Assembly: GCA_017506865.1 (NCBI GenBank)
Contig: JAFCMP010000033.1
Location: 62,001-126,000, forward strand
DNA length: 64,000 bases
Direction of reading: 5' to 3'
Source of the DNA: Tribonema minus
Lineage: Eukaryota; Sar; Xanthophyceae; Tribonematales; Tribonemataceae
A model generated the notes under the pieces. It was not told the origin of the DNA. It was given only the letters and a program-made list of their open reading frames with translations, and did no database searches. The first letter of the stretch is position 1; each line of letters starts with the position of its first letter. This document shows, piece after piece, positions 1 through 64,000 of the stretch. The position numbers and the translations under genes are program-made.

Positions 1-376
1 ACAGCGTTGACTTTGCTCGACCTGCGCTACTGCCGAGCGCTCAGCAGCCTGCCGGCTTCATTCGGCAACCTGACAGCGTTGACTTCACTCGACTTGTTCG
101 CGTGCGAGTCACTCGGCAGCCTCCCCGAGTCCTTCGGCAACTTTGACAGCGTTGACCTCACTCGACTTGGAGGGGTGCGAGTCACTCGAGAGGCTGCCCG
201 AGTCCTTCGGCAACCTGACAGCGTTGACTTCGCTCGACCTGAGCACTTGCCGTGCGCTCAGCAGCCTGCCGGCTTCATTCGGCAACCTGACAGCGTTGGA
301 GGTGCTATGGATGCACAGTTCCTCAGCGGAGGTACCACGGAATCTACTCGACTGCGGCCTCGCAGTGCTCAAGTAG
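1..376 (+). pseudogene. Leucine-rich-repeat protein, 3' end, frameshifted
   Basis: The stretch encodes about five LRR units of roughly 24 residues, each built on a core like NLTALTSLDL followed by CxSLxxLPxSFG, the plant- and alga-type Leu-rich pattern. The first units read in the frame starting at position 7 and the later units in the frame covering 143-376. The break falls near 132-145, where one unit has one base more than its neighbours (aactttgac against aacctgac), so a one-base insertion explains the shift. The frame ends at a TAG at 374-376 after a short non-repeat C-terminus (EVLWMHSSSAEVPRNLLDCG). The 5' part lies outside the window. Such repeats normally form a protein-binding solenoid; the partner is unknown. 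It may be a pseudogene, or a live gene with a sequencing error. Confidence 0.7.
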
Positions 377-1686
377 GTGTCGCCATGCCAAATGGATTGT
401 CATTGTTGCAACACTTTGTTGAACCCGAATTAGGGTGACGTGCCCTCTCTCTTCACTTTGTTTGGGTTTTCATATGGTTACTCCTTCCTGTGCACTGATG
501 TACGCGCATTGAGCTTTGTGTTGCAGTACAGCGACTTTGACAGAGCATGTAACGTGACATATGCATTCTAATTTGATCACTGCAATTCTCCATTGCCCGA
601 CTTCATTCATCTTTTTGACGCATTTCTGTTTTTGAACATGAAGCTTTGTGTTGCAATTTGTGCTCGTGTCTGCAGTGGTTGTGAGTTATTTCTGTGTGCG
701 CATTCTGCGCTCTTCGCGATGAATTGTTCTTGAGTCCATCCACGAGAAAGGTGAAACTCATGCATTTCTTCAAATTTGGCACGGCTCCAGCCCCTTGCAC
801 CTGTGCCATCTGATCTGCTGGTGATGACGGAATTGAATTCCTTACACACCAAGCACACGTTTGTTACAACGTAGCCCACTGTGACGTCCATGCGCTCCAA
901 CGACATTTTCCAGTCTCCATTCAGAATCAAGGGAATGGAGCTATATACGCACACCATGTCATTGAAACATTCTCACTGCTGTGCGCAAACGTCGCCTCCA
1001 TGTCGCGGCGCCTTGAAATTTGCGCTCTCGCTTCGCCATTCCAACCTCTGTCGCACTGCGGCTATTGCTTTTTCTGAGCATGTGCTTCTTGAGACGTCGC
1101 CATCATTGCGTACTCTGCTCGCTGTGTTCTGCTTTGTTGCGCTCACTCACCTTGCAAAGCAGCAACAGTGCAGTGCACACATCGCCAAAGCAATAGGCAG
1201 CATCATCGGAAGCATCAGGAGCAGGGAATCAGCAGCAGGCATTAGCAGATATACTGAAGTATCTGATTCAGCAGCAGGCAGCACTCATCAGTGTGTATGA
1301 ATGGCATCAGCAGCAGGCAGCATCAGCAGCAGGCATCAGCAGCAGACGGCATGCAGCAACAGGCAGGCAGCATGCACCAATTGGCAGGCATTAGCAGCAT
1401 TCACAGCAGCAGCACGCATCAGCAGGCATCAACAGCAGCAGCCAGCAACAAAAGCAGCAGCGTAGACAATTGAAGTTGTGAAAACCAATGCATTCAGTGA
1501 GTCAATGGCCATGCTAAGGGGGGCCGGGGTGTCTCACATCATTGCTATTGCACAACATGCGCAGTCGCAAGCATTTGGTGCACCCATGTCAGCTGGGGGT
1601 CTTGGCGGGGGGGGCTAGGGGAGGCACGCAAGCATTGCGAAATGCGCACCGTGGGCGTGCTCGTCTGTGAAAGTAAGCCATTGTGT
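377..1686. other. Intergenic region with CAG/GCA-rich low-complexity stretch
   Basis: Between the LRR stop and the stop of the minus-strand 1638-aa gene (convergent genes) I see no supported coding sequence. Positions about 1170-1465 are rich in cag/gcagcaggcat units, an imperfect trinucleotide-like repeat that gives long but meaningless Gln/Ser/Ala reading frames. Confidence 0.6.
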
Positions 1687-4600
1687 CTAGATTGGCGGAT
1701 TGCCGGGAGGGGGTATGTGTGCAGGCGCAGATATCTGGCTCTGTGCGGCAGTTTGAGAGTAGTGATAGTATCCTGGAGGGCTGTGCTGCATGTGCAGAGG
1801 AACCTGGGCAGCTGGCAGCATTTGAGGCTGGGCATTGTGGTGGAGGTCGTGCGCATGTGCAGCTGGCAGAGGGCGGTTGCCATGGCCAAGAGCGTTGTGC
1901 GCAAGCAGACCAGGCTGCTGCATGTACATGTGGTACCAACGCAGGAACACGGCTTGCTGAGCCTGCTGCTGTCGCTGGGCCTGCTGCTGCTGCTGAGCCA
2001 AGTATTCACGGTGTGCAGCAACGCTCTGCTGCAGTGTGTTGCTGCGCACCTCCGACAGTTGCTGCATTGTGCTGGTGTGCACTGCTTGAAACTGCTGCAA
2101 AGACAGTGCGTGTGTCGCCTGCATCTGCTGCATGGTGGTCGTGTGTGTGTTCTGCATTTTGGCGATTGCGCCCTGCAAGCTAGCTGCGTGCACATGCTGC
2201 ATGTTGGCGATTGCGGCAGCAGCCATTTCGGCGATGGCTTGTGCACCCCCTCCGCAACTGGCCCCGCCCCCCCCAGAACCACCGTCACTCCCGGCTGAGG
2301 ACATGGGGCGCAGTGCAGGGGGTGGACGTGGTGCATCAACGACACCATGGTGCTCACCATCCTCTGTGAACTGGGAGCGCTTCCCGCGGTTCTGCACGCG
2401 GCTGGTCAGCGAAGCCTTGAACTGTCTGTAGGCGCTTTTCCCGGCTGAGACACTGCTGTGCAACTCCTTCATGCCTGTAAGCACGACAGACACAAATTGC
2501 AAATGGATAAAAATCAGATCTAGCTCAGGAATTTGCTGCATACTGAGTGCTTTCAGATAGGATAACATCAGATAGGATGAACGACAGACACATGCAAACA
2601 TAACACCATTAGAACTAGGTATGGTCACAGACCAGCATGCGTACGACTGCAGGGTAATTGCTGCATTATAAGTGCATGCAGGTATGAAGAACGAACAAAC
2701 GACACATGCAAACATAACAACATCAGATCTAGCCACTATCACAGTCCAGCACGATTCCAACCGTCAGCTTCAGGCAAGCACCGAGTTTGGATGTTGCCAT
2801 GACAGACTTGCGCGCACAACATCACCTAGCATGAGTGAAGCTGTTGACTTGACATGCAAGTTGTCTGACTCACTTGATGCGATGAAGTCCTGCTGCTCCC
2901 CATAGGGCATCTTCATCGCCTTCGCAAAGATTTCCGTCACGGCAGTGGATCTGTTGCTGTAGGACGCGTAGTAGGGGATGCCCAGGTTGCTGCGGCCGAT
3001 CTCGTTGAGGACCTTCTCCCGAAAAGTGTGTTGGCTCACTTGATAGTTGGCACCGCCGCTGAGGCCGACTAAGCGGTCGGGTACTGGGGTTCCGAAGTGA
3101 ATGGCGCGCATTGTCCGGCACAGAAAGAGGACCGTCAGCATAGGCCTGTTGAGCTCCGATGGGACTGGCACACATGTCTTCATCGGCTCCGTGTCGTCAC
3201 CGCCACCGCTCATAGCGATCTTGCCCAGTTCAGCGTTCGCAATGTCCTGACATGAGAACGCAGCAAGCATAGTAAGCGTTGGTTGATGTCGTCAACTCAC
3301 AGCAGGGTATTACAAGCTATGTTGCATCACTATTGTTGACACACATTACACATCATCAAGTCAAGCTAGAGTGTGCGCACATGACTGGTCATACACATAC
3401 CTGAAATAAGATGAAACGACACACATTACACATCATATCTAGGCGTGCTTAGAAATGACCACATTACACATCATATCCAGGCGTGCTTAGAAATGACACA
3501 CGTTACACATATCAATACATGCTTAGAGTGTGCGTGCATGCCTGGTGATATGCATACCTGAAACAAGATGAAGGAAACACGGCCATCTGGGCCCGTTGTC
3601 ATCTTGGCCCAGACTTGAGAGGCAAGATTGCTCATTAAAGCCTCGGGCCTGACAGGGAGCAGGTAGTAGGCGTACAGGTGGACGAGAACCTCGAGGTTGG
3701 CGACGTCGTACGTGGTGAACTGCTCCGCCCCCAGCATGTGGTGTGCAAGTGTTGTGACCCAATCGACCTCCAGATGCGCGCAGTCACCCTCCGTTTGGGC
3801 CATGTTGAAGCCGTCGGCGGGACGACGGTGCGCCAGAAGCTCGATGAGACCGTCAAAGTTTGCCATCTGACGGCCCTGCGCCTCCAGCCCGCGTTGAATG
3901 GCTCTCTCGAACGGCTTCCAGGTGCTCTTGATGAACCCTTCCAGCATGTCATGAATGAGGTACATGAGGTGCTCCGGAAGCATGCGGCCTTGCTTCACCT
4001 TGTGCTCGTGTGTCTGGCTGTGTGCCTGCCACTTCTTCAGCTGTAAGCGGATATAGCACTGGAAGGGGGCCTGTCAAAGCAGCAGGAAAAGGTGACACAT
4101 GTATCCTCCACAAATTACAAATGAGAGCAATGCATGTTTTTTAGAGTTACAGTGGACATTGCTGGACACACAACAAACACACTGAAACTGTGGCGCCTAC
4201 TGGGGTGAACATGCGCAGTGTAGTTAGTGTAGATGTGCAGTGTAGGTTAGTGTAGATGTGCAGTGTAGGTTAGTGTAGATGTGCAGTGTAGGTTAGTGTA
4301 GACGTGCAGTGTACATACACGTGCACTGATGGTGCAGTACAATGGTGAAGATGTGCAGCGTAGGGAAGTGTAGACGTGCAGTGCAGAGTAGTTTATACGT
4401 GCAGTGCAGGGTGTTACCATGAATGGCGAGTACTCATGTAGGGACAGCTTGAACCTGCAGCAGACTGATCTGACCTACACTTTTGATCTAGAGCCATGTT
4501 ACTGGGCAGTTTATGGAACTTCAAGTGCACACAAAAGTTCAAGTCTGAGCCCTGAGGCCGGGAATGGCAACTGCTCATGTAGGGACAGCTTGAGCCTCTC

Positions 4601-7600
4601 TTAGCCTGACCTCACCTACACTTTCGATGAGGGACCATATTTATTTGCAGTTTACGAAAATCTAGCGAGCGTCGTACCGACCCAATTTAGGGTCAGCCTC
4701 TGAGAAATACTTTTTTCGACAGGCCCAGGATCAGGAACTTCAAGTTTCAGCATAAGTTCAAGTTTGTGTCATAAGGCTTGGAATGGCAAGTACTCATGTA
4801 GGGACAGCTTGAACCTGCAGCAGACTGATCTGACCTACACTTTTGATCTTGAGCCATGAACACTGGGCAACTTGTGAAACTTCAAGTACACTCAAAAGTT
4901 CAAGTTTGTGTCATAAGGCCGGGAATGGCGAGTACTCATGTAGGGACAGCTTGAACCTCTCTTAGCCTGACATCACCTACACTTTCGATCTAGTGCAGGT
5001 GAGCATTGAACTTGTATTGACAATGACGAACGTAAGATGCAAAGGATATAGGTCCAGCATACGACTTTGCTATGTCTGTACACGTCAAGGCAATGATGGT
5101 GCCGGCTGTTTGCCATCCAAGTCAACTGAACAGCTACACATCCCATCCAGCAAAAGCAACATCGCCAGTGACATGCCTTCAGTAACTGAGCATGTCAATG
5201 AAGTGCAACTCACCTGATTCCGACGTAGGCTCTCGGTGCATCGACTCAAGTCGATCGAGTTTTGCAAGGTGCTCCTGATGGTGCGCAGGCAGAACTGGGC
5301 GTCGCTCATCAAGTTGCAGTACGCCGATTGCGAACGAGCAGCCTCCCCAGAGTTGGTGTCCGCCGAGAGGAACCACATCTCCATCCTCGCCATCGGGGTG
5401 CTGTTGACGACGCACACAGGTGGGCGATCGGCTCCGCGCTTGCTGCAGACGAGTGCTTCGAGGGCACGTGGTAGCGACGGGTGGGAAGGGGGGACGAGTG
5501 TCTCCAGGACGCCGAAAGGCTTGCGATCGTCAGCGACCGTTGTTGCGTGGATGCGAGTTTCCGCCAACTCCAGCTCCTCCTGAGTCAGCATGACAGCACC
5601 TGAAGCGCAGGTGGGGAGACGGCCGAGGACTGCTGCGGTGGACAGGATCTTGATGACGGAGTTGACTGGGGTGACGTTGGCGGCGGTCTTACGGGGGAGC
5701 GTCTCCAGCTCCAGTGTGTCCACAGTCTGCTGGGTGAGGCCAGGCCAGCAGATTGCCATGTACGAGCTGCTGGTGTCTAGGTGGGTGTACCTATGCTGTT
5801 TGGGTGGCAAGAGACGGTCGCAAGTGACTGCGTCCGCAATGGCGCGTACGATGCCATGCGTCCGCTTGCCGTTGGAGTGAAGGTGTGGCTGATTGGGGCG
5901 CAGGTACTTGCCGTTTCTAACCCACTCGTTGGCATCAATGCGCGACCCAGACACTCTCTTGACCTTGGCATCCGTGAGGTAGACATGCATGACCAGCATA
6001 CCCTCAAACACCAGGCATGCGCGCTGCAGCAAATATGTCCCCCATGCCTCGCAGAGTGGCATGATGCCCTGCGCCGGCTCCGCGCGCTTCAGTACGTCAG
6101 ACAGGCTGAGTAGTTCAGTCCTGGTTGGCGCCCTGCGCGGATAGCAGCGCAACATGTTGAAAAGTGAAGTTAGAATGTGCCAGCTGAGACAGCCATACTT
6201 CCTGCAGATTACAGGTGCACAATGGCGAAAGATGTCACTTACTGACGGACAATACAAGACTCAGGTGAAGAGAACATGAACATACAATGCGGACCTCACC
6301 TGACATACTGTCTCCCCTTGCTGCCCTTCTTGCTGGCGCGCTTCCTGCGAGGGGGGGCATCAGCGCTTGTGCCCTGCTGCTGCCTGCCTGATGTCTCCGC
6401 AGGCTGAGAGTCTGGGGCAGCAGTGCTACTGGTCATACAAAAATGCACACAGAGAAGAACAAAAAGCATAGTGAGCGTACGATTGCGTGCAGTAGTCATT
6501 TGTATTTGACTGTCTGTGATCCTGTGCACGGCAACATACAGGCAATGCGCAGCGACCGAAGGTGTACTATCTCACCTGACATTGGCCGCCATGCCATCAC
6601 CATTTCGCTCGCTGTCGGCAGTGGGTACCGTGGCAGGAATGGGCTCACTGTTGACAGCAGAGATTGACACACAGGATATGACAAGAGTGTGATAAGGTAA
6701 TGACAACGTGTGTGGGCAACACGTGACATCAGTCAATGATCAACTGTGTGTGGCCTCTTCTCATGCTGGGGATGCTTGAACCTCTCCTACACTGATCTCG
6801 TCCCGACAGGTCCAGCCTCAGCAACTTCAAGTGTATACAATAGTTCAAGTGTGTGGTGTGGGGCTGAGTGTGGTGACTGCTAATGTAGGGAACACGTGGA
6901 CCTCTCTTAGCCTGACGCCACCAGCACTTTCGATCCTGAGCCACAACTGTTTACGCTTTATGAACCCCTTCAGCATAAGTTCACCTTTGTGTTATGAGGC
7001 TTATGGTGAGCACTCATGGAAGGGCAGGGTGAACACGGCGACTGCTCATGTAGGGATGGATTGAACCTCTCTCAGCCTGACCTAACCCACACTTTCGATC
7101 ATGAGCCACAATTGTTTACACTCTATGAACCCTTTTCTCGACAGGCCTACTTCAATTGCAACACAGGTTCAACTTTGTGCTCTATGCCCTAGTATGGCCT
7201 CTGCTAATGCTGGGGATGCTGGAACCTCTCTTACACTGATCTCACCTACACTTCTGATCAGCAGCCCTATTTATTTGCAGGTTACGAAAATCTAGCGAGC
7301 GTCGTACCACGCCCATTTAGGGTCAGCCTCTGAGAAATACTTTTTTTCGACAGCCCCAGCCTCAGAAACTTCAAGTGTGTGCCAAAGTTCAACTTTGTGC
7401 TCTAAGGCTTAGTATGGCCTCTGCTCATGTAGGGATAGATTGAACCTCTCTTAGCCTGACCTCCCCCTCACTTTCGATCATGAGCCACAATTATTTACAC
7501 TCTATGAACCCTTTTCTCGACAGGCCTACTTCAATTTCAACACAAGTTCAACTTTGTGCTCTATGCCCTAGTATGGCCGCTGCTAATGCTGGGGATGCTG

Positions 7601-10600
7601 GAACCTCTCTTACACTGATCTCACCTACACTTCTGACCAGCAGCCCTATTTATTTGCAGGTTACGAAAATCTAGCGAGCGTCGTATCAACCCCATTTAGG
7701 GTCAGCCTCTGAGAAATACTTTTTTTCGACAGGCCCAGCCTCAGAAACTTCAGGTGTGTGCCAAAGTTCAACTTTGTGCTCTAAGGCTTAGTATGGCCTC
7801 TGCTCATGTAGAAATAGATTGAACCTCTCTTAGCCTGACCTCCCCCTCACTTTCGATCATGAGCCACAATTACTTACACTCTATGAACCCTTTTCTCGAC
7901 AGGCCTACTTCAATTGCAACACAGGTTCAACTTTGTGCTCTATGCCCTAGTATGGCCTCTGCTAATGCTGGGGATGCTGGAACCTCTCTTACACTGATCT
8001 CACCTACACTTCTGATCAGCAGCCCTATTTATTTGCAGGTTACGAAAATCTAGCGAGCGTCGTACCACGCCCATTTAGGGTCAGCCTCTGAGAAATACCT
8101 TTTTTCGACAGCCCCCAGCCTCAGGAACTTTAAGTGTGTGCCAAAGTTCAAGTGTGTGCCGTAAGGCTGGCTGCTCATGTAGGGATAGATTGAACCTCTC
8201 TCAGCCTGATCCAACCCACGCTTTCGACCATGAGCCACAATTGTTTACACTTTATGAAACCTTTTCTCGACAGGCCTACTTCAATTTCAACACAAGTTCA
8301 ACTTTGTGCTCTAAGCCCTAGTATGGCCTCTGCTAATGCTGGGGATGCTGGAACCTGTCTTACACTGATCTCACCTACACTTCTGATCAGCAGCCCTATT
8401 CATTGGCAGGTTACGATAATCTAGCGAGCGTCGTACCAACCCCATTTAGGGTCAGCCTCTGAGGAATACTTTATTTTGACAGGCCCAGCCTCAGGAACTT
8501 TAAGTGTGTGCCAAAGTTCAAGTGTGTGCTTTAAGGCTGAGTATGGTGACTGCTGATGTAGGGATTAATTGAACCTCTCTTAGCCTGACCTCACCAACAC
8601 TTTCGATCCTGAGCCACAATTATTTACACTTTATGAACGCTCTTCAAGTGCCAGCAGCATAAGGTCCAATGAAACAGTTCTTACCTCTGTATCAAGAACC
8701 AGCTGTCTACGCCGGGTGCCCTGGTGCCGAAAACTGTGACGCCTCGCGTTTCTTCCCTGTATGAGTTGATGCTGAGCTTAAGAGGGCCGTCAACTCCGAC
8801 GTCGTCCTGGATGGTGTTGTTGGTGCGCACACGGTCGCGTTGCAGCGTGAGCATGATGAGCCGATGACTGTCCACAGCCTCGAATGACGTGATCGAACCT
8901 CGCACCCAGCACCTCCGCCCGTCCACGTCCATGACCACCCAGACTCGCAGCCGCGATGTGTCTCCGGTCAGGTCTACCTTCTTTGCCTCGTCCTTACTCA
9001 AGGGCCGAAACGCTATGGCGGCTGGTGCTGGTGCTGGGGCGCGTGCTGCTGCTGGTGCCGGTGCTGCTGGTGCTGGTGCTGCGGGGGCGCGTGCTGCTGC
9101 TGGTGCTGGTGCTGCTGGTGCTGGTGGTGCTGGTGCTGCTGGGGCGCGTGCTGCTGCTGCTGCTGGGGCGCGTGCTGCTGCTGCTGCTGGGGCGCGTGCT
9201 GCTGCTGCTGCTGGGGCGCGTGCTGCTGCTGGAGAAGGAGCCGATGCAGTCACCTCTTGCGCAGATGCTGAAGTGGTACGTTGAGAGGTGGGCTCCGGTG
9301 ACAAGCCATAGCCGACCTCGAAGTGCATGCCACGTACGCCGGTAACGATGCCTCCACCGCGCACCCTCGTCCTACCCAGGCGAATGCCGTAAGCAGATGG
9401 GTCAGCGAAGCGCGCTGAGTTGAAGAGGGACTCGTCCACGCGTTCGGAGGGCTCCGCTGTGCAGTAAAGGACACGGTCTCCGCTGGTGCGCAGTAGCACG
9501 GTGTTGTGCTTTTGGCTCCTAGTCCAGGACACCTGCAGGTACACAAAGCATGCAAGAGTATGGTGAGGTCGAGAGTCTCAGAGATGCTAACAATGCTGAA
9601 TAGTCACTCGACGCTTTGACCTGCATGTACTCTGCACCTCTTTCACCAGATGCAAACAATGCTGAATAGTCACACTGCAAGTATCCGTCACCAACCTCGT
9701 TCACCAGCAGCTTCTCAAGGGATAGGAATGTCTGCTGGTTGTCGCGTGACTTGTTCCTCTGCTCCTGCACCTCCACCTTGTGTTTGTCGGACTTCTGGAT
9801 GAGGACGGCCGGGTCGCCATTGACCAGACTGGTCTGACGGGCGAGCACAGCACCGCCAACCAGCTTGTGAGCTGCTCGATTGCAGCCCGAGATGCAGAAG
9901 GCCGTGATGCGCGCAAACGCCTGCAACCATGGAGAAGCGGAGTAGGTTAGTCAGCAGACAGGCATATGCAGAGTCAAAAGATGCTGACAAAGGGATAGAC
10001 CGTACTCACATTTCGGGCCGCACTCGCCGCTCTTGCTGCTATTGCTGGTGCGCCTCCTGCCGCAGTGGTTGACGTGGGTATCGCATGGCTGTTTGAGTCC
10101 TCCACATCACTGTCGTCGGCGTCGCTGTCCTCGGCGTCGCTGTTGTCAGCATCACTGGCATCCACATCGCTGTCCGCGTCGTCCATCTGCGCAGAAAAGT
10201 GGACCAGAGAGCAATATGGTGAGCATTGCACAAACGTTACTGGACAGCAGCAATGCCTCTGAAGAATTGCCATTTTGCCACTTACCATCTGCAGGTCCTC
10301 GGCAAGGGCTTGCTGTATCTGTGTCTCCATGTGCTGATAGTCAGCCGCAGTGACAGGCAGCGGGTGCTGTTTGCGACGTTCCTCCGCATTCATTTGCTCC
10401 GCGTGCAGGGCGGTGGCAGTGGCGTCCTCCTGCACGCAGCAGAACATGACTCAGTACATGTGCTGCTGCAGTAGAATTGATGTGATAGTAGCAAACCTAG
10501 CAAACCTGCCAGTGCCAGCACAACGGTAACGGTCGAAACACCAACAACAATATGATACTCACATCATCTGAGCCCGATGAGTCTGTTGCTGCCGCTATGA

Positions 10601-11635
10601 CCGCTGCAGCCACTCCTGCAGCTGCGCTGACCAATGGTCCCATGTAGCTGTTGTCAAGGCCAGCGCCGTCGTCCATGGCCGCCACAGGTGCGCATGCTTG
10701 CAGTAGCAGTGTCAGCAGTAGATGGGCATGGCACATCGTTGTGCCGCCGCCACCGAAGTGCGCATGCTGCTTGTAGGAGCTGATGGCCTGCCCGCCAGCA
10801 ACACCGGCCAGTGTATAGAGCGGCTTGATGTCCACAGCTGGCACGATGACGCGCATAGCTGCCAGAGCCATTGCCGCCGTGATGGCACCGCGAACAAACT
10901 GTACCATGCAGCGTAGGAACATCACCTTCGCGTGCTCACGCAGCGCCTGTAAAACACACACGTATCAAGTAGGTCAGGTGCTGTGCCGCAATCGTGATGC
11001 TACTAGGTGCGGCACGGGAGGGCTAGGCTGCGTACCTTGAGGACCAGTGACCGCAGTAGGGGTGGGGTGATGGGGTCTTCAGTGGTGCTCGTGCTGCTGA
11101 GGCGCCTTGCATAGACCCACTGCATGAGAGCACAACACAACGTAAAGCAATGAGCTTGCAGTTTGCACAAGGTTTTGTGGCTATCAACATGCTGCATGTA
11201 TGCACTTGCAAGGCAATGCACACGTAAAACTGTGTTGGCGCACATGCATTCTCACCTGAGCAGGCAGGCGACGGCGACACTTTTTGGCACGGCCGATAGT
11301 GGCGGCAAAGATGGCATTGGCTCGCTTGCGGGTGCCCCCGATCTGCCTGAATGTTGGGCCTCCGGGTGAGTCCTGTTGCAAAGTTACATCACGTTTCGCA
11401 GTTGTTAGCGACACATGCCACAATGTAGGCTACATAGAGAGTTGTAAGCACTGCATGCAGGCATACAAGGCGGCATTACAATAGCATTTACCTGCTCCAT
11501 CATGACTTGCCACAGCCCGGCCACCACTAGCAGCACCACATGCGGCGTCAGGCTGCACGGGGTCGCCATGATGACCCAAGGGAGGAGGAACACCAGAATG
11601 GCCACGTAGGCCATGAGTTTCTTGAACGTAATCAT
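1687..11635 (-). CDS. 14-exon gene for unrecognised ~1638-aa membrane protein
   Basis: Exons in transcript order: 11635-11492, 11372-11256, 11119-11036, 10946-10563, 10429-10286, 10186-10010, 9920-9696, 9532-8685, 6647-6576, 6428-6300, 6132-5214, 4070-3558, 3246-2874, 2474-1687 (TAG stop). All 13 junctions have AG acceptors and GT donors and match in phase (0 x7, 2 x3, 0 x2, 1), which strongly supports one transcript. The product has hydrophobic segments at about residues 8-24, 31-45, 135-154, 187-206 and 217-236. An acidic Asp/Ser run (about 292-325) follows, then an Ala/Pro-rich linker in exon 8, a basic KRASKKGSK stretch (exon 10), a large domain (775-1376) and a Gln/His/Met-rich C-terminal tail. 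I recognise no known family. The start is the ATG at 11635; an acceptor at 11649 (phase 2) would allow an upstream exon. The exon 11 acceptor could instead be at 6120. Confidence 0.72.
2560..2720. repeat. Diverged tandem repeat in last intron of the 1638-aa gene
   Basis: Units beginning acgacagacacaaattg (near 2483), acgacagacacatgcaaac (2580) and acgacacatgcaaacataa (2698) recur about 100-120 bp apart within the 2475-2873 intron. The first unit lies against the 3' splice site of the final exon. Confidence 0.5.
3395..3570 (-). repeat. Duplicated exon end and donor in intron 12
   Basis: The real exon 12 border (minus strand) reads ATCTTGTTTCAG then GTATGC at 3557. A second copy lies about 155 bp into the intron, visible on the plus strand as acatacctgaaataagatg near 3406. 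Between them 'acacattacacatcatatc' occurs twice. The intron therefore carries a copy of its own 5' splice site with the preceding exon bases. Confidence 0.6.
4205..4320. repeat. 23-bp tandem repeat
   Basis: About four to five copies of a ~23-bp unit with core gtgcagtgtaggttagtg, in the 1.1-kb intron 11 of the 1638-aa gene, just beyond the exon 12 acceptor. Degenerate copies continue to about 4410. Confidence 0.8.
4400..5000. repeat. Diverged copies of the 379-bp intronic repeat family
   Basis: Phrases such as 'tcatgtagggacagcttgaa', 'ctagcgagcgtcgtaccga' and 'gtcagcctctgagaaatac' recur here and again throughout 6730-8650, on either side of exons 9-11. Two of the three local units share tcatgtagggacagcttgaa with a following cctgcagcagactga. 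Confidence 0.75.
6730..8650. repeat. Tandem array of ~379-bp repeats filling an intron
   Basis: The marker 'gtcagcctctgagaaatac' occurs near 7322, 7700, 8080 and 8452, giving a period of about 372-379 bp. Each full unit holds one short plus-strand frame starting MSHNxLHSMNPFLDRPTS (7101, 7480, 7859, 8230). These frames exist because the DNA is repeated; they show no other sign of coding. The array occupies most of the 2-kb intron 8 (6648-8684) of the 1638-aa gene. Adjacent units are nearly identical, which points to recent amplification or homogenisation. Confidence 0.9.
9560..9700. repeat. Short duplicated segment in intron 7
   Basis: The phrase 'acaatgctgaatagtcac' occurs at about 9588-9605 and 9656-9673, 68 bp apart, directly beyond the donor of exon 7 (9696). 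Another intron of this gene enlarged by local duplication. Confidence 0.6.
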
Positions 11636-11859
11636 GGCGCCACTGCGCCTGCAAGTCAGTGAGCAGCATCAGGACGGTTGAGTTGCAGAAGACAGGATGT
11701 TGCACCACATGATGCAGCGCAGTGTATGGGTATGTATGTTTGCTATACAGCATGTGTCTCTGTAACCCTGAAGTGTGAGGTGTGCATAGATGCAGAGCTT
11801 TGTCTCGGGAGCCAGCAGATGGACATTTGCCACAAGAGTGCACACATGTAGGCGTTGCC

Positions 11860-12330
11860 TCAAGCGTCACCACTCGTAGAATGTATCTCCTGTTTCAGCA
11901 CAAGCAGCTCTTACCTCAAGTTCCAGTACGAGCAGCCACTTAACTAGAGAGTGCACACTTGTAGTGCGCACTTGTAGCACCTGCCTCCAGTTTCAGCACA
12001 AGCAGCACTCACCTCAAGGTCCGACACAAGCAGCAGTTGCCTCCAGTTCCAGCACAAGCAGCACTCACCTCAAGTTCCACCCACACAAGCACCACTTACC
12101 TCAAGTTCCAGCACAAGCACCACCTACCTGAAGAGTGCACACATCCACCCATGGCCTCAAGTGTCAGCACAAGCAGCACTTGCCTCAAGTTCCATCACAA
12201 GCAGCCACTTGACTCAAGAGTGCACACTTGTAGCAATTGCCTCCAGTGTTAGCACAAGCAGCCCTTACCGAAGACCCAGCACATGCGGCATTTGACTCAA
12301 GTCTCAGCATAAGCACGGGCTGACCTAGTC
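11860..12330 (-). repeat. Tandem array of donor-like units (~36 bp)
   Basis: Read on the minus strand, the stretch is a run of about ten units with the core CTTGAG|GTGAGTGCTGCTTG or variants (GAGGTAAG, GAGGCAAG), spaced roughly 30-40 bp. It has the form of an exon end plus 5' splice site, repeated. At its upstream edge (12325-12380) is a sequence encoding KCWRINARLQELEQLD then TAG, a possible source exon or relic. Confidence 0.65.
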
Positions 12331-12376
12331 AAGTTGCTCCAGCTCTTGCAATCGCGCGTTAATGCGCCAGCACTTC
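12325..12376 (-). pseudogene. Possible terminal exon or exon relic (CWRINARLQELEQLD)
   Basis: After a minus-strand acceptor (CAGCTATAG) the frame reads about 16 residues to a TAG. A paralogous segment at about 12490-12560 reads CWHIFARWQDLGHRQNA and on to KDPALQ, ending in CAG|GTGCGT, a good donor. The two share CW-I/F-AR-QxL, so one is a duplicate of the other. No complete gene can be assembled around them. Confidence 0.35.
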
Positions 12377-12699
12377 CTATAGCTGTGGTGCCGGGTAAGT
12401 TCTCACCCATCTATTGCTTGCGGGAAAGACTGCAGATCAGACCCAAGCCACACAGGTAAGTGCTGACATCAAACACGCCGACGCACCTGTAGAGCTGGGT
12501 CTTTGACGCAGGCGTTCTGGCGATGTCCCAGGTCTTGCCAGCGCGCGAAGATGTGCCAGCACTAGCCGCCGGTGGCGTGATGGGTAGAGCACAGACTGGT
12601 TGCCGCAGCGAGCAAGTCTGTGGAGTAGTGAACGCAGCGAGGTGCAGTAGTGCATGTGCTTTCCGTTGGATTGACCAGTAGTGCGGAGAATATACCCAT

Positions 12700-14434
12700 C
12701 AGCGTGCTGAAAACCCAACACCATCCTATGCCACTCTGGTAACTCAGGTCTAACTCGCCAGAACTGTTGCAGTGCACGAACATCAAGCGCCACCCCCAAA
12801 ACCCCCAACTCTGACCCACGTGTCCCAGTGTCAAAGACTCAAAATAACAAGAAGCCAGTTTTAGTGCATGCCTGGCTGGTGCCAGTAGCCCCAGGTCCTG
12901 GAGCGGCATGCCTAGACCGCCTCGTCGCTCCGGGATGCCCGCAGCGGCACTGCGATGTCCGTGAGTTCCGGCGGGCCGGCACAAGCGTGGCAGTGCCAAC
13001 ACGCTGCCGCTGCTATTGCTACTGCTGGCTGCCTCATTGTCACCGGCACTGCAGGCGGCCAGCAGGTGTGACTGCATGGCTGCCGCGGTAGCGCAACCGT
13101 GTACTAGTAGGTGCACTGGCAGCATGCGTTCGCGTCCATGAAGTTCAACCCGTCAAAATTTAATGCATGCTGCATGCCATGTCTCACCCAACTTGAAAGC
13201 CGTGTCAATGACCCGAGCTGCGAAACCCATGCGCCTCGTCAGTGACCTGCGCAGAATGAACTGTGCTGCCTGTAGGCGATGCCGCGCCATTCCAGCCAGC
13301 TGCCACGACAATCGCCATGTCCCTGCGTCAACAACTTTAAGTTGAAGGTCACCGTGCTAGCTTGCTCATCATATGCCAGGCTGAGCGTGCACGTAGACCG
13401 AGTGCCCTACCGGTACCCCGACAGATGTGAAGCCCTGACTGGGCTCTGGCATAGTGGCGCCCACAAACGGTATGTCAAGGGCGCGCAGGCTCTGGCTGCT
13501 TCTGAATCATCAAACACCGTGCCGCGCATGGCGATGGCCAGCGACTTGTCCGACAGAGTCTGGTCGGAGGCGTAGGCTCCCTGCCGCCAGCCGGCGGATC
13601 ACCTTTGCCATGTGCACCCCATGGCTGCAGCGGCCGCTGCATCGTCGAAATACTATTAGGCAGCTTGCAGCACGACGTTGTTGAGATCATCCAGGAAAGC
13701 GCAGTGCGGGGCTGGCGGTTCAGCTGTGCTGTGGCCGCGGGCCAGCATACTAATAGTATGTAGTACTGCCGGGCGTTGCATTCGCTCCGGCAGGGCGGAA
13801 GAGCAGAAAGGCAGCTGCCACTGCAAAGTATAGCGGCCCTAGAGGGTCCCCTTCAAGTTGCTGGCACCCTCGGCGAGAGCATATAATGCAGGTTTCGTCG
13901 TTCACTTCCACTCGCATCTCTGGGGCAGTGTCACCACAGTGACACATGACAGCATACGGACTCAAAGTGCGAGAGCAGCTCTGCACAGACTCTTTGGAAG
14001 ACTCTCGGAGCATGAGCCCCCGCACAATGGCGGGCGCGATCCACACTATTAAATGCGTTCTCGTCCAGCTGGATTGTGATGCCACTGTGACAGAGCTCGT
14101 GCCACACGGCGTCGCGTGCGCGCGCTGCCACATGCTCGACGCCAGACCCGGTCCGGTATTCTACGCCAAACTGCGACATGATGAAGGCCAGCAGCTCCGA
14201 TATCTTGCCCTTGGCGCTCCGTGCGGCTGTGGACCCGAGGAGCCTGCGCAAGACACTGGAGGAGCCTGAGGCGGTCGGACGCCGCTTCTGTCCTAAGCCT
14301 GAGAGGGCCGCGGCTCGGAGAAGCCGTTGCGATTGCTCTGGCAGCAGTTCAGGCTCAACAAGCAGCGTTGTGAACACCTTGGTATTACTGTACTTACTAA
14401 GGTGAATGAGATGAGCAGATGCCGGTTCCATCAC
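12700..14434 (-). mobile_element. Degenerate non-LTR (LINE-type) reverse transcriptase relic
   Basis: In order on the minus strand: an N-terminal RT stretch ending VLRRLLGSTAA (about 14250), MSQFGVEYRTGSGVEH (about 14180), the palm motif region LDENAFNSVDRA (about 14070-14035), then after a frame change CGDTAPEMR and RRGCQQLEGDPLGPLYF (about 13940-13830), and later FLDDLNNVV (about 13700). The last matches the F-x-DD catalytic signature of reverse transcriptases. Downstream, near 12960, IPERRGGLGM matches the post-RT segment seen in algal retroelements. Several frameshifts and stops break it, and GDPLGP carries an inserted Leu-Glu, so it is dead. No endonuclease domain or poly-A tail was seen. 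Confidence 0.75.
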
Positions 14435-16087
14435 AATATATCTAATTCACCAGCTAGCTAGCCCTGGCGGGGCACCGTCCACGGAGCGGGTGGCTGCTAA
14501 TTTAAAACAATAATTAATTGTATTAGGCGTCCTCATTGAGCAATGCGATGTCATTTTTGTGTGCCACACATACCCGCACACTGCAAGCAGCACGTAGTGT
14601 ACATGTCATTTTTGTGTGCCGCAAAATTCAATACCCGAACACTGCAAGCAGCACGTACAATTATAATAGTAATATAACGGACACAGACTTGAAGAAAACA
14701 ATCGCAATACGGCTGCTGCTTGCACGACAGTTGCTCACTTTGGCGGCACAAGCTGCGGTGCGCAGGCATGGCAGAGTGCATGCTGCAGGACCTTTTGGCT
14801 AAACTTCCAACAATTCTCACTCGGGGCACTGACTGCCAGAGTCGGAAAAGCCAAGATCGTCGATCAAACGTTAACATGGCATTGCGAGACATTGCAATTA
14901 CCTATTTTTTAACAAGACATACCGACATGTAGATTCTGTACAGCAAGCTTCAAGTTAGATGCCATTCATCTGGGCTGTTTCGCGCCCTGAGCGAGATTTT
15001 TTCAAATACAAAGTACATGGCACTGTACAAAGGACTCAGTCACACCAAATTTGTTAACATGATCAGCAAATAGCACACTGCCTCCAGCTGTACTGCAGTT
15101 GCGCACCCAGAGCCCGCTGCAGCAGCAGGCAGCTGCCCTAGGGCTGTGTAGGCCCTGGGACTCCACTGTCTGTGAGCATTGCGGGCTGCAGCAGTGACAC
15201 ATGTAAGAGCATGCTGGCAAGCTACCGGCAGACAGGCAGATAACACAGTGCTGTATTCATTCAGGCTAGTAGGATGCCAGCAGTATGTGACACAAATAAT
15301 GGTCCACAGATTCTCAGACAGGCTGAAGCTGAAGGTTGGCATTTACTAAAACAACGCAGGTTCACATGAGAATGTGTAAATTAACCCTGCCTTTCCCTGA
15401 CAGAATGGTCAGCTGGCTCAATGATTTGGCGATCGCGCTACCCTGAGGCTGGCGGGCTCTACATGTATGCATGGAATGGAAAGAGTTGATTTGAAGCTGC
15501 TGTGGATAGTATGAAGAAAGCACGTGTGTACACGGCTCAGCGCTCCCAACGGGGTTTCAAGGGCTTCTGGAACGGTCTCCGGACAGTAACTGTTGCACAT
15601 GCCCACCAGTGGGCCAAATTTCGAGAACGAAATGCACCTAGAGATTTCACTATACAGGTAGGCTGTGATGACTGGACAGTATGTGGCACACTTTCTCGCC
15701 AGTTCGTTGGAAGTGGGGCCATGGGCCGCATGCTAGCCCCTGAGCCACTACGTACAACCCCAAACAACCTGGGCTCTTAGTTGCACACCCGTCCAGGTAC
15801 CGTAACGTTGATGCATCGTAATGTCTGCAACAGGAGCTAAAAAACTCGTAATCGTGAACGTGCGTGTGGCTGGGTAGGTATCGCAAAAGTACAAAGGCTG
15901 ATCCTACGCCAAGCTTGGGGAGCACACTAGTTTGGGCACCTCGGGGGGCGCGAGAGAGGGTACCAGACGATCCTGAGCAGAAGAAGCTCGGTCAGGCACT
16001 TGCACACGCATGAGCCGCGAGGGCGCAAAGCTCGTGTTGAGCATTGCCACCGTGATGCCCAGAATTCACCACAGCACTGCTGAGCAG
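14435..16087. other. Intergenic, no feature seen
   Basis: Between the retrotransposon relic and the stop of the sulfotransferase gene I see no supported gene. The stretch 14550-14660 contains a short direct repeat ('gtcatttttgtgtgcc' twice, with 'actgcaagcagcacgta' twice), about 50 bp apart. Confidence 0.5.
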
Positions 16088-19000
16088 TCACGGCGATTCG
16101 GTGCATTCCGGCGGCAGCGGATAGCCAAAGCAGACAAAGTCCTGCATGAGATGCGCGCACACCTCTTGCAGCTCTGCAGGCGTCATGCTCGTGTCAAGCG
16201 TTGTCTTGATAGGGTCTCGGGCAGCCTCACGGGCATGCGTATAGTCCTGCAACGGCGGCTGGCCAAGTATTGACCACAGAGTCTGCAGATCTGCCTCAAG
16301 GTTCTCCAGCGACGCGATGAAGTGCATGGGAATCTGCGCAACAGTAATTGCAATGGTAAGGCACCGAGACGTGGCGCTTGGCTGAGCATAGCGCGCGTCG
16401 ACGCGTAATGCCATTATGTGAGCAGAGCCAAGCACATCACAACTTTGCGGGGTGTGTGTGTGTGTGTTGGGTGGGTCACACAATAGCGGCTGTACTGATA
16501 ACTTCAACGACTGCGTCGGAGTGGCTCATATACTTACAACGTATTTATGCAGACAACACACACTAAACTCTGAATTGGAAGCCCGATATGCACTGCGTTG
16601 TTGCTGAACCAGTTGGCAGACGCACAGTTCATGCCGCTCAGAGAGCATCATGATTCCTACGCCTTCAAGTTTGAGCATGCATGCGGCAATGTCTTCATTG
16701 CCATCACAGTCACAACCATGAACATCTTGCACACAATGCTGAAGCATGAAACAGCATGCTTGCATGGCGCCCTGCACTAATGCGCCAGTGCATGGTTCTG
16801 AATATGTGCCGTTGTGCACAAAAAAACAACAACTATGATGCGGACTACATGGCTGACAGCACAGCACGATTGGGTACAGGGCTATTGCCTGATGAGGGAT
16901 GTACCCCCATGTGCTCCACTGTACATCAGCAACTGATGTCGCCTTTCTAATGCAGTACCGTAATGCCTGTGAAGCACACATTGCTGGAGTATCTACTGCA
17001 AATGTCAACAGCGGTATGGGGCTTGCAGGGTTTCATGGTCATCTGTAGCACAGCGGGCGGTAAACATTGTCTTCTAACATATGTACACGTCAACACACCG
17101 TGCAACTGACCTGTTTGTTGTTGGCGTCCCTGCCACTCAGACTGCGCGCCTGAGTGTGCGTGTGCTCATTGATAGCGCCCACCCTGGCGCGCACACAGGA
17201 TACAACAGTGCAGGCGTAAGCATTTGGGACAGTTGCTTCTGCACACTGGTCGCCACCAGAAGGCTCATTTGGGAAATGATTCAAGCCGCTGCGGTTGCGA
17301 TAAAGCTGAAATGATCAAGGCATTCCAAGTACGGAAGGGTACAAGTTATTGGTAGTGACCCTTGAAGAGGGGTGAGCAGGCACAACATCCCTCAGGCTCC
17401 CCGCCCCGCTGGCGGCAAATTAAGTAGAATGCGAGGTACTGACGTGACCGCAAGCACACGCCAGCTTGTGGCTGCCAGACGCAAAGAAAATGTTGAGTGA
17501 GTATGGTGTTACGCTGGCAGATGATGGGCAGAGGTGAGCGGACAGACCAGGGCGGATGAGAGTAAGCAAGCGCCGCCGTAGCGCGCTCGCGCCTCCGCCG
17601 GCATAAATCAGCCTTCCGCACTTGATGATGCGGCTCTAAACACTCCTGCCAGCCCATGTAGGCACACGCGTACACAGCTTGATTGTAGTGATGTGTGTGC
17701 AGTGCTCTGCGGTTTGGTGCCGTCTTCGATTCAACACAGGCGCAGAGTACACGCCACACTTCGCTCCAGTAAAAACTCATGCGCCGCAGCGCTGCAGGTG
17801 TTGTGAGGCGACCCTAGGGTTAGAGGGGGTTGTTAGCCATACTGGCTTTATGCCATATTCTGCCGCAGCAGATGCTTGATGCTAATCATTCTGAGACACC
17901 TGTAAAACCATGCTATAAGCCTTAGCGCCTTGATCTGCTTGTACTTGCCAACCATGGTGGCCTACTTGGGTTAGTATGGGAGTTAGGGGGCACACCCTTT
18001 CTCAAGGCATCACGGGTCATTGCTGGGTCGAGGCAGGAGTGGGTCAGGTAGTCAACAGCGGCTGGTAGCAGCTTACACACACGACACACACACATCAGGA
18101 GACTGGCGCACCCCAGTTCCCACATTGCATCGACAACACCTGGGCGCACACAGGCCTGGCATGCGGTGGTGGGACGCACGGCCACCGACGCAGACGCTGC
18201 GGCAGCCTTGGAGGCAGCGGCAGTGCGGGAGGTGCAGCGGCGGCATCTGGCGACGCGTGGCGCAGCAGCAGGCTGGCGGCGTATGGAGCGACGGCAGCAG
18301 CTTGCGGCGCATGGTAAAACAGCAGCAGCCGGCGGCAGATGTCGCAGCGGCGGCAGCTGGCGGCGCACGACGTGCGTGTCTTGCATGGCGCGCACGCGAA
18401 ATCGGGCTTGACAGTGCAGCGCAAGTGCGCGCAGCAGCGGCCTGCTGTGCCACCCTCTGTAGCGCACGCTCAGTGCGCACATGCATGTGTGTGTACCGCG
18501 AAGGCGCTCCCGCAGCGTTCACTTCAGCTGCAGCTGCGTGCCCGGCGGCATGAGCGACTTCAGGTTCTGATGGAGAAAAATACCAGGTGCGCAACCCTTA
18601 CACTGTAACCCAGCATACTTCGATGTATTTAATTTAGTTCAATGATTGAGGTGAAGATAGCAGTCACTGACCAGATGTCGATGGTTGGCTGCAGCTGAAT
18701 CTGTGGATGATGGTGCAACTTTCAATCTCTCAATTAGCGATAGTTGTTGAGATGCAATTGCAGCTGACTTGTGCTTTAACTTCAAGGAAAGTGAGTTTAA
18801 CATCAACTGTTAGGCTCTGCGTTGACCACCATATTCTACACCATTCATTCACTGCACGGTGATGATCAGCAATCGCTCACCGATAGTGCTCCAGGTACTC
18901 CTTCAGTGGCATTCCTGAGAGCCGGTTGTCCGGCGCAGACACGGCCTCCAAGTATCCCGACTTGAAGCGCGCAATGGGCTCGCGCACCACGCTGAAGAAC

Positions 19001-22000
19001 AGCATGCCAGACATGAGGTCATCGTCGAGCCAGTCGGTGCGTGCCCTGATCTTGCGGCACTCTGCCTCCGTGAGACCGCTGCAGATGCAGCAGCACACGC
19101 CACACAGTAGCAGGCGGTCAGCACTAGTAGGTGACAGGAGGGCGAGAGCTGACATAGGGCGTGGGCGGACCGGGAGTCATGCAGCAGAATCGCAGTGAGA
19201 CAACACCAGAGTGATCTCCGCTGGCTAAACATGCTGCCAGTGGCTAAGCCGCTTGGCAAAATGCGAGCGAACCAGCCTGCCAGTAATTTAAAAGCAAATC
19301 AAGCACGGCATAATGCACCTTCAAGTTGCCAAAGTGATGCGACCGCACAACAACTTCAAGCTCAGCTGTTCATTTGGTTTGACACGCCCTAGAGTGGCTG
19401 GCCCGACAGTGTCCTGAAAGGATCCCAGAGTCTCTTAAAGTGAGTTGACTAAATCAGCGCTGGCGTTGCAGGGTAGTGGGCCAGCCTGAGAGGACTCAGA
19501 GTCCATGTTTGTGACTCGGAGGCAGCCGGTGGTGAGCCTCGCAGCCATGCGGCACTTGATGCACGGGGTGGTTTCATGGAAATGACCATCATCATGTTTT
19601 TGAGCTGCAAGCCCCCGTCTCTGTACATACACGCATTCATCATTTCAGTGACTGTCACAGCTAACACGTCGTCGATTGGGTATGAGGTTGCTGCCAGTGG
19701 CTGTAGACTACATGATGGCAGCATCTGAGTCTGATTCGCGCTATGTATCAAGAGTTCAAGGGTGACATTCAAGTATGCTAGTACTCAGGCTGGTAGTACC
19801 GGGTCCCGCAGAAACTTGAATTGCTGTAACACTCCCAATGGTATGTCACACATGGCTAGACACGCACGTACCTGCAAAACTTGGCTCTGGTTCCGGCGCC
19901 CACTGACCGTGATTGTACCGCGTGCAATTGAAGTTGGAGTGGAGGAGGAAATTAATCGTGCTGCTGCCAGCCTTCACATTTGCCACGTACACGAGGTTGG
20001 CCTGCATGACATTGTGAAAGGCGGGGCGCCAGCCTGAGCATCCGATTCGCAGCATCAGCACCAATGGCATGCGGGATCACTGGCACATTGTGAATCAGAT
20101 GCACAAGCCATCAACAGACAGCAGGTTGAGTAGTGCTCAGGCTGTCACCGTGACGGTGCGTAGCTACTAGCCTAGCAAGAAAAATCATGCAATGTGTGTG
20201 ACAGTCCCTTGTGAGTGAGTGAATTCACTGGCAGCCAGACTGTCAGTGAGTCTTAAAGTTTGAGGAGTCCACTGAATCAGATGAGGCACTCGCTGCCACA
20301 GTGGACCAGGTGCGGAGTCCACTGGCAGCAGCCTCACGTAGTACTTAGTCTAGTACTACTAGTAGCACGCGCTGTCTCACTGGCAGGCTGGGAGCCAAGC
20401 GAGAACAAGCACTGCCAGCCACTGCGATGGAGAGCACTGCCAGGTGGAAGAGCCAGCCTGAGGGTAACCGTTGCTGCAGCCGAGGCGACGGACTCAGAGT
20501 GCAGGTTACCATTATGATAGAGGAAACACGGTGCCCCACCGTGACGCACCACTCTCTACGACTTTTGGGTCAACTTGAAGGGTATGGGGTCCTGGAGTGG
20601 TGACAAGAGAGCCTCTGGCAGGAAACTTTAACGAGGGCTTCACTTGGCAAGTTGAACTTGTTGGAATAATGGTGGGCCAAACCTGGTCCAGGCCCTTTAC
20701 TTGAACTTCTGCTCAACGCTAAACACCACAGAATTATGCAAGGGCAAAGCCACCTAGTGTCTGGCTTAAAGTTTGAGCAGTCATGATGGTCACCGACGGA
20801 TTGAATTGCGAAAAACGGGACCTGAATTGGAAAACGGACCCAGCATCAAACCACAGTGACTTTCAAATTGGCGAAGTCTGGTTGAACCCTGCTGAAATTT
20901 CAACATGTTGTTGAAGTTATTAGGTGGAGGGACCAGTGTTGAAGTTGTTTGAGATTTCACGATGAGCACTGAGCACATTTCAAACTTCAATTTAGAGTTG
21001 AACTTCCGTACTTAGCCGAACTTCACAGTTGAAGTTAAAGTTCAAGTCCAAGTTCAACATGGTATATCTCAAGATGCTGAGCACAAAAAGAAATCTTTCT
21101 TCCATTTATTTACTTCTAGGCGTGACTATTGCACCCATGTCAACACAATTGAGAGAAGTCCATTTGCAGAGTTCACCCCTGTGGGTCCCGTTTTGAGTAC
21201 AGCCTGTCAGTGAGGTCCCGTTTTTCGCAATTCAAACAGTGTCACGGTGACACCGTGACACTGTACTACTTAGTCTAGTAGCAGCAAGCAAGCTGGTCAG
21301 GACCTGGTGTTTTGTATTAGTCACTGCCAGCCTGAGCAGGTGCACCCTGAGGCTCAACAGCGGCTGCCTCAGGCTACTAGTAGTAGTAGTGCACTGCCAG
21401 CCTGAGGCATACTATGACAAATCATAACATATCAATCATTGATATACTGTATCATTGGTAGCGTCCATGAACCTGTCAGTGAGGTCAATCATGTACATAT
21501 ACACGTCCGTGCGTCTTGCCGCAGACTGAGTGTTGTCACAGACGGTCATGTGCACGCAATTCTCCAGGGGAGTATGTACTACGTATAGGTATGTGCGGGA
21601 CGCAAGACACATCACCCAATGGCACCCATAACAATTAGTTGTTATCATAGTGCCCAGGGAACTTGAAGTTCGTTGAATGGACGGCTGCCGCACGGTACCG
21701 TGCTCTGTGTCATGCCGGGAGTTATGGTTTAACTTATCACAGACTGGCATCATATGGAATCCGATGTTAGTGAGTGACTCAGACGCCGGCGTCACCGATT
21801 ATTATCGAAGTTAGTCCCGGACCGACTGAGTCATTGACAAACTTTGCCGAATCGGATATTGGTTTGACAAACCGGTTTTAAATTGGTTTGAGTGGCCCAG
21901 GGACCACCATCATGACCGACCCCTCTTTACTTAGTCTAGTAGAAACTTAAAGTTTTAGGCCCGAAATTCAATCCCGTTTGCTCATACTATAGTAGTACTA

Positions 22001-23693
22001 TCTCACCCCCTAGTGTCGCACTCAGCTTGTCCATTACATTCTGGTAGGGTTGCAAAACTCCGTATGCGTACTTAGTAAGTACGGGGGCGTATATACGTAA
22101 ATTATACTATTTAAATACATATCTGTGTGGGCAAGTACACCGCAAATACGGTGGTGTCGTAGACCTGTTAACTGCGCTCCTTTGCTGACGCTGACAGCAG
22201 CAGCGAGACGGCAGCACCAGGAACTGGCACGTGCTTTTGAGCGACCTCACGCCTGACCCCTTTGCAAATGCCCACGGAGTGCTTGACAAGGCAGTGTGGG
22301 CAACACCGCATCCGTCCCCCTTGCTGCACAGGTCGGCACGCCGCCCTTGCCCTTCCCTTCCCCTTCGATGATCAATGAAGCCGAACTTCAACCAATAATT
22401 GTTTATTCTGTGCACGCGCATTTTCTTCGACACACACACCGACTCGGATGGATGGCACACAGCCGATGGATGGCTGCACAGGCAGCAATGCTCGCTCGAA
22501 AGGAACTTTTTGTTGCAGGTACAGCAGCCTCGCCAGCACCGCTACCGCCATCATCAGAGGTGTCTGCCATCGCCACCTCACGATTTGTGCACGTGTAAAC
22601 GCCACCCTCGTCGTCGTCAAGGCTGCTAGTACTAGGTCACACCTAACCCTGACCGTCATTCTAACCCTGCCCTTAACCCTGAGCGCCTACTAGTAGACGA
22701 GGCAATTTGAAAGTACGTCAAACCTCAACTTGAAATTGAGGTTGCACACAAGAGAGCTGTGTCTGTAGCATGCGTGTGCCAGCATATTCCCAAATACGCC
22801 AAATACGTCAAATACGTACCGTACTGGAAAATTTAATACGGCGTTACGGTATTTAAATACCGTAACGGCGTATTTGTGTGGAGAAATACGCTTTTTTGCA
22901 ACCCTACATTCTGGCCAAAGAGCAGCGCAAGCGACTGTAGGACAATTTCAAGGTACTTCTGAACCAGTGACACTATGCACAACAACTTCAAGGTACCACA
23001 CATGCACATAACATAATGTTTGTGCATTGAATTTCAATTTGCCAATTGCACTCCACGACTCTGAGTCAATGCCGCCCGTTGTTCGTACTTTTCGTGAGTG
23101 ATCATGATGATCAAACGTACCTGAGGACAGTATATGATGTAAGTGGCGTACGGTTTCGCAAACACTTGCATGTTCACCATCTCCCACACCACCATGCTCT
23201 CGCCTTCGTGGGTTTTCCCGTCATCGCGCCAAAAATTGCGGCAGGCAGGAGAGTGCCACAGCGCTGCTCTCTGGGACGGGTCCATGAGACTGTCGTCGAC
23301 AACCGGTGCTGAGCTGTTGATGTCGTACTTCGTGTCAGAACGTGAACTGGCGGTGCCGCCACCTGTAGTGCTGATCCTCAATTCCGCGCTTGCCTCCGAG
23401 GGCTCCGAGTGCGCACGCCGCAGCTCGACAGACGAGCCTGGCGTTGTCCAGATGCCTCCAAAGTCTGATGAGGTTCTACTAGTAGCTTTCGAATGAGCAG
23501 TTCGCTTCAGCTTGAGGTCCTGGTGTGCGTCTGCTGTCAACGAACGTGGGCTCGCTGCTCCCAAAGCCACCTTCAGCGCAGAAACTCTGTTGTCGCGTTC
23601 AGCTGCATGCAAGCTCGCGCTTGTTGAAGGTGTAGCAACGACCACCAGGGCTACAACAGCAGCCCAGCAGGAACATCGGCGTGCAGCCATCAC
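16088..23693 (-). CDS. PAPS-dependent sulfotransferase (Sulfotransfer_2-like), incomplete model
   Basis: Exons supported: 23693-23121, 20001-19872, 19078-18881 and 16333-16088 (stop). Exon 1 starts with a hydrophobic signal-anchor-like segment (about residues 8-22) as in Golgi type II sulfotransferases. Its phase-0 junction joins IIYCPQ to ANLVYVANVKAGSSTI, where KAGSST is the 5'-phosphosulfate loop. The third exon holds FFSVVREPIARFKSGYLEA, the 3'-phosphate-binding motif with its Arg and Ser. The last exon has HFIASLENLEADLQTLW, like the C-terminal 'xGxxExLxxDL' block. Such enzymes transfer sulfate from PAPS to a carbohydrate acceptor, which cannot be predicted here. Exon 2 ends in phase 1 while exon 3 starts in phase 2, and exon 3 ends in phase 2 while exon 4 starts in phase 0, so at least two exons are missing from my model. 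A stretch reading ECLEPHHQVRKADL near 17590-17640 is a candidate. Confidence 0.72.
16334..18880. other. Large sulfotransferase intron region
   Basis: No complete exon is certain here. A CAG/GCG triplet-rich stretch spans about 18040-18560 and produces long overlapping frames on both strands, a sign of composition rather than coding. At least one unidentified short sulfotransferase exon must lie in this interval from the phase argument. Confidence 0.5.
20002..23120. other. 3.1-kb sulfotransferase intron 1
   Basis: The interval joins exon 1 to exon 2 in phase 0. It holds scattered short tags (actagtagtag, ttgaagtt-rich stretches near 20930-21060) and a ccctaaccctg-like cluster near 22640-22680. 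No protein or RNA gene is supported. Confidence 0.5.
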
Positions 23694-24999
23694 TGCATGC
23701 TCAACTACGCTCTCTCGTGTATCGGCGGTGTTGAGGGGACTCGGGCCCGGGACTCTCGGGTTTTTACCCTTCCGGTGGAACGGGGCCGCCGGCGGGCGGG
23801 ACGGGATCCTACGAGTAGCTCCAGGATGCCTTCGGGACTAAATGAGGACTGGCAGCCACCGTAAACGCGCACAACTGGTAGCCTCTGAGACGACGTGCGT
23901 TTAGGTAAGGCAGGGTCACTAGTTGAGAATCTGTCTGACTAGGTATGTGACTCTGCTGCAGATTGTGTTGTTGGGATTTTCCTGAGCCCGCTGAGCTAGG
24001 GGTGAATAATGAGGTCATATCGAGAAACTGCAAAACATGTTGCAAAACATAATATTGCAACGCAGAGCACTGCTGCCCTGCTATTGCTGACATAATTTGT
24101 GCAAACAGTAAACTTTGACTTCAAACGACTTTGCTCTACCCTGAGATCTCTCAGCAGAGACAGATAAGAATTGCAGCAAACCACATCAATGACGCTCATG
24201 ACCGTCACATTGTGTACTGTAGGCCTTGATATATTTCGGAGTATATTGCCATGGATGAACTTGATTGCAGTGACAGAATGACGCTGTCAGCTACAGTATT
24301 AATACATGCCATGCACCTGCAAACTTTAAGTGTAAAAGCTGCTTCCTATGCACTTGCTGAAAACCTTGACTCAGTCTGGTGATCACGCGAGCTTTGACTG
24401 CAAGGGGGCCGGGCACCACACAACCACCGATCCTGGCAGACCGAGTGCCTCTGCTACACCAAGTACACTTGTTTAGCATACCCTGGTAGCTTGATGTATC
24501 GGGTGGAGTTGACGATGCCTCATGAGGTGGACTCAATCTGGGCCTTCGTGTACATGGGTGCATACTGTAGGCTACTACTGTAATGGTGATTCCTGACACG
24601 CCCTGGCTAAGCCTTCTACACAATCTGCACGAAATAAGCTGCCTGTGCCAAGTACCCCAAGCCGCTTCATCATCACTGCTAGGCTCTCATGACGAGTGAC
24701 TGCAGAGGCGCCGCATACGCAGATGCAAGCCGACGCAAAAGATCATAATGACATGTCAAGCGTGTCACCGTGTGACAGGAGCGCCGCCCCAACTTGCAGT
24801 GTCCGTGACAGCCTAAACCGGCGCTCAGGGACCAGCCTCTCATGCGCAAACGTTAAGGAGAGGTGCTATCTTGCACAGACCCTCACAGTACTACCGCCTG
24901 CGCCCCACAACACTTCCACCACGGGCTTCGCAGCGGCACTTCAACTACGCAATTCAAGTTGCCATGCTCTGGGAAATGCCCCCAACGTTACTGTCGCCG
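23694..24999. other. Intergenic between sulfotransferase start and plastid gene stop
   Basis: It probably contains the sulfotransferase promoter next to 23693. No coding sequence or clear element was seen. Confidence 0.45.
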
Positions 25000-27900
25000 T
25001 CACGGCGGCATCTCGCGCAGCGGCGTCGCGACAAACTCGCCGACCACCTTGAACTCAGCCAGTATGCCGGCAAACGAGAAGAGGCCAAAGCCGCGCCTGT
25101 TGTCCACCTCCTTGATGGTCAGCACGCCATCAGAGAGCTTGTAACCGCCTGTCGCGTCGTCCTGGTCAACGCGCGCATTGAGGTACAGCTTGCCGTCTGG
25201 CACAGCAGATAAGCCCTGCTCGGAGAGAGGGCACATGTGGCAAGGACAGGAGAGAGCAGGCACCGTGGCGTTAAAATGGCTTCCACGAACGTTGTGATAC
25301 TCCTGTGCTGAAGCTTCCAATGTTCTTATTCTTGAGCATTGCATGCTTTGAAGTGCAGCTTGCCATTTGTAATGGCGGGAGCTTCAAAGGATGTACATAC
25401 ACAGTGCGCACATGCAGCATTTATGTCGATCTACACTAACACTGTGGGCGTTCCATACGTTTAGTCACGCACGAGGTGAATATGCAAATGTCAACAATGC
25501 GCTGCTGCAGTACAGCCCATGCACTCAGGTACAGGCGGAGGCATCAACCGTGACGACCCATCGCAGCTGTTTCCCGTCAAGCCCTGTTCTTTTCCTCCAA
25601 GCCCTCAACATCAACAAATGCAGGACAGCTATTCCTAATGTGCTGACCTACAGCTGTCCATGCACATTCAGCAGTATTCTACAGCATGCGATGGCGTGTG
25701 TTTTGAACTTTACCAGGCAGCGCCACAGGAGATGAGGCCATCAGTGGCAGTGTGGCTCTGACTGTCTCCACCACCTCACTGCAGACACTGATTGATGTCT
25801 TGGAAACGGATCAGCAGAAGCGGTACTGCATCAGCCAAATTTGGCTTGGTGAAAGTGACATCATGCCAGCATCGAGAATTGCCACACTGCATTCTGCGTT
25901 TTCTGCCATGCAAGAGTTGTCCACACAAGTCATTACACCTTCCGTTGCTGTCATCTACCCAGCCCATTCACCCCCGGCTCAGCCAATTCATACGTGCGAT
26001 CATGTCCACACTGATGATTCTCACCTTCACGCCAATATCAAATGCGATGTAGGTGCGGTTAGCGTCGCGGTCCGGCGCCCAGATGTAGCCGCGCGTTATC
26101 GCTGGAGTGCCGGCGCTCACTAGTAAGATGTTGTCGTCAGACGAGAACTGGTGTGCAGAACACGCGACAAGATGACGAGCGGAGCAGCATTAGCGTACTT
26201 GCGCCATCCGTGCATGTGCAAAATGCCACAAGTTCAGCAGTACTCTGCCAACCTCGTGGAGTAAGGCGTTGCGCCTCATAACTCATGCGATTGAAATTTT
26301 TGTTGCGCCCGTGCGGATCTTGCAGACCAGCGACACGCCGTAGCAAATGGGCTGCGGTCAACCCCAAACATTCTGCAGGTAATTCGTCGAAGCTTTCACC
26401 GAGACAAGACAAAGCGTGAGAGATACCCAACGCCAGCTTGCAAACTCACAAGTAGAGGGTTGTTGCAATCTTTTACGAATCGTGACGTTGCGCGCGACTT
26501 TTTACGCTATATAGTAAGCCACTAAATCAGAACGCATATGATACAAGCGTAACCTGTGGTGCCAAAGGTCCCGAGCCTCATAGATGGAGATGCGCGCGTA
26601 TTTACGTGGTAGCAAAATTAATTTTATTTTTTGATTTGCTGGGGGGGCTTAATTCTTGGGCCTTCGGGTCAATGGTGTGCCTCTGTATGTGAAGCCTTCA
26701 ATTTGCGAAATGCTGATCGCTCAGAAAAGTAAGCACGTACTGCCGCGCACGCACATCTCAGAGCGCGCTGGTGGTCGGAGCCGCACCGCTGCTGCTGTCA
26801 CCGACTGACCCTACCGTACTGCCGTCATGCCATGTGGTGGCTGGCGGGAACGAAGCCTCAATCTGTGTTTGCTGACCCTGAATGGCGTGTCACTTTGAAG
26901 TAGGCTGCTGTACACGAGCGCAGTGGTAAGAACAGCCTTGCACAAGCAATGTGTAGCTGGTTCAAATCCGATGATTGGGGTAGTTTTTTTATTGTGAGCG
27001 ATCCCCCCCGAGGGGGGAAAGGTTCACAAGATTAATTACCCTGCGCATACTTTCAGATCAAATTCCAGTGTGGAGCGCAAGCGCGAGTATCTGCGACTTC
27101 TATGCGGTGGCAGCAGCGCGGCTGCCATGGCCGCTACGCCAAACTTGACCACTGGTATGACCGACAAAGAGAACATTCGCCGCGAAGAGAATGCAGCGCT
27201 GATGCCGCAGAACACCAGCCGGCGCCCCAGCCATCACGCGTCGCTGCCCGCCGCTGCCGCTGACAGCAGCGCTCCCATGGCGGTGACGAAACCGCTGACA
27301 TCTCCGCGCGTGGCGTGCAGGCCCGCACGGCCCGGCGTGTAACTGCCCGCTGCACTCCACGAAACCGTGGTGCACAGCCCAGCCCAAACTTGGCCCCGAC
27401 TCTGGGCTCTTGACGCACGGCATCGCATAACACTGAGGAGTGGCGAATATGCTGAGCAAGCGCACCCGCTGCTGCAGCGCGTGGTGGCGCGGCAGCGCAA
27501 GCGCCAGGATGCGCGCCGCCAAGCCATGGCGCACTGCTGGCTCGCGCAGCTTGACGGGGCGCATGTTGTGCCGAGCGCCAGGCCTGAGGCGGCGCTGAAA
27601 TCCATTATGCGCTACGAGACGCTGGCACGGTCTCGTCACCGTAATGGGAGCGCTGCTGCTAGGCAGCGGCGGGCAGCAATGGCCGGGGCACCAGCTGGTG
27701 TCCTGCGGCGTCAGCGCTGCATTCGCTTCGCGGCGAATGTTCTCTTTGTCGATCAGTATAGTGGTCAAGTTCGGCGTAGCAGCCATGGCAATCGCGCTGC
27801 TGCCATCATATCCAGCCTATTGCTGACAGGAAAATGTCGGAACTTCAATACGTTGCCTCAAGGATGATAAGGCTGGGAAACTGCACTGCCTTCATATGCT

Positions 27901-28295
27901 GCAACAACTTGGCTCTCATATCCAGCTCCTCTTACCTGACATGAAAATGTGAGCCTGATTGGCACCGTGTTGGCTTCTCCTTTTTTCCCTCGTATTGTCA
28001 TGACGATCCTCCACGAGCTGTCCATCAGACTTGCTGGATACGGGGCCGAGGTCTCGACAGGCTCTAGCGGCGCCCTTGTTTTGGAAACTTGCGATTCCAT
28101 CGCGCTGGCTTCAGCTCTGAGTGCGGCTGCTTGTCGCAGCAGATCCGATGCGTCGCGGCTGGCATCGCTGCTGCTTGCCAGTGCTTTCGCTCGCACTCGT
28201 GCGACAGCAGGTGCTGGCACTGTCATGAAACCATGCGCACAGCTCGTCAGCAGCGGCAACACCACGAGAAGCGCCTGACGCCGCGCCGCCGGCAT
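25000..28295 (-). CDS. Plastid-targeted protein of unknown function, 232 aa, 3 exons
   Basis: Exons: 28295-27936, 26147-26025, 25215-25000 (stop). Every junction is phase 0, with CAG|GTAAGA and AAG|GTGAGA donors and good acceptors. Residues 1-22 form a signal peptide (hydrophobic LLVVLPLL, then CAHG|F). Phe at the predicted cleavage point followed by a basic, Ser/Ala-rich stretch is the bipartite presequence of complex red-type plastids. A short helical, Ala/Glu-rich segment follows (about 45-70). The mature core contains SSWRIVMTIRGKKGE, then GYIWAPDRDANRTYIAF and VDNRRGFGLFSFAGILAEFKVVGEF. I read it as a small beta-rich domain, but I do not recognise the family. It lies head-to-head with the sigma factor gene, 414 bp apart. 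Intron 1 (1.8 kb) contains an inverted repeat and a tRNA-like element. Confidence 0.78.
26905..26990 (+). ncRNA. tRNA-derived (SINE-like) element or tRNA pseudogene
   Basis: An internal box-A-like segment (gagcgcagtggtaag, 26916-26930) is followed 30 bp later by a box-B match (ggttcaaatcc, 26959-26969) and a run of seven T (26984-26990), the usual Pol III stop. The flanks of the T-arm do not pair into a full acceptor stem, so it is not a working tRNA. It sits in the plus orientation in intron 1 of the minus-strand plastid gene. A GC hairpin (ccccccc cga gggggg, 27003-27018) follows directly. Confidence 0.5.
27113..27803. repeat. Imperfect inverted repeat, ~180-bp arms
   Basis: The left arm (about 27113-27293) and right arm (about 27629-27803) are reverse complements with scattered mismatches and small gaps, around a ~335-bp spacer. 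Both arms, read toward the outside, encode a related hydrophobic peptide: VTVMGALLLGSGGQQW to VVKFGVAAMAIALLP on the plus strand of the right arm, and FVTAMGALLSAAAAG to VVKFGVAAMAAALLP on the minus strand of the left arm. Conservation at amino-acid level suggests an inverted duplication of an exon of a membrane protein. It lies in intron 1 of the plastid gene. Confidence 0.75.
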
Positions 28296-28709
28296 CGCGC
28301 CGCCGCAGAGTTTGACTGAAATGAATTCTGATTACTTGTGCCAAACGCAAGCCATCTGCATCTGCACCGTCTACGATTATCAAGCTTACATTCAACTGCT
28401 GTAGCCTGATATGTAACCCCTCTGCCCCTGTCCCTTCCCTTCTTGCTTTGTCGCTACGTCTTTGCTGATGCATACGTTATGTACCTACCCCCTGATGATG
28501 ATGTTCCGCACGCTTTGCTTTTCTCCTTATCGCTGTCAACAACAGCAGGTCTACCTGAGCAGCGGCGATAGCAGTTTGACGACGATCCGTGAGGCCTGCC
28601 ACGCTGCAAGGAGGCCCGCCAGGTCGTCGCTAACTGCCTCGCCTCTGGCATCCGAACCTGTAACGCAATCACGCAATAGAACTGGACTTGGCAGAGCCGC
28701 AGAAGAATC
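28296..28709. promoter_or_regulatory. Divergent promoter region between two plastid-protein genes
   Basis: The interval separates the two start codons at 28295 (minus) and 28710 (plus). Both products carry bipartite plastid presequences, so a shared bidirectional promoter is a reasonable inference. No TATA box or other motif could be assigned. Confidence 0.4.
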
Positions 28710-31700
28710 ATGCGCGCCACAGGGGCAGCGGTGGTGCTGGCAGTGCTCGCATCGACTTCGGATGGCTTCGTGGTGCCTGCAGTAGGCCGCGCTCACCGAT
28801 TCAGGTACGGGCTCTCCTCTTCATGCTCTCGCCACGCACCCCTCTCGCTACGTGATTACGCACTTCGAATCGCCGCAGAGCTGTACTGAGCGGTGGCGGA
28901 GCTGTAGAGCGCAAAGCGCATAGGTCTTTGCCGAAACGTAGGCGCCGCCCACCAGGCTTGTCAGCCCCCCCCAGTGCTGTCGTCGGTTGCATTGGTGCTC
29001 TGGGTGCACCCTCCCGAGTCTGAAATATGAAAATCAATCGAGAGTTGCGTAGCAGCGTTGGCTTGAGCTGGTGGCCTTGATTGGTTGCGCTGCCATGTTG
29101 AGAGTGGCCACTGATTTCTTTGATAGTGAAGGAATGTGCTCGCACGCTTTACGCACTGCTCGCATCCTTCGCCTTCTGGATCATCGTGTCGGCGGGCGGT
29201 GATTCAATGATTCAAATGATCATTGCTCTGTGGCACTTGCATACTCTGTCAGAGGACAGGCCAGACCAATGTATTTCTAGCAACTGATGCAGTTCAGCAT
29301 ATTGCTATGATTGCAGCACATGATAAAAGTGCCCATCGCACACCATATCGTATATACAGCGCAGCGCCACGGACTTGTGTCAAACCCATCTGCACACGTT
29401 TTCCTGTGAACAGGCCACTGGTGCGGCCATTGCCAGCCTGGGGACCCACGGAACAACGGCAAAAACCCGTGCTCAAGTTCACTGCCAGCCGTTCTGCCAC
29501 CAGGCAGAGACGGGGGAGCGATTCTCCCCCTACCCTGGATCTCACTGTAGTGGACCCATATACGGGGGCGAGCTATGTGCACTTTAGGCAGGCGCCGGAG
29601 CTGCTGACAAAGGAGGAGGAGGTGTCGCTGGCGCGGCTGGTGCAGCGGAGAATACAGTGGGAGGCAGTGCGCAACAGATTGGTGAGTGGCGATGGCAGCA
29701 ATGGCATTTTCTTGACAGTGCGGCGCTTTGAGGCATTCAGGTCGTGTGCAGAACACAAAGTTAACGTGCACAGCCAGTGTGCTCTTTGCATCAAAAATCG
29801 GCAGCTTGTGCTGAGTTCACTCTGGAGCAGCGAGCATGCTGAGCCAATCCTCATTCGCATGGCAGAAAGAAATGTGGTTGCTTTGGACTGTGTGTCAGGC
29901 CACTCAAACGGTGCGGGGGTGGAGACCACAGCACAACATAGCATGCTACTGCGTTGAAGCTTTCAATGCAATACCACGTGTACAGTCATGCATGCTGGAT
30001 GTCAAGTATCAGCGTGGTCAAGTGCCTTATGCACAGATCACCAAGTTCAAGTTCAAGTGCCCGCATCCAGCAATAAGCAGTTGCACAAGTACCTGTGCTG
30101 GATCATGGTAGCCTTTTGACAAAGTCACGACTCTTGACGATGATGAGACTTCATACAGCTCTGGCACGGCCCCACAGACCTACAGCATCGTGCTACAAGC
30201 CCGATCAATGGAGTTTCAGATTTGTACAGTAGTGACGGAGCGGATGTGACTGGATGTCGCACGTATGTGCCTTCATGGCCGCCTCTGCCGGTGCTTCAAC
30301 GCAGGACATCAGCATGTTGGCCCGCGCTCATTGCTAAGTCCAGCGGTGTGTACTACGCTTGATTGGAGGCCTGTGGAATCTTCTTTCCGTTGCAGCAAGA
30401 CTAGTGACGAGCACACCTGAATTGTGAGGTAGTATACGGAGGTCTTGCGCTCAACAATACAAACCGTTGATGACCTTCAACTCTATGTTGATGCATTTGT
30501 TCAACAGAGCAGTGCTCGTCACATCACGTGCAGACTGTGCCGCCAGCATGACTCCGCGTTGACGTCTTCACGAGCCCTACATGACACGCACGCGCACTCT
30601 ATGCACCACGCTTCCGCTCTAGGCACACACATCCCACAATCAGGTCAACGCAGGCGCTTTTTTCACCTTCGTAACACGCTATCACCCTTTCTCCCACGCC
30701 GCGCCTGACCCTCAAACAGGCCTCTGAATTTGGCAAGGAGCCCACCCTCTCCGAGTGGGCCGTGGCAGTGGGCTTCAGAGGGGGGTACCCCCTGGACGAG
30801 GAGTTCTCGCAGCAGGTGGCGGAGGGGGACTCTGCGAAGGCAGCGATGATCAGCGCGAACTTGCGGCTCGTGCTGAGCCTCGCGCGCAAGCACAAGGCGT
30901 CGCAGGGGTCGCGGTGCCTGCCGCTGTCAGACCTCGTGCAGGAGGGGATCCTGGGGCTGGTGAGCCGCGTGTGCTGTTTGCAGTGTATAACCAAGTTGAA
31001 GTTGCTGTTTGAAGTTGTATGGTACATTGAAGTTGTTGCGGCGAGCTGACTGCAAGGCACGTGCCAGGGCTCCAAGTGCCTGCCGCTGTCCAGGAGGGGA
31101 TATGTGGCTGGTGAGCCATATATGAAAGGGATTGTGTTGTTGATGTGGATGTTTGCCGGCAGTAGAAGTTGAAGTTGACTCTGCAGATTCGAGCAGTAGA
31201 ATTGACATATTGCGCTGCTGTTGTGTTGCTGCGCTGGGAGGAAGGCATGCCAGGCTTGTAGTGCGCGCCGCTACGGGACATCGAGTGACCGTGGTCGAAG
31301 TGTCGAGCCCCATTTGTTGCTCATGTGTCTGCAACTCTATCACATCCTCTACTTGAAGGATGACTTCATCAAGACGTGTCATGTTGGTCTGGTGCTGAAC
31401 AGCTGCTGAAGTTGAAGCGTTGTGGCGCGTACAGCTGTTGAAGTTGGGCTTTGAAGTAGCAGCGACACGGTGAAGCAAAAGCATGTACATCGCTGTGCAT
31501 ATGAGGCTTGTGTCTCAGCTGGTTTCTACAACAGTGCTCACGGCCGCAGCACGCTGAGCGTTCCAGTCAAGAACATTGCATACGCACGCCGCCTTTGCGA
31601 TTGCCGCTGGGCAACTGCCACTGAGCTGCAACGAGTGGTGAAGCACTGCCCCAGTACACAAACGGATACTGTAGCAAAGAGGTTCTCGTACAAGAGCGTC

Positions 31701-34700
31701 ACAGCACAACAGACAACGTTTTGAATAGAATCTTGTGTTGTGTACCGGCTCGTACATCATCACGTCGCCGCCCGAAGCAACGCTGCAGCTGATTTGTTGA
31801 GAATGCATCAGCGATGCAACACCGCTCAAGATCAGTGGTTGTGCACGTCTGCATTCACGCATGTCGTCAGCGCCCGAAATGGCAAATCACCCCTGTCTAT
31901 ATACCTGCCTTGCTGATTGGGCGCAGGTCAAAGCGGTGGAAAAGTATGACCCGGAGAGGGGGTTTCGCTTCTCAACGTACGCGACGTGGTGGATACGGCA
32001 GACCATCGCAAGGGCAGTCTGCGACATTGGCAGGACCATCAGGCTGCCAGCGCACATACATGTGAGTGGTTGGAGCTGGGCAGTTGAAGTGCGTGCCTGT
32101 GGGACTGCGTGTGTCTGACTGACCTCGTGCTGGGCGCATGTACAGCTGTCTTGTAGCGGGTGAGAGCGGAACGCAAACGCGCACATGATGCCTGGCATGC
32201 ACACAGATGATGTGCAAGACGCAGCTGACCGCATTGCCGCAGCTGGTCCTGAAGCCCACAACGGTGTAGCGCGAGCCAGCGGCGATGCTGCAGGCGCTGC
32301 CTGCCCTCAAGCGAGCACTAGCTACTGCGCAAACTGCCATAGCCCAATGAGGACAGGATGCATGGACTTTACCTACCGTACGCCATTGTACCCACGACAT
32401 GAGGCCTCCTCCATCCTTTCTTTTTCTCACCTGCATGGGTCTCTGTGCCTTTCTGACAGCCCTACGCCTCCTTCGGTTTCACATGTATGTGACCGGGGCA
32501 GTATCACTCTGAACTCGAAGCAATCAGTCACAGGTATGTGACAGCACAACTTATCTCAGACCAGGTTCTGTGTATGCCCTTCTGATTCGCGAATACGCTC
32601 GGCTGCGATGAAGGCTTGAACTAGCTGTAGCTCAGGGTTAAGGTGACGTGAGCAGCTGTCATCGTTGTGCATAGACACATTGTCACCGCTTGTGCTCTGC
32701 TATCATCATTACGTGTTGACGCATTCTCACCGCTTGTGCACTTCTCTCGCAGGACCCGCTGTCATCAGTTTGTATGTATGCATGTATGTATGCTCTTCTC
32801 TCGCAAGGCCCGCTGTCATCAGTTTGTATTGACGCATCATCACTTCTTGTGGTCTTCTCTCAACAGGACGCGCTGTCATCATGATGCATTGACACACTCT
32901 CACCGTCTTTGACAGGACTTGCTGTCACCATCATGCATTGACACAAGTCTCACTGCTTGTGATCTTCTCTCTACAGGACTCATTCTCACTGCTTGTGCGC
33001 TTCTCTCGACATGACTCACTGTCATTGTTCTGCATTGACGCATTCTCACCGCTCGTGGTCTTCTCTCAGCAGGACTCGTTGTCATTGTTGCGTATCGACA
33101 CGTACTCACCGCTTGTGGTCTTCTCTCGACAGGCCTGTCTGTCATCACTGTGCATTGACACATCATCAGCGTCTTCTGACAGAACTCGCTATCATTAGTG
33201 TGTGCTGACACATTCTCACTGCTTGTGATCTCCTATTGGCAGGACTCGCTATGATCATTTTGTATTGACACATTTTGTTCGTTCTGCCTGTGCTCTCTTG
33301 ACAGGACTCGCTATCATCGGTGTGTGCTGATGTATTCTCACTGCCTGTGATATTTTCTCCACAGGACTCGCTGACATCAGTTCGTATTCGCTGACGTCAG
33401 TTTGTATTGACACTTTATCACTGCTTGTGCTCTCCTCTCTACAGGACTCGCTGCGCTCCGTGCAGCGCGTGGGGAGGAGCTTATCGGAGGAGCTGGGCAG
33501 GACCGCCAGCGAAGAGGAGCTGGCGCAGCGGCTGGGTCTCACGGTGAGCAGCGCTCAGCACCACGCAGCATTGCTCAGTATCGGTCCACACTTCTGCTTA
33601 CATAGTGTCACCAAGTACTGGGAGTCACGGTGAGCAGCGCTCAGCACCACGCAGCATTGCTCAGTACCGGTCCACACTCTGCTTACATGGTGTCACCAAG
33701 TATTGGGAGTCACGGTGAGCAGTGCTTATCATTGCCCAGTAGCGGACCACTCTTATGTTTAGTGTCGCCAAGTATTGGTCAGCGGCAGTCAGTGTTGCTC
33801 AGTATCGGTCCATTATGTTGGAGCATATGGCAGTTACTTGCTCTCATTGCCGTTGGCACGCTTGACGGTTATGGCAGTTACACTTGCCGGTGCACATATC
33901 ACAATACTTGCACTCCTAGCAGCACATGGCTGGCGTCGGTCTTCTGTTGCATTGGCAGCCTTGCTTCGGGCGGTGTGGAGCAACAGGCTAGTGAGCAGCA
34001 TCTCTCTACGTTGCGAACCATTCTGCTCATGTAGTGTCAATCAGTATCGGTCAGCGGCAGTCAGCGTTGCTCAGCACTGTGTGTGTGAGTCGTTGCGGCA
34101 GCAGTGCTTGGCACTCTTCGTGGCCGTTGTACCAGCAGTGCTCAGCACCATCAGCAAGCATCGCTCAGTATTAGTCAGCATCAGTCAGCATCAAGCAGCG
34201 CTGTACGAGAGTCATATTCTAAGCAGCGCTTAGCACTCTCAAGGGTCGTTGTGTAAGCAGTGTTCAGCACTGTACGGGATGACCATGTTGGCTGCGCTCG
34301 CCACCCCACATGATCACCACGTGTGATTGGCGCAGGCTGATCGCTCTTGCTAGCATCAGTCAGCAGTGCTCGATGCACCAATGCTCAATGCGCTTGTGTA
34401 AGCAGCGCTCAGCTTTTTGCGCGTCATTACGGTAACGGTGCTCAGCACTATCAAGTTGTAGGCAGCGCTCGGCGCTCTACGCGACATCACCTGCGTGCTT
34501 TGCAAGCAGCATTTTGTTCGTTCCAATGCTGCCTGGGCAATTTTTTGGAGGTGTGTCATATGCGCAACCTGGACGAACAGGTGTGATGCATCGCTGGCAA
34601 GGAGGAAACTGCTAGGCCACTGCGGTTTTGTGGTGTCCACTGATCAGCGCTGGGGTGAGGGGTGTCGGTATGTATTGCGCAACTGACCGCAGCTTGAACG

Positions 34701-37121
34701 TTATAGATGTGCTTTCATGAGTCAAGATGCCTTGACGTGGTCTGAGTAAGCAATCTGCAGGTTACGTTGAATTTGTGCCGACGTCTCATTGTCAAAGCGG
34801 GAGCGCACACCGCCTTACCAAGCGCAACCCTAACCCTAATTTCAAACTATATGTCCAAACCCATACCTACTGCATGCAATCTCAGTTTTCTGTTGTGGTC
34901 ATCAACGTTGCACGTTGAGAAGCTGCGGTGGCCTCACAATATCATCTATGCTGCTGTTGTACAAAATGTGTATGCGGCAGGTGGAGAAGTTGCGATGGCT
35001 GCATTCGTGCAAGTACTCGGAGCCAATCAGCCTCAGCCTACAACCGGGAAACGGCAGCGGCCTGCGACCAGACAAACAATCCCTTACGGTGAGTGACCAA
35101 CCCTAACCTAACCAGCAGCGCTCTGTGAGTGACCCTAACCCTAAGTAGCAGCGCTCGATTACTAACCCTAACTCTGAGCAGCATCGTTAAAAAACCAAGT
35201 CTTCTACATGGTGAGTCAACCCCACACTGTGGTGCAGCGCTGGGAAGGTTGCACTGCTCGGCAGGGAAGGATCAGTGATCGGATTCTGCGCATGCAGCAG
35301 GTGCACTGCGCATGATCATCAGGCACATACATACTGTAGCTGAGCAGCGCTTGGATACAGCAACTGTGCTGCGTCTGCGTCGACTATGGTGCTTTGAAAC
35401 GTCCCTCCTTGGTGGTTGAGGTGTCATTGCCTCATGTCCGTGCTGCTCGGACTACTGTGCCAGCTCGCAATGCAATGCGCACACATTTACAGTGCTCAGC
35501 AGTTGTCTGCTCGCGCTGACCGCTGCGCAGTATACACGATCGTAATTGACTTGCCCTTGATGATGTAGCATGCGGCCACGCTCGGCCATGTAGCATTGCT
35601 CAGCAGTTGTCTCCGTGCGCCGGGCGCTGTGCAGTTCACATGCTCGTGCTTGGCTTGTGATGGCACGCGCTTAATAACAAATGAAAAACGAATCAGAAAG
35701 ATCAACAAATGTTAGCATGCCATGTGGCAGTGCTCACAAGTTCTGCTCGCGCTGATCGCTGCGCAGTCTACATGATCGTCACTGACTTGCGCGTAATATG
35801 GCAGTTCTCAGCAGTTGTCTCCGCGCGCTGGACGTCATATAGTATACATGTTCGTAATTGACTACATGATCGTAACTGCGAACCTAGCATGCGGCCACGC
35901 TCAAAGCCATGTGGCAGTGCTCAGCAGTTGTCTTGTTACGCCGGTCGCTGCGCAGTCCACGGTGGGCGACAGCGTGCACGACACCAACCCCACGCCGGAA
36001 GAGTACCACAACACCATGGCCATCAGGGAGGACGTTGACAACCTGCTGAGCATGTGAGTCATATATGATATGATGCTGATGTATTTTCAAGCAGCATGTA
36101 GAATGTGAAGTTGAAGTAGCACATGGTAGTGATCAGAGGAGTGTCACAGAACCATGGCTATTTGGGAGCGTTGTTGATTCCCTGCTTAGCTGTGAGTCAA
36201 ATTGGTGCACTTGAAGGAAGTACACAGTAGTGGCCAAGCCTAACATTCAGTACAGCTGTTGTGGTTGCCACAGGCAACAGCGGCAGCGAGTGATCAAGCC
36301 TGATTTTGTGGATGCCGGTGGTGCTTTTACGCCGCGATGCAATGCACTTTGCCTGGCATTGGCAAGAATGATTCGTCTCATTTTGCGGAGAATATGCATG
36401 ACATCTTCGGCTGGATAACGGTATCACCGGCTTCTATGCACTTGAGAAAGCCCGCAGTAAAGCTTCAAGTGAATAGGGCACGCTCACCCTATAGTCCCCA
36501 CAAGATGTGAGGCGATGGTCAATGCTGTTTCGTGACGGTGTGCGGATTTTGAGTTAAGTCACCCAATAGTATCCCCCCACCCCAATCACCAGTTGCCAAC
36601 ACCTATGAGGAAGCTTACAGAATGAAACACGCTGGACCAGTTTGACAAGCGCTTTGAGGGCTGTATCAGCAGCTTCAATCGCTTTTGCCTTCTCGTGCGA
36701 ATATGCTTTCATGTTGCTAGATGCACAGTGCAGCTTCAAAAGCCCTATGCATGGAGGCTACGTCTAGCCCCCCCCCCCCTCACCCCTCATCTCTTCCCAG
36801 ATGCCCTGTGATCTTGCATTGGAGTTCTCCCACACATTCCTGAAGTCCATGTCAGCACCCCTAACGCCCCCCCCCCCCCCCCCCACCCCCCTACAACTCA
36901 TCCATTGCTGCAGACTCACGCCGCGCGAGCAGACCGTCCTGCGCATGCGCTACGGCCTCGATTCGGGCGGCATCAGCGAGACGCTAGAGGCCATCGGCGT
37001 GAGCATCGGCGTCACGCGCGAGCGCGTGCGCCAGATTGAGCGCCGCGCGCTCGACCGGCTGCGCATGCTCGGCGCGTGCGGCGACGCCACGGCGGAGGCC
37101 GCGCGCGAGCACGTAAAATGA
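28710..37121 (+). CDS. Plastid RNA polymerase sigma factor (sigma-70 family), 8 exons
   Basis: Exons: 28710-28804, 29360-29681, 30720-30959, 31927-32061, 33445-33543, 34981-35088, 35956-36053, 36914-37121; about 434 aa, all phases consistent. Exon 1 encodes a signal peptide ending TSDGF, the plastid presequence motif. Exon 2 carries region 1.2 ([17 protein letters not shown]). Exon 3 has regions 2.1-2.2 ([23 protein letters not shown]). Exon 4 has regions 2.3-2.4 ([19 protein letters not shown]), which melts and reads the -10 box, and [10 protein letters not shown]. Exons 5-6 are region 3. Exons 7-8 are region 4 ([15 protein letters not shown], then the helix-turn-helix [18 protein letters not shown]) that reads the -35 box. 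The protein directs the plastid-encoded RNA polymerase to promoters. The exon 2 acceptor could be at 29414 instead (18 residues shorter). Exon 1 membership is inferred from phase and context. Confidence 0.88.
31050..31118 (+). repeat. Copy of sigma exon 3 end plus donor
   Basis: The real exon end reads gcggtgcctgccgctgtcag through gaggggatcctggggctg, then gtgagcc (30911-30966). About 150 bp downstream the intron repeats aagtgcctgccgctgtcc, aggaggggat, gtggctggtgagcc, with a short internal deletion. The GT donor is intact in the copy. Confidence 0.8.
32700..33445 (+). repeat. Array of ~12 copies of the sigma exon 5 acceptor
   Basis: Units of about 60 bp end in ttctctcgacaggactcgct or variants, followed by gtcatca, a stretch ending tgacacattctcac and cgcttgtg. 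The last copy is the real one: tcctctctacag|GACTCGCTG at 33445. Upstream copies share both the pyrimidine tract with AG and the first 8-9 bases of the exon, for example near 32760, 32865, 33075, 33130, 33240, 33305 and 33365. Some have lost the AG (acatgactcac near 33010). The array fills the 3' half of intron 4. Confidence 0.9.
33520..33735 (+). repeat. Triplicated sigma exon 5 donor
   Basis: The border gggtctcacg|gtgagcagcgctcagcac (33534-) recurs as gggagtcacggtgagcagcg at about 33620 and again at about 33706, 86-90 bp apart. Each is followed by the same intron start (cagcattgctcagta, tccacactctgcttacat). The third copy is more diverged. Confidence 0.9.
34800..35200 (+). repeat. Sigma exon 6 border copies with telomere-like CCCTAA motifs
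   Basis: Upstream, gttgagaagctgcggtggcc (34914-34933) is a degenerate copy of the exon 6 start gtggagaagttgcgatggct (34981), 66 bp apart. Downstream of the donor at 35088, gtgagtgacc plus ccctaacc plus agcagcgctc is repeated about three times to 35185. The ccctaaccctaa tracts (also at 34821) match the TTAGGG-type telomere repeat but lie inside an intron. Confidence 0.75.
35485..35956 (+). repeat. Array of copies of the sigma exon 7 acceptor
   Basis: The real acceptor region reads gtgctcagcagttgtcttg, cgctgcgcag|TCCAC (exon from 35956). Related copies occur at about 35490-35535, 35586-35640, 35722-35775 and 35800-35850, each with ctcagcagttgtct and most with cgctgcgcag or gctgtgcag followed by T-xx-AC. 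Confidence 0.85.
36140..36200 (+). repeat. Copy of sigma exon 7 end plus donor
   Basis: Exon 7 ends with accatggccatcagggag, gttgacaacctgctgagcat|gtgagtc. About 135 bp downstream the intron reads accatggctatttgggag, gttgattccctgcttagctgtgagtc. The GT donor is retained. Confidence 0.8.
36764..36895. repeat. Poly-C tracts in sigma intron 7
   Basis: Two long C runs (about 36769-36778 and 36867-36893) lie just before the final-exon acceptor at 36914 and form its pyrimidine tract. Confidence 0.8.
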
Positions 37122-38474
37122 CGCATCCGCGGCGGCGGCGCAGCAGCAGCGGCAGTGCGGCAGCGGCAACGGCGCGGCAGCAGCTGTAATGCGGCCGCAG
37201 CGGCGGTGTGGCACCAGCAGTGGAGGCATGCGCAAGCGTGTTTGCAGGAGGCGCGTTCTGCATGAAGCGTCTACACCTGTCTAGGATTTGCTGCGGCAGT
37301 TGCGCGTGAGCACATCACGGCAGTCCGACGCTTTCCAGTGAAGTCGTGGTGCCTTGGGCGTAGTCCATTTTGGTTTGGCGGGCTTTGTCGGAGCATGTGT
37401 CCACAGCAGGTCTCCTGAGAGATCTGGCATGAGAGGAACGTAGTGGGGGCCTGTGAGAGCTTTCCTTTTGAAACCACTCTTCATAGAGCTACTTACAGGG
37501 CGTGCCGCTGCTGGCTGGCTGTGTGTGTCTGGAGAGGAGGCACTCGTTCACTACCACAATGACTGAGTCAAAGTCGCTTTAAGCTCGCGACGCTGCTTAT
37601 CTAAAGACCTGGTCTCTTGCGAGTAGGACTGTGACCGCACACAAGAGGCCTGCCTTGCAGTTAATCGCAACAGGCACTGCTGGCAGCTACGCAAACGCGT
37701 GACTCGCCGGTCTGCTGCTGGAAGTTGCTGTGACACAAGACAAATCATGAAGCTGCAACAAAGTTGTTCAACTCTTCCCTTCCGTCCTTGTATGCTCTGT
37801 CATGTTTTGCCATAAAGGTCATTTGGCCAAAAAGCCATGGCAGCTTGTTGCTCATCCACATGTGGCAAATGCTGAAGCTGGCATGACAACAATGACTGCC
37901 GCATGTGTCGGAATGCCCAGGGTTGTGCTGTGCTTGCAGATGTTTGTCATGCATGTGCCCCAAGAGGTAGTCTATAAGTGGGACTTCCACTGCCTCACGT
38001 TCTGCGTGTGCTTCGCATGTCGCCATTCGCAACGCTCAGGAGCAGACGCAGCTGATCAAAGCTCAAACACTCTCAGAATGCGCATGTGCAGCACATTTGG
38101 CTGCATACCGGATACAACATTGGTCTCGCGATGTTGCAGTGCGTGCCGTAAGCGCCGAGTTCAACAGCAGCGCTTTGAGCTGCCACTGCCAACGATCGCT
38201 CTGCGGTACTTAAGAGTAGATTGTATTCCACGCTTGCCGCCGTTGCCGTCCGTTATTATCATGCGGCTCTTGCATTCGCATCGCTGCGCCATGAGCCGGT
38301 GGTGTTAGCGCTGCCACTCTGGCTACGCACCTGCCAGATGGAGAGTCTCCGGCAAGGCAACGGTGATGCAGTTGCCTCCGGGGTACGCGCTCGTACTTGA
38401 ACTTGAAGTGAAGTTGCGTAGGAGAGTCACCGGCAACAAACCTGGAGAGAGAGCCAGCTGCTTTGCCCACAACA
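37122..38474. other. Intergenic; triplet-rich sigma 3' flank
   Basis: Positions 37125-37215 are rich in cgg/cag triplets immediately after the sigma stop. The remainder has no supported gene. Confidence 0.5.
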
Positions 38475-41400
38475 ATGCCTTCTTTACGGCGCGCTCTCTC
38501 TTCTGACGACGGTAGCACCAATGCACAGCCGCAGCTGCTGCAGCGGCACAGGCGCCCGTACTGGCAGCGATGGGGAGGGACGAGCGTCAAATCCATCGCC
38601 AGCTCAGTGCGCCATAGCGAAAACGGGACGGAAGCGGGTCTCTCCGATATCCTGAATGCCTGCTGGCCGCCTTCTACGGTGTCGCATGAGGCTTACAAGC
38701 GCGCCACCTTGGTGTACATCCTCATAGCCCTGCTGTTCCTCGCCGCGGCGCTCTGGACAATCATAGCTGCCGTCAGGGGACGCTACTCGCCCCCCGTGTC
38801 TTTCTCCAGAGACTTCAACGCAGTGAGCTTCGAGATGCCGTACGTCACGGTGTGCAGACCTGCTGGCACGGGGGGAGCCTGGTTGGATCCCAGCACCACC
38901 TTCAAGTGGCAGGCAAGTAAAGCTTTGGAAGTCAGCAGATGCTCTTTTCAGGCGCTTTAGATGCTGTCGAGCAGTTTCTAAGTGCACACATCCTGAATTG
39001 CATATGATGCAGACTTTGCACAATGCAACATATACGAGCGCATTAATCACAGATAGCCATAGGTTGCCCAGGAATACTCAAAAAGTCATGGCAGGGCACA
39101 TTCGTCCTTCGCTTTGTGACCTGAAAAGGTTGAAATTAAAAACAGCAGTTCCTAGCACTCAACTCAGATTCAACCCTCAAACCTTCAGGACAAGATCACC
39201 ACTGATTACAACTTCACCTAATGATCTTGATATGTGAAGGACAGCGGACTTCAAGCAACTTGCCATGCCGGGACAACCATTTAGTGTGTATGTACATTGT
39301 AATGTTGTTGATATATCTATAGTGTAAGCAAGACGGTGATGCCACCCAGATGTCAAAGGTAATTGCAGCAAAGTTTTTTTTCTGGCGCCACCATGCAAAC
39401 CCAGATATTTTGGAGCTGGAACGGAGAGCTTTGCGGTTTGTGAATTCTGTAAAGCACTGGCAGCTTGAAAGTAGCCAGCTTTGCAAGTGCATGGGCGGCT
39501 GTGCATGCCGTCACACGGCTGCTGGCAACCAATTTTTCACTGCTTCAAGCACACATCCGGTGTGAGCAGCGGTGCAATGCCTCATGGCATATATTCTGTG
39601 CAGTGTGCACAAAGAGATGGCTTTCGCCACCTTGTAACAAGAAAGTGTTTGGATGCCTTGTGATTCCGGAAGTACCTAGATTATGTACCAGGAGCTTCGA
39701 TATCCATCACCTGGGCTTTTTCGCGCGCTGAGCAATTAATCAGTAAAAAGTGCAACTTCATTCTGAGTGCGCCCGCAGGTGCAGTGCATAGTGGTGGACC
39801 CAGGCTCGAACATGACCGACTGTCGCCTGAGACCCCCCGTGAACATCACCACACTGGCGGGAGACAGCTGCACCGTCATCAAGTCATCGCGCTACATCTC
39901 CACCGTGGCGCCCGCCCTCAAGTACGACGTGTACGTAACGGACTATGAAGACAGTTACAGCTGGGTAACTGCCTACCTGACGGGGTTCGAGCCCAGGGAG
40001 GGCGAGGACTGGGCGGGGAGGGCGGTGGATTTTGGGTGGTATGTGCTGGGCAATGTCTACACCGGCAAGGTGAGCACATGGTGTACCTCGCTTTGCTTCG
40101 CATGTCATTCAAATTATTTCAATTTTAAAATTTCCGGCAGTGGTGATTCCGAGCTCATCACAGGCGCTTGATCGCTAAGCCTGCCGCAGTGCTCAGCATG
40201 TGGGACAATGACTACGAGGGCATATTAATGACGGTGCCCTGGTGAAACTTCTGGAGTGCTCCACTTGACGTCAAACCGCCGAAAAAAGCTCACACGTGCA
40301 CCTTAGAGTAAGTTAGCGCCTGAATATTTCACTGCACTTGTAGCATTTCTGAATCACATCTTGCCATGCACGGCATGCGCTTGGGTGTTGAGACACCCTG
40401 AGCAGCAATGAGAATTTACAACATGTCCAGGGGTCAATTGAGGGCCTCACGGTGCCGCCACTGCAGCCAGGCCATTGTCACTTTTTTTCTGGGCCACTGT
40501 ATATATTGTCCACAAACTTCAAGCTAGCCGGATGCGTGCAGCATTGTTGCTTTTCCACTCAATGTGACCATCACACCGCGTGAGCACAACACCTTGCAGC
40601 ACTTACCCAAAAGCTATCTCTTGAAGTACGTCGCTGCTTACATATTGGCATTACACGGCACTTTGGCATGTCTCACATGTTCGAGATCTGAACTCCTTCT
40701 GCAGATCACAAAGCAGCAAGTGAACGCACTGGAGGCGAGTGATGGCGGTCTCACGGTGCACCGCAACAACACCAGCATCTACAGCCTCACTGCGACGCTG
40801 CAAGATATTGGCTTCAACAGCGGTCCGCTGGGTCCGCTGACCATGTACATGCGCACAAGTGGGCTCGGCGTGGACAATATGGAGGAACAGGCAAGATACT
40901 TCAAGTCAAGTACTTCAATGGCAGTTACAGCGGTTCCACCACGTCCTTCACTGATGCATTGGCGTTGGCATCGGACGATTGACGCAAGGCAGCTTAACTC
41001 GCTTCAGCATCAGGTGACCCAAAAGGCACAGTGCTCACATTAGGTGACTGTCTTGTCCGCAGAGCAGTCACTGTACTGTAACTGTCAGTAACTGTCAGCA
41101 CCTATGTCACCTAGGTTCCAATACGCTGCATATCGTGTACTTCTTTATTGAAATGCATTCAAGTAGGTACCACAAAAAGTCATCCGAAAGCGTTCGCAAT
41201 TCTCAACTACTAGCACTCTGCAACTCCGTGTTTTACTTGACTTGTGATTTGGCTCTGACTTCGCAGGTATATTGCATGTCTGTGCCTGAGAGCCAGTCAG
41301 CAGTGCCAGCTGCTGATGTCAGGACGTGGCAGTGGCAGTGCAGCAAATCACTGCTACGTCATTGAGTGTGGGATGTCACTCCAACTGTTGAGTACGTATT

Positions 41401-41901
41401 GCTCACAGCTCACACGTAGCTATCATGTCCTGCACTCAACAATGCTCACGTGTACTCAATGTACATGGCAACAGCATGGCCATAGTATCTTTTGTCGTTG
41501 GCTGAACAGCTCTCAAACAGCTACATGTCATGTCCTGCACTCAACGATGCTCACGTGTGTTCAATGTACATGGGCAACAGCATGGCCCTGGTGTCTTTTG
41601 TCTTTGGCTGAACCATCTATGTGACCATGATGCTGCCTGCCCCCTTTGCCAATTTTGTCAGGACCCAGTGCAGGCGCTGCAGCTGATTGGCTCAATCGCC
41701 GGCTTCTCCACCTACTTCTTCATGGTCTTTGGCCTTCTGTTCAGCGCATCCATCGCGGCCAACATGAAGCGTTTGGAGGACCAGCGGATCCGCAGCATAT
41801 GTATGCGCGAGTTTGCACCTGTGCCTACAATGGCTGCTTCCGAGCAGCCCAAGCCACCTGCACCGGAGCAGGCTAGAGCGCCAGTCGCCACTGTGGTGTA
41901 G
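38475..41901 (+). CDS. Two-transmembrane protein, DEG/ENaC-like outline, 384 aa
   Basis: Exons: 38475-38912, 39779-40069, 40705-40890, 41662-41901 (stop), all phase 0. TM1 lies at about residues 78-100 (LVYILIALLFLAAALW) and TM2 at about 312-335. The loop between them (about 210 residues) has N-glycosylation sites (NMT, NIT, NNT) and cysteines. MPYVTVCRP right after TM1 resembles the FPAVTIC block of DEG/ENaC channels. TM2 carries GSIAGFS, which fits the G-x-x-x-G-x-S filter pattern of that family. The N-terminal His-Gly motif and the acidic residue after the filter are missing, so the family assignment is tentative; another protist two-TM family is possible. Donors of introns 1 and 3 are GC (CAG|GCAAGT and CAG|GCAAGA), and only GC keeps the frame. 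Confidence 0.72.
41424..41640 (+). repeat. ~105-bp tandem duplication in intron 3
   Basis: The phrase 'tcatgtcctgcactcaac' followed by atgctcacgtgt, caatgtacatgg, caacagcatggcc and ttttgtc ttggctgaac occurs at about 41424-41506 and again at 41527-41612, near-identical. It lies before the final acceptor at 41662. Confidence 0.9.
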
Positions 41902-43594
41902 CTCCACATCTGCAATGATGCTGTATGACTACTAGTATTTGTGTAGTGCAGCCATGCTCAACAAGCATGTGTGAGCGTTGGTGCTGCTGCCAACGCTGCT
42001 GCCAGAGTGTGCACACTGGTAGCATTGATCCATGTGAGTGTGGTTCAGGGCCCAGGGGTGCTGCACCTACTATGTAGCAGCAGGTGTTCATGGACTTTGC
42101 CCTAGGATAGCAGATTTTGCACCTGGTTTTCAATCATAGGCTGGAGACCCAAATGCGACAGGTCTCAGTGGAGTGCACATGTACGTTGAGCCAAACATCC
42201 ACATTTCAGAAAAGGGGGCGCACGCAGCGTAGTGGTGTAGGTTCAAATGTTTGTGACGACGGCACCTGCAAGGACTGCATGCTGTGTTACAGCTCAAGCG
42301 CATAGTAGGTGAGATGTTGATTGAAACTGTGCATCATCACACGCAGGGTAGCACAAGTGGTTGGGAAGCGTCGCTCCGTGCGTGAACACCATGGCAGGAA
42401 GCACAGATTCTTGGGCAGCGAGCTTGAGCTGTGCATAATTCAAGGACTCAATAAAGATCCAGGCCCACTGCCATCTGCACAATATCATGCGGTTTCCTGA
42501 AATTGTTTGGGTGCTTTTGTCGTTTCTAAAAGGTATTTGCCAGATGTTAGTGTGCCCTTGTAACATTTCATGGGTTGCCATGGCAGTAAGCCTTTGATGA
42601 GGAGGCAGAGCACTATCATGATGAGGAAACAATGTCACACGGTGTCAAATGGTGCTCTCCAGATGCTGCATCTGCGCATGATGTTGACACTGCCGTTCTT
42701 CAGGCAGTATGAATTGCACCTACACAAGCAGGCTGCTGGCACACACACTGCCCTGTGCGCAACTTCCACACTGAGACGACTGCAGTCCGGTTTGTCTTGC
42801 TCGCATAGGTAGCTCACAAACACTGCAAAGTATCATCTGCTAGCATTCTTGTACATGGACAACCTCAATGAGGGGTCAAGGCGGTTGAGAGTTGATGCGC
42901 AGCGCACCAACCAAGTGGTGCAGAAAAGTTCAGGCCCAGGCATCTTCGAAGCCGTGGCAGTGCAGTCACAGAGCGTTCACTATATGGCTTTTGCCAGCCC
43001 AGCGTCTCCAGGCAGAGACGTTAGTTAGAACATGGTGTCCATGTCATGTTGTCCTTGTGTGCATGTGGTTATGTTGAGAGAACTGGTTGGGGACCAAGTG
43101 GATTGTTTGCGCGGGTGCAGTGGAAGGGTCTCTCATGAGGCATTCACGAACTGTATGGCACTCAAGTGATTGATGACCTCATGCTATTGTTATGCAAGCA
43201 TTGCAACCTCTTTACAACAAGAAGACGCGACCGATACATATCGGTATAATCACAAATTCGCGAATACGTTTTTTGACGCTGTAAAAGAAAGCAGAAGTAT
43301 GCTGGTTGCAGGAGCCACTCAGTGAGGACGCCCTTGCTGACGGCGTGTGAGCATCATTCGAGCGTCCGTTTTCTAAACATTCATTAAAAAGCCATGGTAG
43401 ACTAAACCGGGAATCTAAAAAAATGTCAACTCGTTTCTTCCTGTTTCAAAGAATCTCGAAAGAAACCAACACACAGTGCACACTCATGATCACGAGATGA
43501 GAAATGGCGCGAACTCAAGGCAACTTCAAGTTGAAGGGCATCAGAGTGACACACGTTCGCTTTGACATGCGACGACACGAGCACACACACGATC
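41902..43594. other. Intergenic, no feature seen
   Basis: Between the two plus-strand genes; short frames only, none with family resemblance. The promoter of the ankyrin-like gene presumably lies toward 43594. Confidence 0.45.
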
Positions 43595-46186
43595 ATGAGC
43601 AGCAGCACCGGCAGGCACCCCCGCCTGGAGGGCTCCATGCTGGAGGACGACGGCCTCATGATGCGCGTCCTCGAGTACCTGGAGGACTGGGCCCACACCC
43701 GTGTCAGCAAGGACTTCAGGCGCACTTACCTCCAGATCCACCACCCCAGCGAGGACGCCCTGGCGATGGCGGTGGACCTGGGCACGATGCAGTGCGTGGC
43801 AGATTTTCTGGACGCCAGGCAGAGCGGGCCGGGCAGCAGCGTCCACGGAACCCCTTCGCCCGGCCTGCTCGCCCACGCGGTGCACCACGCCAAGCGCGAC
43901 ATCGCCTGCCTTCTCAAGGAGAGGGGAGCGGACGAGCACCACGTCTTGGTCGCCATCGCCGCCGCGTCCGTTGGTGACGTCGCAGCGCTGCGCGACGCCG
44001 TGCCTATCATGCCGCCCCGGGACGCCTTTCACACCAAGTCCCTCGACTACATAGCCTCTGCAGCTCTTGCTTCGCCCCGTCCCATCGATACCATGGCAGC
44101 AGTGATTGAGTGCGGCTTCCCCGTGCACGTGCCGCAAACGGCAGGCGTTGCCGCGCTTGACGCGCACAACATGGACGCTTACCGTGCCGTTCTCATGACG
44201 CGAACCCCCGGCGTTGAGCACCCGTCACTGATTTTCGAACGCCAAGCCGCGCTGCTTTGGGGCGATAAGGAAGCATTCGAAGTGACGTGTCATGGCCTGC
44301 AGGGCCCAAGTTGCGATCTCACAACCTTGCTTCTCCGATCCGGCAGCGTCGACACGGTCCAGGCTGCGGTCGCCAGGGGCTTCCAACTCCGCAGTGCGCT
44401 GTGTTCAATGGCGTTTGCGGTGGGGAGCGGCAGCTTGCCCCTGTGCGAGTGGCTGGCGCAGCACACGCGCATGACCAAGTTCCCGTAAAACCTGCTGGCG
44501 CACGTCCGACTCACGCAGTCTGAGGGCGATGTTGCCGTTGCGCGCTGGCTCATCAGCAAGGGGTGCGTGCCAGGGAGCGGTCTGGTGGAGAAAAGCGCAA
44601 TGTGCTCTGGCGCAATGTTCGCGTGCATCGCCGACGCAGCCGATGCCGCCGGCGTGTCGTGGAGCTGCTCGGAGGCACTGGAGAGAGCCCTCCGTACCAA
44701 GAACTTTGCTGTTGCAAAACAGCTCGTGCGCTGGCGCAACATGTCGCCCGCAATGTGGACAGTGGCGATGCAAACAGGCGACACCTCTGTCCTGTCCTTT
44801 CTGCACGAGCTCGACCCCATGCCAGCCCACGTGGCGCAGGAGGCGCTGTGTCGCTACTGCGCGAGCTTTGTTTTGAGCCATGAGGCCACGATGCTGTGGC
44901 TCGTAGCGCACGGCGGCACGCTCAACGAGCACATGATCCTATCGCTGAGGGAGGGAGCCGCAGAGTCCGCCATGCGCCGACGCAACGGCCCACGCAACGC
45001 CGCGCACCTGACGCACGCTGCCCTGCCAGACTGGTTGGCGGCCATTGTGGTGCGATGCATTGGCGCCACCCAGGTGAGCGCTCATGCCAATGCCTCGTTG
45101 CCGGCTTCGGTGGTATGGATGTGTGAAGGTGATAACTCCGCTCTCTTGACTAGGGATGCGCAAGTTAGCCGTGAGGGCTCGCAAGTCCGTACATACCTAT
45201 TGCGGAGTATACATGCAATTTGAAGTTTGTATCCTGCGGGGTACAACAGCAGGCTGTATACGCCGCCATCTATGTTTCCTGCTTGCTGCGCTGTGCGGCC
45301 CTCTTGCCAATGCAGTGCACGTGTGTTGCATGGACACGTTGTAACGTGTGTCACAAATGAGACCGAGCAACTGAGCTGTGTAAAGCAGTGCATATGCCAA
45401 AGTACTGATTCCGCAACGCAATTGACACCTCAAGTCCTTGAGGGTGAGTGCATGCATGCAGATAAGGCACATGCATATATACTATAGTCATGCTGTCATG
45501 TGCCGATGCCTGTCTGTCATGTTGTGGTGTGCAGTATGAAACGGCGCAGCGCATTCGTACATGCTTGTCTGAAGCATGCTGCAGGCATGCTGTTGTCGTG
45601 TGCTGTACTACGCCATGATGCTGGGAGTGATGCCATGCTCAGCGGCACGCATGCGGGAATGCACCTCCCCCATGAAGTACTACATTGGCACTTGCGAATG
45701 TACATGAACCTGTACGCATGTATACACAACATACAGATATACGCCATATAGGTTGTCGTATACTTCAAAGTATACATTTTGTTGCAAATCTTGTCAGCAG
45801 TCGTGAGGGACAGTGCAATGACTGCCTGTCTGTCTGTCTGCTCTCTCATGCATTCACAGGTGTCGGAGGAGGATCGCATCGCGGCCGCGCGACACGCATG
45901 CAAGACGAATGACATGGGGCTCCTGGCGCTGTGCGGCGAGGTCACCTTCACGGGTGAGGAAAGCGCTGACGACCGGCGCATAGCGACACTGGCGACGCAG
46001 GATGGTCCGCACATGCTGCTGATCCCCGCCACGCGCAAGACACACGCTGACGCTGCCAACAGGAACATCTCGGCACGCATGCCGGAGCTAAGCGCCGAAT
46101 ACCCGGGTTGGGATGGTCTTTACACGGCGCACTACCGCCGCTGGTACGCTGCCACGGTGGAGGGGGGGGGCAACAGCGGGCTGTAG
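43595..46186 (+). pseudogene. Ankyrin-like repeat gene with in-frame TAA
   Basis: Exon 1 runs 43595-45073 (ending ATQ|GTGAGC) and exon 2 45860-46186 (acceptor attcacag), phase 0. Residues 15-45 (DDGLMMRVLEYLEDW, RVSKDFRRTYL) resemble the N-terminal F-box-like head of algal ankyrin proteins. About 12 weakly conserved helical repeats follow (for example AHAVHHAKRDIACLLKERGAD, WLVAHGGTLNEHMILS). A TAA at 44486-44488 interrupts the same open frame: TKFP, stop, NLLAHVRLTQSEGD. Nothing else is broken over the remaining 195 codons of exon 1 or in exon 2. The change looks like a single AAA-to-TAA substitution. It is a recent pseudogene, a truncated 297-aa product, or a readthrough case. Full frame would be 601 residues. 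Confidence 0.7.
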
Positions 46187-49100
46187 CATGCGCATGGCTC
46201 AAAGAAAAGAGAAAACAGCCACCGCAGCCATCATTGATATTGAACTTGAGGTTCAGCCTGCCTGACAGATGTCGATGCATGCACCGTACGTACAAAAATG
46301 TAACGGTGGAAGAAGTGCCGACAAGGTGCATGAGCATAACAACTTCTCGACCACTGCGTGTACACGACTAGTCGTATTTTACAAGCTCATATTACTCATG
46401 GTGTTACACTTCCGATGAGGTGTAGGGTATGCCCTTCATTTTTGCAAGCAACTTGAAGCTGCTGCGTGCATGTGAGTGAGCACAGAATTGCTTGATTACC
46501 TGTGGTATGCTCGTAATGTGACCTGTAGAGTGCTGTTGCGTGCCCCCCCTACACTTGTAAATATCAACTGCGCAAGGCAAGGCTGTTCTAGTTGTTTCAC
46601 ATGCAGTTGTGCCTACATACACAAACAGTGTCAGCTTGTTCAGTTGGAGTTCAAAAGCACTGGCAGAAGTTGTGTGTTGCAACCAGCTCAGGCTGCATCT
46701 GCACACCCAGTTTTGTGGCGGCAGTGGCACTCACGTGAATTTTGTGTCATGTAGAGCTGGGCAATGTGTGGTAATGACACAATTAAATGCAATGACATAG
46801 GCCTTGGGTTGACCAGGATGTTGCATCAGCAGATTTGGAGATGCAGTGCAGTGCATGCACACATAACGGTAGCAGCATCGAGACAGCCAGAGCAGCACCA
46901 CCAGCAGTAGCAGCAGCAGTGCTCACCCTGACAGTGCGCTTGTAAGCTGTGTCATACCCAGTACATGTATTGCACAGGCGCTACGCCCTGCATCTGCGGC
47001 ATTGTTAATTTACATGACTGTGCAGCCTGAGGTGCACTTATCTCTGACTTGAAGGCAAAGTTTGCATGCCTATGCCTGCTGTATCAGCGTAGACTAGGCT
47101 GCTGCGTTGACGCAAGCTTTTCGATTGCATAGGCGACCCGGCCTCCCTTGGGCCTTTATAAATACAAGTCCATACGTACAAGCGCAACTTCCAGGGTGGC
47201 ACAGCATGACACGCAGAGTCAAAATCTCAGCTGCCAAGCAAGCAGCGATTATAGTAATGCCAGTAGCGGCACAACAGTGGGGCAGCAGCTGCAAACGCAA
47301 TGGCTGTGGCATGCTTGGCAGCAGCGACAATTGCAGTGGTAGCATGGCAATACAAGTGACAACAGCAGAAAATATGCAAGCCTGGTCCGAGAGTCACTCA
47401 TCGCAGCAAGAAGTGCAGGGACCCAAAACGCAGAAGTTGTACTGCTGGTCTCTGTGTCATTGTGAGCAACACAAATCACTGTTCTGTTGCCCATGTCCAT
47501 TCAAGACCACTGCGCAGTTACGTACTTCAAATGCGTGTTTCAGATCAGGCCTGCAGGCTCTTGAATCCTGCGATGTTAGCATCCTTGTCATAGCGCCGTT
47601 GTCCTTGCTGCCACGCTTATGATGCAGAGCGATGAGTGATTAAATCTGATGCGGCGCTGCTGTAGCCGACGCTGCGCGGTTGCGATTCTTACTGGCGCAC
47701 ACTGATAGTGGTGCCAACTTAAGCTGCATGTGATAGTATGGCATATGGATGATATGCAGTGCGTGCAGTCTTGCCGCATGGTAGCAATTGAACTGCTTGA
47801 GCGTTTTTGATTTGATTGCTGCTGAGCACTTTTTGCATGTGTGGAGCGTAGTGTGGCAGTGGTGGCACTTTGTGGGCGGACAGCAAACGTGATGGCTTAA
47901 AAAGGGCAGGAACAGAACACTACACCTCCCACAATGATTTTGCCACTTGAATATGTTTACGAACTATGACCAAAGTCCTGCACTGGATTGAACAACAGCT
48001 ACAGCCGCTGTGCAAGCATGTGCCACAGTGTATGGGGGTGCTGTGCGTGGTGCTTGAAGGCGTGTGGCACCGGCCGGCCCAAGCATATAGAATTACCCTG
48101 AGAGCTGAAGCTGCGAACATTATCATGGTATCATACCCAGCCATTTGGACGCGTGCCTTGGTCATGCAACAAACAGGCGCATCCTGCTGTTGTGCCACTG
48201 GGTTGTGTCACCTGCTTCAACTCTCTGTTTCCTCAGGATTGGGACAGTTCTGCTCTTCTTGGTTGACGTTTACAGGAAGTTGAGGGGGCTGCTGTCTTCT
48301 GTCACTTTCAGAGTGAGCGACAGCCTGATAACACGCACACACACTTGCTTGAGTGATGCTGTGGGTGTCAGTGTGTCTGCTCTGTCTGTGACCGCTCTGT
48401 TTAGTCACTCATGAGCACGCACACGAAAATGCAATTGTGACAGCAGCAGCCACACAAGCAGTTCTGAGCATTTTCTTGTGCATGAGTGCCTTATTTATGC
48501 GGTTCTATTGTATGAGTGCAAACAGATGTTTGAACATCATCAGCCAACCAGTGGGCATGCAGCGCACATATCATGATATGATATGATGTCCCTTGCGTTC
48601 CATTTGCGTGCAGCCTACAATTCCAAACACAACACTCTACCACTAGTGCTGTCAATGTAAACAGTCCCAGGGCCTGTGATATAGATTGTGTTGTATGCGA
48701 CATTGTGGGCTTTAAGCTTAGACCATGGCTGCTGCCAATACTGCTCCAGCAACTCACACCACTACTTTTGATACGCTAGAGGATCCGCTTTGCATATGCA
48801 GCACCGTGACAGAGGGGTGCGGCAATGCTGCGCTCAGTGCCGATTACCAATCTCACTGAGGCTCAGACCACACAGCGCCGTCCTGTTGGTCACCTACTAG
48901 TAGCTGCAGGGCGCTGTGAACTTGTACACGGTGTGAAAGCACTATTGGCAGCATGGTTCGTATGTGCAGCGCACTTGTCGCTGGGACGGGCACCGCTGTC
49001 ACACAATGTTTGCGCCGCCCAGCCGGCAGCAGCTGTTGCAGTGATGTGCATTGTGCAATGCTGCTCTGCAGGCAACGCCGTTGCCGCTTCTGTGCAGTGC

Positions 49101-50856
49101 CATACCGTTGACGGCGCCGGCGCCACAAAGCGCAATCCACGGCCGCCTTTATGGCAATCTAGGCGTTGGGGGCGCTGCCAAGAGTGCGCACATCACGTCC
49201 GTAGAGGTGCAGCAGCTCTATGTTGAACTGGCCGCACCCCACAAAATATTTGAATTCTTCAATGAGGTACCCAGTCGTAGTAGTACATGGTGGTGCTGCC
49301 GGGGATGCTGACCTGCCCCCTGCATGAGACGCACTCGAGGTCGCATGTCCAGCTTCATCCTGCCAAGTTATATATAGAAGTATACATATACGCTTTGCGC
49401 TGGGGCATTTGTTCCTGAGCTGTTGAAGCTCAGAATTGTCAGCAATGATACGGATCGTGCACTCTTCCATAACATGTATGGTAGTGGCAGCCCCTGCTAT
49501 TCAAGAGATGGGGAGGGCGAGCTCTGGCATACCACTGTTGGTGTCTTTGAGTTCAAGTTGTTCGGAATCAGGATTAGCGTTGGGTGCACGTCGGAACATG
49601 TGAGCTGGCCACTTGCAGTTTCCACTCATACCGCTGTGCACACTTGCATGGCACCTACCTCCTATGACGTGTATGTTGGCAGCTACATTGTTGTGCCTTG
49701 AGCCGGGGTTGTCTTCCTGTCAGATCACCGCAAGCTTGCAGGGGCGCAAGCGGCACCCACCTGACTCGGCTGCCGGTGCCGGTCAGCTGTAGGTCGTTGC
49801 TGACACAATGGCGTCAATTATGAGTGTGTGAGGATCGGATCGTCTACGTGCTCAATTGATGTGGTATATATGGCGGAATCTGGCGGCCCGCCTGCAGCTG
49901 TGCCCCCCTGTCTGACGACAGCCTTTTTGCAGCGTATGCGCATGTTTCACCATCGATGGAGGCCAGCTTCAGCTCCCAGGGTGAGCTGCCAGCACCGCCG
50001 TGTCGGGCGCTTCTGCCATGTCACTGTGCCTTTGATCAAGCACGAGCGCTGCAGGCCGCTGCTTGATAACGGCGTGGCTCTGCTCAGGGTTGAACCAGAA
50101 CCTTAAGGCACACGCCCGCCAGTCTGCAGCCCGACCAGGTCCCCGCCAGCTGCGAAGGTCCCTCCCGGAGGTTTGTGGCCAACTTCGAAGCTCGAGGAGC
50201 GTCACGTGACCCCAACTTCATCATCTGCAGCAATGCTCATCATCTCGGAGGACGAAACCTTTTTTAAAGCCGGGAGGTGGCTGCGATCAAAGCATTGGCG
50301 CGCAAAGATTGTCGACAAGATTGCTGTTCGACTAGTCTCGAGGCGATTTGTGTTCGGAGCAGGTGCGAGCAGATACCTGTGCTTTTTTACCTCCATGCAA
50401 TGTGTTTGATGATTGTACTTGGCGGAGCTGCTTGTATTGCTCTGACACCTTTCTCGCTTTGAAGACATTGTTTGCACCATAAGGTGGTCAGCCATATTGG
50501 TGTGCTCTCAGTGCACCGACGAACCAGTTCGTCCTTCAGTTTGTACCTGTCGTCGGTATATGCTGTGCTTATGCCCCTGGTTTGCATTCGCATTCTTGTA
50601 ATCGTCTGTCTATTGCAATCTGGATGCACTAGCAGCAACGGTGTCTCTTAAATGGCATTCGTATCGCTTCACTGAAATCCTCAACTCGAGCGCGTGTGTG
50701 CAGCCAAAGCTTCCCTTGGCAACATTGTCAACAGGGCTGTTCTCTTCTCGTTTGCTCACTGTCAATCAGTTATGAGCCAGGTCTTCTAACTCAAGCGCTT
50801 CATTCGCCTACCGTTCTCAGACACACGCTGCAGGGATCCAGTGATCTTCGGGCAGG
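46187..50856. other. 4.7-kb stretch without a supported gene
   Basis: No confident gene. On the minus strand, a coding-like peptide CDLECVSCRGQVSIPGSTT then MYYYDW (about 49340-49265) and, one frame over, EFKYFVGCGQFNIELLHLYG (about 49258-49199) may be a broken relic of one coding sequence. Another minus-strand segment reading GGDLVGLQTGGRVP (about 50150-50110) could belong to the same relic. Family unknown. Confidence 0.35.
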
Positions 50857-52407
50857 ATGGCGGAACAAGCCGCCCCCAGCAAATGGGCGCTGCGGAAGGA
50901 GGCGAGGTCGGCCATGTACAGTATGAGTACTGACGCTGTAGCGCCTGTGAGGAAGACCGCCAGGAGGAGGCTGAATGACCCGGACCCGAACGCGCTGTGC
51001 CAGAAGTGCCTTAACAAGGGGCACTGGACGTACCAGTGCAACAGCAACGCGGTGAGTGGGAACGCAACTTGAAAAGTGATCTCGAGATGGTTGAGGGTTG
51101 GAGTGTCACAGCTATGTCAAGTGTCGATGTTGCTGCGCTGGCCACTGACGTCCTCCGGAGTATGGCATGGTGAAACGTAGCAGCAGCCGCATCGTGCGGA
51201 TGTCAAACCCGAAATCCGAGCGTGGTTTTGGATGCCCTTCGTGCAGCATGCGGCGTTATCAGTATCGTTTTCCAAGGAGAGTGGTTATGTCACAATACTA
51301 GTCAGGGCCAGGCACACATTGCATTGGAGCACACAATGCAGTGTTACGGTACCCGAAGATGTGCTCTGTATGGGTGAGCACACAGGCGCTTGTGCCTGCA
51401 GATGGTTGCAGCGCAGCAGCTCTGCGATATCCAGATTGCTGCACAAGCCAGCACAGTGAATCAGGAGGGAGCTTCCTCTGCATGTGTGCAAGCTGCAACG
51501 TTGGTGTCAGGTAGCGGGCACTATGCTGCAATTTCCTGCACAGCGAGAACTGGAACATACGGTGCAACAGCGGCATATTGCGCTGCAGACCATCATCACA
51601 TTTGACTGTGAGCTGGCCTAAGTGCCTGTGCCTGCATGAGTCTGAGTTCAGCAACCGCCTCCTGCAACTTTACGTCAGCTCGCAAACTGCAAAAGGCGCG
51701 CTTCGGCATCGCCGCTATGCGTGCCTCATCACTTGTGCAATAACTCACATTGTGTGTCTGGGGCCCTCTGCAGCCAGTCTGGTGGCCTCTGCAGCCAGTG
51801 TTCTCTCGCGTAGCTGACATTGTCACTCTGTTAGCCGGCGTACAATGTTGTAATCGGCTTTGTCTGATCGCCTCTGCAGCCAGTGTGCACACGCGGAACT
51901 GACACTGCGTCTGTTGGCCTCTGCATCTGGTGTGCACATGTGTAACTGACACTGTATCCGTTAGCCTCAGCAGGTAGTGTACACTGCAGTAACGGATCGC
52001 CTCTGGTGTACACGTGTAACTCACACTGTGTCCATGGGCCTCTGCAGCCGGTGCACTCACGTGTAACTGACACACTGTGTCCGTCGGCCTCTGCAGCCGG
52101 TGTGCACATGCATAACTGACACACTGTGTCCGTTGGCCTCCGCAGCTGGTGTACACTGCAGTAACTGACATTGTCTGATCGCCTCTGGTGTACATATGCG
52201 TACCTCACACATCGTGTCCGTTGGCCTCCGCAGCCGGTGTACAAGGTGCGTCCCAGCAGCACGGCGCTCATGCTGGAGGGCAAGCGCACATTTGACCTCG
52301 CGCTGCCGCCCGACGAGGCGGAGCGCCGCGCTCACAAGGAGCAGCAGCAGCGAGCAGCAAACGGCAAGGACAAGAAGAAGCGCAAGCGGCCGAGCAGCAG
52401 CAGCAGC

Positions 52408-52442
<35 letters not shown>

Positions 52443-52659
52443 CTCGTCGTCCGGGAGCGAGTCAGGGTCGGAGTCGGACTCGTCGAGCAGCAGCAGCAGC
52501 TCTAGCAGCAGCAGCAGCAGCAGCAGCAGCTCTAGCAGCAGCGGAAGCAGCAGCAGCTCTAGCAGCAGCAGCAGCAGCTCTAGTGGCAGCAGCAGCAGCA
52601 GCTCCAGCAGCAGTAGTTCCAGCAGCTCCGGGAGCAGCTCAAGCAGCAGCAGAAAATGA
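50857..52659 (+). CDS. ZCCHC10: ZCCHC10-like CCHC zinc-knuckle protein with poly-Ser tail
   Basis: Exon 1 50857-51051, exon 2 52234-52659 (stop), phase 0, 206 aa. Residues 48-61 form a zinc knuckle, C-x2-C-x4-H-x4-C, in the form CQKCLNKGHWTYQC that is typical of ZCCHC10. The second exon opens PVYKVRPSSTALML, like the conserved segment after the knuckle in that family. A basic DKKKRKRPS signal, likely nuclear, and about 85 residues almost entirely Ser (with a few Gly, Glu and Asp) complete the protein. ZCCHC10-type proteins are nuclear and probably bind RNA; the Ser tail could be phosphorylated or act as a flexible scaffold. The Ser tail is coded by agc/tct runs prone to slippage. The 1.2-kb intron holds an acceptor array. 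Confidence 0.82.
51750..52240 (+). repeat. Array of ~10 copies of the ZCCHC10-like exon 2 acceptor
   Basis: The real 3' splice site reads gttggcctccgcag|CCGGTGTACAAG (exon from 52234). Upstream, about every 45-65 bp, are copies such as gcctctgcagccagtgtgca (near 51870), gcctctgcagccggtgcact (near 52037), gcctctgcagccggtgtgca (near 52089) and gcctccgcagctggtgtaca (near 52136). Two copies lack the tgcagccg core (gcctctggtgtaca) and one has AG changed to AT. Each copy has 8-10 exon bases attached. Confidence 0.92.
52395..52655 (+). repeat. AGC/TCT microsatellite encoding poly-Ser
   Basis: Runs of agc interrupted by tct, tcc and agt. The frame is kept as Ser although several codons are used, which suggests selection on the Ser tract as well as repeat slippage. 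Confidence 0.85.
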
Positions 52660-53762
52660 GCGCGTGTGCCACTGGCCGGTTCCTATAAATACATGGCGTA
52701 ATACTTCGCCGCAGCAAACATGCGTGCTGTTGAGTTTGCTGCTCCCGTCAGCTTGCTGTGGTTTTGCAATAATTTTCAAAGCCTGTCACACATTTTGAAA
52801 ATTCGCACTGGCTTATCATGTGCCATCAATGTTGCACACGCTTGCAAGTGGAGCACTTGTATGCAGAAGAACTCTCCGTCAACAAACTGCGTCAACAAAC
52901 TACTGGCGCTTTCATTTTACTACATTTGCAGCTTGTCGATGCTGTTGTGTTGTGAATAATCAGCTCGAATATTCAGCTCGTGCTTTTCAAAGGTCAGGTC
53001 TCTGCGTAGTCCTTTCCCCCTGTGTTGCATGAATTCATCACTTACCCTGTGAAGCCTAGTCCCCCCCCTTATTGCTACAGTTGCTGCACGCACCACAGTG
53101 TAAGAAGCCAACTCGTTGCATGGCCCTTTCAGCCTGAACGGCAATACATAGCAGCACGTATTTGCTGGGAATGACTGAATTCAGTTGACCACTGCAGCCT
53201 TCTGCTGAGCTCATGGCTGGCATGCCACACAGGACGGCTTTCAAACTGTTGAAGTGGCGCAACTGGATATCCTTCAAACCATATCTGCACCGCTTCATGA
53301 TTTTGTGGTTTGGTGGCAAACACCACTAGCATCGGCATTGCATGTGTCTTACATTTTGCCTTGGGCACAACAAGTTGCCAACACGAGAAGAGAACCCACA
53401 GGCGTATCACACATGCTGAAGCAATCACGGCCGTAGAACATCATCAGTGCAAAGTGATCATGTCCAAGGCATTTTCATTTGGTCATGGTGGGTTGCTAGT
53501 TTTATTATGCATAGGCGGCAACTCAGCAGAACGCTGCTATGAGCACTCAGAGACATGGGACATGCATCTGTCAGAGCTGAACCAAAACTGATCACAACTG
53601 ATAGCCAGCTTGCTACTGTGCGGCCTCAAGCAAAATCCAACGGGTAATCCGCAGCCATGTACTTGCGGCATAATTTGAAACCCACAGGGCGATCAACAAA
53701 AGCTGTGCAATATATACTAAGTTGATGAATGATTTTTTATCGTGCAACATCAACAAGTGGTG
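52660..53762. other. Intergenic, convergent gene ends
   Basis: Between the stops of the ZCCHC10-like gene (plus) and the unknown minus-strand gene. No feature is supported. Confidence 0.5.
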
Positions 53763-53960
53763 TCATTTTTTGCTGCCAGTGCCGTTGGTGACGGCCAGCT
53801 GCTGTGCCAGTCGGCGCACATCCTCTTCCTTGATGGACTTCTTCACGCAAGGGCCAACTGCATATTCCTTGAAGGGGGTTGGCTTGGGGTAGCCCAGTTG
53901 GTAGTTGGTGTTGAGCGTTGCGCCTGGCAGCTCCTTGATCTGCTCTTCGAGGGCCTTAAT
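53763..53960 (-). CDS. Terminal exon of an unrecognised gene
   Basis: A minus-strand acceptor with a clean pyrimidine tract (ttcccttttctcaacag) opens a phase-0 exon of 65 codons ending in TGA. It reads IKALEEQIKELPGATL, then YQLGYPKPTPFKEYAVGPC and KKSIKEEDVRRLAQQLA. The start is coiled-coil-like, and the short basic tail ends GTGSKK. Composition and splice context look like a real gene. I could not identify the family or the upstream exons, which should lie beyond 53961 on the minus strand. Confidence 0.6.
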   Translation of the reverse strand: MKALEEQIKELPGATLNTNYQLGYPKPTPFKEYAVGPCVKKSIKEEDVRRLAQQLAVTNGTGSKK

Positions 53961-56900
53961 CTGTTGAGAAAAGGGAAGCAGTGGCAAAACGACTTTCAAT
54001 GGCAAAGCGACATTCATGCTTCAGAGAGTCTGGTTGCTGGATGACGCTCAGAGCCTGCTTTTACGTCGTCTGCAGTCACAATTAGAGCACATAAAGAGTT
54101 TGCAGGTTGCTTGCATGAGCTGTGCTGCAATGCAGCAGAGCTGAGGCGAACTCAGATTCCATTGCAGCACGTTTGTGCACACAGAGTCTCAGATGCCGGC
54201 ACCCCACCTACATGAAGCTGCCTTCACGAGCTTGGATGTTTATAATATTCGAAGGACAGCAGCAGCACCGGTGATAACCTGCCATTCTCTGGCATTCTCC
54301 TGACCCTCTGGCTTGCCCAGTCATGATCAAATAGTGTACGCCTATACTTGCAGCGGTGGGGGTGTATCATCAGCCAAACCATATGCGAGTTTGATATGAG
54401 CATGCACGCTGAGGCTGTATTCAGCAGCATCAGTGACCGTTGTGGACACCGCTATGTGCTTTGTACTTCGAAGTAGTATTTGCATGAACAAAGTAGACAA
54501 CTGACAACCTGACCGCACATCTGCATGCCACAATTTACTTCAATGTGGGCATGTATTGAAGAGTGTTGCGGTTTCCGTGCACGCAGGCAGCCTGTCCACA
54601 ATCAACACTCGGCCAAGTGCCTTCCTTCATGGTCTCAATTTGTTGAAACAGGCTACACGCCTTGCCTCAGATCCACCGCATGCACGCTGCAACGAGCAGA
54701 TTCGTGCATGCTGACGAGCTCCGCCCCTATGCCAGGGTGGCTGGTGTTGATCTGCAATGTTCTGAGTACATGTTTCTCCCAGTTTAAATGTGGCTTGTGA
54801 CAAGGTCAGATGGCCCATGGTCCAGAGCACATAGTCGGAGATGCCAATGATCAAACAGATGACTAGTCAGGACCTTCTTGTAAAAACTAAGGCCGCTACC
54901 ACCTCGCAGGCACCTGTGACATAATGCATAGTTCGCCATGAGGTACTGTAGTACAATTAAACTGGTTTTGAAAGCAGATGATTGCACATGACAAGTAGTT
55001 GCCCTGTCTCTATAAAACCACGTTAGCGCAGCTCGTTCTAGAGTATTTCATGACAGCTACAATACAATGAGCGTGCCGCGTTTGCAACCAGCAAAAGCCA
55101 GGCAGCTCTTTGTAGTTCTGATGCTGCACCCTCACTTGGTTTGCGTGCACTCTTGCTGCATCGGTTGCTGCTGTCAACTATTGCTGCCTTGACATGTTGC
55201 CATGGCACCAGATGGCAAGTAGTTGTCCCCTCACTTCAAGACCACAGAAGCAATATTGGCTTGGAGCAGTTGAAGACAGCCACACCACGGTCGCAAACCA
55301 GAGCAAGTCAAGCTCTTCGCGAGTATTGGTTCTATGCAACGCGTTTAAGGCTCTTGGTACCTTCAAAGCTCACGATGCAACTTTTTAAGATGGGTGTACG
55401 AGTAAGACGCACAAATTCGTATTATGTCGTTTCATGCCATCACGCTGCTTCAGGCATACGCGCCTCACCTGCTGAGGCACTGTGGTGATTCGAGAGAAGC
55501 ACGCTCCCCAATTCTGGGCCCATTGCTTGGCACTTTCCAGCTCGCTTTCGCATCTCATGGACCAGTTCAGCTGCTCACTGACAAAGTTGCGCTCTCCATC
55601 AGCTGACATCGCTGCGCAACGTGTCGAAGCACACAGAACACACACACACAACACGAGGCGGTTTCGCTCAACTTCAACTTCAACTTGAGACGACTGCATC
55701 ACGTGTGTTGCGTGAGCCACAGGCACACTGCCTACGTGCAGCTGACAGCATGAGCACGCTGCGAGATCCATGTACTATGGTACTGCCACTGCCAGCATTC
55801 CCTCTCCGCCCCCCGAGGGTGTAGTGCTAGCATAGCGATGGTAATGATACACGTATGATACGGTTGCCCATGCATCGATTGTTGATCGAAGGTGAGACTA
55901 CAGCCGTCGTGATATCGGATCCCCTTGTGTGCATCAGTTGCGTTGATCAAATGAGCAAGGCGAGCTGCTGCTGTGCTGTTGAACTATACATAAGAACCAA
56001 TGCATGCGCATCATGGTCTACATGGAAATGCATATGATAAGAAGTCGTGCATCTGCAGCTGATGAGGCATTCAAGCAAAAGCAATGCAAACGGGCAGACA
56101 GACTCCATATTTCGATTCGCAAACGCCAGCTTTGCTGATGCACTGACAAAATCATCTTGATGACCATTTTGGCAGTGGCAGCATGTCCTGATTGCCGCTA
56201 CAATGCTCCTGTGATGTACCTGTCTGCAGAAAGCGGAAAATGTTCGCAGCAGTGACGTGTTCAAGTTTAATTCAACGCAGATTGCCCAAGCAAAGTATGA
56301 AAGGACAATGGGGGAGCAATACGAATCTGCTGCAAGTTTTCGCCATGATGACCATCAAATGGCACATTCTTGATGAGCAAAAAAAGTAGCAATACCGCAG
56401 CAGACGTGTGAGAAAGTGCACTTCTAGTCAGCAGTTGGATGCTTTTGATGCCCAGATGCAATGTGACAGGCTGCTGTACACTTATGTGCTGCACATTAAC
56501 ATCATGATGCTCAGGACACAGCCATGCATGCACCTGAGATATTCAAAGACCAAGTATGTTTGTTTTCAACATCGCTGTGGCATCTGTGGCTAAAAGCTTA
56601 ACGCTGTGCCTGGCATGCTGTGTCATAGTGCTCGTTGAACACTTCAGCATTGATGTCCACATGCAATGCAACAGGCAGCTGTGTGCTCAAATATATAAAG
56701 GCGTAGTCATCTACAATCACCGGCAAGTATATTAGAACTCCATGATGGCACATGACGAAGAACCTCTGAGCCATTGCAATGTCACTTCATGCATGCTTCT
56801 CGACACATCTTGCCAGTACCAGTCGTAGCCTGTGGGTGTATAATGCTGACGCTACACGCCAAAGAGGAAGGCGCTCGGTCTGTTCGGCACTTGCATATTG

Positions 56901-58028
56901 CAGAAAGAATACTTCAAGAAGAAGACTTGATGCGGCCCTGGCTTCCCCAGAATGTATTTGTCATTGCTACAAACTGTCGTTGGTCCGAAATGCACATGTG
57001 AGTGCCGAGTTTGAGCAAAGCTGTGACATAAGCCTGTGCATGTACACCTAATCGTGCTTCAGGAAGTATCTACTAGCGATAGTAAGTCTGTTGTACTTCG
57101 ACCTATCAACATGTGCACGCAGAGTGCATGATCCATTGCAAGTGTCTCATACACAAGCTGGACAGGACATGACGGTCAGGAAGGCGATGCGGGCCTGCTG
57201 GCAAGTTGTTGACCTGCATAGCTGATTACACAGGCTCACATCTTGTCAGGGCTGTGACAGTTGAGCTGCAGAGTACATGCACTTCGCCTGCTTGTTGATC
57301 ATCTTGGCAACCCATATCAGCTGTTAGCTCCTTGTTGGGTGTGGCTGCAGTAAGGCCTGCGCAAGGCGACTCCCCCCCCCCCTCCCCCCACCCACCCCGG
57401 TCCTCTCCTTCTTCTGCATCCACCATGATATTTGCTGTGGAGTGGGCGGCCTGGTGCTGTGGGGCACAGAAGAATACAGTATGACATAGGGCTACAAAGG
57501 TCAATGGCTGAAGAGGAATGATTGTCGGCAGCTGTGCCGTTACGCGGCAACCTGTGTTGTGCAGTGCAGTCAGTGGATTTCCGCCCTAATCCACACCAGC
57601 AGCGTATAGGTGTCATGGCTGCGTGTGCACAACTGCTATGTAAAGGGTCATGGAGTGTTGCCACACACACAAAAAAACTATCGCCATGCAGTCACTGCAG
57701 CATTCTTACCAGCTCCGGAAGCATTCACACTACACTGTGTGATTTACAGCAAGCGAATGTGGCAGCCACATGATGCCCCTTGTGTATGGGCAAAAAGGCG
57801 GAAATAACAATGCAACAGGAGCCAGCAAAGTGTTGTTGCTTGCCAGCTCTGACCAACCACACAGCCACGGCAACAATATGCTTGGAGGGTACAAGGGGCC
57901 CCAGATGCATCAAGGGGGGCATTGAGATTCAGCGCGAGAGGGACTGTTCAGTGAATGACATGATTGATGGCACAGGAATGATCCGCAGCGTATGTAGGGT
58001 ATATCAGTGCAACTCACCTGAATTCGTC
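53961..58028. other. 4-kb stretch, upstream exons of the 53763 gene not found
   Basis: The upstream part of the minus-strand gene should be here, but no exon could be supported. A poly-C/poly-G-rich tract lies at 57372-57395. Just below the ankyrin-like stop, at 58019-58011 on the minus strand, AATTCAG|GTGAGTTG has the form of a donor, which may mark a 3'-UTR intron. Confidence 0.4.
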
Positions 58029-59072
58029 TCATGCATCATGTGCCTGGCACCCATTGGCTAGCGCCCAGCGCAGCACCTCGGCATGCCCGAAATGCGCTGC
58101 AGATCTGCAAGTCCCCTCGTCCCAGGGGCACCCATTTGCGCGAGCCCACTGAAGTATCTCCAGATGGCCCTTTGCTGCAGCTCCAGAGCGTGTTTCCTCG
58201 TCCCACGGGCATCCGTTGGCGCGAGCCCAGCGCAGCACCTCAAGGTGCCCATACTCCGCTGCCCACATGCACGTCTCCGAGCTCCAGGGGCATCCATTCG
58301 CACGAGCCCACTGAAGGATGTGCAAATGGCCGATAGATGCGGCTGCATGGCATGTCTCCGAGCTCCATGGGCATCCATTCGCACGCGCCCACTGCAGCAC
58401 CTCTAGGTGCCCTGTGCCAGCGGCATTGGTGCAGACTGTCTCGTCCCAGTAGCACCCGTTGGCACGAGCCCACTGCAGCACCTCCAGGTGCCCTGTCGCT
58501 GCAGCGTATGAGCATGTAAACACATCCCAAGGGCACCCGTTGGAACGAGTCCACTGCAGCATGTCCAAGCGTCCTGCCATTGCAGCGGATGAGCACGTGA
58601 ACTCGTCCCAACGGCACCCGTTGGCACGAGCCCACTGCAGCACCTCTAAGCGCCCGCCCCTTGCGGCCTCTGCGCATGTGCGTGCAGACCAGGGACACCC
58701 GTTCGCGCGAGCCCACTGCAGCACTTTTAGGCGCCCGCTTCGAACAGCGAGATAACTATGTGCCAAAAGCAGTGGAAGGTCGAATCGCGAGCGAAGCCTG
58801 CGCAGGCCGTCGAGGTCGCCGCAGCGGAAGCACGACTTTTGCGCCAACTCCGGATCGAGACCGTTGCGCACCGCCCACTCGATGAGCGTGGTGCTGGCGA
58901 CAGCATCTGAAGCCTGAGTGTGTTGCTGCTCCTTGGCTTTGGTGGACTCGACTGCGTGCTTGAAAACGCAGCACGTGCTTCTGATCATGACCGAAGGGCG
59001 CAGAAAAGCAAGTATGTGCTGGGCCAGTGGCGGATAAAGTAGCGGATGCGCAGCTGCCGTCACCGATTTCAT
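58029..59072 (-). CDS. Ankyrin-like protein of 27-residue repeats, 347 aa, single exon
   Basis: An intact intronless frame with start ATG at 59072 and TGA at 58029. Residues 1-45 (YPPLAQHILAFLRPSVMIRSTCCVFKHAV) are F-box-like. From about residue 105, nine near-identical 27-aa units follow on the pattern GHLEVLQWARANGCPWDEETCxxAA, the divergent ankyrin-like repeat expanded in algae, oomycetes and large DNA viruses. Such proteins are thought to bind proteins, and with an F-box could select ubiquitylation targets; the partner is unknown. Units differ mainly at the two or three residues after CPW and in the Ala-rich helix, so DNA-level homogenisation is likely. Confidence 0.88.
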   Translation of the reverse strand: MKSVTAAAHPLLYPPLAQHILAFLRPSVMIRSTCCVFKHAVESTKAKEQQHTQASDAVASTTLIEWAVRNGLDPELAQKSCFRCGDLDGLRRLRSRFDLPLLLAHSYLAVRSGRLKVLQWARANGCPWSARTCAEAARGGRLEVLQWARANGCRWDEFTCSSAAMAGRLDMLQWTRSNGCPWDVFTCSYAAATGHLEVLQWARANGCYWDETVCTNAAGTGHLEVLQWARANGCPWSSETCHAAASIGHLHILQWARANGCPWSSETCMWAAEYGHLEVLRWARANGCPWDEETRSGAAAKGHLEILQWARANGCPWDEGTCRSAAHFGHAEVLRWALANGCQAHDA

Positions 59073-60280
59073 AGCCCGGCTTTGCGTCAGCTTCCTCAGG
59101 TCACCACATCAACTTCAAGTCTCCAGAGGAGTTGAAGATTTCGAACTGGAACACCTGGGGCAACGTTTCCCCACACCCTGGCTGCAGACGCCATTGGTCA
59201 TCAAGGATTCTGCAACCTTGCAACGCTGCAGGGCCATGATCCTAGTACTGCCATGGTGCACACTCTGATGGCTGCAGTTACCATACGTATCACAGCATGT
59301 CTGAATTGCCGCGATGGTCAAAGTCTGACTTGGTGGCCCATCCACCCTTTTTCCACTGATCTCAGACGGTGCTGATGTGGTGCTTCAGCACCTACTGATA
59401 TCATGTGTTCATGCGGAAGCTGACTTGAGAGCGACCAGACCTGCTCCGATTTGTGCAACTGAGACTTCAAAGGTTCCGAGTTGAAGTTGGGTTGCGAAAC
59501 AGTACTATCATATATGAACTAATACTTAGAAGAATACTAAGAATGCCAAGCGCACATGAATGAGCGCTGGCTCATGAACTCTTTGGCCCATCAGCATATA
59601 TTCAATGATGCAAGTCACAGCCCACTATGATACTATGACTTGAGTACAAAGTCGAGAAATTGGTGGAGTTGTCAACACTTGCCCCCTCGTGACCGTCAGT
59701 TCACATCAAAAATCATGCATTGCTACCCACAGCGCCTTTAAAGAATTCCTTGCATGCATGGTCGTGATGCACTTCAATCCGAGCCTCAGGGAAAATGACG
59801 AGTTTGCTTGCACTTCTTCATGCATGGTCATCTTGACAAGAATGCACTCCCGGGCCATACGCATGAAACAGTCGAGAAATCAAAGTTGCAACACTTGACA
59901 GTGCTGCAAAGTCAAACAGCAATACCATCTTTATCATTTGGAGAAGACCATCACACGAATCCATTTACAGCGCTGCCCCAAAGAAGTGCGGCAGCCACAC
60001 TGGCATCGAAACCCAAGTACAGCTGTGTACTAGCAGACCCAAGGAGCCATCCGCTCGGCTAGGTACAATGCCCACTTGTTGGCAAACTGGTTGACGCAGG
60101 GTCTGACGAGCATCAGCACCGCTGACTCCGCAGCCTGCTGCACCACAGCCTGCATCACAGCTGCCCTAGCAACTTGAACGCACGTGCTCTGCTGAACACA
60201 AGGCCAGCTGCTCGCTGACACCCTGTCTGCGCGTGAACAAGCGACCATGGCGCCAAAGCGTACTGACTGTACTGTACCGC
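59073..60280. other. Intergenic, no feature seen
   Basis: Between the ankyrin-like gene start and the Rpt3 stop. Two similar phrases (gacttcaaag, ttgaagttg) occur, but no gene or repeat array is supported. The ankyrin-like promoter presumably lies next to 59073. Confidence 0.45.
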
Positions 60281-63200
60281 TCAGGAGGAGTAGAAGGCCA
60301 GCTCCTTGTCAGCCTTGTTGACGTTGTTCTTGTAGGCCTTGTCGAGATCCTTGCCCAGCACGACGTAGCGGTTCTGCCGCACCGCCTGCAGCCCTGCCTC
60401 CTGGCAGATGGCCGAGATGTCCGCTGCGGAGATCTTCTCGGGGCGGTTCACGTAGTCTTCTAGGTCCACCTGCGCAGACGCGGCAGCGGCAGCGGGAGGA
60501 GAAGCTTAGCGATGGCAGCCTCTCAGCAACAGCTTTTAGACGGGCACATAAGCGAGCGGCAGGTGTGGGTGAATCAACCATACATGGACAGACGTTGTAC
60601 CCGCTGAAAAACTATAATTCTGCGGCAGAGGGTCCACGCTCTGTTCGAGCATTCATGCAACCAGCAGCGGCAGCGCAGCACCAGCGCACGCTTGTTGGTT
60701 GAATACTTCAAAAGTATTTGGGCACACATCAGAGCATACACTTCCCAAAAACAGTCTCAAGATGCGGGATCGCTGCAGAGATGTTCTTGTATTGAGTGGA
60801 AGCCCTGCAACTGGTGCGCAGATTCTCGCACCTCGCCTACCAAAGGTATCTGGCGTGTAGAGCGCAGCATCGGCACTGCAACTATCAAAGGCAGCGCAAC
60901 CAGCACACTTTAGTGGAAGGAGCTGGCTGCTACATACGCTGTGCAGCATTGCCACGGAATAGCAAGTGACTCAGAAATGAAGTAGCACTTTGATGATTTT
61001 AAAATATTGTAGTATTCGGAAGGTCAACACAAATGAAGTGCATTGCCTCACCTCTTCCGACAAGTTCATCTTGCTGACGCACGCAGTGAACACGAGGCGC
61101 TTCTGCCGCCGATCCGGGTTGGGGAACTCAATCTTGCGGTCCAGTCGGCCAGGCCGCAGCAGAGCGGGATCGAGTGTGTCGGCTCGGTTTGTGGCCATGA
61201 TCACCTGAGGGCAATGGGATGGAACACCGAGGTGTTTCAGTGTTGAGACGTTGACAAGCGCACGTGAATTTGCAAAGTAGTGGAGCAGAGTAAAGCTCTC
61301 GGACACGAGCTTACCCATTGTGAAAGCACAGGCCAATCAAACACATGGGTGCGATGTACTTAGTCCATGATCATGGATTACAAGCATAAAACACGGCAAG
61401 CCTGGCGGCGGGCAGTGCCGGGCACGAACATTGAGGTTGGTGGTACAATTAAGCCGTCCACCTGCTTCAGCTGCGTATGCATTATTGGTCATCAACCAAA
61501 ACTGAAGTGACAGATTCGCAGCGGTTCACAAATGAGCAGATTGTCGGTGCAAATTAGCCTCAGCAGTTGTGAAACCATATGGAGGAACGGCGAGCATGCA
61601 AGTGTTGCGCATGCACGACCTTTGACGGTGCTGGTCTGATCAAGTCGCTTGTCTGTTTCAGCAGCTCCAGGAGGATGCGCTGCACACTAACAACTGCAAA
61701 AAAACATACCCATGCTGTACTGCTCATCACAGTCCTGATGAAGAGTGTCACACCGCAGCAGTGTAAGACGGCATTGAATTAAGCCACAGCTAACAGCCAT
61801 TGCAGGCGCAGGCAAACCGTGACTTTGGTGGTCTGGTCAAAGCCATCCATCTGGCTGAGCAGCTCGAGCAAAATGCGCTGCACCTGTCTGCCTGCATACC
61901 GATGCTGAACTCTCGTGCTACATGCACGCAAATCATCACCGCTGAACCAGCACTACACCTACCGCATACAGACGAACCTCAACCTCAACTTGACGTTGGT
62001 GGTCTGGTCAAAATCATCCATCTGGTTCAGCAGCGCGAGCATGATGCGCTGCACCCATCTACGAGCTCTGGACTAGCACTGACCCTGCTGCGTACGGCCG
62101 AATCTCAACTTTACCTTGACGTTGGTGGTCTGGTCAAAGCCATCCATCTGGTTGAGCAGCTCGAGCAGGATGCGCTGCACCTCGCGGTCCGCGCCCGTCT
62201 GCGCGTCGAAGCGCTTGGTCGCGATGGCGTCGATCTCGTCGATGAAGATGACCGAGGGGCTGTTCTCGCGCGCGAGGCGGAACACGTCGCGCACCATGCG
62301 CGGCCCTTCGCCTAGGTACTTCTGCACAAACTCGGAGCCCACGACCTGCAGAAGCGAGGGAAGTGCAGGGGGTGTGAGCAGGCGCCGTGAGTGCAACAAA
62401 TGGCGCCTTGAGGGTGTGTTGATGATGAGAGTGGCGGCAAGTGCACTGCAGTGCGTTGTGGCGCGCTGCTTGCTGCGTCAAGAGATCAGCGTATCATCTG
62501 TATGAACTGTGAGCGCGCGACGTGGGTCATGTGGGCGCAATGAGTGAGTGAAGGTCGTGCGTAGATGACTCTCAGTTGCCACAGTGAGTGCTTCAAGTTG
62601 ACAGAAAAGGACACTGGCGTGTCCCCACGGCGGAGCACTGATATCCCCCCCCCCCCCACACACACACACACACCACTCCTACTTCAACCCTGCCTACAAA
62701 TGCACAAAGCTGCGCACGGCCCTCAGATCCTCTTCAGGAGTATTTGCTATTCACCAACATGAAAGACGCATTTGTCGCATTCGCCACAACCTGGTCATCA
62801 TTTTTATCAAAAATGCTGCCATGCCATGCGGCCCATACAGGAGGATATCGTGCGGCAGAGCGCTGCAGAATCCCCCCATCTCGTACACGCCAACGACAGC
62901 ACATGCGCACGCCTCTGCACGCCTCAACATTGTCAAATGAGAAAATGCTCACCGATATGAATGACGCAGTTGTCGCGTTGGCCACGGCTTTCGCCATCAT
63001 GGTCTTCCCCGTGCCGGGCGGCCCGTACAGGAGGACCCCGCGCGTCGGGTCGATAATAAAATACGCACGCGCCACACTGTCCTACATGTGAAGAACCATC
63101 ATGCATCTCGAACAGAAGGACCAAGACAGCACTCACCGAAATGAACGACGCAGTTGTCGCGTTCGCCACGGCTTTCGCCATCATGGTCTTGCCGGTGCCA

Positions 63201-63646
63201 GGCGGCCCGTACAGGAGGACCCCGCGCGGCGGGTCGATGCCGATCTGCCGGTACAGCTCAAAGTGCGTGAGCGGCAGCTCGACCGCCTCCTTGACCTCCT
63301 GCTTCTGCATGTCCATGCCGCCGATGTCCGTGTACGCGACGTCGGGCTTCTCCTGCATGAGCTGTATCGTGGAGTCGCTCTCGGGCGGCAGGATCTCGAC
63401 GACGCTGTGGCTGTGCCGGTGCAGCGCGACGCTCGTGTTGGGCTTAAGCTTCTCGCGGTCTAGCGTGCTCAGGATGCGCACAAAGTAGTTGGAGCCCGCG
63501 GTGGAGCCGACGATGCCGTAATTGGCGTCGATCATCTCGTTGAACTGGCCGATGACGAGCGGGACGGACTGGATGCGCTTGATCTCCTCCTTGGCGCGGA
63601 TGAGCTCGCGCTTCAGGTTCTTCATCTCGTCCTTGATGTACTCCTC
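60281..63646 (-). CDS. RPT3: 26S proteasome regulatory ATPase Rpt3 (PSMC4), N-terminus off window
   Basis: Exons: 63646-63137, 62345-62115, 61204-61052, 60469-60281 (stop), all phase 0. The protein starts inside the coiled coil ([11 protein letters not shown]), then the OB domain ([26 protein letters not shown]) and the AAA+ ATPase: Walker A GPPGTGKT (exon 1), Walker [10 protein letters not shown] and [12 protein letters not shown] (exon 2), then [22 protein letters not shown] with the Arg fingers (exon 3), and the C-terminal helical domain (exon 4). It is very close to Rpt3 of animals and plants. Rpt3 is one of six ATPases of the 19S base that unfold substrates and open the 20S gate. The C-terminus ends FYSS, where other Rpt3 proteins end with the gate-opening HbYX motif (Phe-Tyr-Lys), so it is one residue longer. 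The first ~60 residues lie beyond 63647. Confidence 0.93.
61625..62170 (-). repeat. Three decaying copies of the Rpt3 exon 2 end and donor
   Basis: The true exon 2 end encodes [20 protein letters not shown] then GTAAAG (62115). Downstream on the minus strand, copies encode [16 protein letters not shown] (about 62040-61990), [18 protein letters not shown] (about 61880-61820) and [14 protein letters not shown] (about 61685-61640), each more changed and spaced 125-190 bp apart. All lie in the 910-bp intron 2. Confidence 0.9.
62640..62680. repeat. Poly-C then CA repeat
   Basis: A C run of about 13 followed by a short ca repeat (cacacacacacacaca), within Rpt3 intron 1. Confidence 0.8.
62755..63090 (-). 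repeat. Two copies of the Rpt3 Walker A exon end
   Basis: Copy 1 (63081-62953): an acceptor (cacatgtag), 43 codons and a donor (TCG|GTGAGC), symmetric phase 0. It contains [19 protein letters not shown] and [11 protein letters not shown], so the P-loop is intact. Copy 2 (about 62855-62755) is degenerate: GPPGTGKT has become GPHGMAAF and the frame is broken, though ANATNASFM remains in another frame. Spacing from the real exon is about 182 bp and again about 180 bp. Both lie in the 791-bp intron 1 of Rpt3. Confidence 0.92.
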
Positions 63647-64000
63647 CTGAGGGGGCAGCGAGCGAGCGGGGGGGGGGAACAGCAGTGGGTATCAAGAAAT
63701 GTTGAGGCATTAAAGCAGGATATACAAAGGTGCAAGTGGTTGAGGGCACCCTGTCGTCGCGATTGCGTCAATGTCCCTATTGTTGGTCAGGAGGTTCATG
63801 ACAATCAAGATGACGCCGCGCAAAGCCTACATGAAACGCTTTTTCGCAGATGCAGATGAGCTTGGCCTTCAACTTCCTTGTGTAACGATTTGGTTGAAAC
63901 GTCATATGCTGGAGCAGGCACTTCACAAGTCAACCTGGTGCATGTTGCATGAGAGGCAACGTGGAATGTCACCTGCAGGACACAAAGGAGTCACTTCCCA
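63647..64000. other. Rpt3 intron, upstream exon outside window
   Basis: A C/G-rich acceptor tract (minus: ccccccccgctcgctcgct) borders the first visible Rpt3 exon. No upstream Rpt3 exon is recognisable before the window edge. Confidence 0.5.

What the first reader, a model, noticed from the sequence alone, without database searches (positions are those of the whole stretch)
1..64000. Introns in unrelated genes are enlarged by tandem copies of their own splice junctions
In four genes of independent function (1638-aa protein, sigma factor, ZCCHC10-like, Rpt3), introns carry tandem, decaying copies that span an exon-intron border. Copies of acceptors keep the pyrimidine tract, the AG and the first 8-10 exon bases. 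Copies of donors keep the last exon bases and the GT. The copies are not of one transposon, because each matches its own gene. Tandem duplication of AGGT-containing exon segments is a known route of intron gain; repeated junction duplication as a general mode of intron growth in one genome would be new to me.
Basis: partly seen in the sequence, partly recalled or inferred. Interest (0 to 1): 0.9.

Follow-up and report, generated by a model that had tools for sequence, protein, structure and literature searches.

The report
Introns grown from duplicated splice junctions

Summary
The window is nuclear DNA of the alga Tribonema minus. The pattern recurs in sampled genes: 20 of 66 introns of at least 200 bp, in 11 of 20 gene regions, hold a copy of a flanking exon end; shuffled introns gave 1/660, foreign introns 0/660, exon interiors 0/57.

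Copies drift like neutral sequence beside a constrained exon. In paralogues of one window gene the same intron is 136-162 bp without repeats, or 311, 367 and 580 bp with arrays. Best reading: tandem duplications, mostly of 40-240 bp, that overlap a splice junction survive because the outermost donor or acceptor still gives the right mRNA, so introns grow.

Yet arrays touch or cross a junction more often than uniform placement predicts (29/33 v about 15; 12/12 clusters in seven other loci). That anchoring is unexplained and is the novel part. One annotated paralogue reads a copy as an extra exon. No RNA data were available.

The parts
62345..63136 (-). Rpt3 intron 1 with two copies of the upstream exon end plus donor (exon-derived parts about 63054-62953 and 62861-62755)
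   Evidence: exons fixed by P0001
61205..62114 (-). Rpt3 intron 2 with three measured copies of the upstream exon end (about 62055-61989, 61885-61818, 61686-61621); donor GT kept in one of three
30893..31117 (+). sigma-factor intron 3, array crossing the donor (67 bp of exon)
32644..33453 (+). sigma-factor intron 4, acceptor array: 8 copies of tract + acceptor + about 9 exon bases, then the real acceptor at 33444/33445
33532..34074 (+). sigma-factor intron 5, donor-side array: TRF period 86 bp over 33532-33726 includes 12 bp of exon end; the self-BLAST array begins 11 bp (E < 1e-3) or 195 bp (E < 1e-4) inside the intron
35484..35960 (+). sigma-factor intron 6, array reaching the acceptor
35998..36202 (+). 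sigma-factor intron 7, duplication crossing the donor (56 bp of exon)
3337..3580 (-). P0126 intron 5 (3557-3247): duplication crossing the donor; no repeats detected in six of eight fetched paralogues (five of 136-162 bp, one of 346 bp), a different array in the other two
6748..8646 (-). P0126 intron 1, array with about 379-bp period starting 39 bp inside the donor (counted as not touching a junction)
4421..4996 (-). P0126 intron 4, array inside the intron, away from both junctions (a counter-example)

Best explanation
T. minus introns grow by short tandem duplication (units mostly 40-240 bp). A duplication whose unit overlaps an exon-intron border copies the exon end plus the donor, or the acceptor plus the exon start, into the intron. 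It is tolerated because the mRNA stays right as long as the outermost donor or outermost acceptor is used, so the inner copies become intron. Further duplications make arrays of spare splice sites, which then drift without visible selection; now and then a copy may be taken up as a new exon. Duplications inside coding sequence are removed by selection, so arrays fade out within about 140 bp of exon. SHOWN: the copies and their tandem order, drift of copies, introns with and without arrays in paralogues, and outer sites in the annotated proteins P0001, P0121 and P0126. INFERRED: that splicing mostly ignores the inner copies (probably by exon definition, since a copied edge lacks the exon's other edge), and that slippage or microhomology-mediated repair makes the duplications.
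For: 83 of 90 exon-end copies run up to the junction. Step between copies: median 149 bp, 5 of 83 above 240. Exon v copy differences by codon position .085/.070/.168, the pattern of a freely drifting copy beside a constrained parent (81 copies). GT kept in 39/50 donor copies, AG in 28/33 acceptor copies; about 85% would be expected (my estimate) from about 8% change per base, so there is no clear selection for or against spare sites. Repeat coverage is zero beyond about 140 bp into exons (26 introns); exon interiors 0/57. Intron-derived parts of copies are recognisably alike in 120 of 162 comparisons. Paralogues: 136-162 bp without repeats v 311, 367, 580 bp with arrays. Outer sites in the annotated models: Rpt3 P0001, sigma P0121, P0126. 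All 13 inner sites tested in these three genes would shift the frame or add a stop.
Against: Uniform duplication plus selection predicts many more arrays inside introns than seen (29/33 touch a junction v 14.3-15.7 expected). A complete tandem unit is not always visible: in 28 of 41 junctions the alignable exon plus intron part of the nearest copy falls short of the step by more than 20 bp; it fits within 20 bp in 10. Exon-derived parts of copies are more alike than intron-derived parts even copy v copy (.829 v .650), which simple independent decay does not fully predict. The annotated protein P0127 (C112) reads 72 nt of an acceptor copy as an extra exon, repeating 24 residues, so not every model uses outer sites only. 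No RNA-seq shows which sites are spliced. The P0126 family may not be typical.
Confidence: 0.72

Rival explanations
1. Junction-targeted mutation: exon edges are duplication hotspots in this genome (through transcription, splicing, chromatin edges or shared splice-motif microhomology), so arrays start at junctions rather than merely surviving there.
For: 29/33 arrays touch or cross a junction v 14.3-15.7 expected, P < 5e-5; 23/26 by my count when exon-derived copies are masked for detection; 12/12 near-exon clusters in seven other loci; 13 of 14 genes have at least half of their arrays in contact.
Against: Junction windows not significantly more repeated than interior windows (p = 0.12); coverage not peaked at junctions. 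Pre-growth intron length is estimated, and if introns were near 150 bp when arrays began (as in the P0126 family) geometry alone would force contact. Counter-examples: P0126 introns 1, 4, 6 and, at E < 1e-4, sigma intron 5.
Confidence: 0.3
2. Gene conversion from the constrained exon keeps copies of exon edges alike, so junction arrays stay visible while equally common interior arrays fade.
For: Exon-derived segments .829 v intron-derived .650 identity between copies. Intron divergence is similar to or lower than four-fold-site divergence in five of six P0126-family pairs, so introns are not clearly hypermutable.
Against: 26 arrays are still detected with exon-derived copies masked, and 23 of them touch a junction. 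Copies were chosen by exon similarity, which biases this comparison.
Confidence: 0.2
3. Introners or another mobile element carrying splice sites.
For: T. minus is an aquatic stramenopile alga (recalled); [quoted passage not shown]
Against: Junction 60-mers match only their own gene (0/660 v foreign introns); copies include exon bases and lie in tandem; no shared element was seen.
Confidence: 0.02
4. The copies are functional alternative exons or regulatory decoy sites.
For: Most copies keep GT or AG. One annotated model, P0127, includes part of an acceptor copy as an extra 24-residue exon.
Against: Retention fits neutral decay; the codon pattern shows no coding constraint in copies; 13/13 inner sites tested in three genes break the frame or add a stop. 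The P0127 exon is a gene prediction without RNA evidence seen here.
Confidence: 0.08

Closest known systems
[quoted passage not shown] ATP2A1, fission yeast and potato RdRp cases as summarised in PMC4974935; abstract and introduction read)
   Same: Tandem duplication in a gene reuses existing splice signals; in potato RdRp the unit crosses an intron-exon boundary.
   Different: There a new intron is created in single genes. Here an existing intron is lengthened, repeatedly, at many junctions.
Introners (PMC9860276; passages read)
   Same: Rapid change of intron content in algae.
   Different: Introners are dispersed elements that make new introns; these arrays are local and gene-specific.
Intronic minisatellites and tandem repeats (general knowledge)
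   Same: Tandem arrays expand and contract inside introns; C65 and C90 paralogues differ in copy number of a unit of about 71 bp.
   Different: Ordinary intronic repeats are not built from the splice junction and exon edge.
Large introns of Ectocarpus (PMC12477816; passages read)
   Same: Related lineage, similar intron length (autosomal median 524 bp in a passage; 532 bp in 57 introns here).
   Different: The passages shown to me discuss transposons in introns and do not mention junction arrays; I did not read the whole paper.

Membership tests
Tandem-duplication intron gain (Rogers model) | Duplicated segment with AGGT in coding sequence creates a new intron | tested here: not met
   P0126 intron 5 exists without repeats in five paralogues (136-162 bp) and is only lengthened in the window copy
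Tandem-duplication intron gain (Rogers model) | Local tandem duplication supplies duplicate splice signals | tested here: met
Introners | One element family dispersed across many genes | tested here: not met
   0/660 exon-end 60-mer comparisons with other genes' introns
Introners | Target-site duplication or terminal inverted repeats | not tested
   -
Intronic tandem repeats | Head-to-tail copies inside an intron, copy number variable | tested here: met
   (unit of about 71 bp: repeat span 22-304 in a 367-bp intron v 22-514 in a 580-bp intron)
Duplicated or alternative exons | Copies are whole exons under coding constraint and spliced | tested here: inconclusive
   copies are exon edges without visible coding constraint and 13/13 inner sites tested break the frame or add stops, but P0127 annotates part of one copy as an exon; splicing itself not testable here

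The most novel reading that the evidence does not exclude
In T. minus, exon-intron borders are preferred starting points of tandem duplication, so that intron size evolves by a junction-anchored ratchet: each event adds a spare splice site inside the intron, and splice-site choice (probably by exon definition) tolerates long arrays of near-perfect decoys, with an occasional copy turned into a new exon.
Probability: 0.35. Interest if true: 0.82.

Novelty: new variant of a known kind. Interest (0 to 1): 0.62.

Why it matters
Why introns lengthen is usually answered with transposons. Here is a genome in which a sizeable share of sampled introns grow from their own borders, with intermediate states visible and paralogues that show introns with and without the arrays. 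The arrays are also natural splicing experiments: eight near-identical acceptors in a row, after which the ninth is the annotated one. RNA-seq could show directly how splice sites are chosen among near-identical ones.

Tried and rejected
Considered and rejected: one transposon or Introner family (0/660 cross-gene matches); assembly artefact (copies differ from the parent exon by about 12% on average over 82 copies; paralogues carry distinct states); copies as generally coding exons (but see P0127); nucleosome-sized units (the 149-bp median comes partly from searching with 60-bp exon ends; the sigma, ZCCHC10-like and P0126 arrays have steps of 36-110, 47-49 and 38/71 bp).

Early results replaced: (12 of 27 introns) included one intron that started at a donor copy, two misplaced acceptors and Rpt3 borders off by one or two bases; these were mended, and one search replaces it. 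first counted 17 of 24 arrays crossing a junction (10.8 expected) and 7 as internal, before contact within 15 bp was counted. In one search, 4 of 70 introns shorter than 200 bp were left out. I first read as P0127 using only the outer acceptor; one search showed that the model also takes in part of the copy. For that I lowered the best explanation from 0.75 to 0.72 and raised the functional-exon rival from 0.05 to 0.08.

Literature: the listings showed no paper on junction arrays as a mode of intron growth (listings only, held library only; passages or sections read from three papers); the brown-algal comparative genome paper that I looked for by DOI is not held.

Full report
WHERE IT IS. Spliced exons of the window's Rpt3 gene match a Tribonema minus protein (P0001) at 100% over 298 aa. 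The window is G000:C33:62001-126000 of a 158-Mb assembly in 554 contigs. A second 100% hit, P0002, is a transcript-derived protein of an unnamed EukProt entry; the sigma factor found with a similar transcript name (P0122) is only 55% identical, so these transcripts may come from a relative and I do not use them as same-species RNA evidence.

THE OBSERVATION. Gene models came from annotated T. minus proteins: P0001 (Rpt3), P0121 (sigma factor, 8 exons) and P0126 (705 aa, - strand). Rpt3 introns 1 and 2 carry two and three measured copies of the upstream exon end. Sigma introns 3 and 7 and P0126 intron 5 have donor-crossing duplications.

BEYOND THE WINDOW. I searched the genome exon by exon with chaperonin CCT, HSP70, actin and kinesin profiles and fetched 10 CCT and 8 HSP70 gene regions. 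In the profile rows (E <= 0.001) I counted by eye seven partial exon copies beside their exon: four share the exon's start (C51 twice, C135, C538) and three its end (C5, C511, C246). I saw none that was purely internal; overlapping rows that I read as neighbouring exons, such as C279 24-87 and 57-103, were not counted. In 19 gene regions (CCT, HSP70, Rpt3), 90 copies of exon-end 60-mers were found, 83 of which reach the splice site, at 41 junctions. Splice sites in the CCT and HSP70 genes were predicted from profile ends and consensus scores, not from RNA.

CONTROLS. On 70 introns from 20 gene regions (66 of at least 200 bp), 60-mers were aligned to their own intron (score at least 18): donor exon end 15/66, acceptor exon start 7/65, donor junction 18/66, acceptor junction 14/66, intron centre 12/66, intron quarters 22/132, exon interior 0/57, dinucleotide-shuffled introns 1/660, other genes' introns 0/660. 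So the copies are far from chance and gene-specific, but junction windows (32/132) are not significantly more repeated than interior windows (34/198; p = 0.12). Repeat coverage by position says the same: about 0.3 at junctions, 0.2-0.4 further into introns, zero beyond about 140 bp into exons (26 introns). Introns with exon-end copies: 20 of 66, in 11 of 20 gene regions, median 885 bp v 497.5 bp for the rest (p = 9e-5). Genes differ strongly: all five introns of the CCT gene on C135 have arrays, while 25 of 31 HSP70 introns show no repeat at E < 1e-3.

HOW COPIES AGE. Differences between exon and copy by codon position are 117/1381, 97/1388 and 234/1396 over 81 copies: the copy drifts freely, while the exon changes mostly at third positions. 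GT survives in 39/50 and AG in 28/33 copies. These numbers give no clear sign that spare sites are selected for or against.

IS IT SIMPLE TANDEM DUPLICATION? In 10 of 41 junctions the alignable exon and intron parts of the nearest copy add up to the step within 20 bp, as a complete tandem unit should; in 28 they fall short by more than 20 bp, in 3 they exceed it. Intron-derived parts are nevertheless recognisably alike in 120 of 162 comparisons, often with shifts, so later indels are the likely reason; 42 comparisons show nothing.

WITH AND WITHOUT. P0126 belongs to a family with ten further loci. I fetched eight of the ten. Its intron 5 is 158, 143, 157, 136 and 162 bp without detected repeats in C166, C112a, C329, C112b and C301; 346 bp without detected repeats in C126; 311 bp in the window, where exon end and donor (-23 to +64) recur 156 bp downstream; 367 bp in C65 and 580 bp in C90, where a unit of about 71 bp starting 22 bp inside the intron is repeated, more often in C90. 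In C112a a copy of the acceptor and exon start lies about 600 bp upstream of the real exon. The annotated protein P0127 contains the first 24 residues of that exon twice: the model takes 72 nt of the copy as an extra exon and then the full exon from its outer acceptor. I saw no RNA evidence for that exon. If real, junction copies can also become new exons. In this family intron divergence (.064-.188) is similar to or lower than four-fold-site divergence (.137-.209) in five of six pairs.

WHY IT IS TOLERATED. The models P0001, P0121 and P0126 use outermost sites. Using an inner copy in Rpt3 introns 1 and 2, P0126 intron 5 or sigma intron 4 would shift the frame or add a stop in 13 of 13 cases. 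The simplest splicing rule that fits is exon definition; this is inference. The Ectocarpus paper's remark that introns there show mammal-like exonic splice enhancers (PMC12477816, passage) is compatible with it.

ARE JUNCTIONS SPECIAL? Of 33 arrays (E < 1e-4) in 14 genes, 29 cross or come within 15 bp of a junction; uniform placement predicts 14.3 (by seed) or 15.7 (by footprint), P < 5e-5. The gene bootstrap gives 0.70-1.00 for the contact fraction. The conserved exon side does not account for it: with exon-derived copies masked, 26 arrays remain detectable, and 23 of these are in contact by my count against the footprints. Seven 3-kb loci fetched at the start by similarity to Rpt3 served as a fresh sample: all 12 repeat clusters within 600 bp of an exon cross an exon edge; three more had no exon within 600 bp and cannot be judged; in two loci (L006, L008) the clusters are weak and sprawling. 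Counter-examples: P0126 introns 1, 4 and 6 and, at E < 1e-4, sigma intron 5. Caveat: if introns were about 150 bp when the arrays began, contact would follow from geometry.

UNEXPLAINED. Exon-derived parts of copies are more alike than neighbouring intron-derived parts, even copy v copy (.829 v .650; unrelated introns .518). A constrained parent accounts for some of this; gene conversion from the exon may account for the rest. Copies were picked by exon similarity, which biases the comparison.

VERDICT. Real, recurrent and interesting: a new variant of tandem duplication acting on genes, in which introns are lengthened rather than created. The junction preference is statistically supported in this sample, but its cause is open.

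Noticed in passing
L063 (C112:115200-117900), 1211-1282 and from 1813: The annotated protein P0127 repeats 24 residues because a copy of the exon start, about 600 bp upstream, is modelled as an extra 72-nt exon: a possible case of a junction copy becoming an exon.
   Followed up: partly
window 8932-2359 (-) and C65, C90, C166, C112 (3 places), C329, C98, C126, C301: P0126-like genes (no precomputed Pfam domain) form a family of at least 11 loci with 80-93% identical DNA and different intron lengths; could be a recent gene family or mobile; C98 and C329 score alike and may be haplotypes.
   Followed up: partly
window 58029-59108 (-): Long open frame with roughly eight 81-bp (27-aa) repeats, ankyrin-like by eye (name recalled): tandem duplication kept in frame inside an exon.
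   Followed up: no
   Followed up: no
window 34828-34839 and 35133-35144: Short CCCTAA repeats in the two introns flanking the sigma exon at 34984-35088.
   Followed up: no
C544:161000-170900 (L047) about 4331-5294 on the gene strand: Repeat array with about 150-bp spacing in a stretch of a CCT gene without an assigned exon; may mark an exon too weak for the profile.
   Followed up: no
HSP70 genes C548, C522 (two), C101: In these four HSP70 regions no repeat was detected at E < 1e-3 in any of 13 introns, unlike CCT and Rpt-like genes; expression level or gene age may matter.
   Followed up: no
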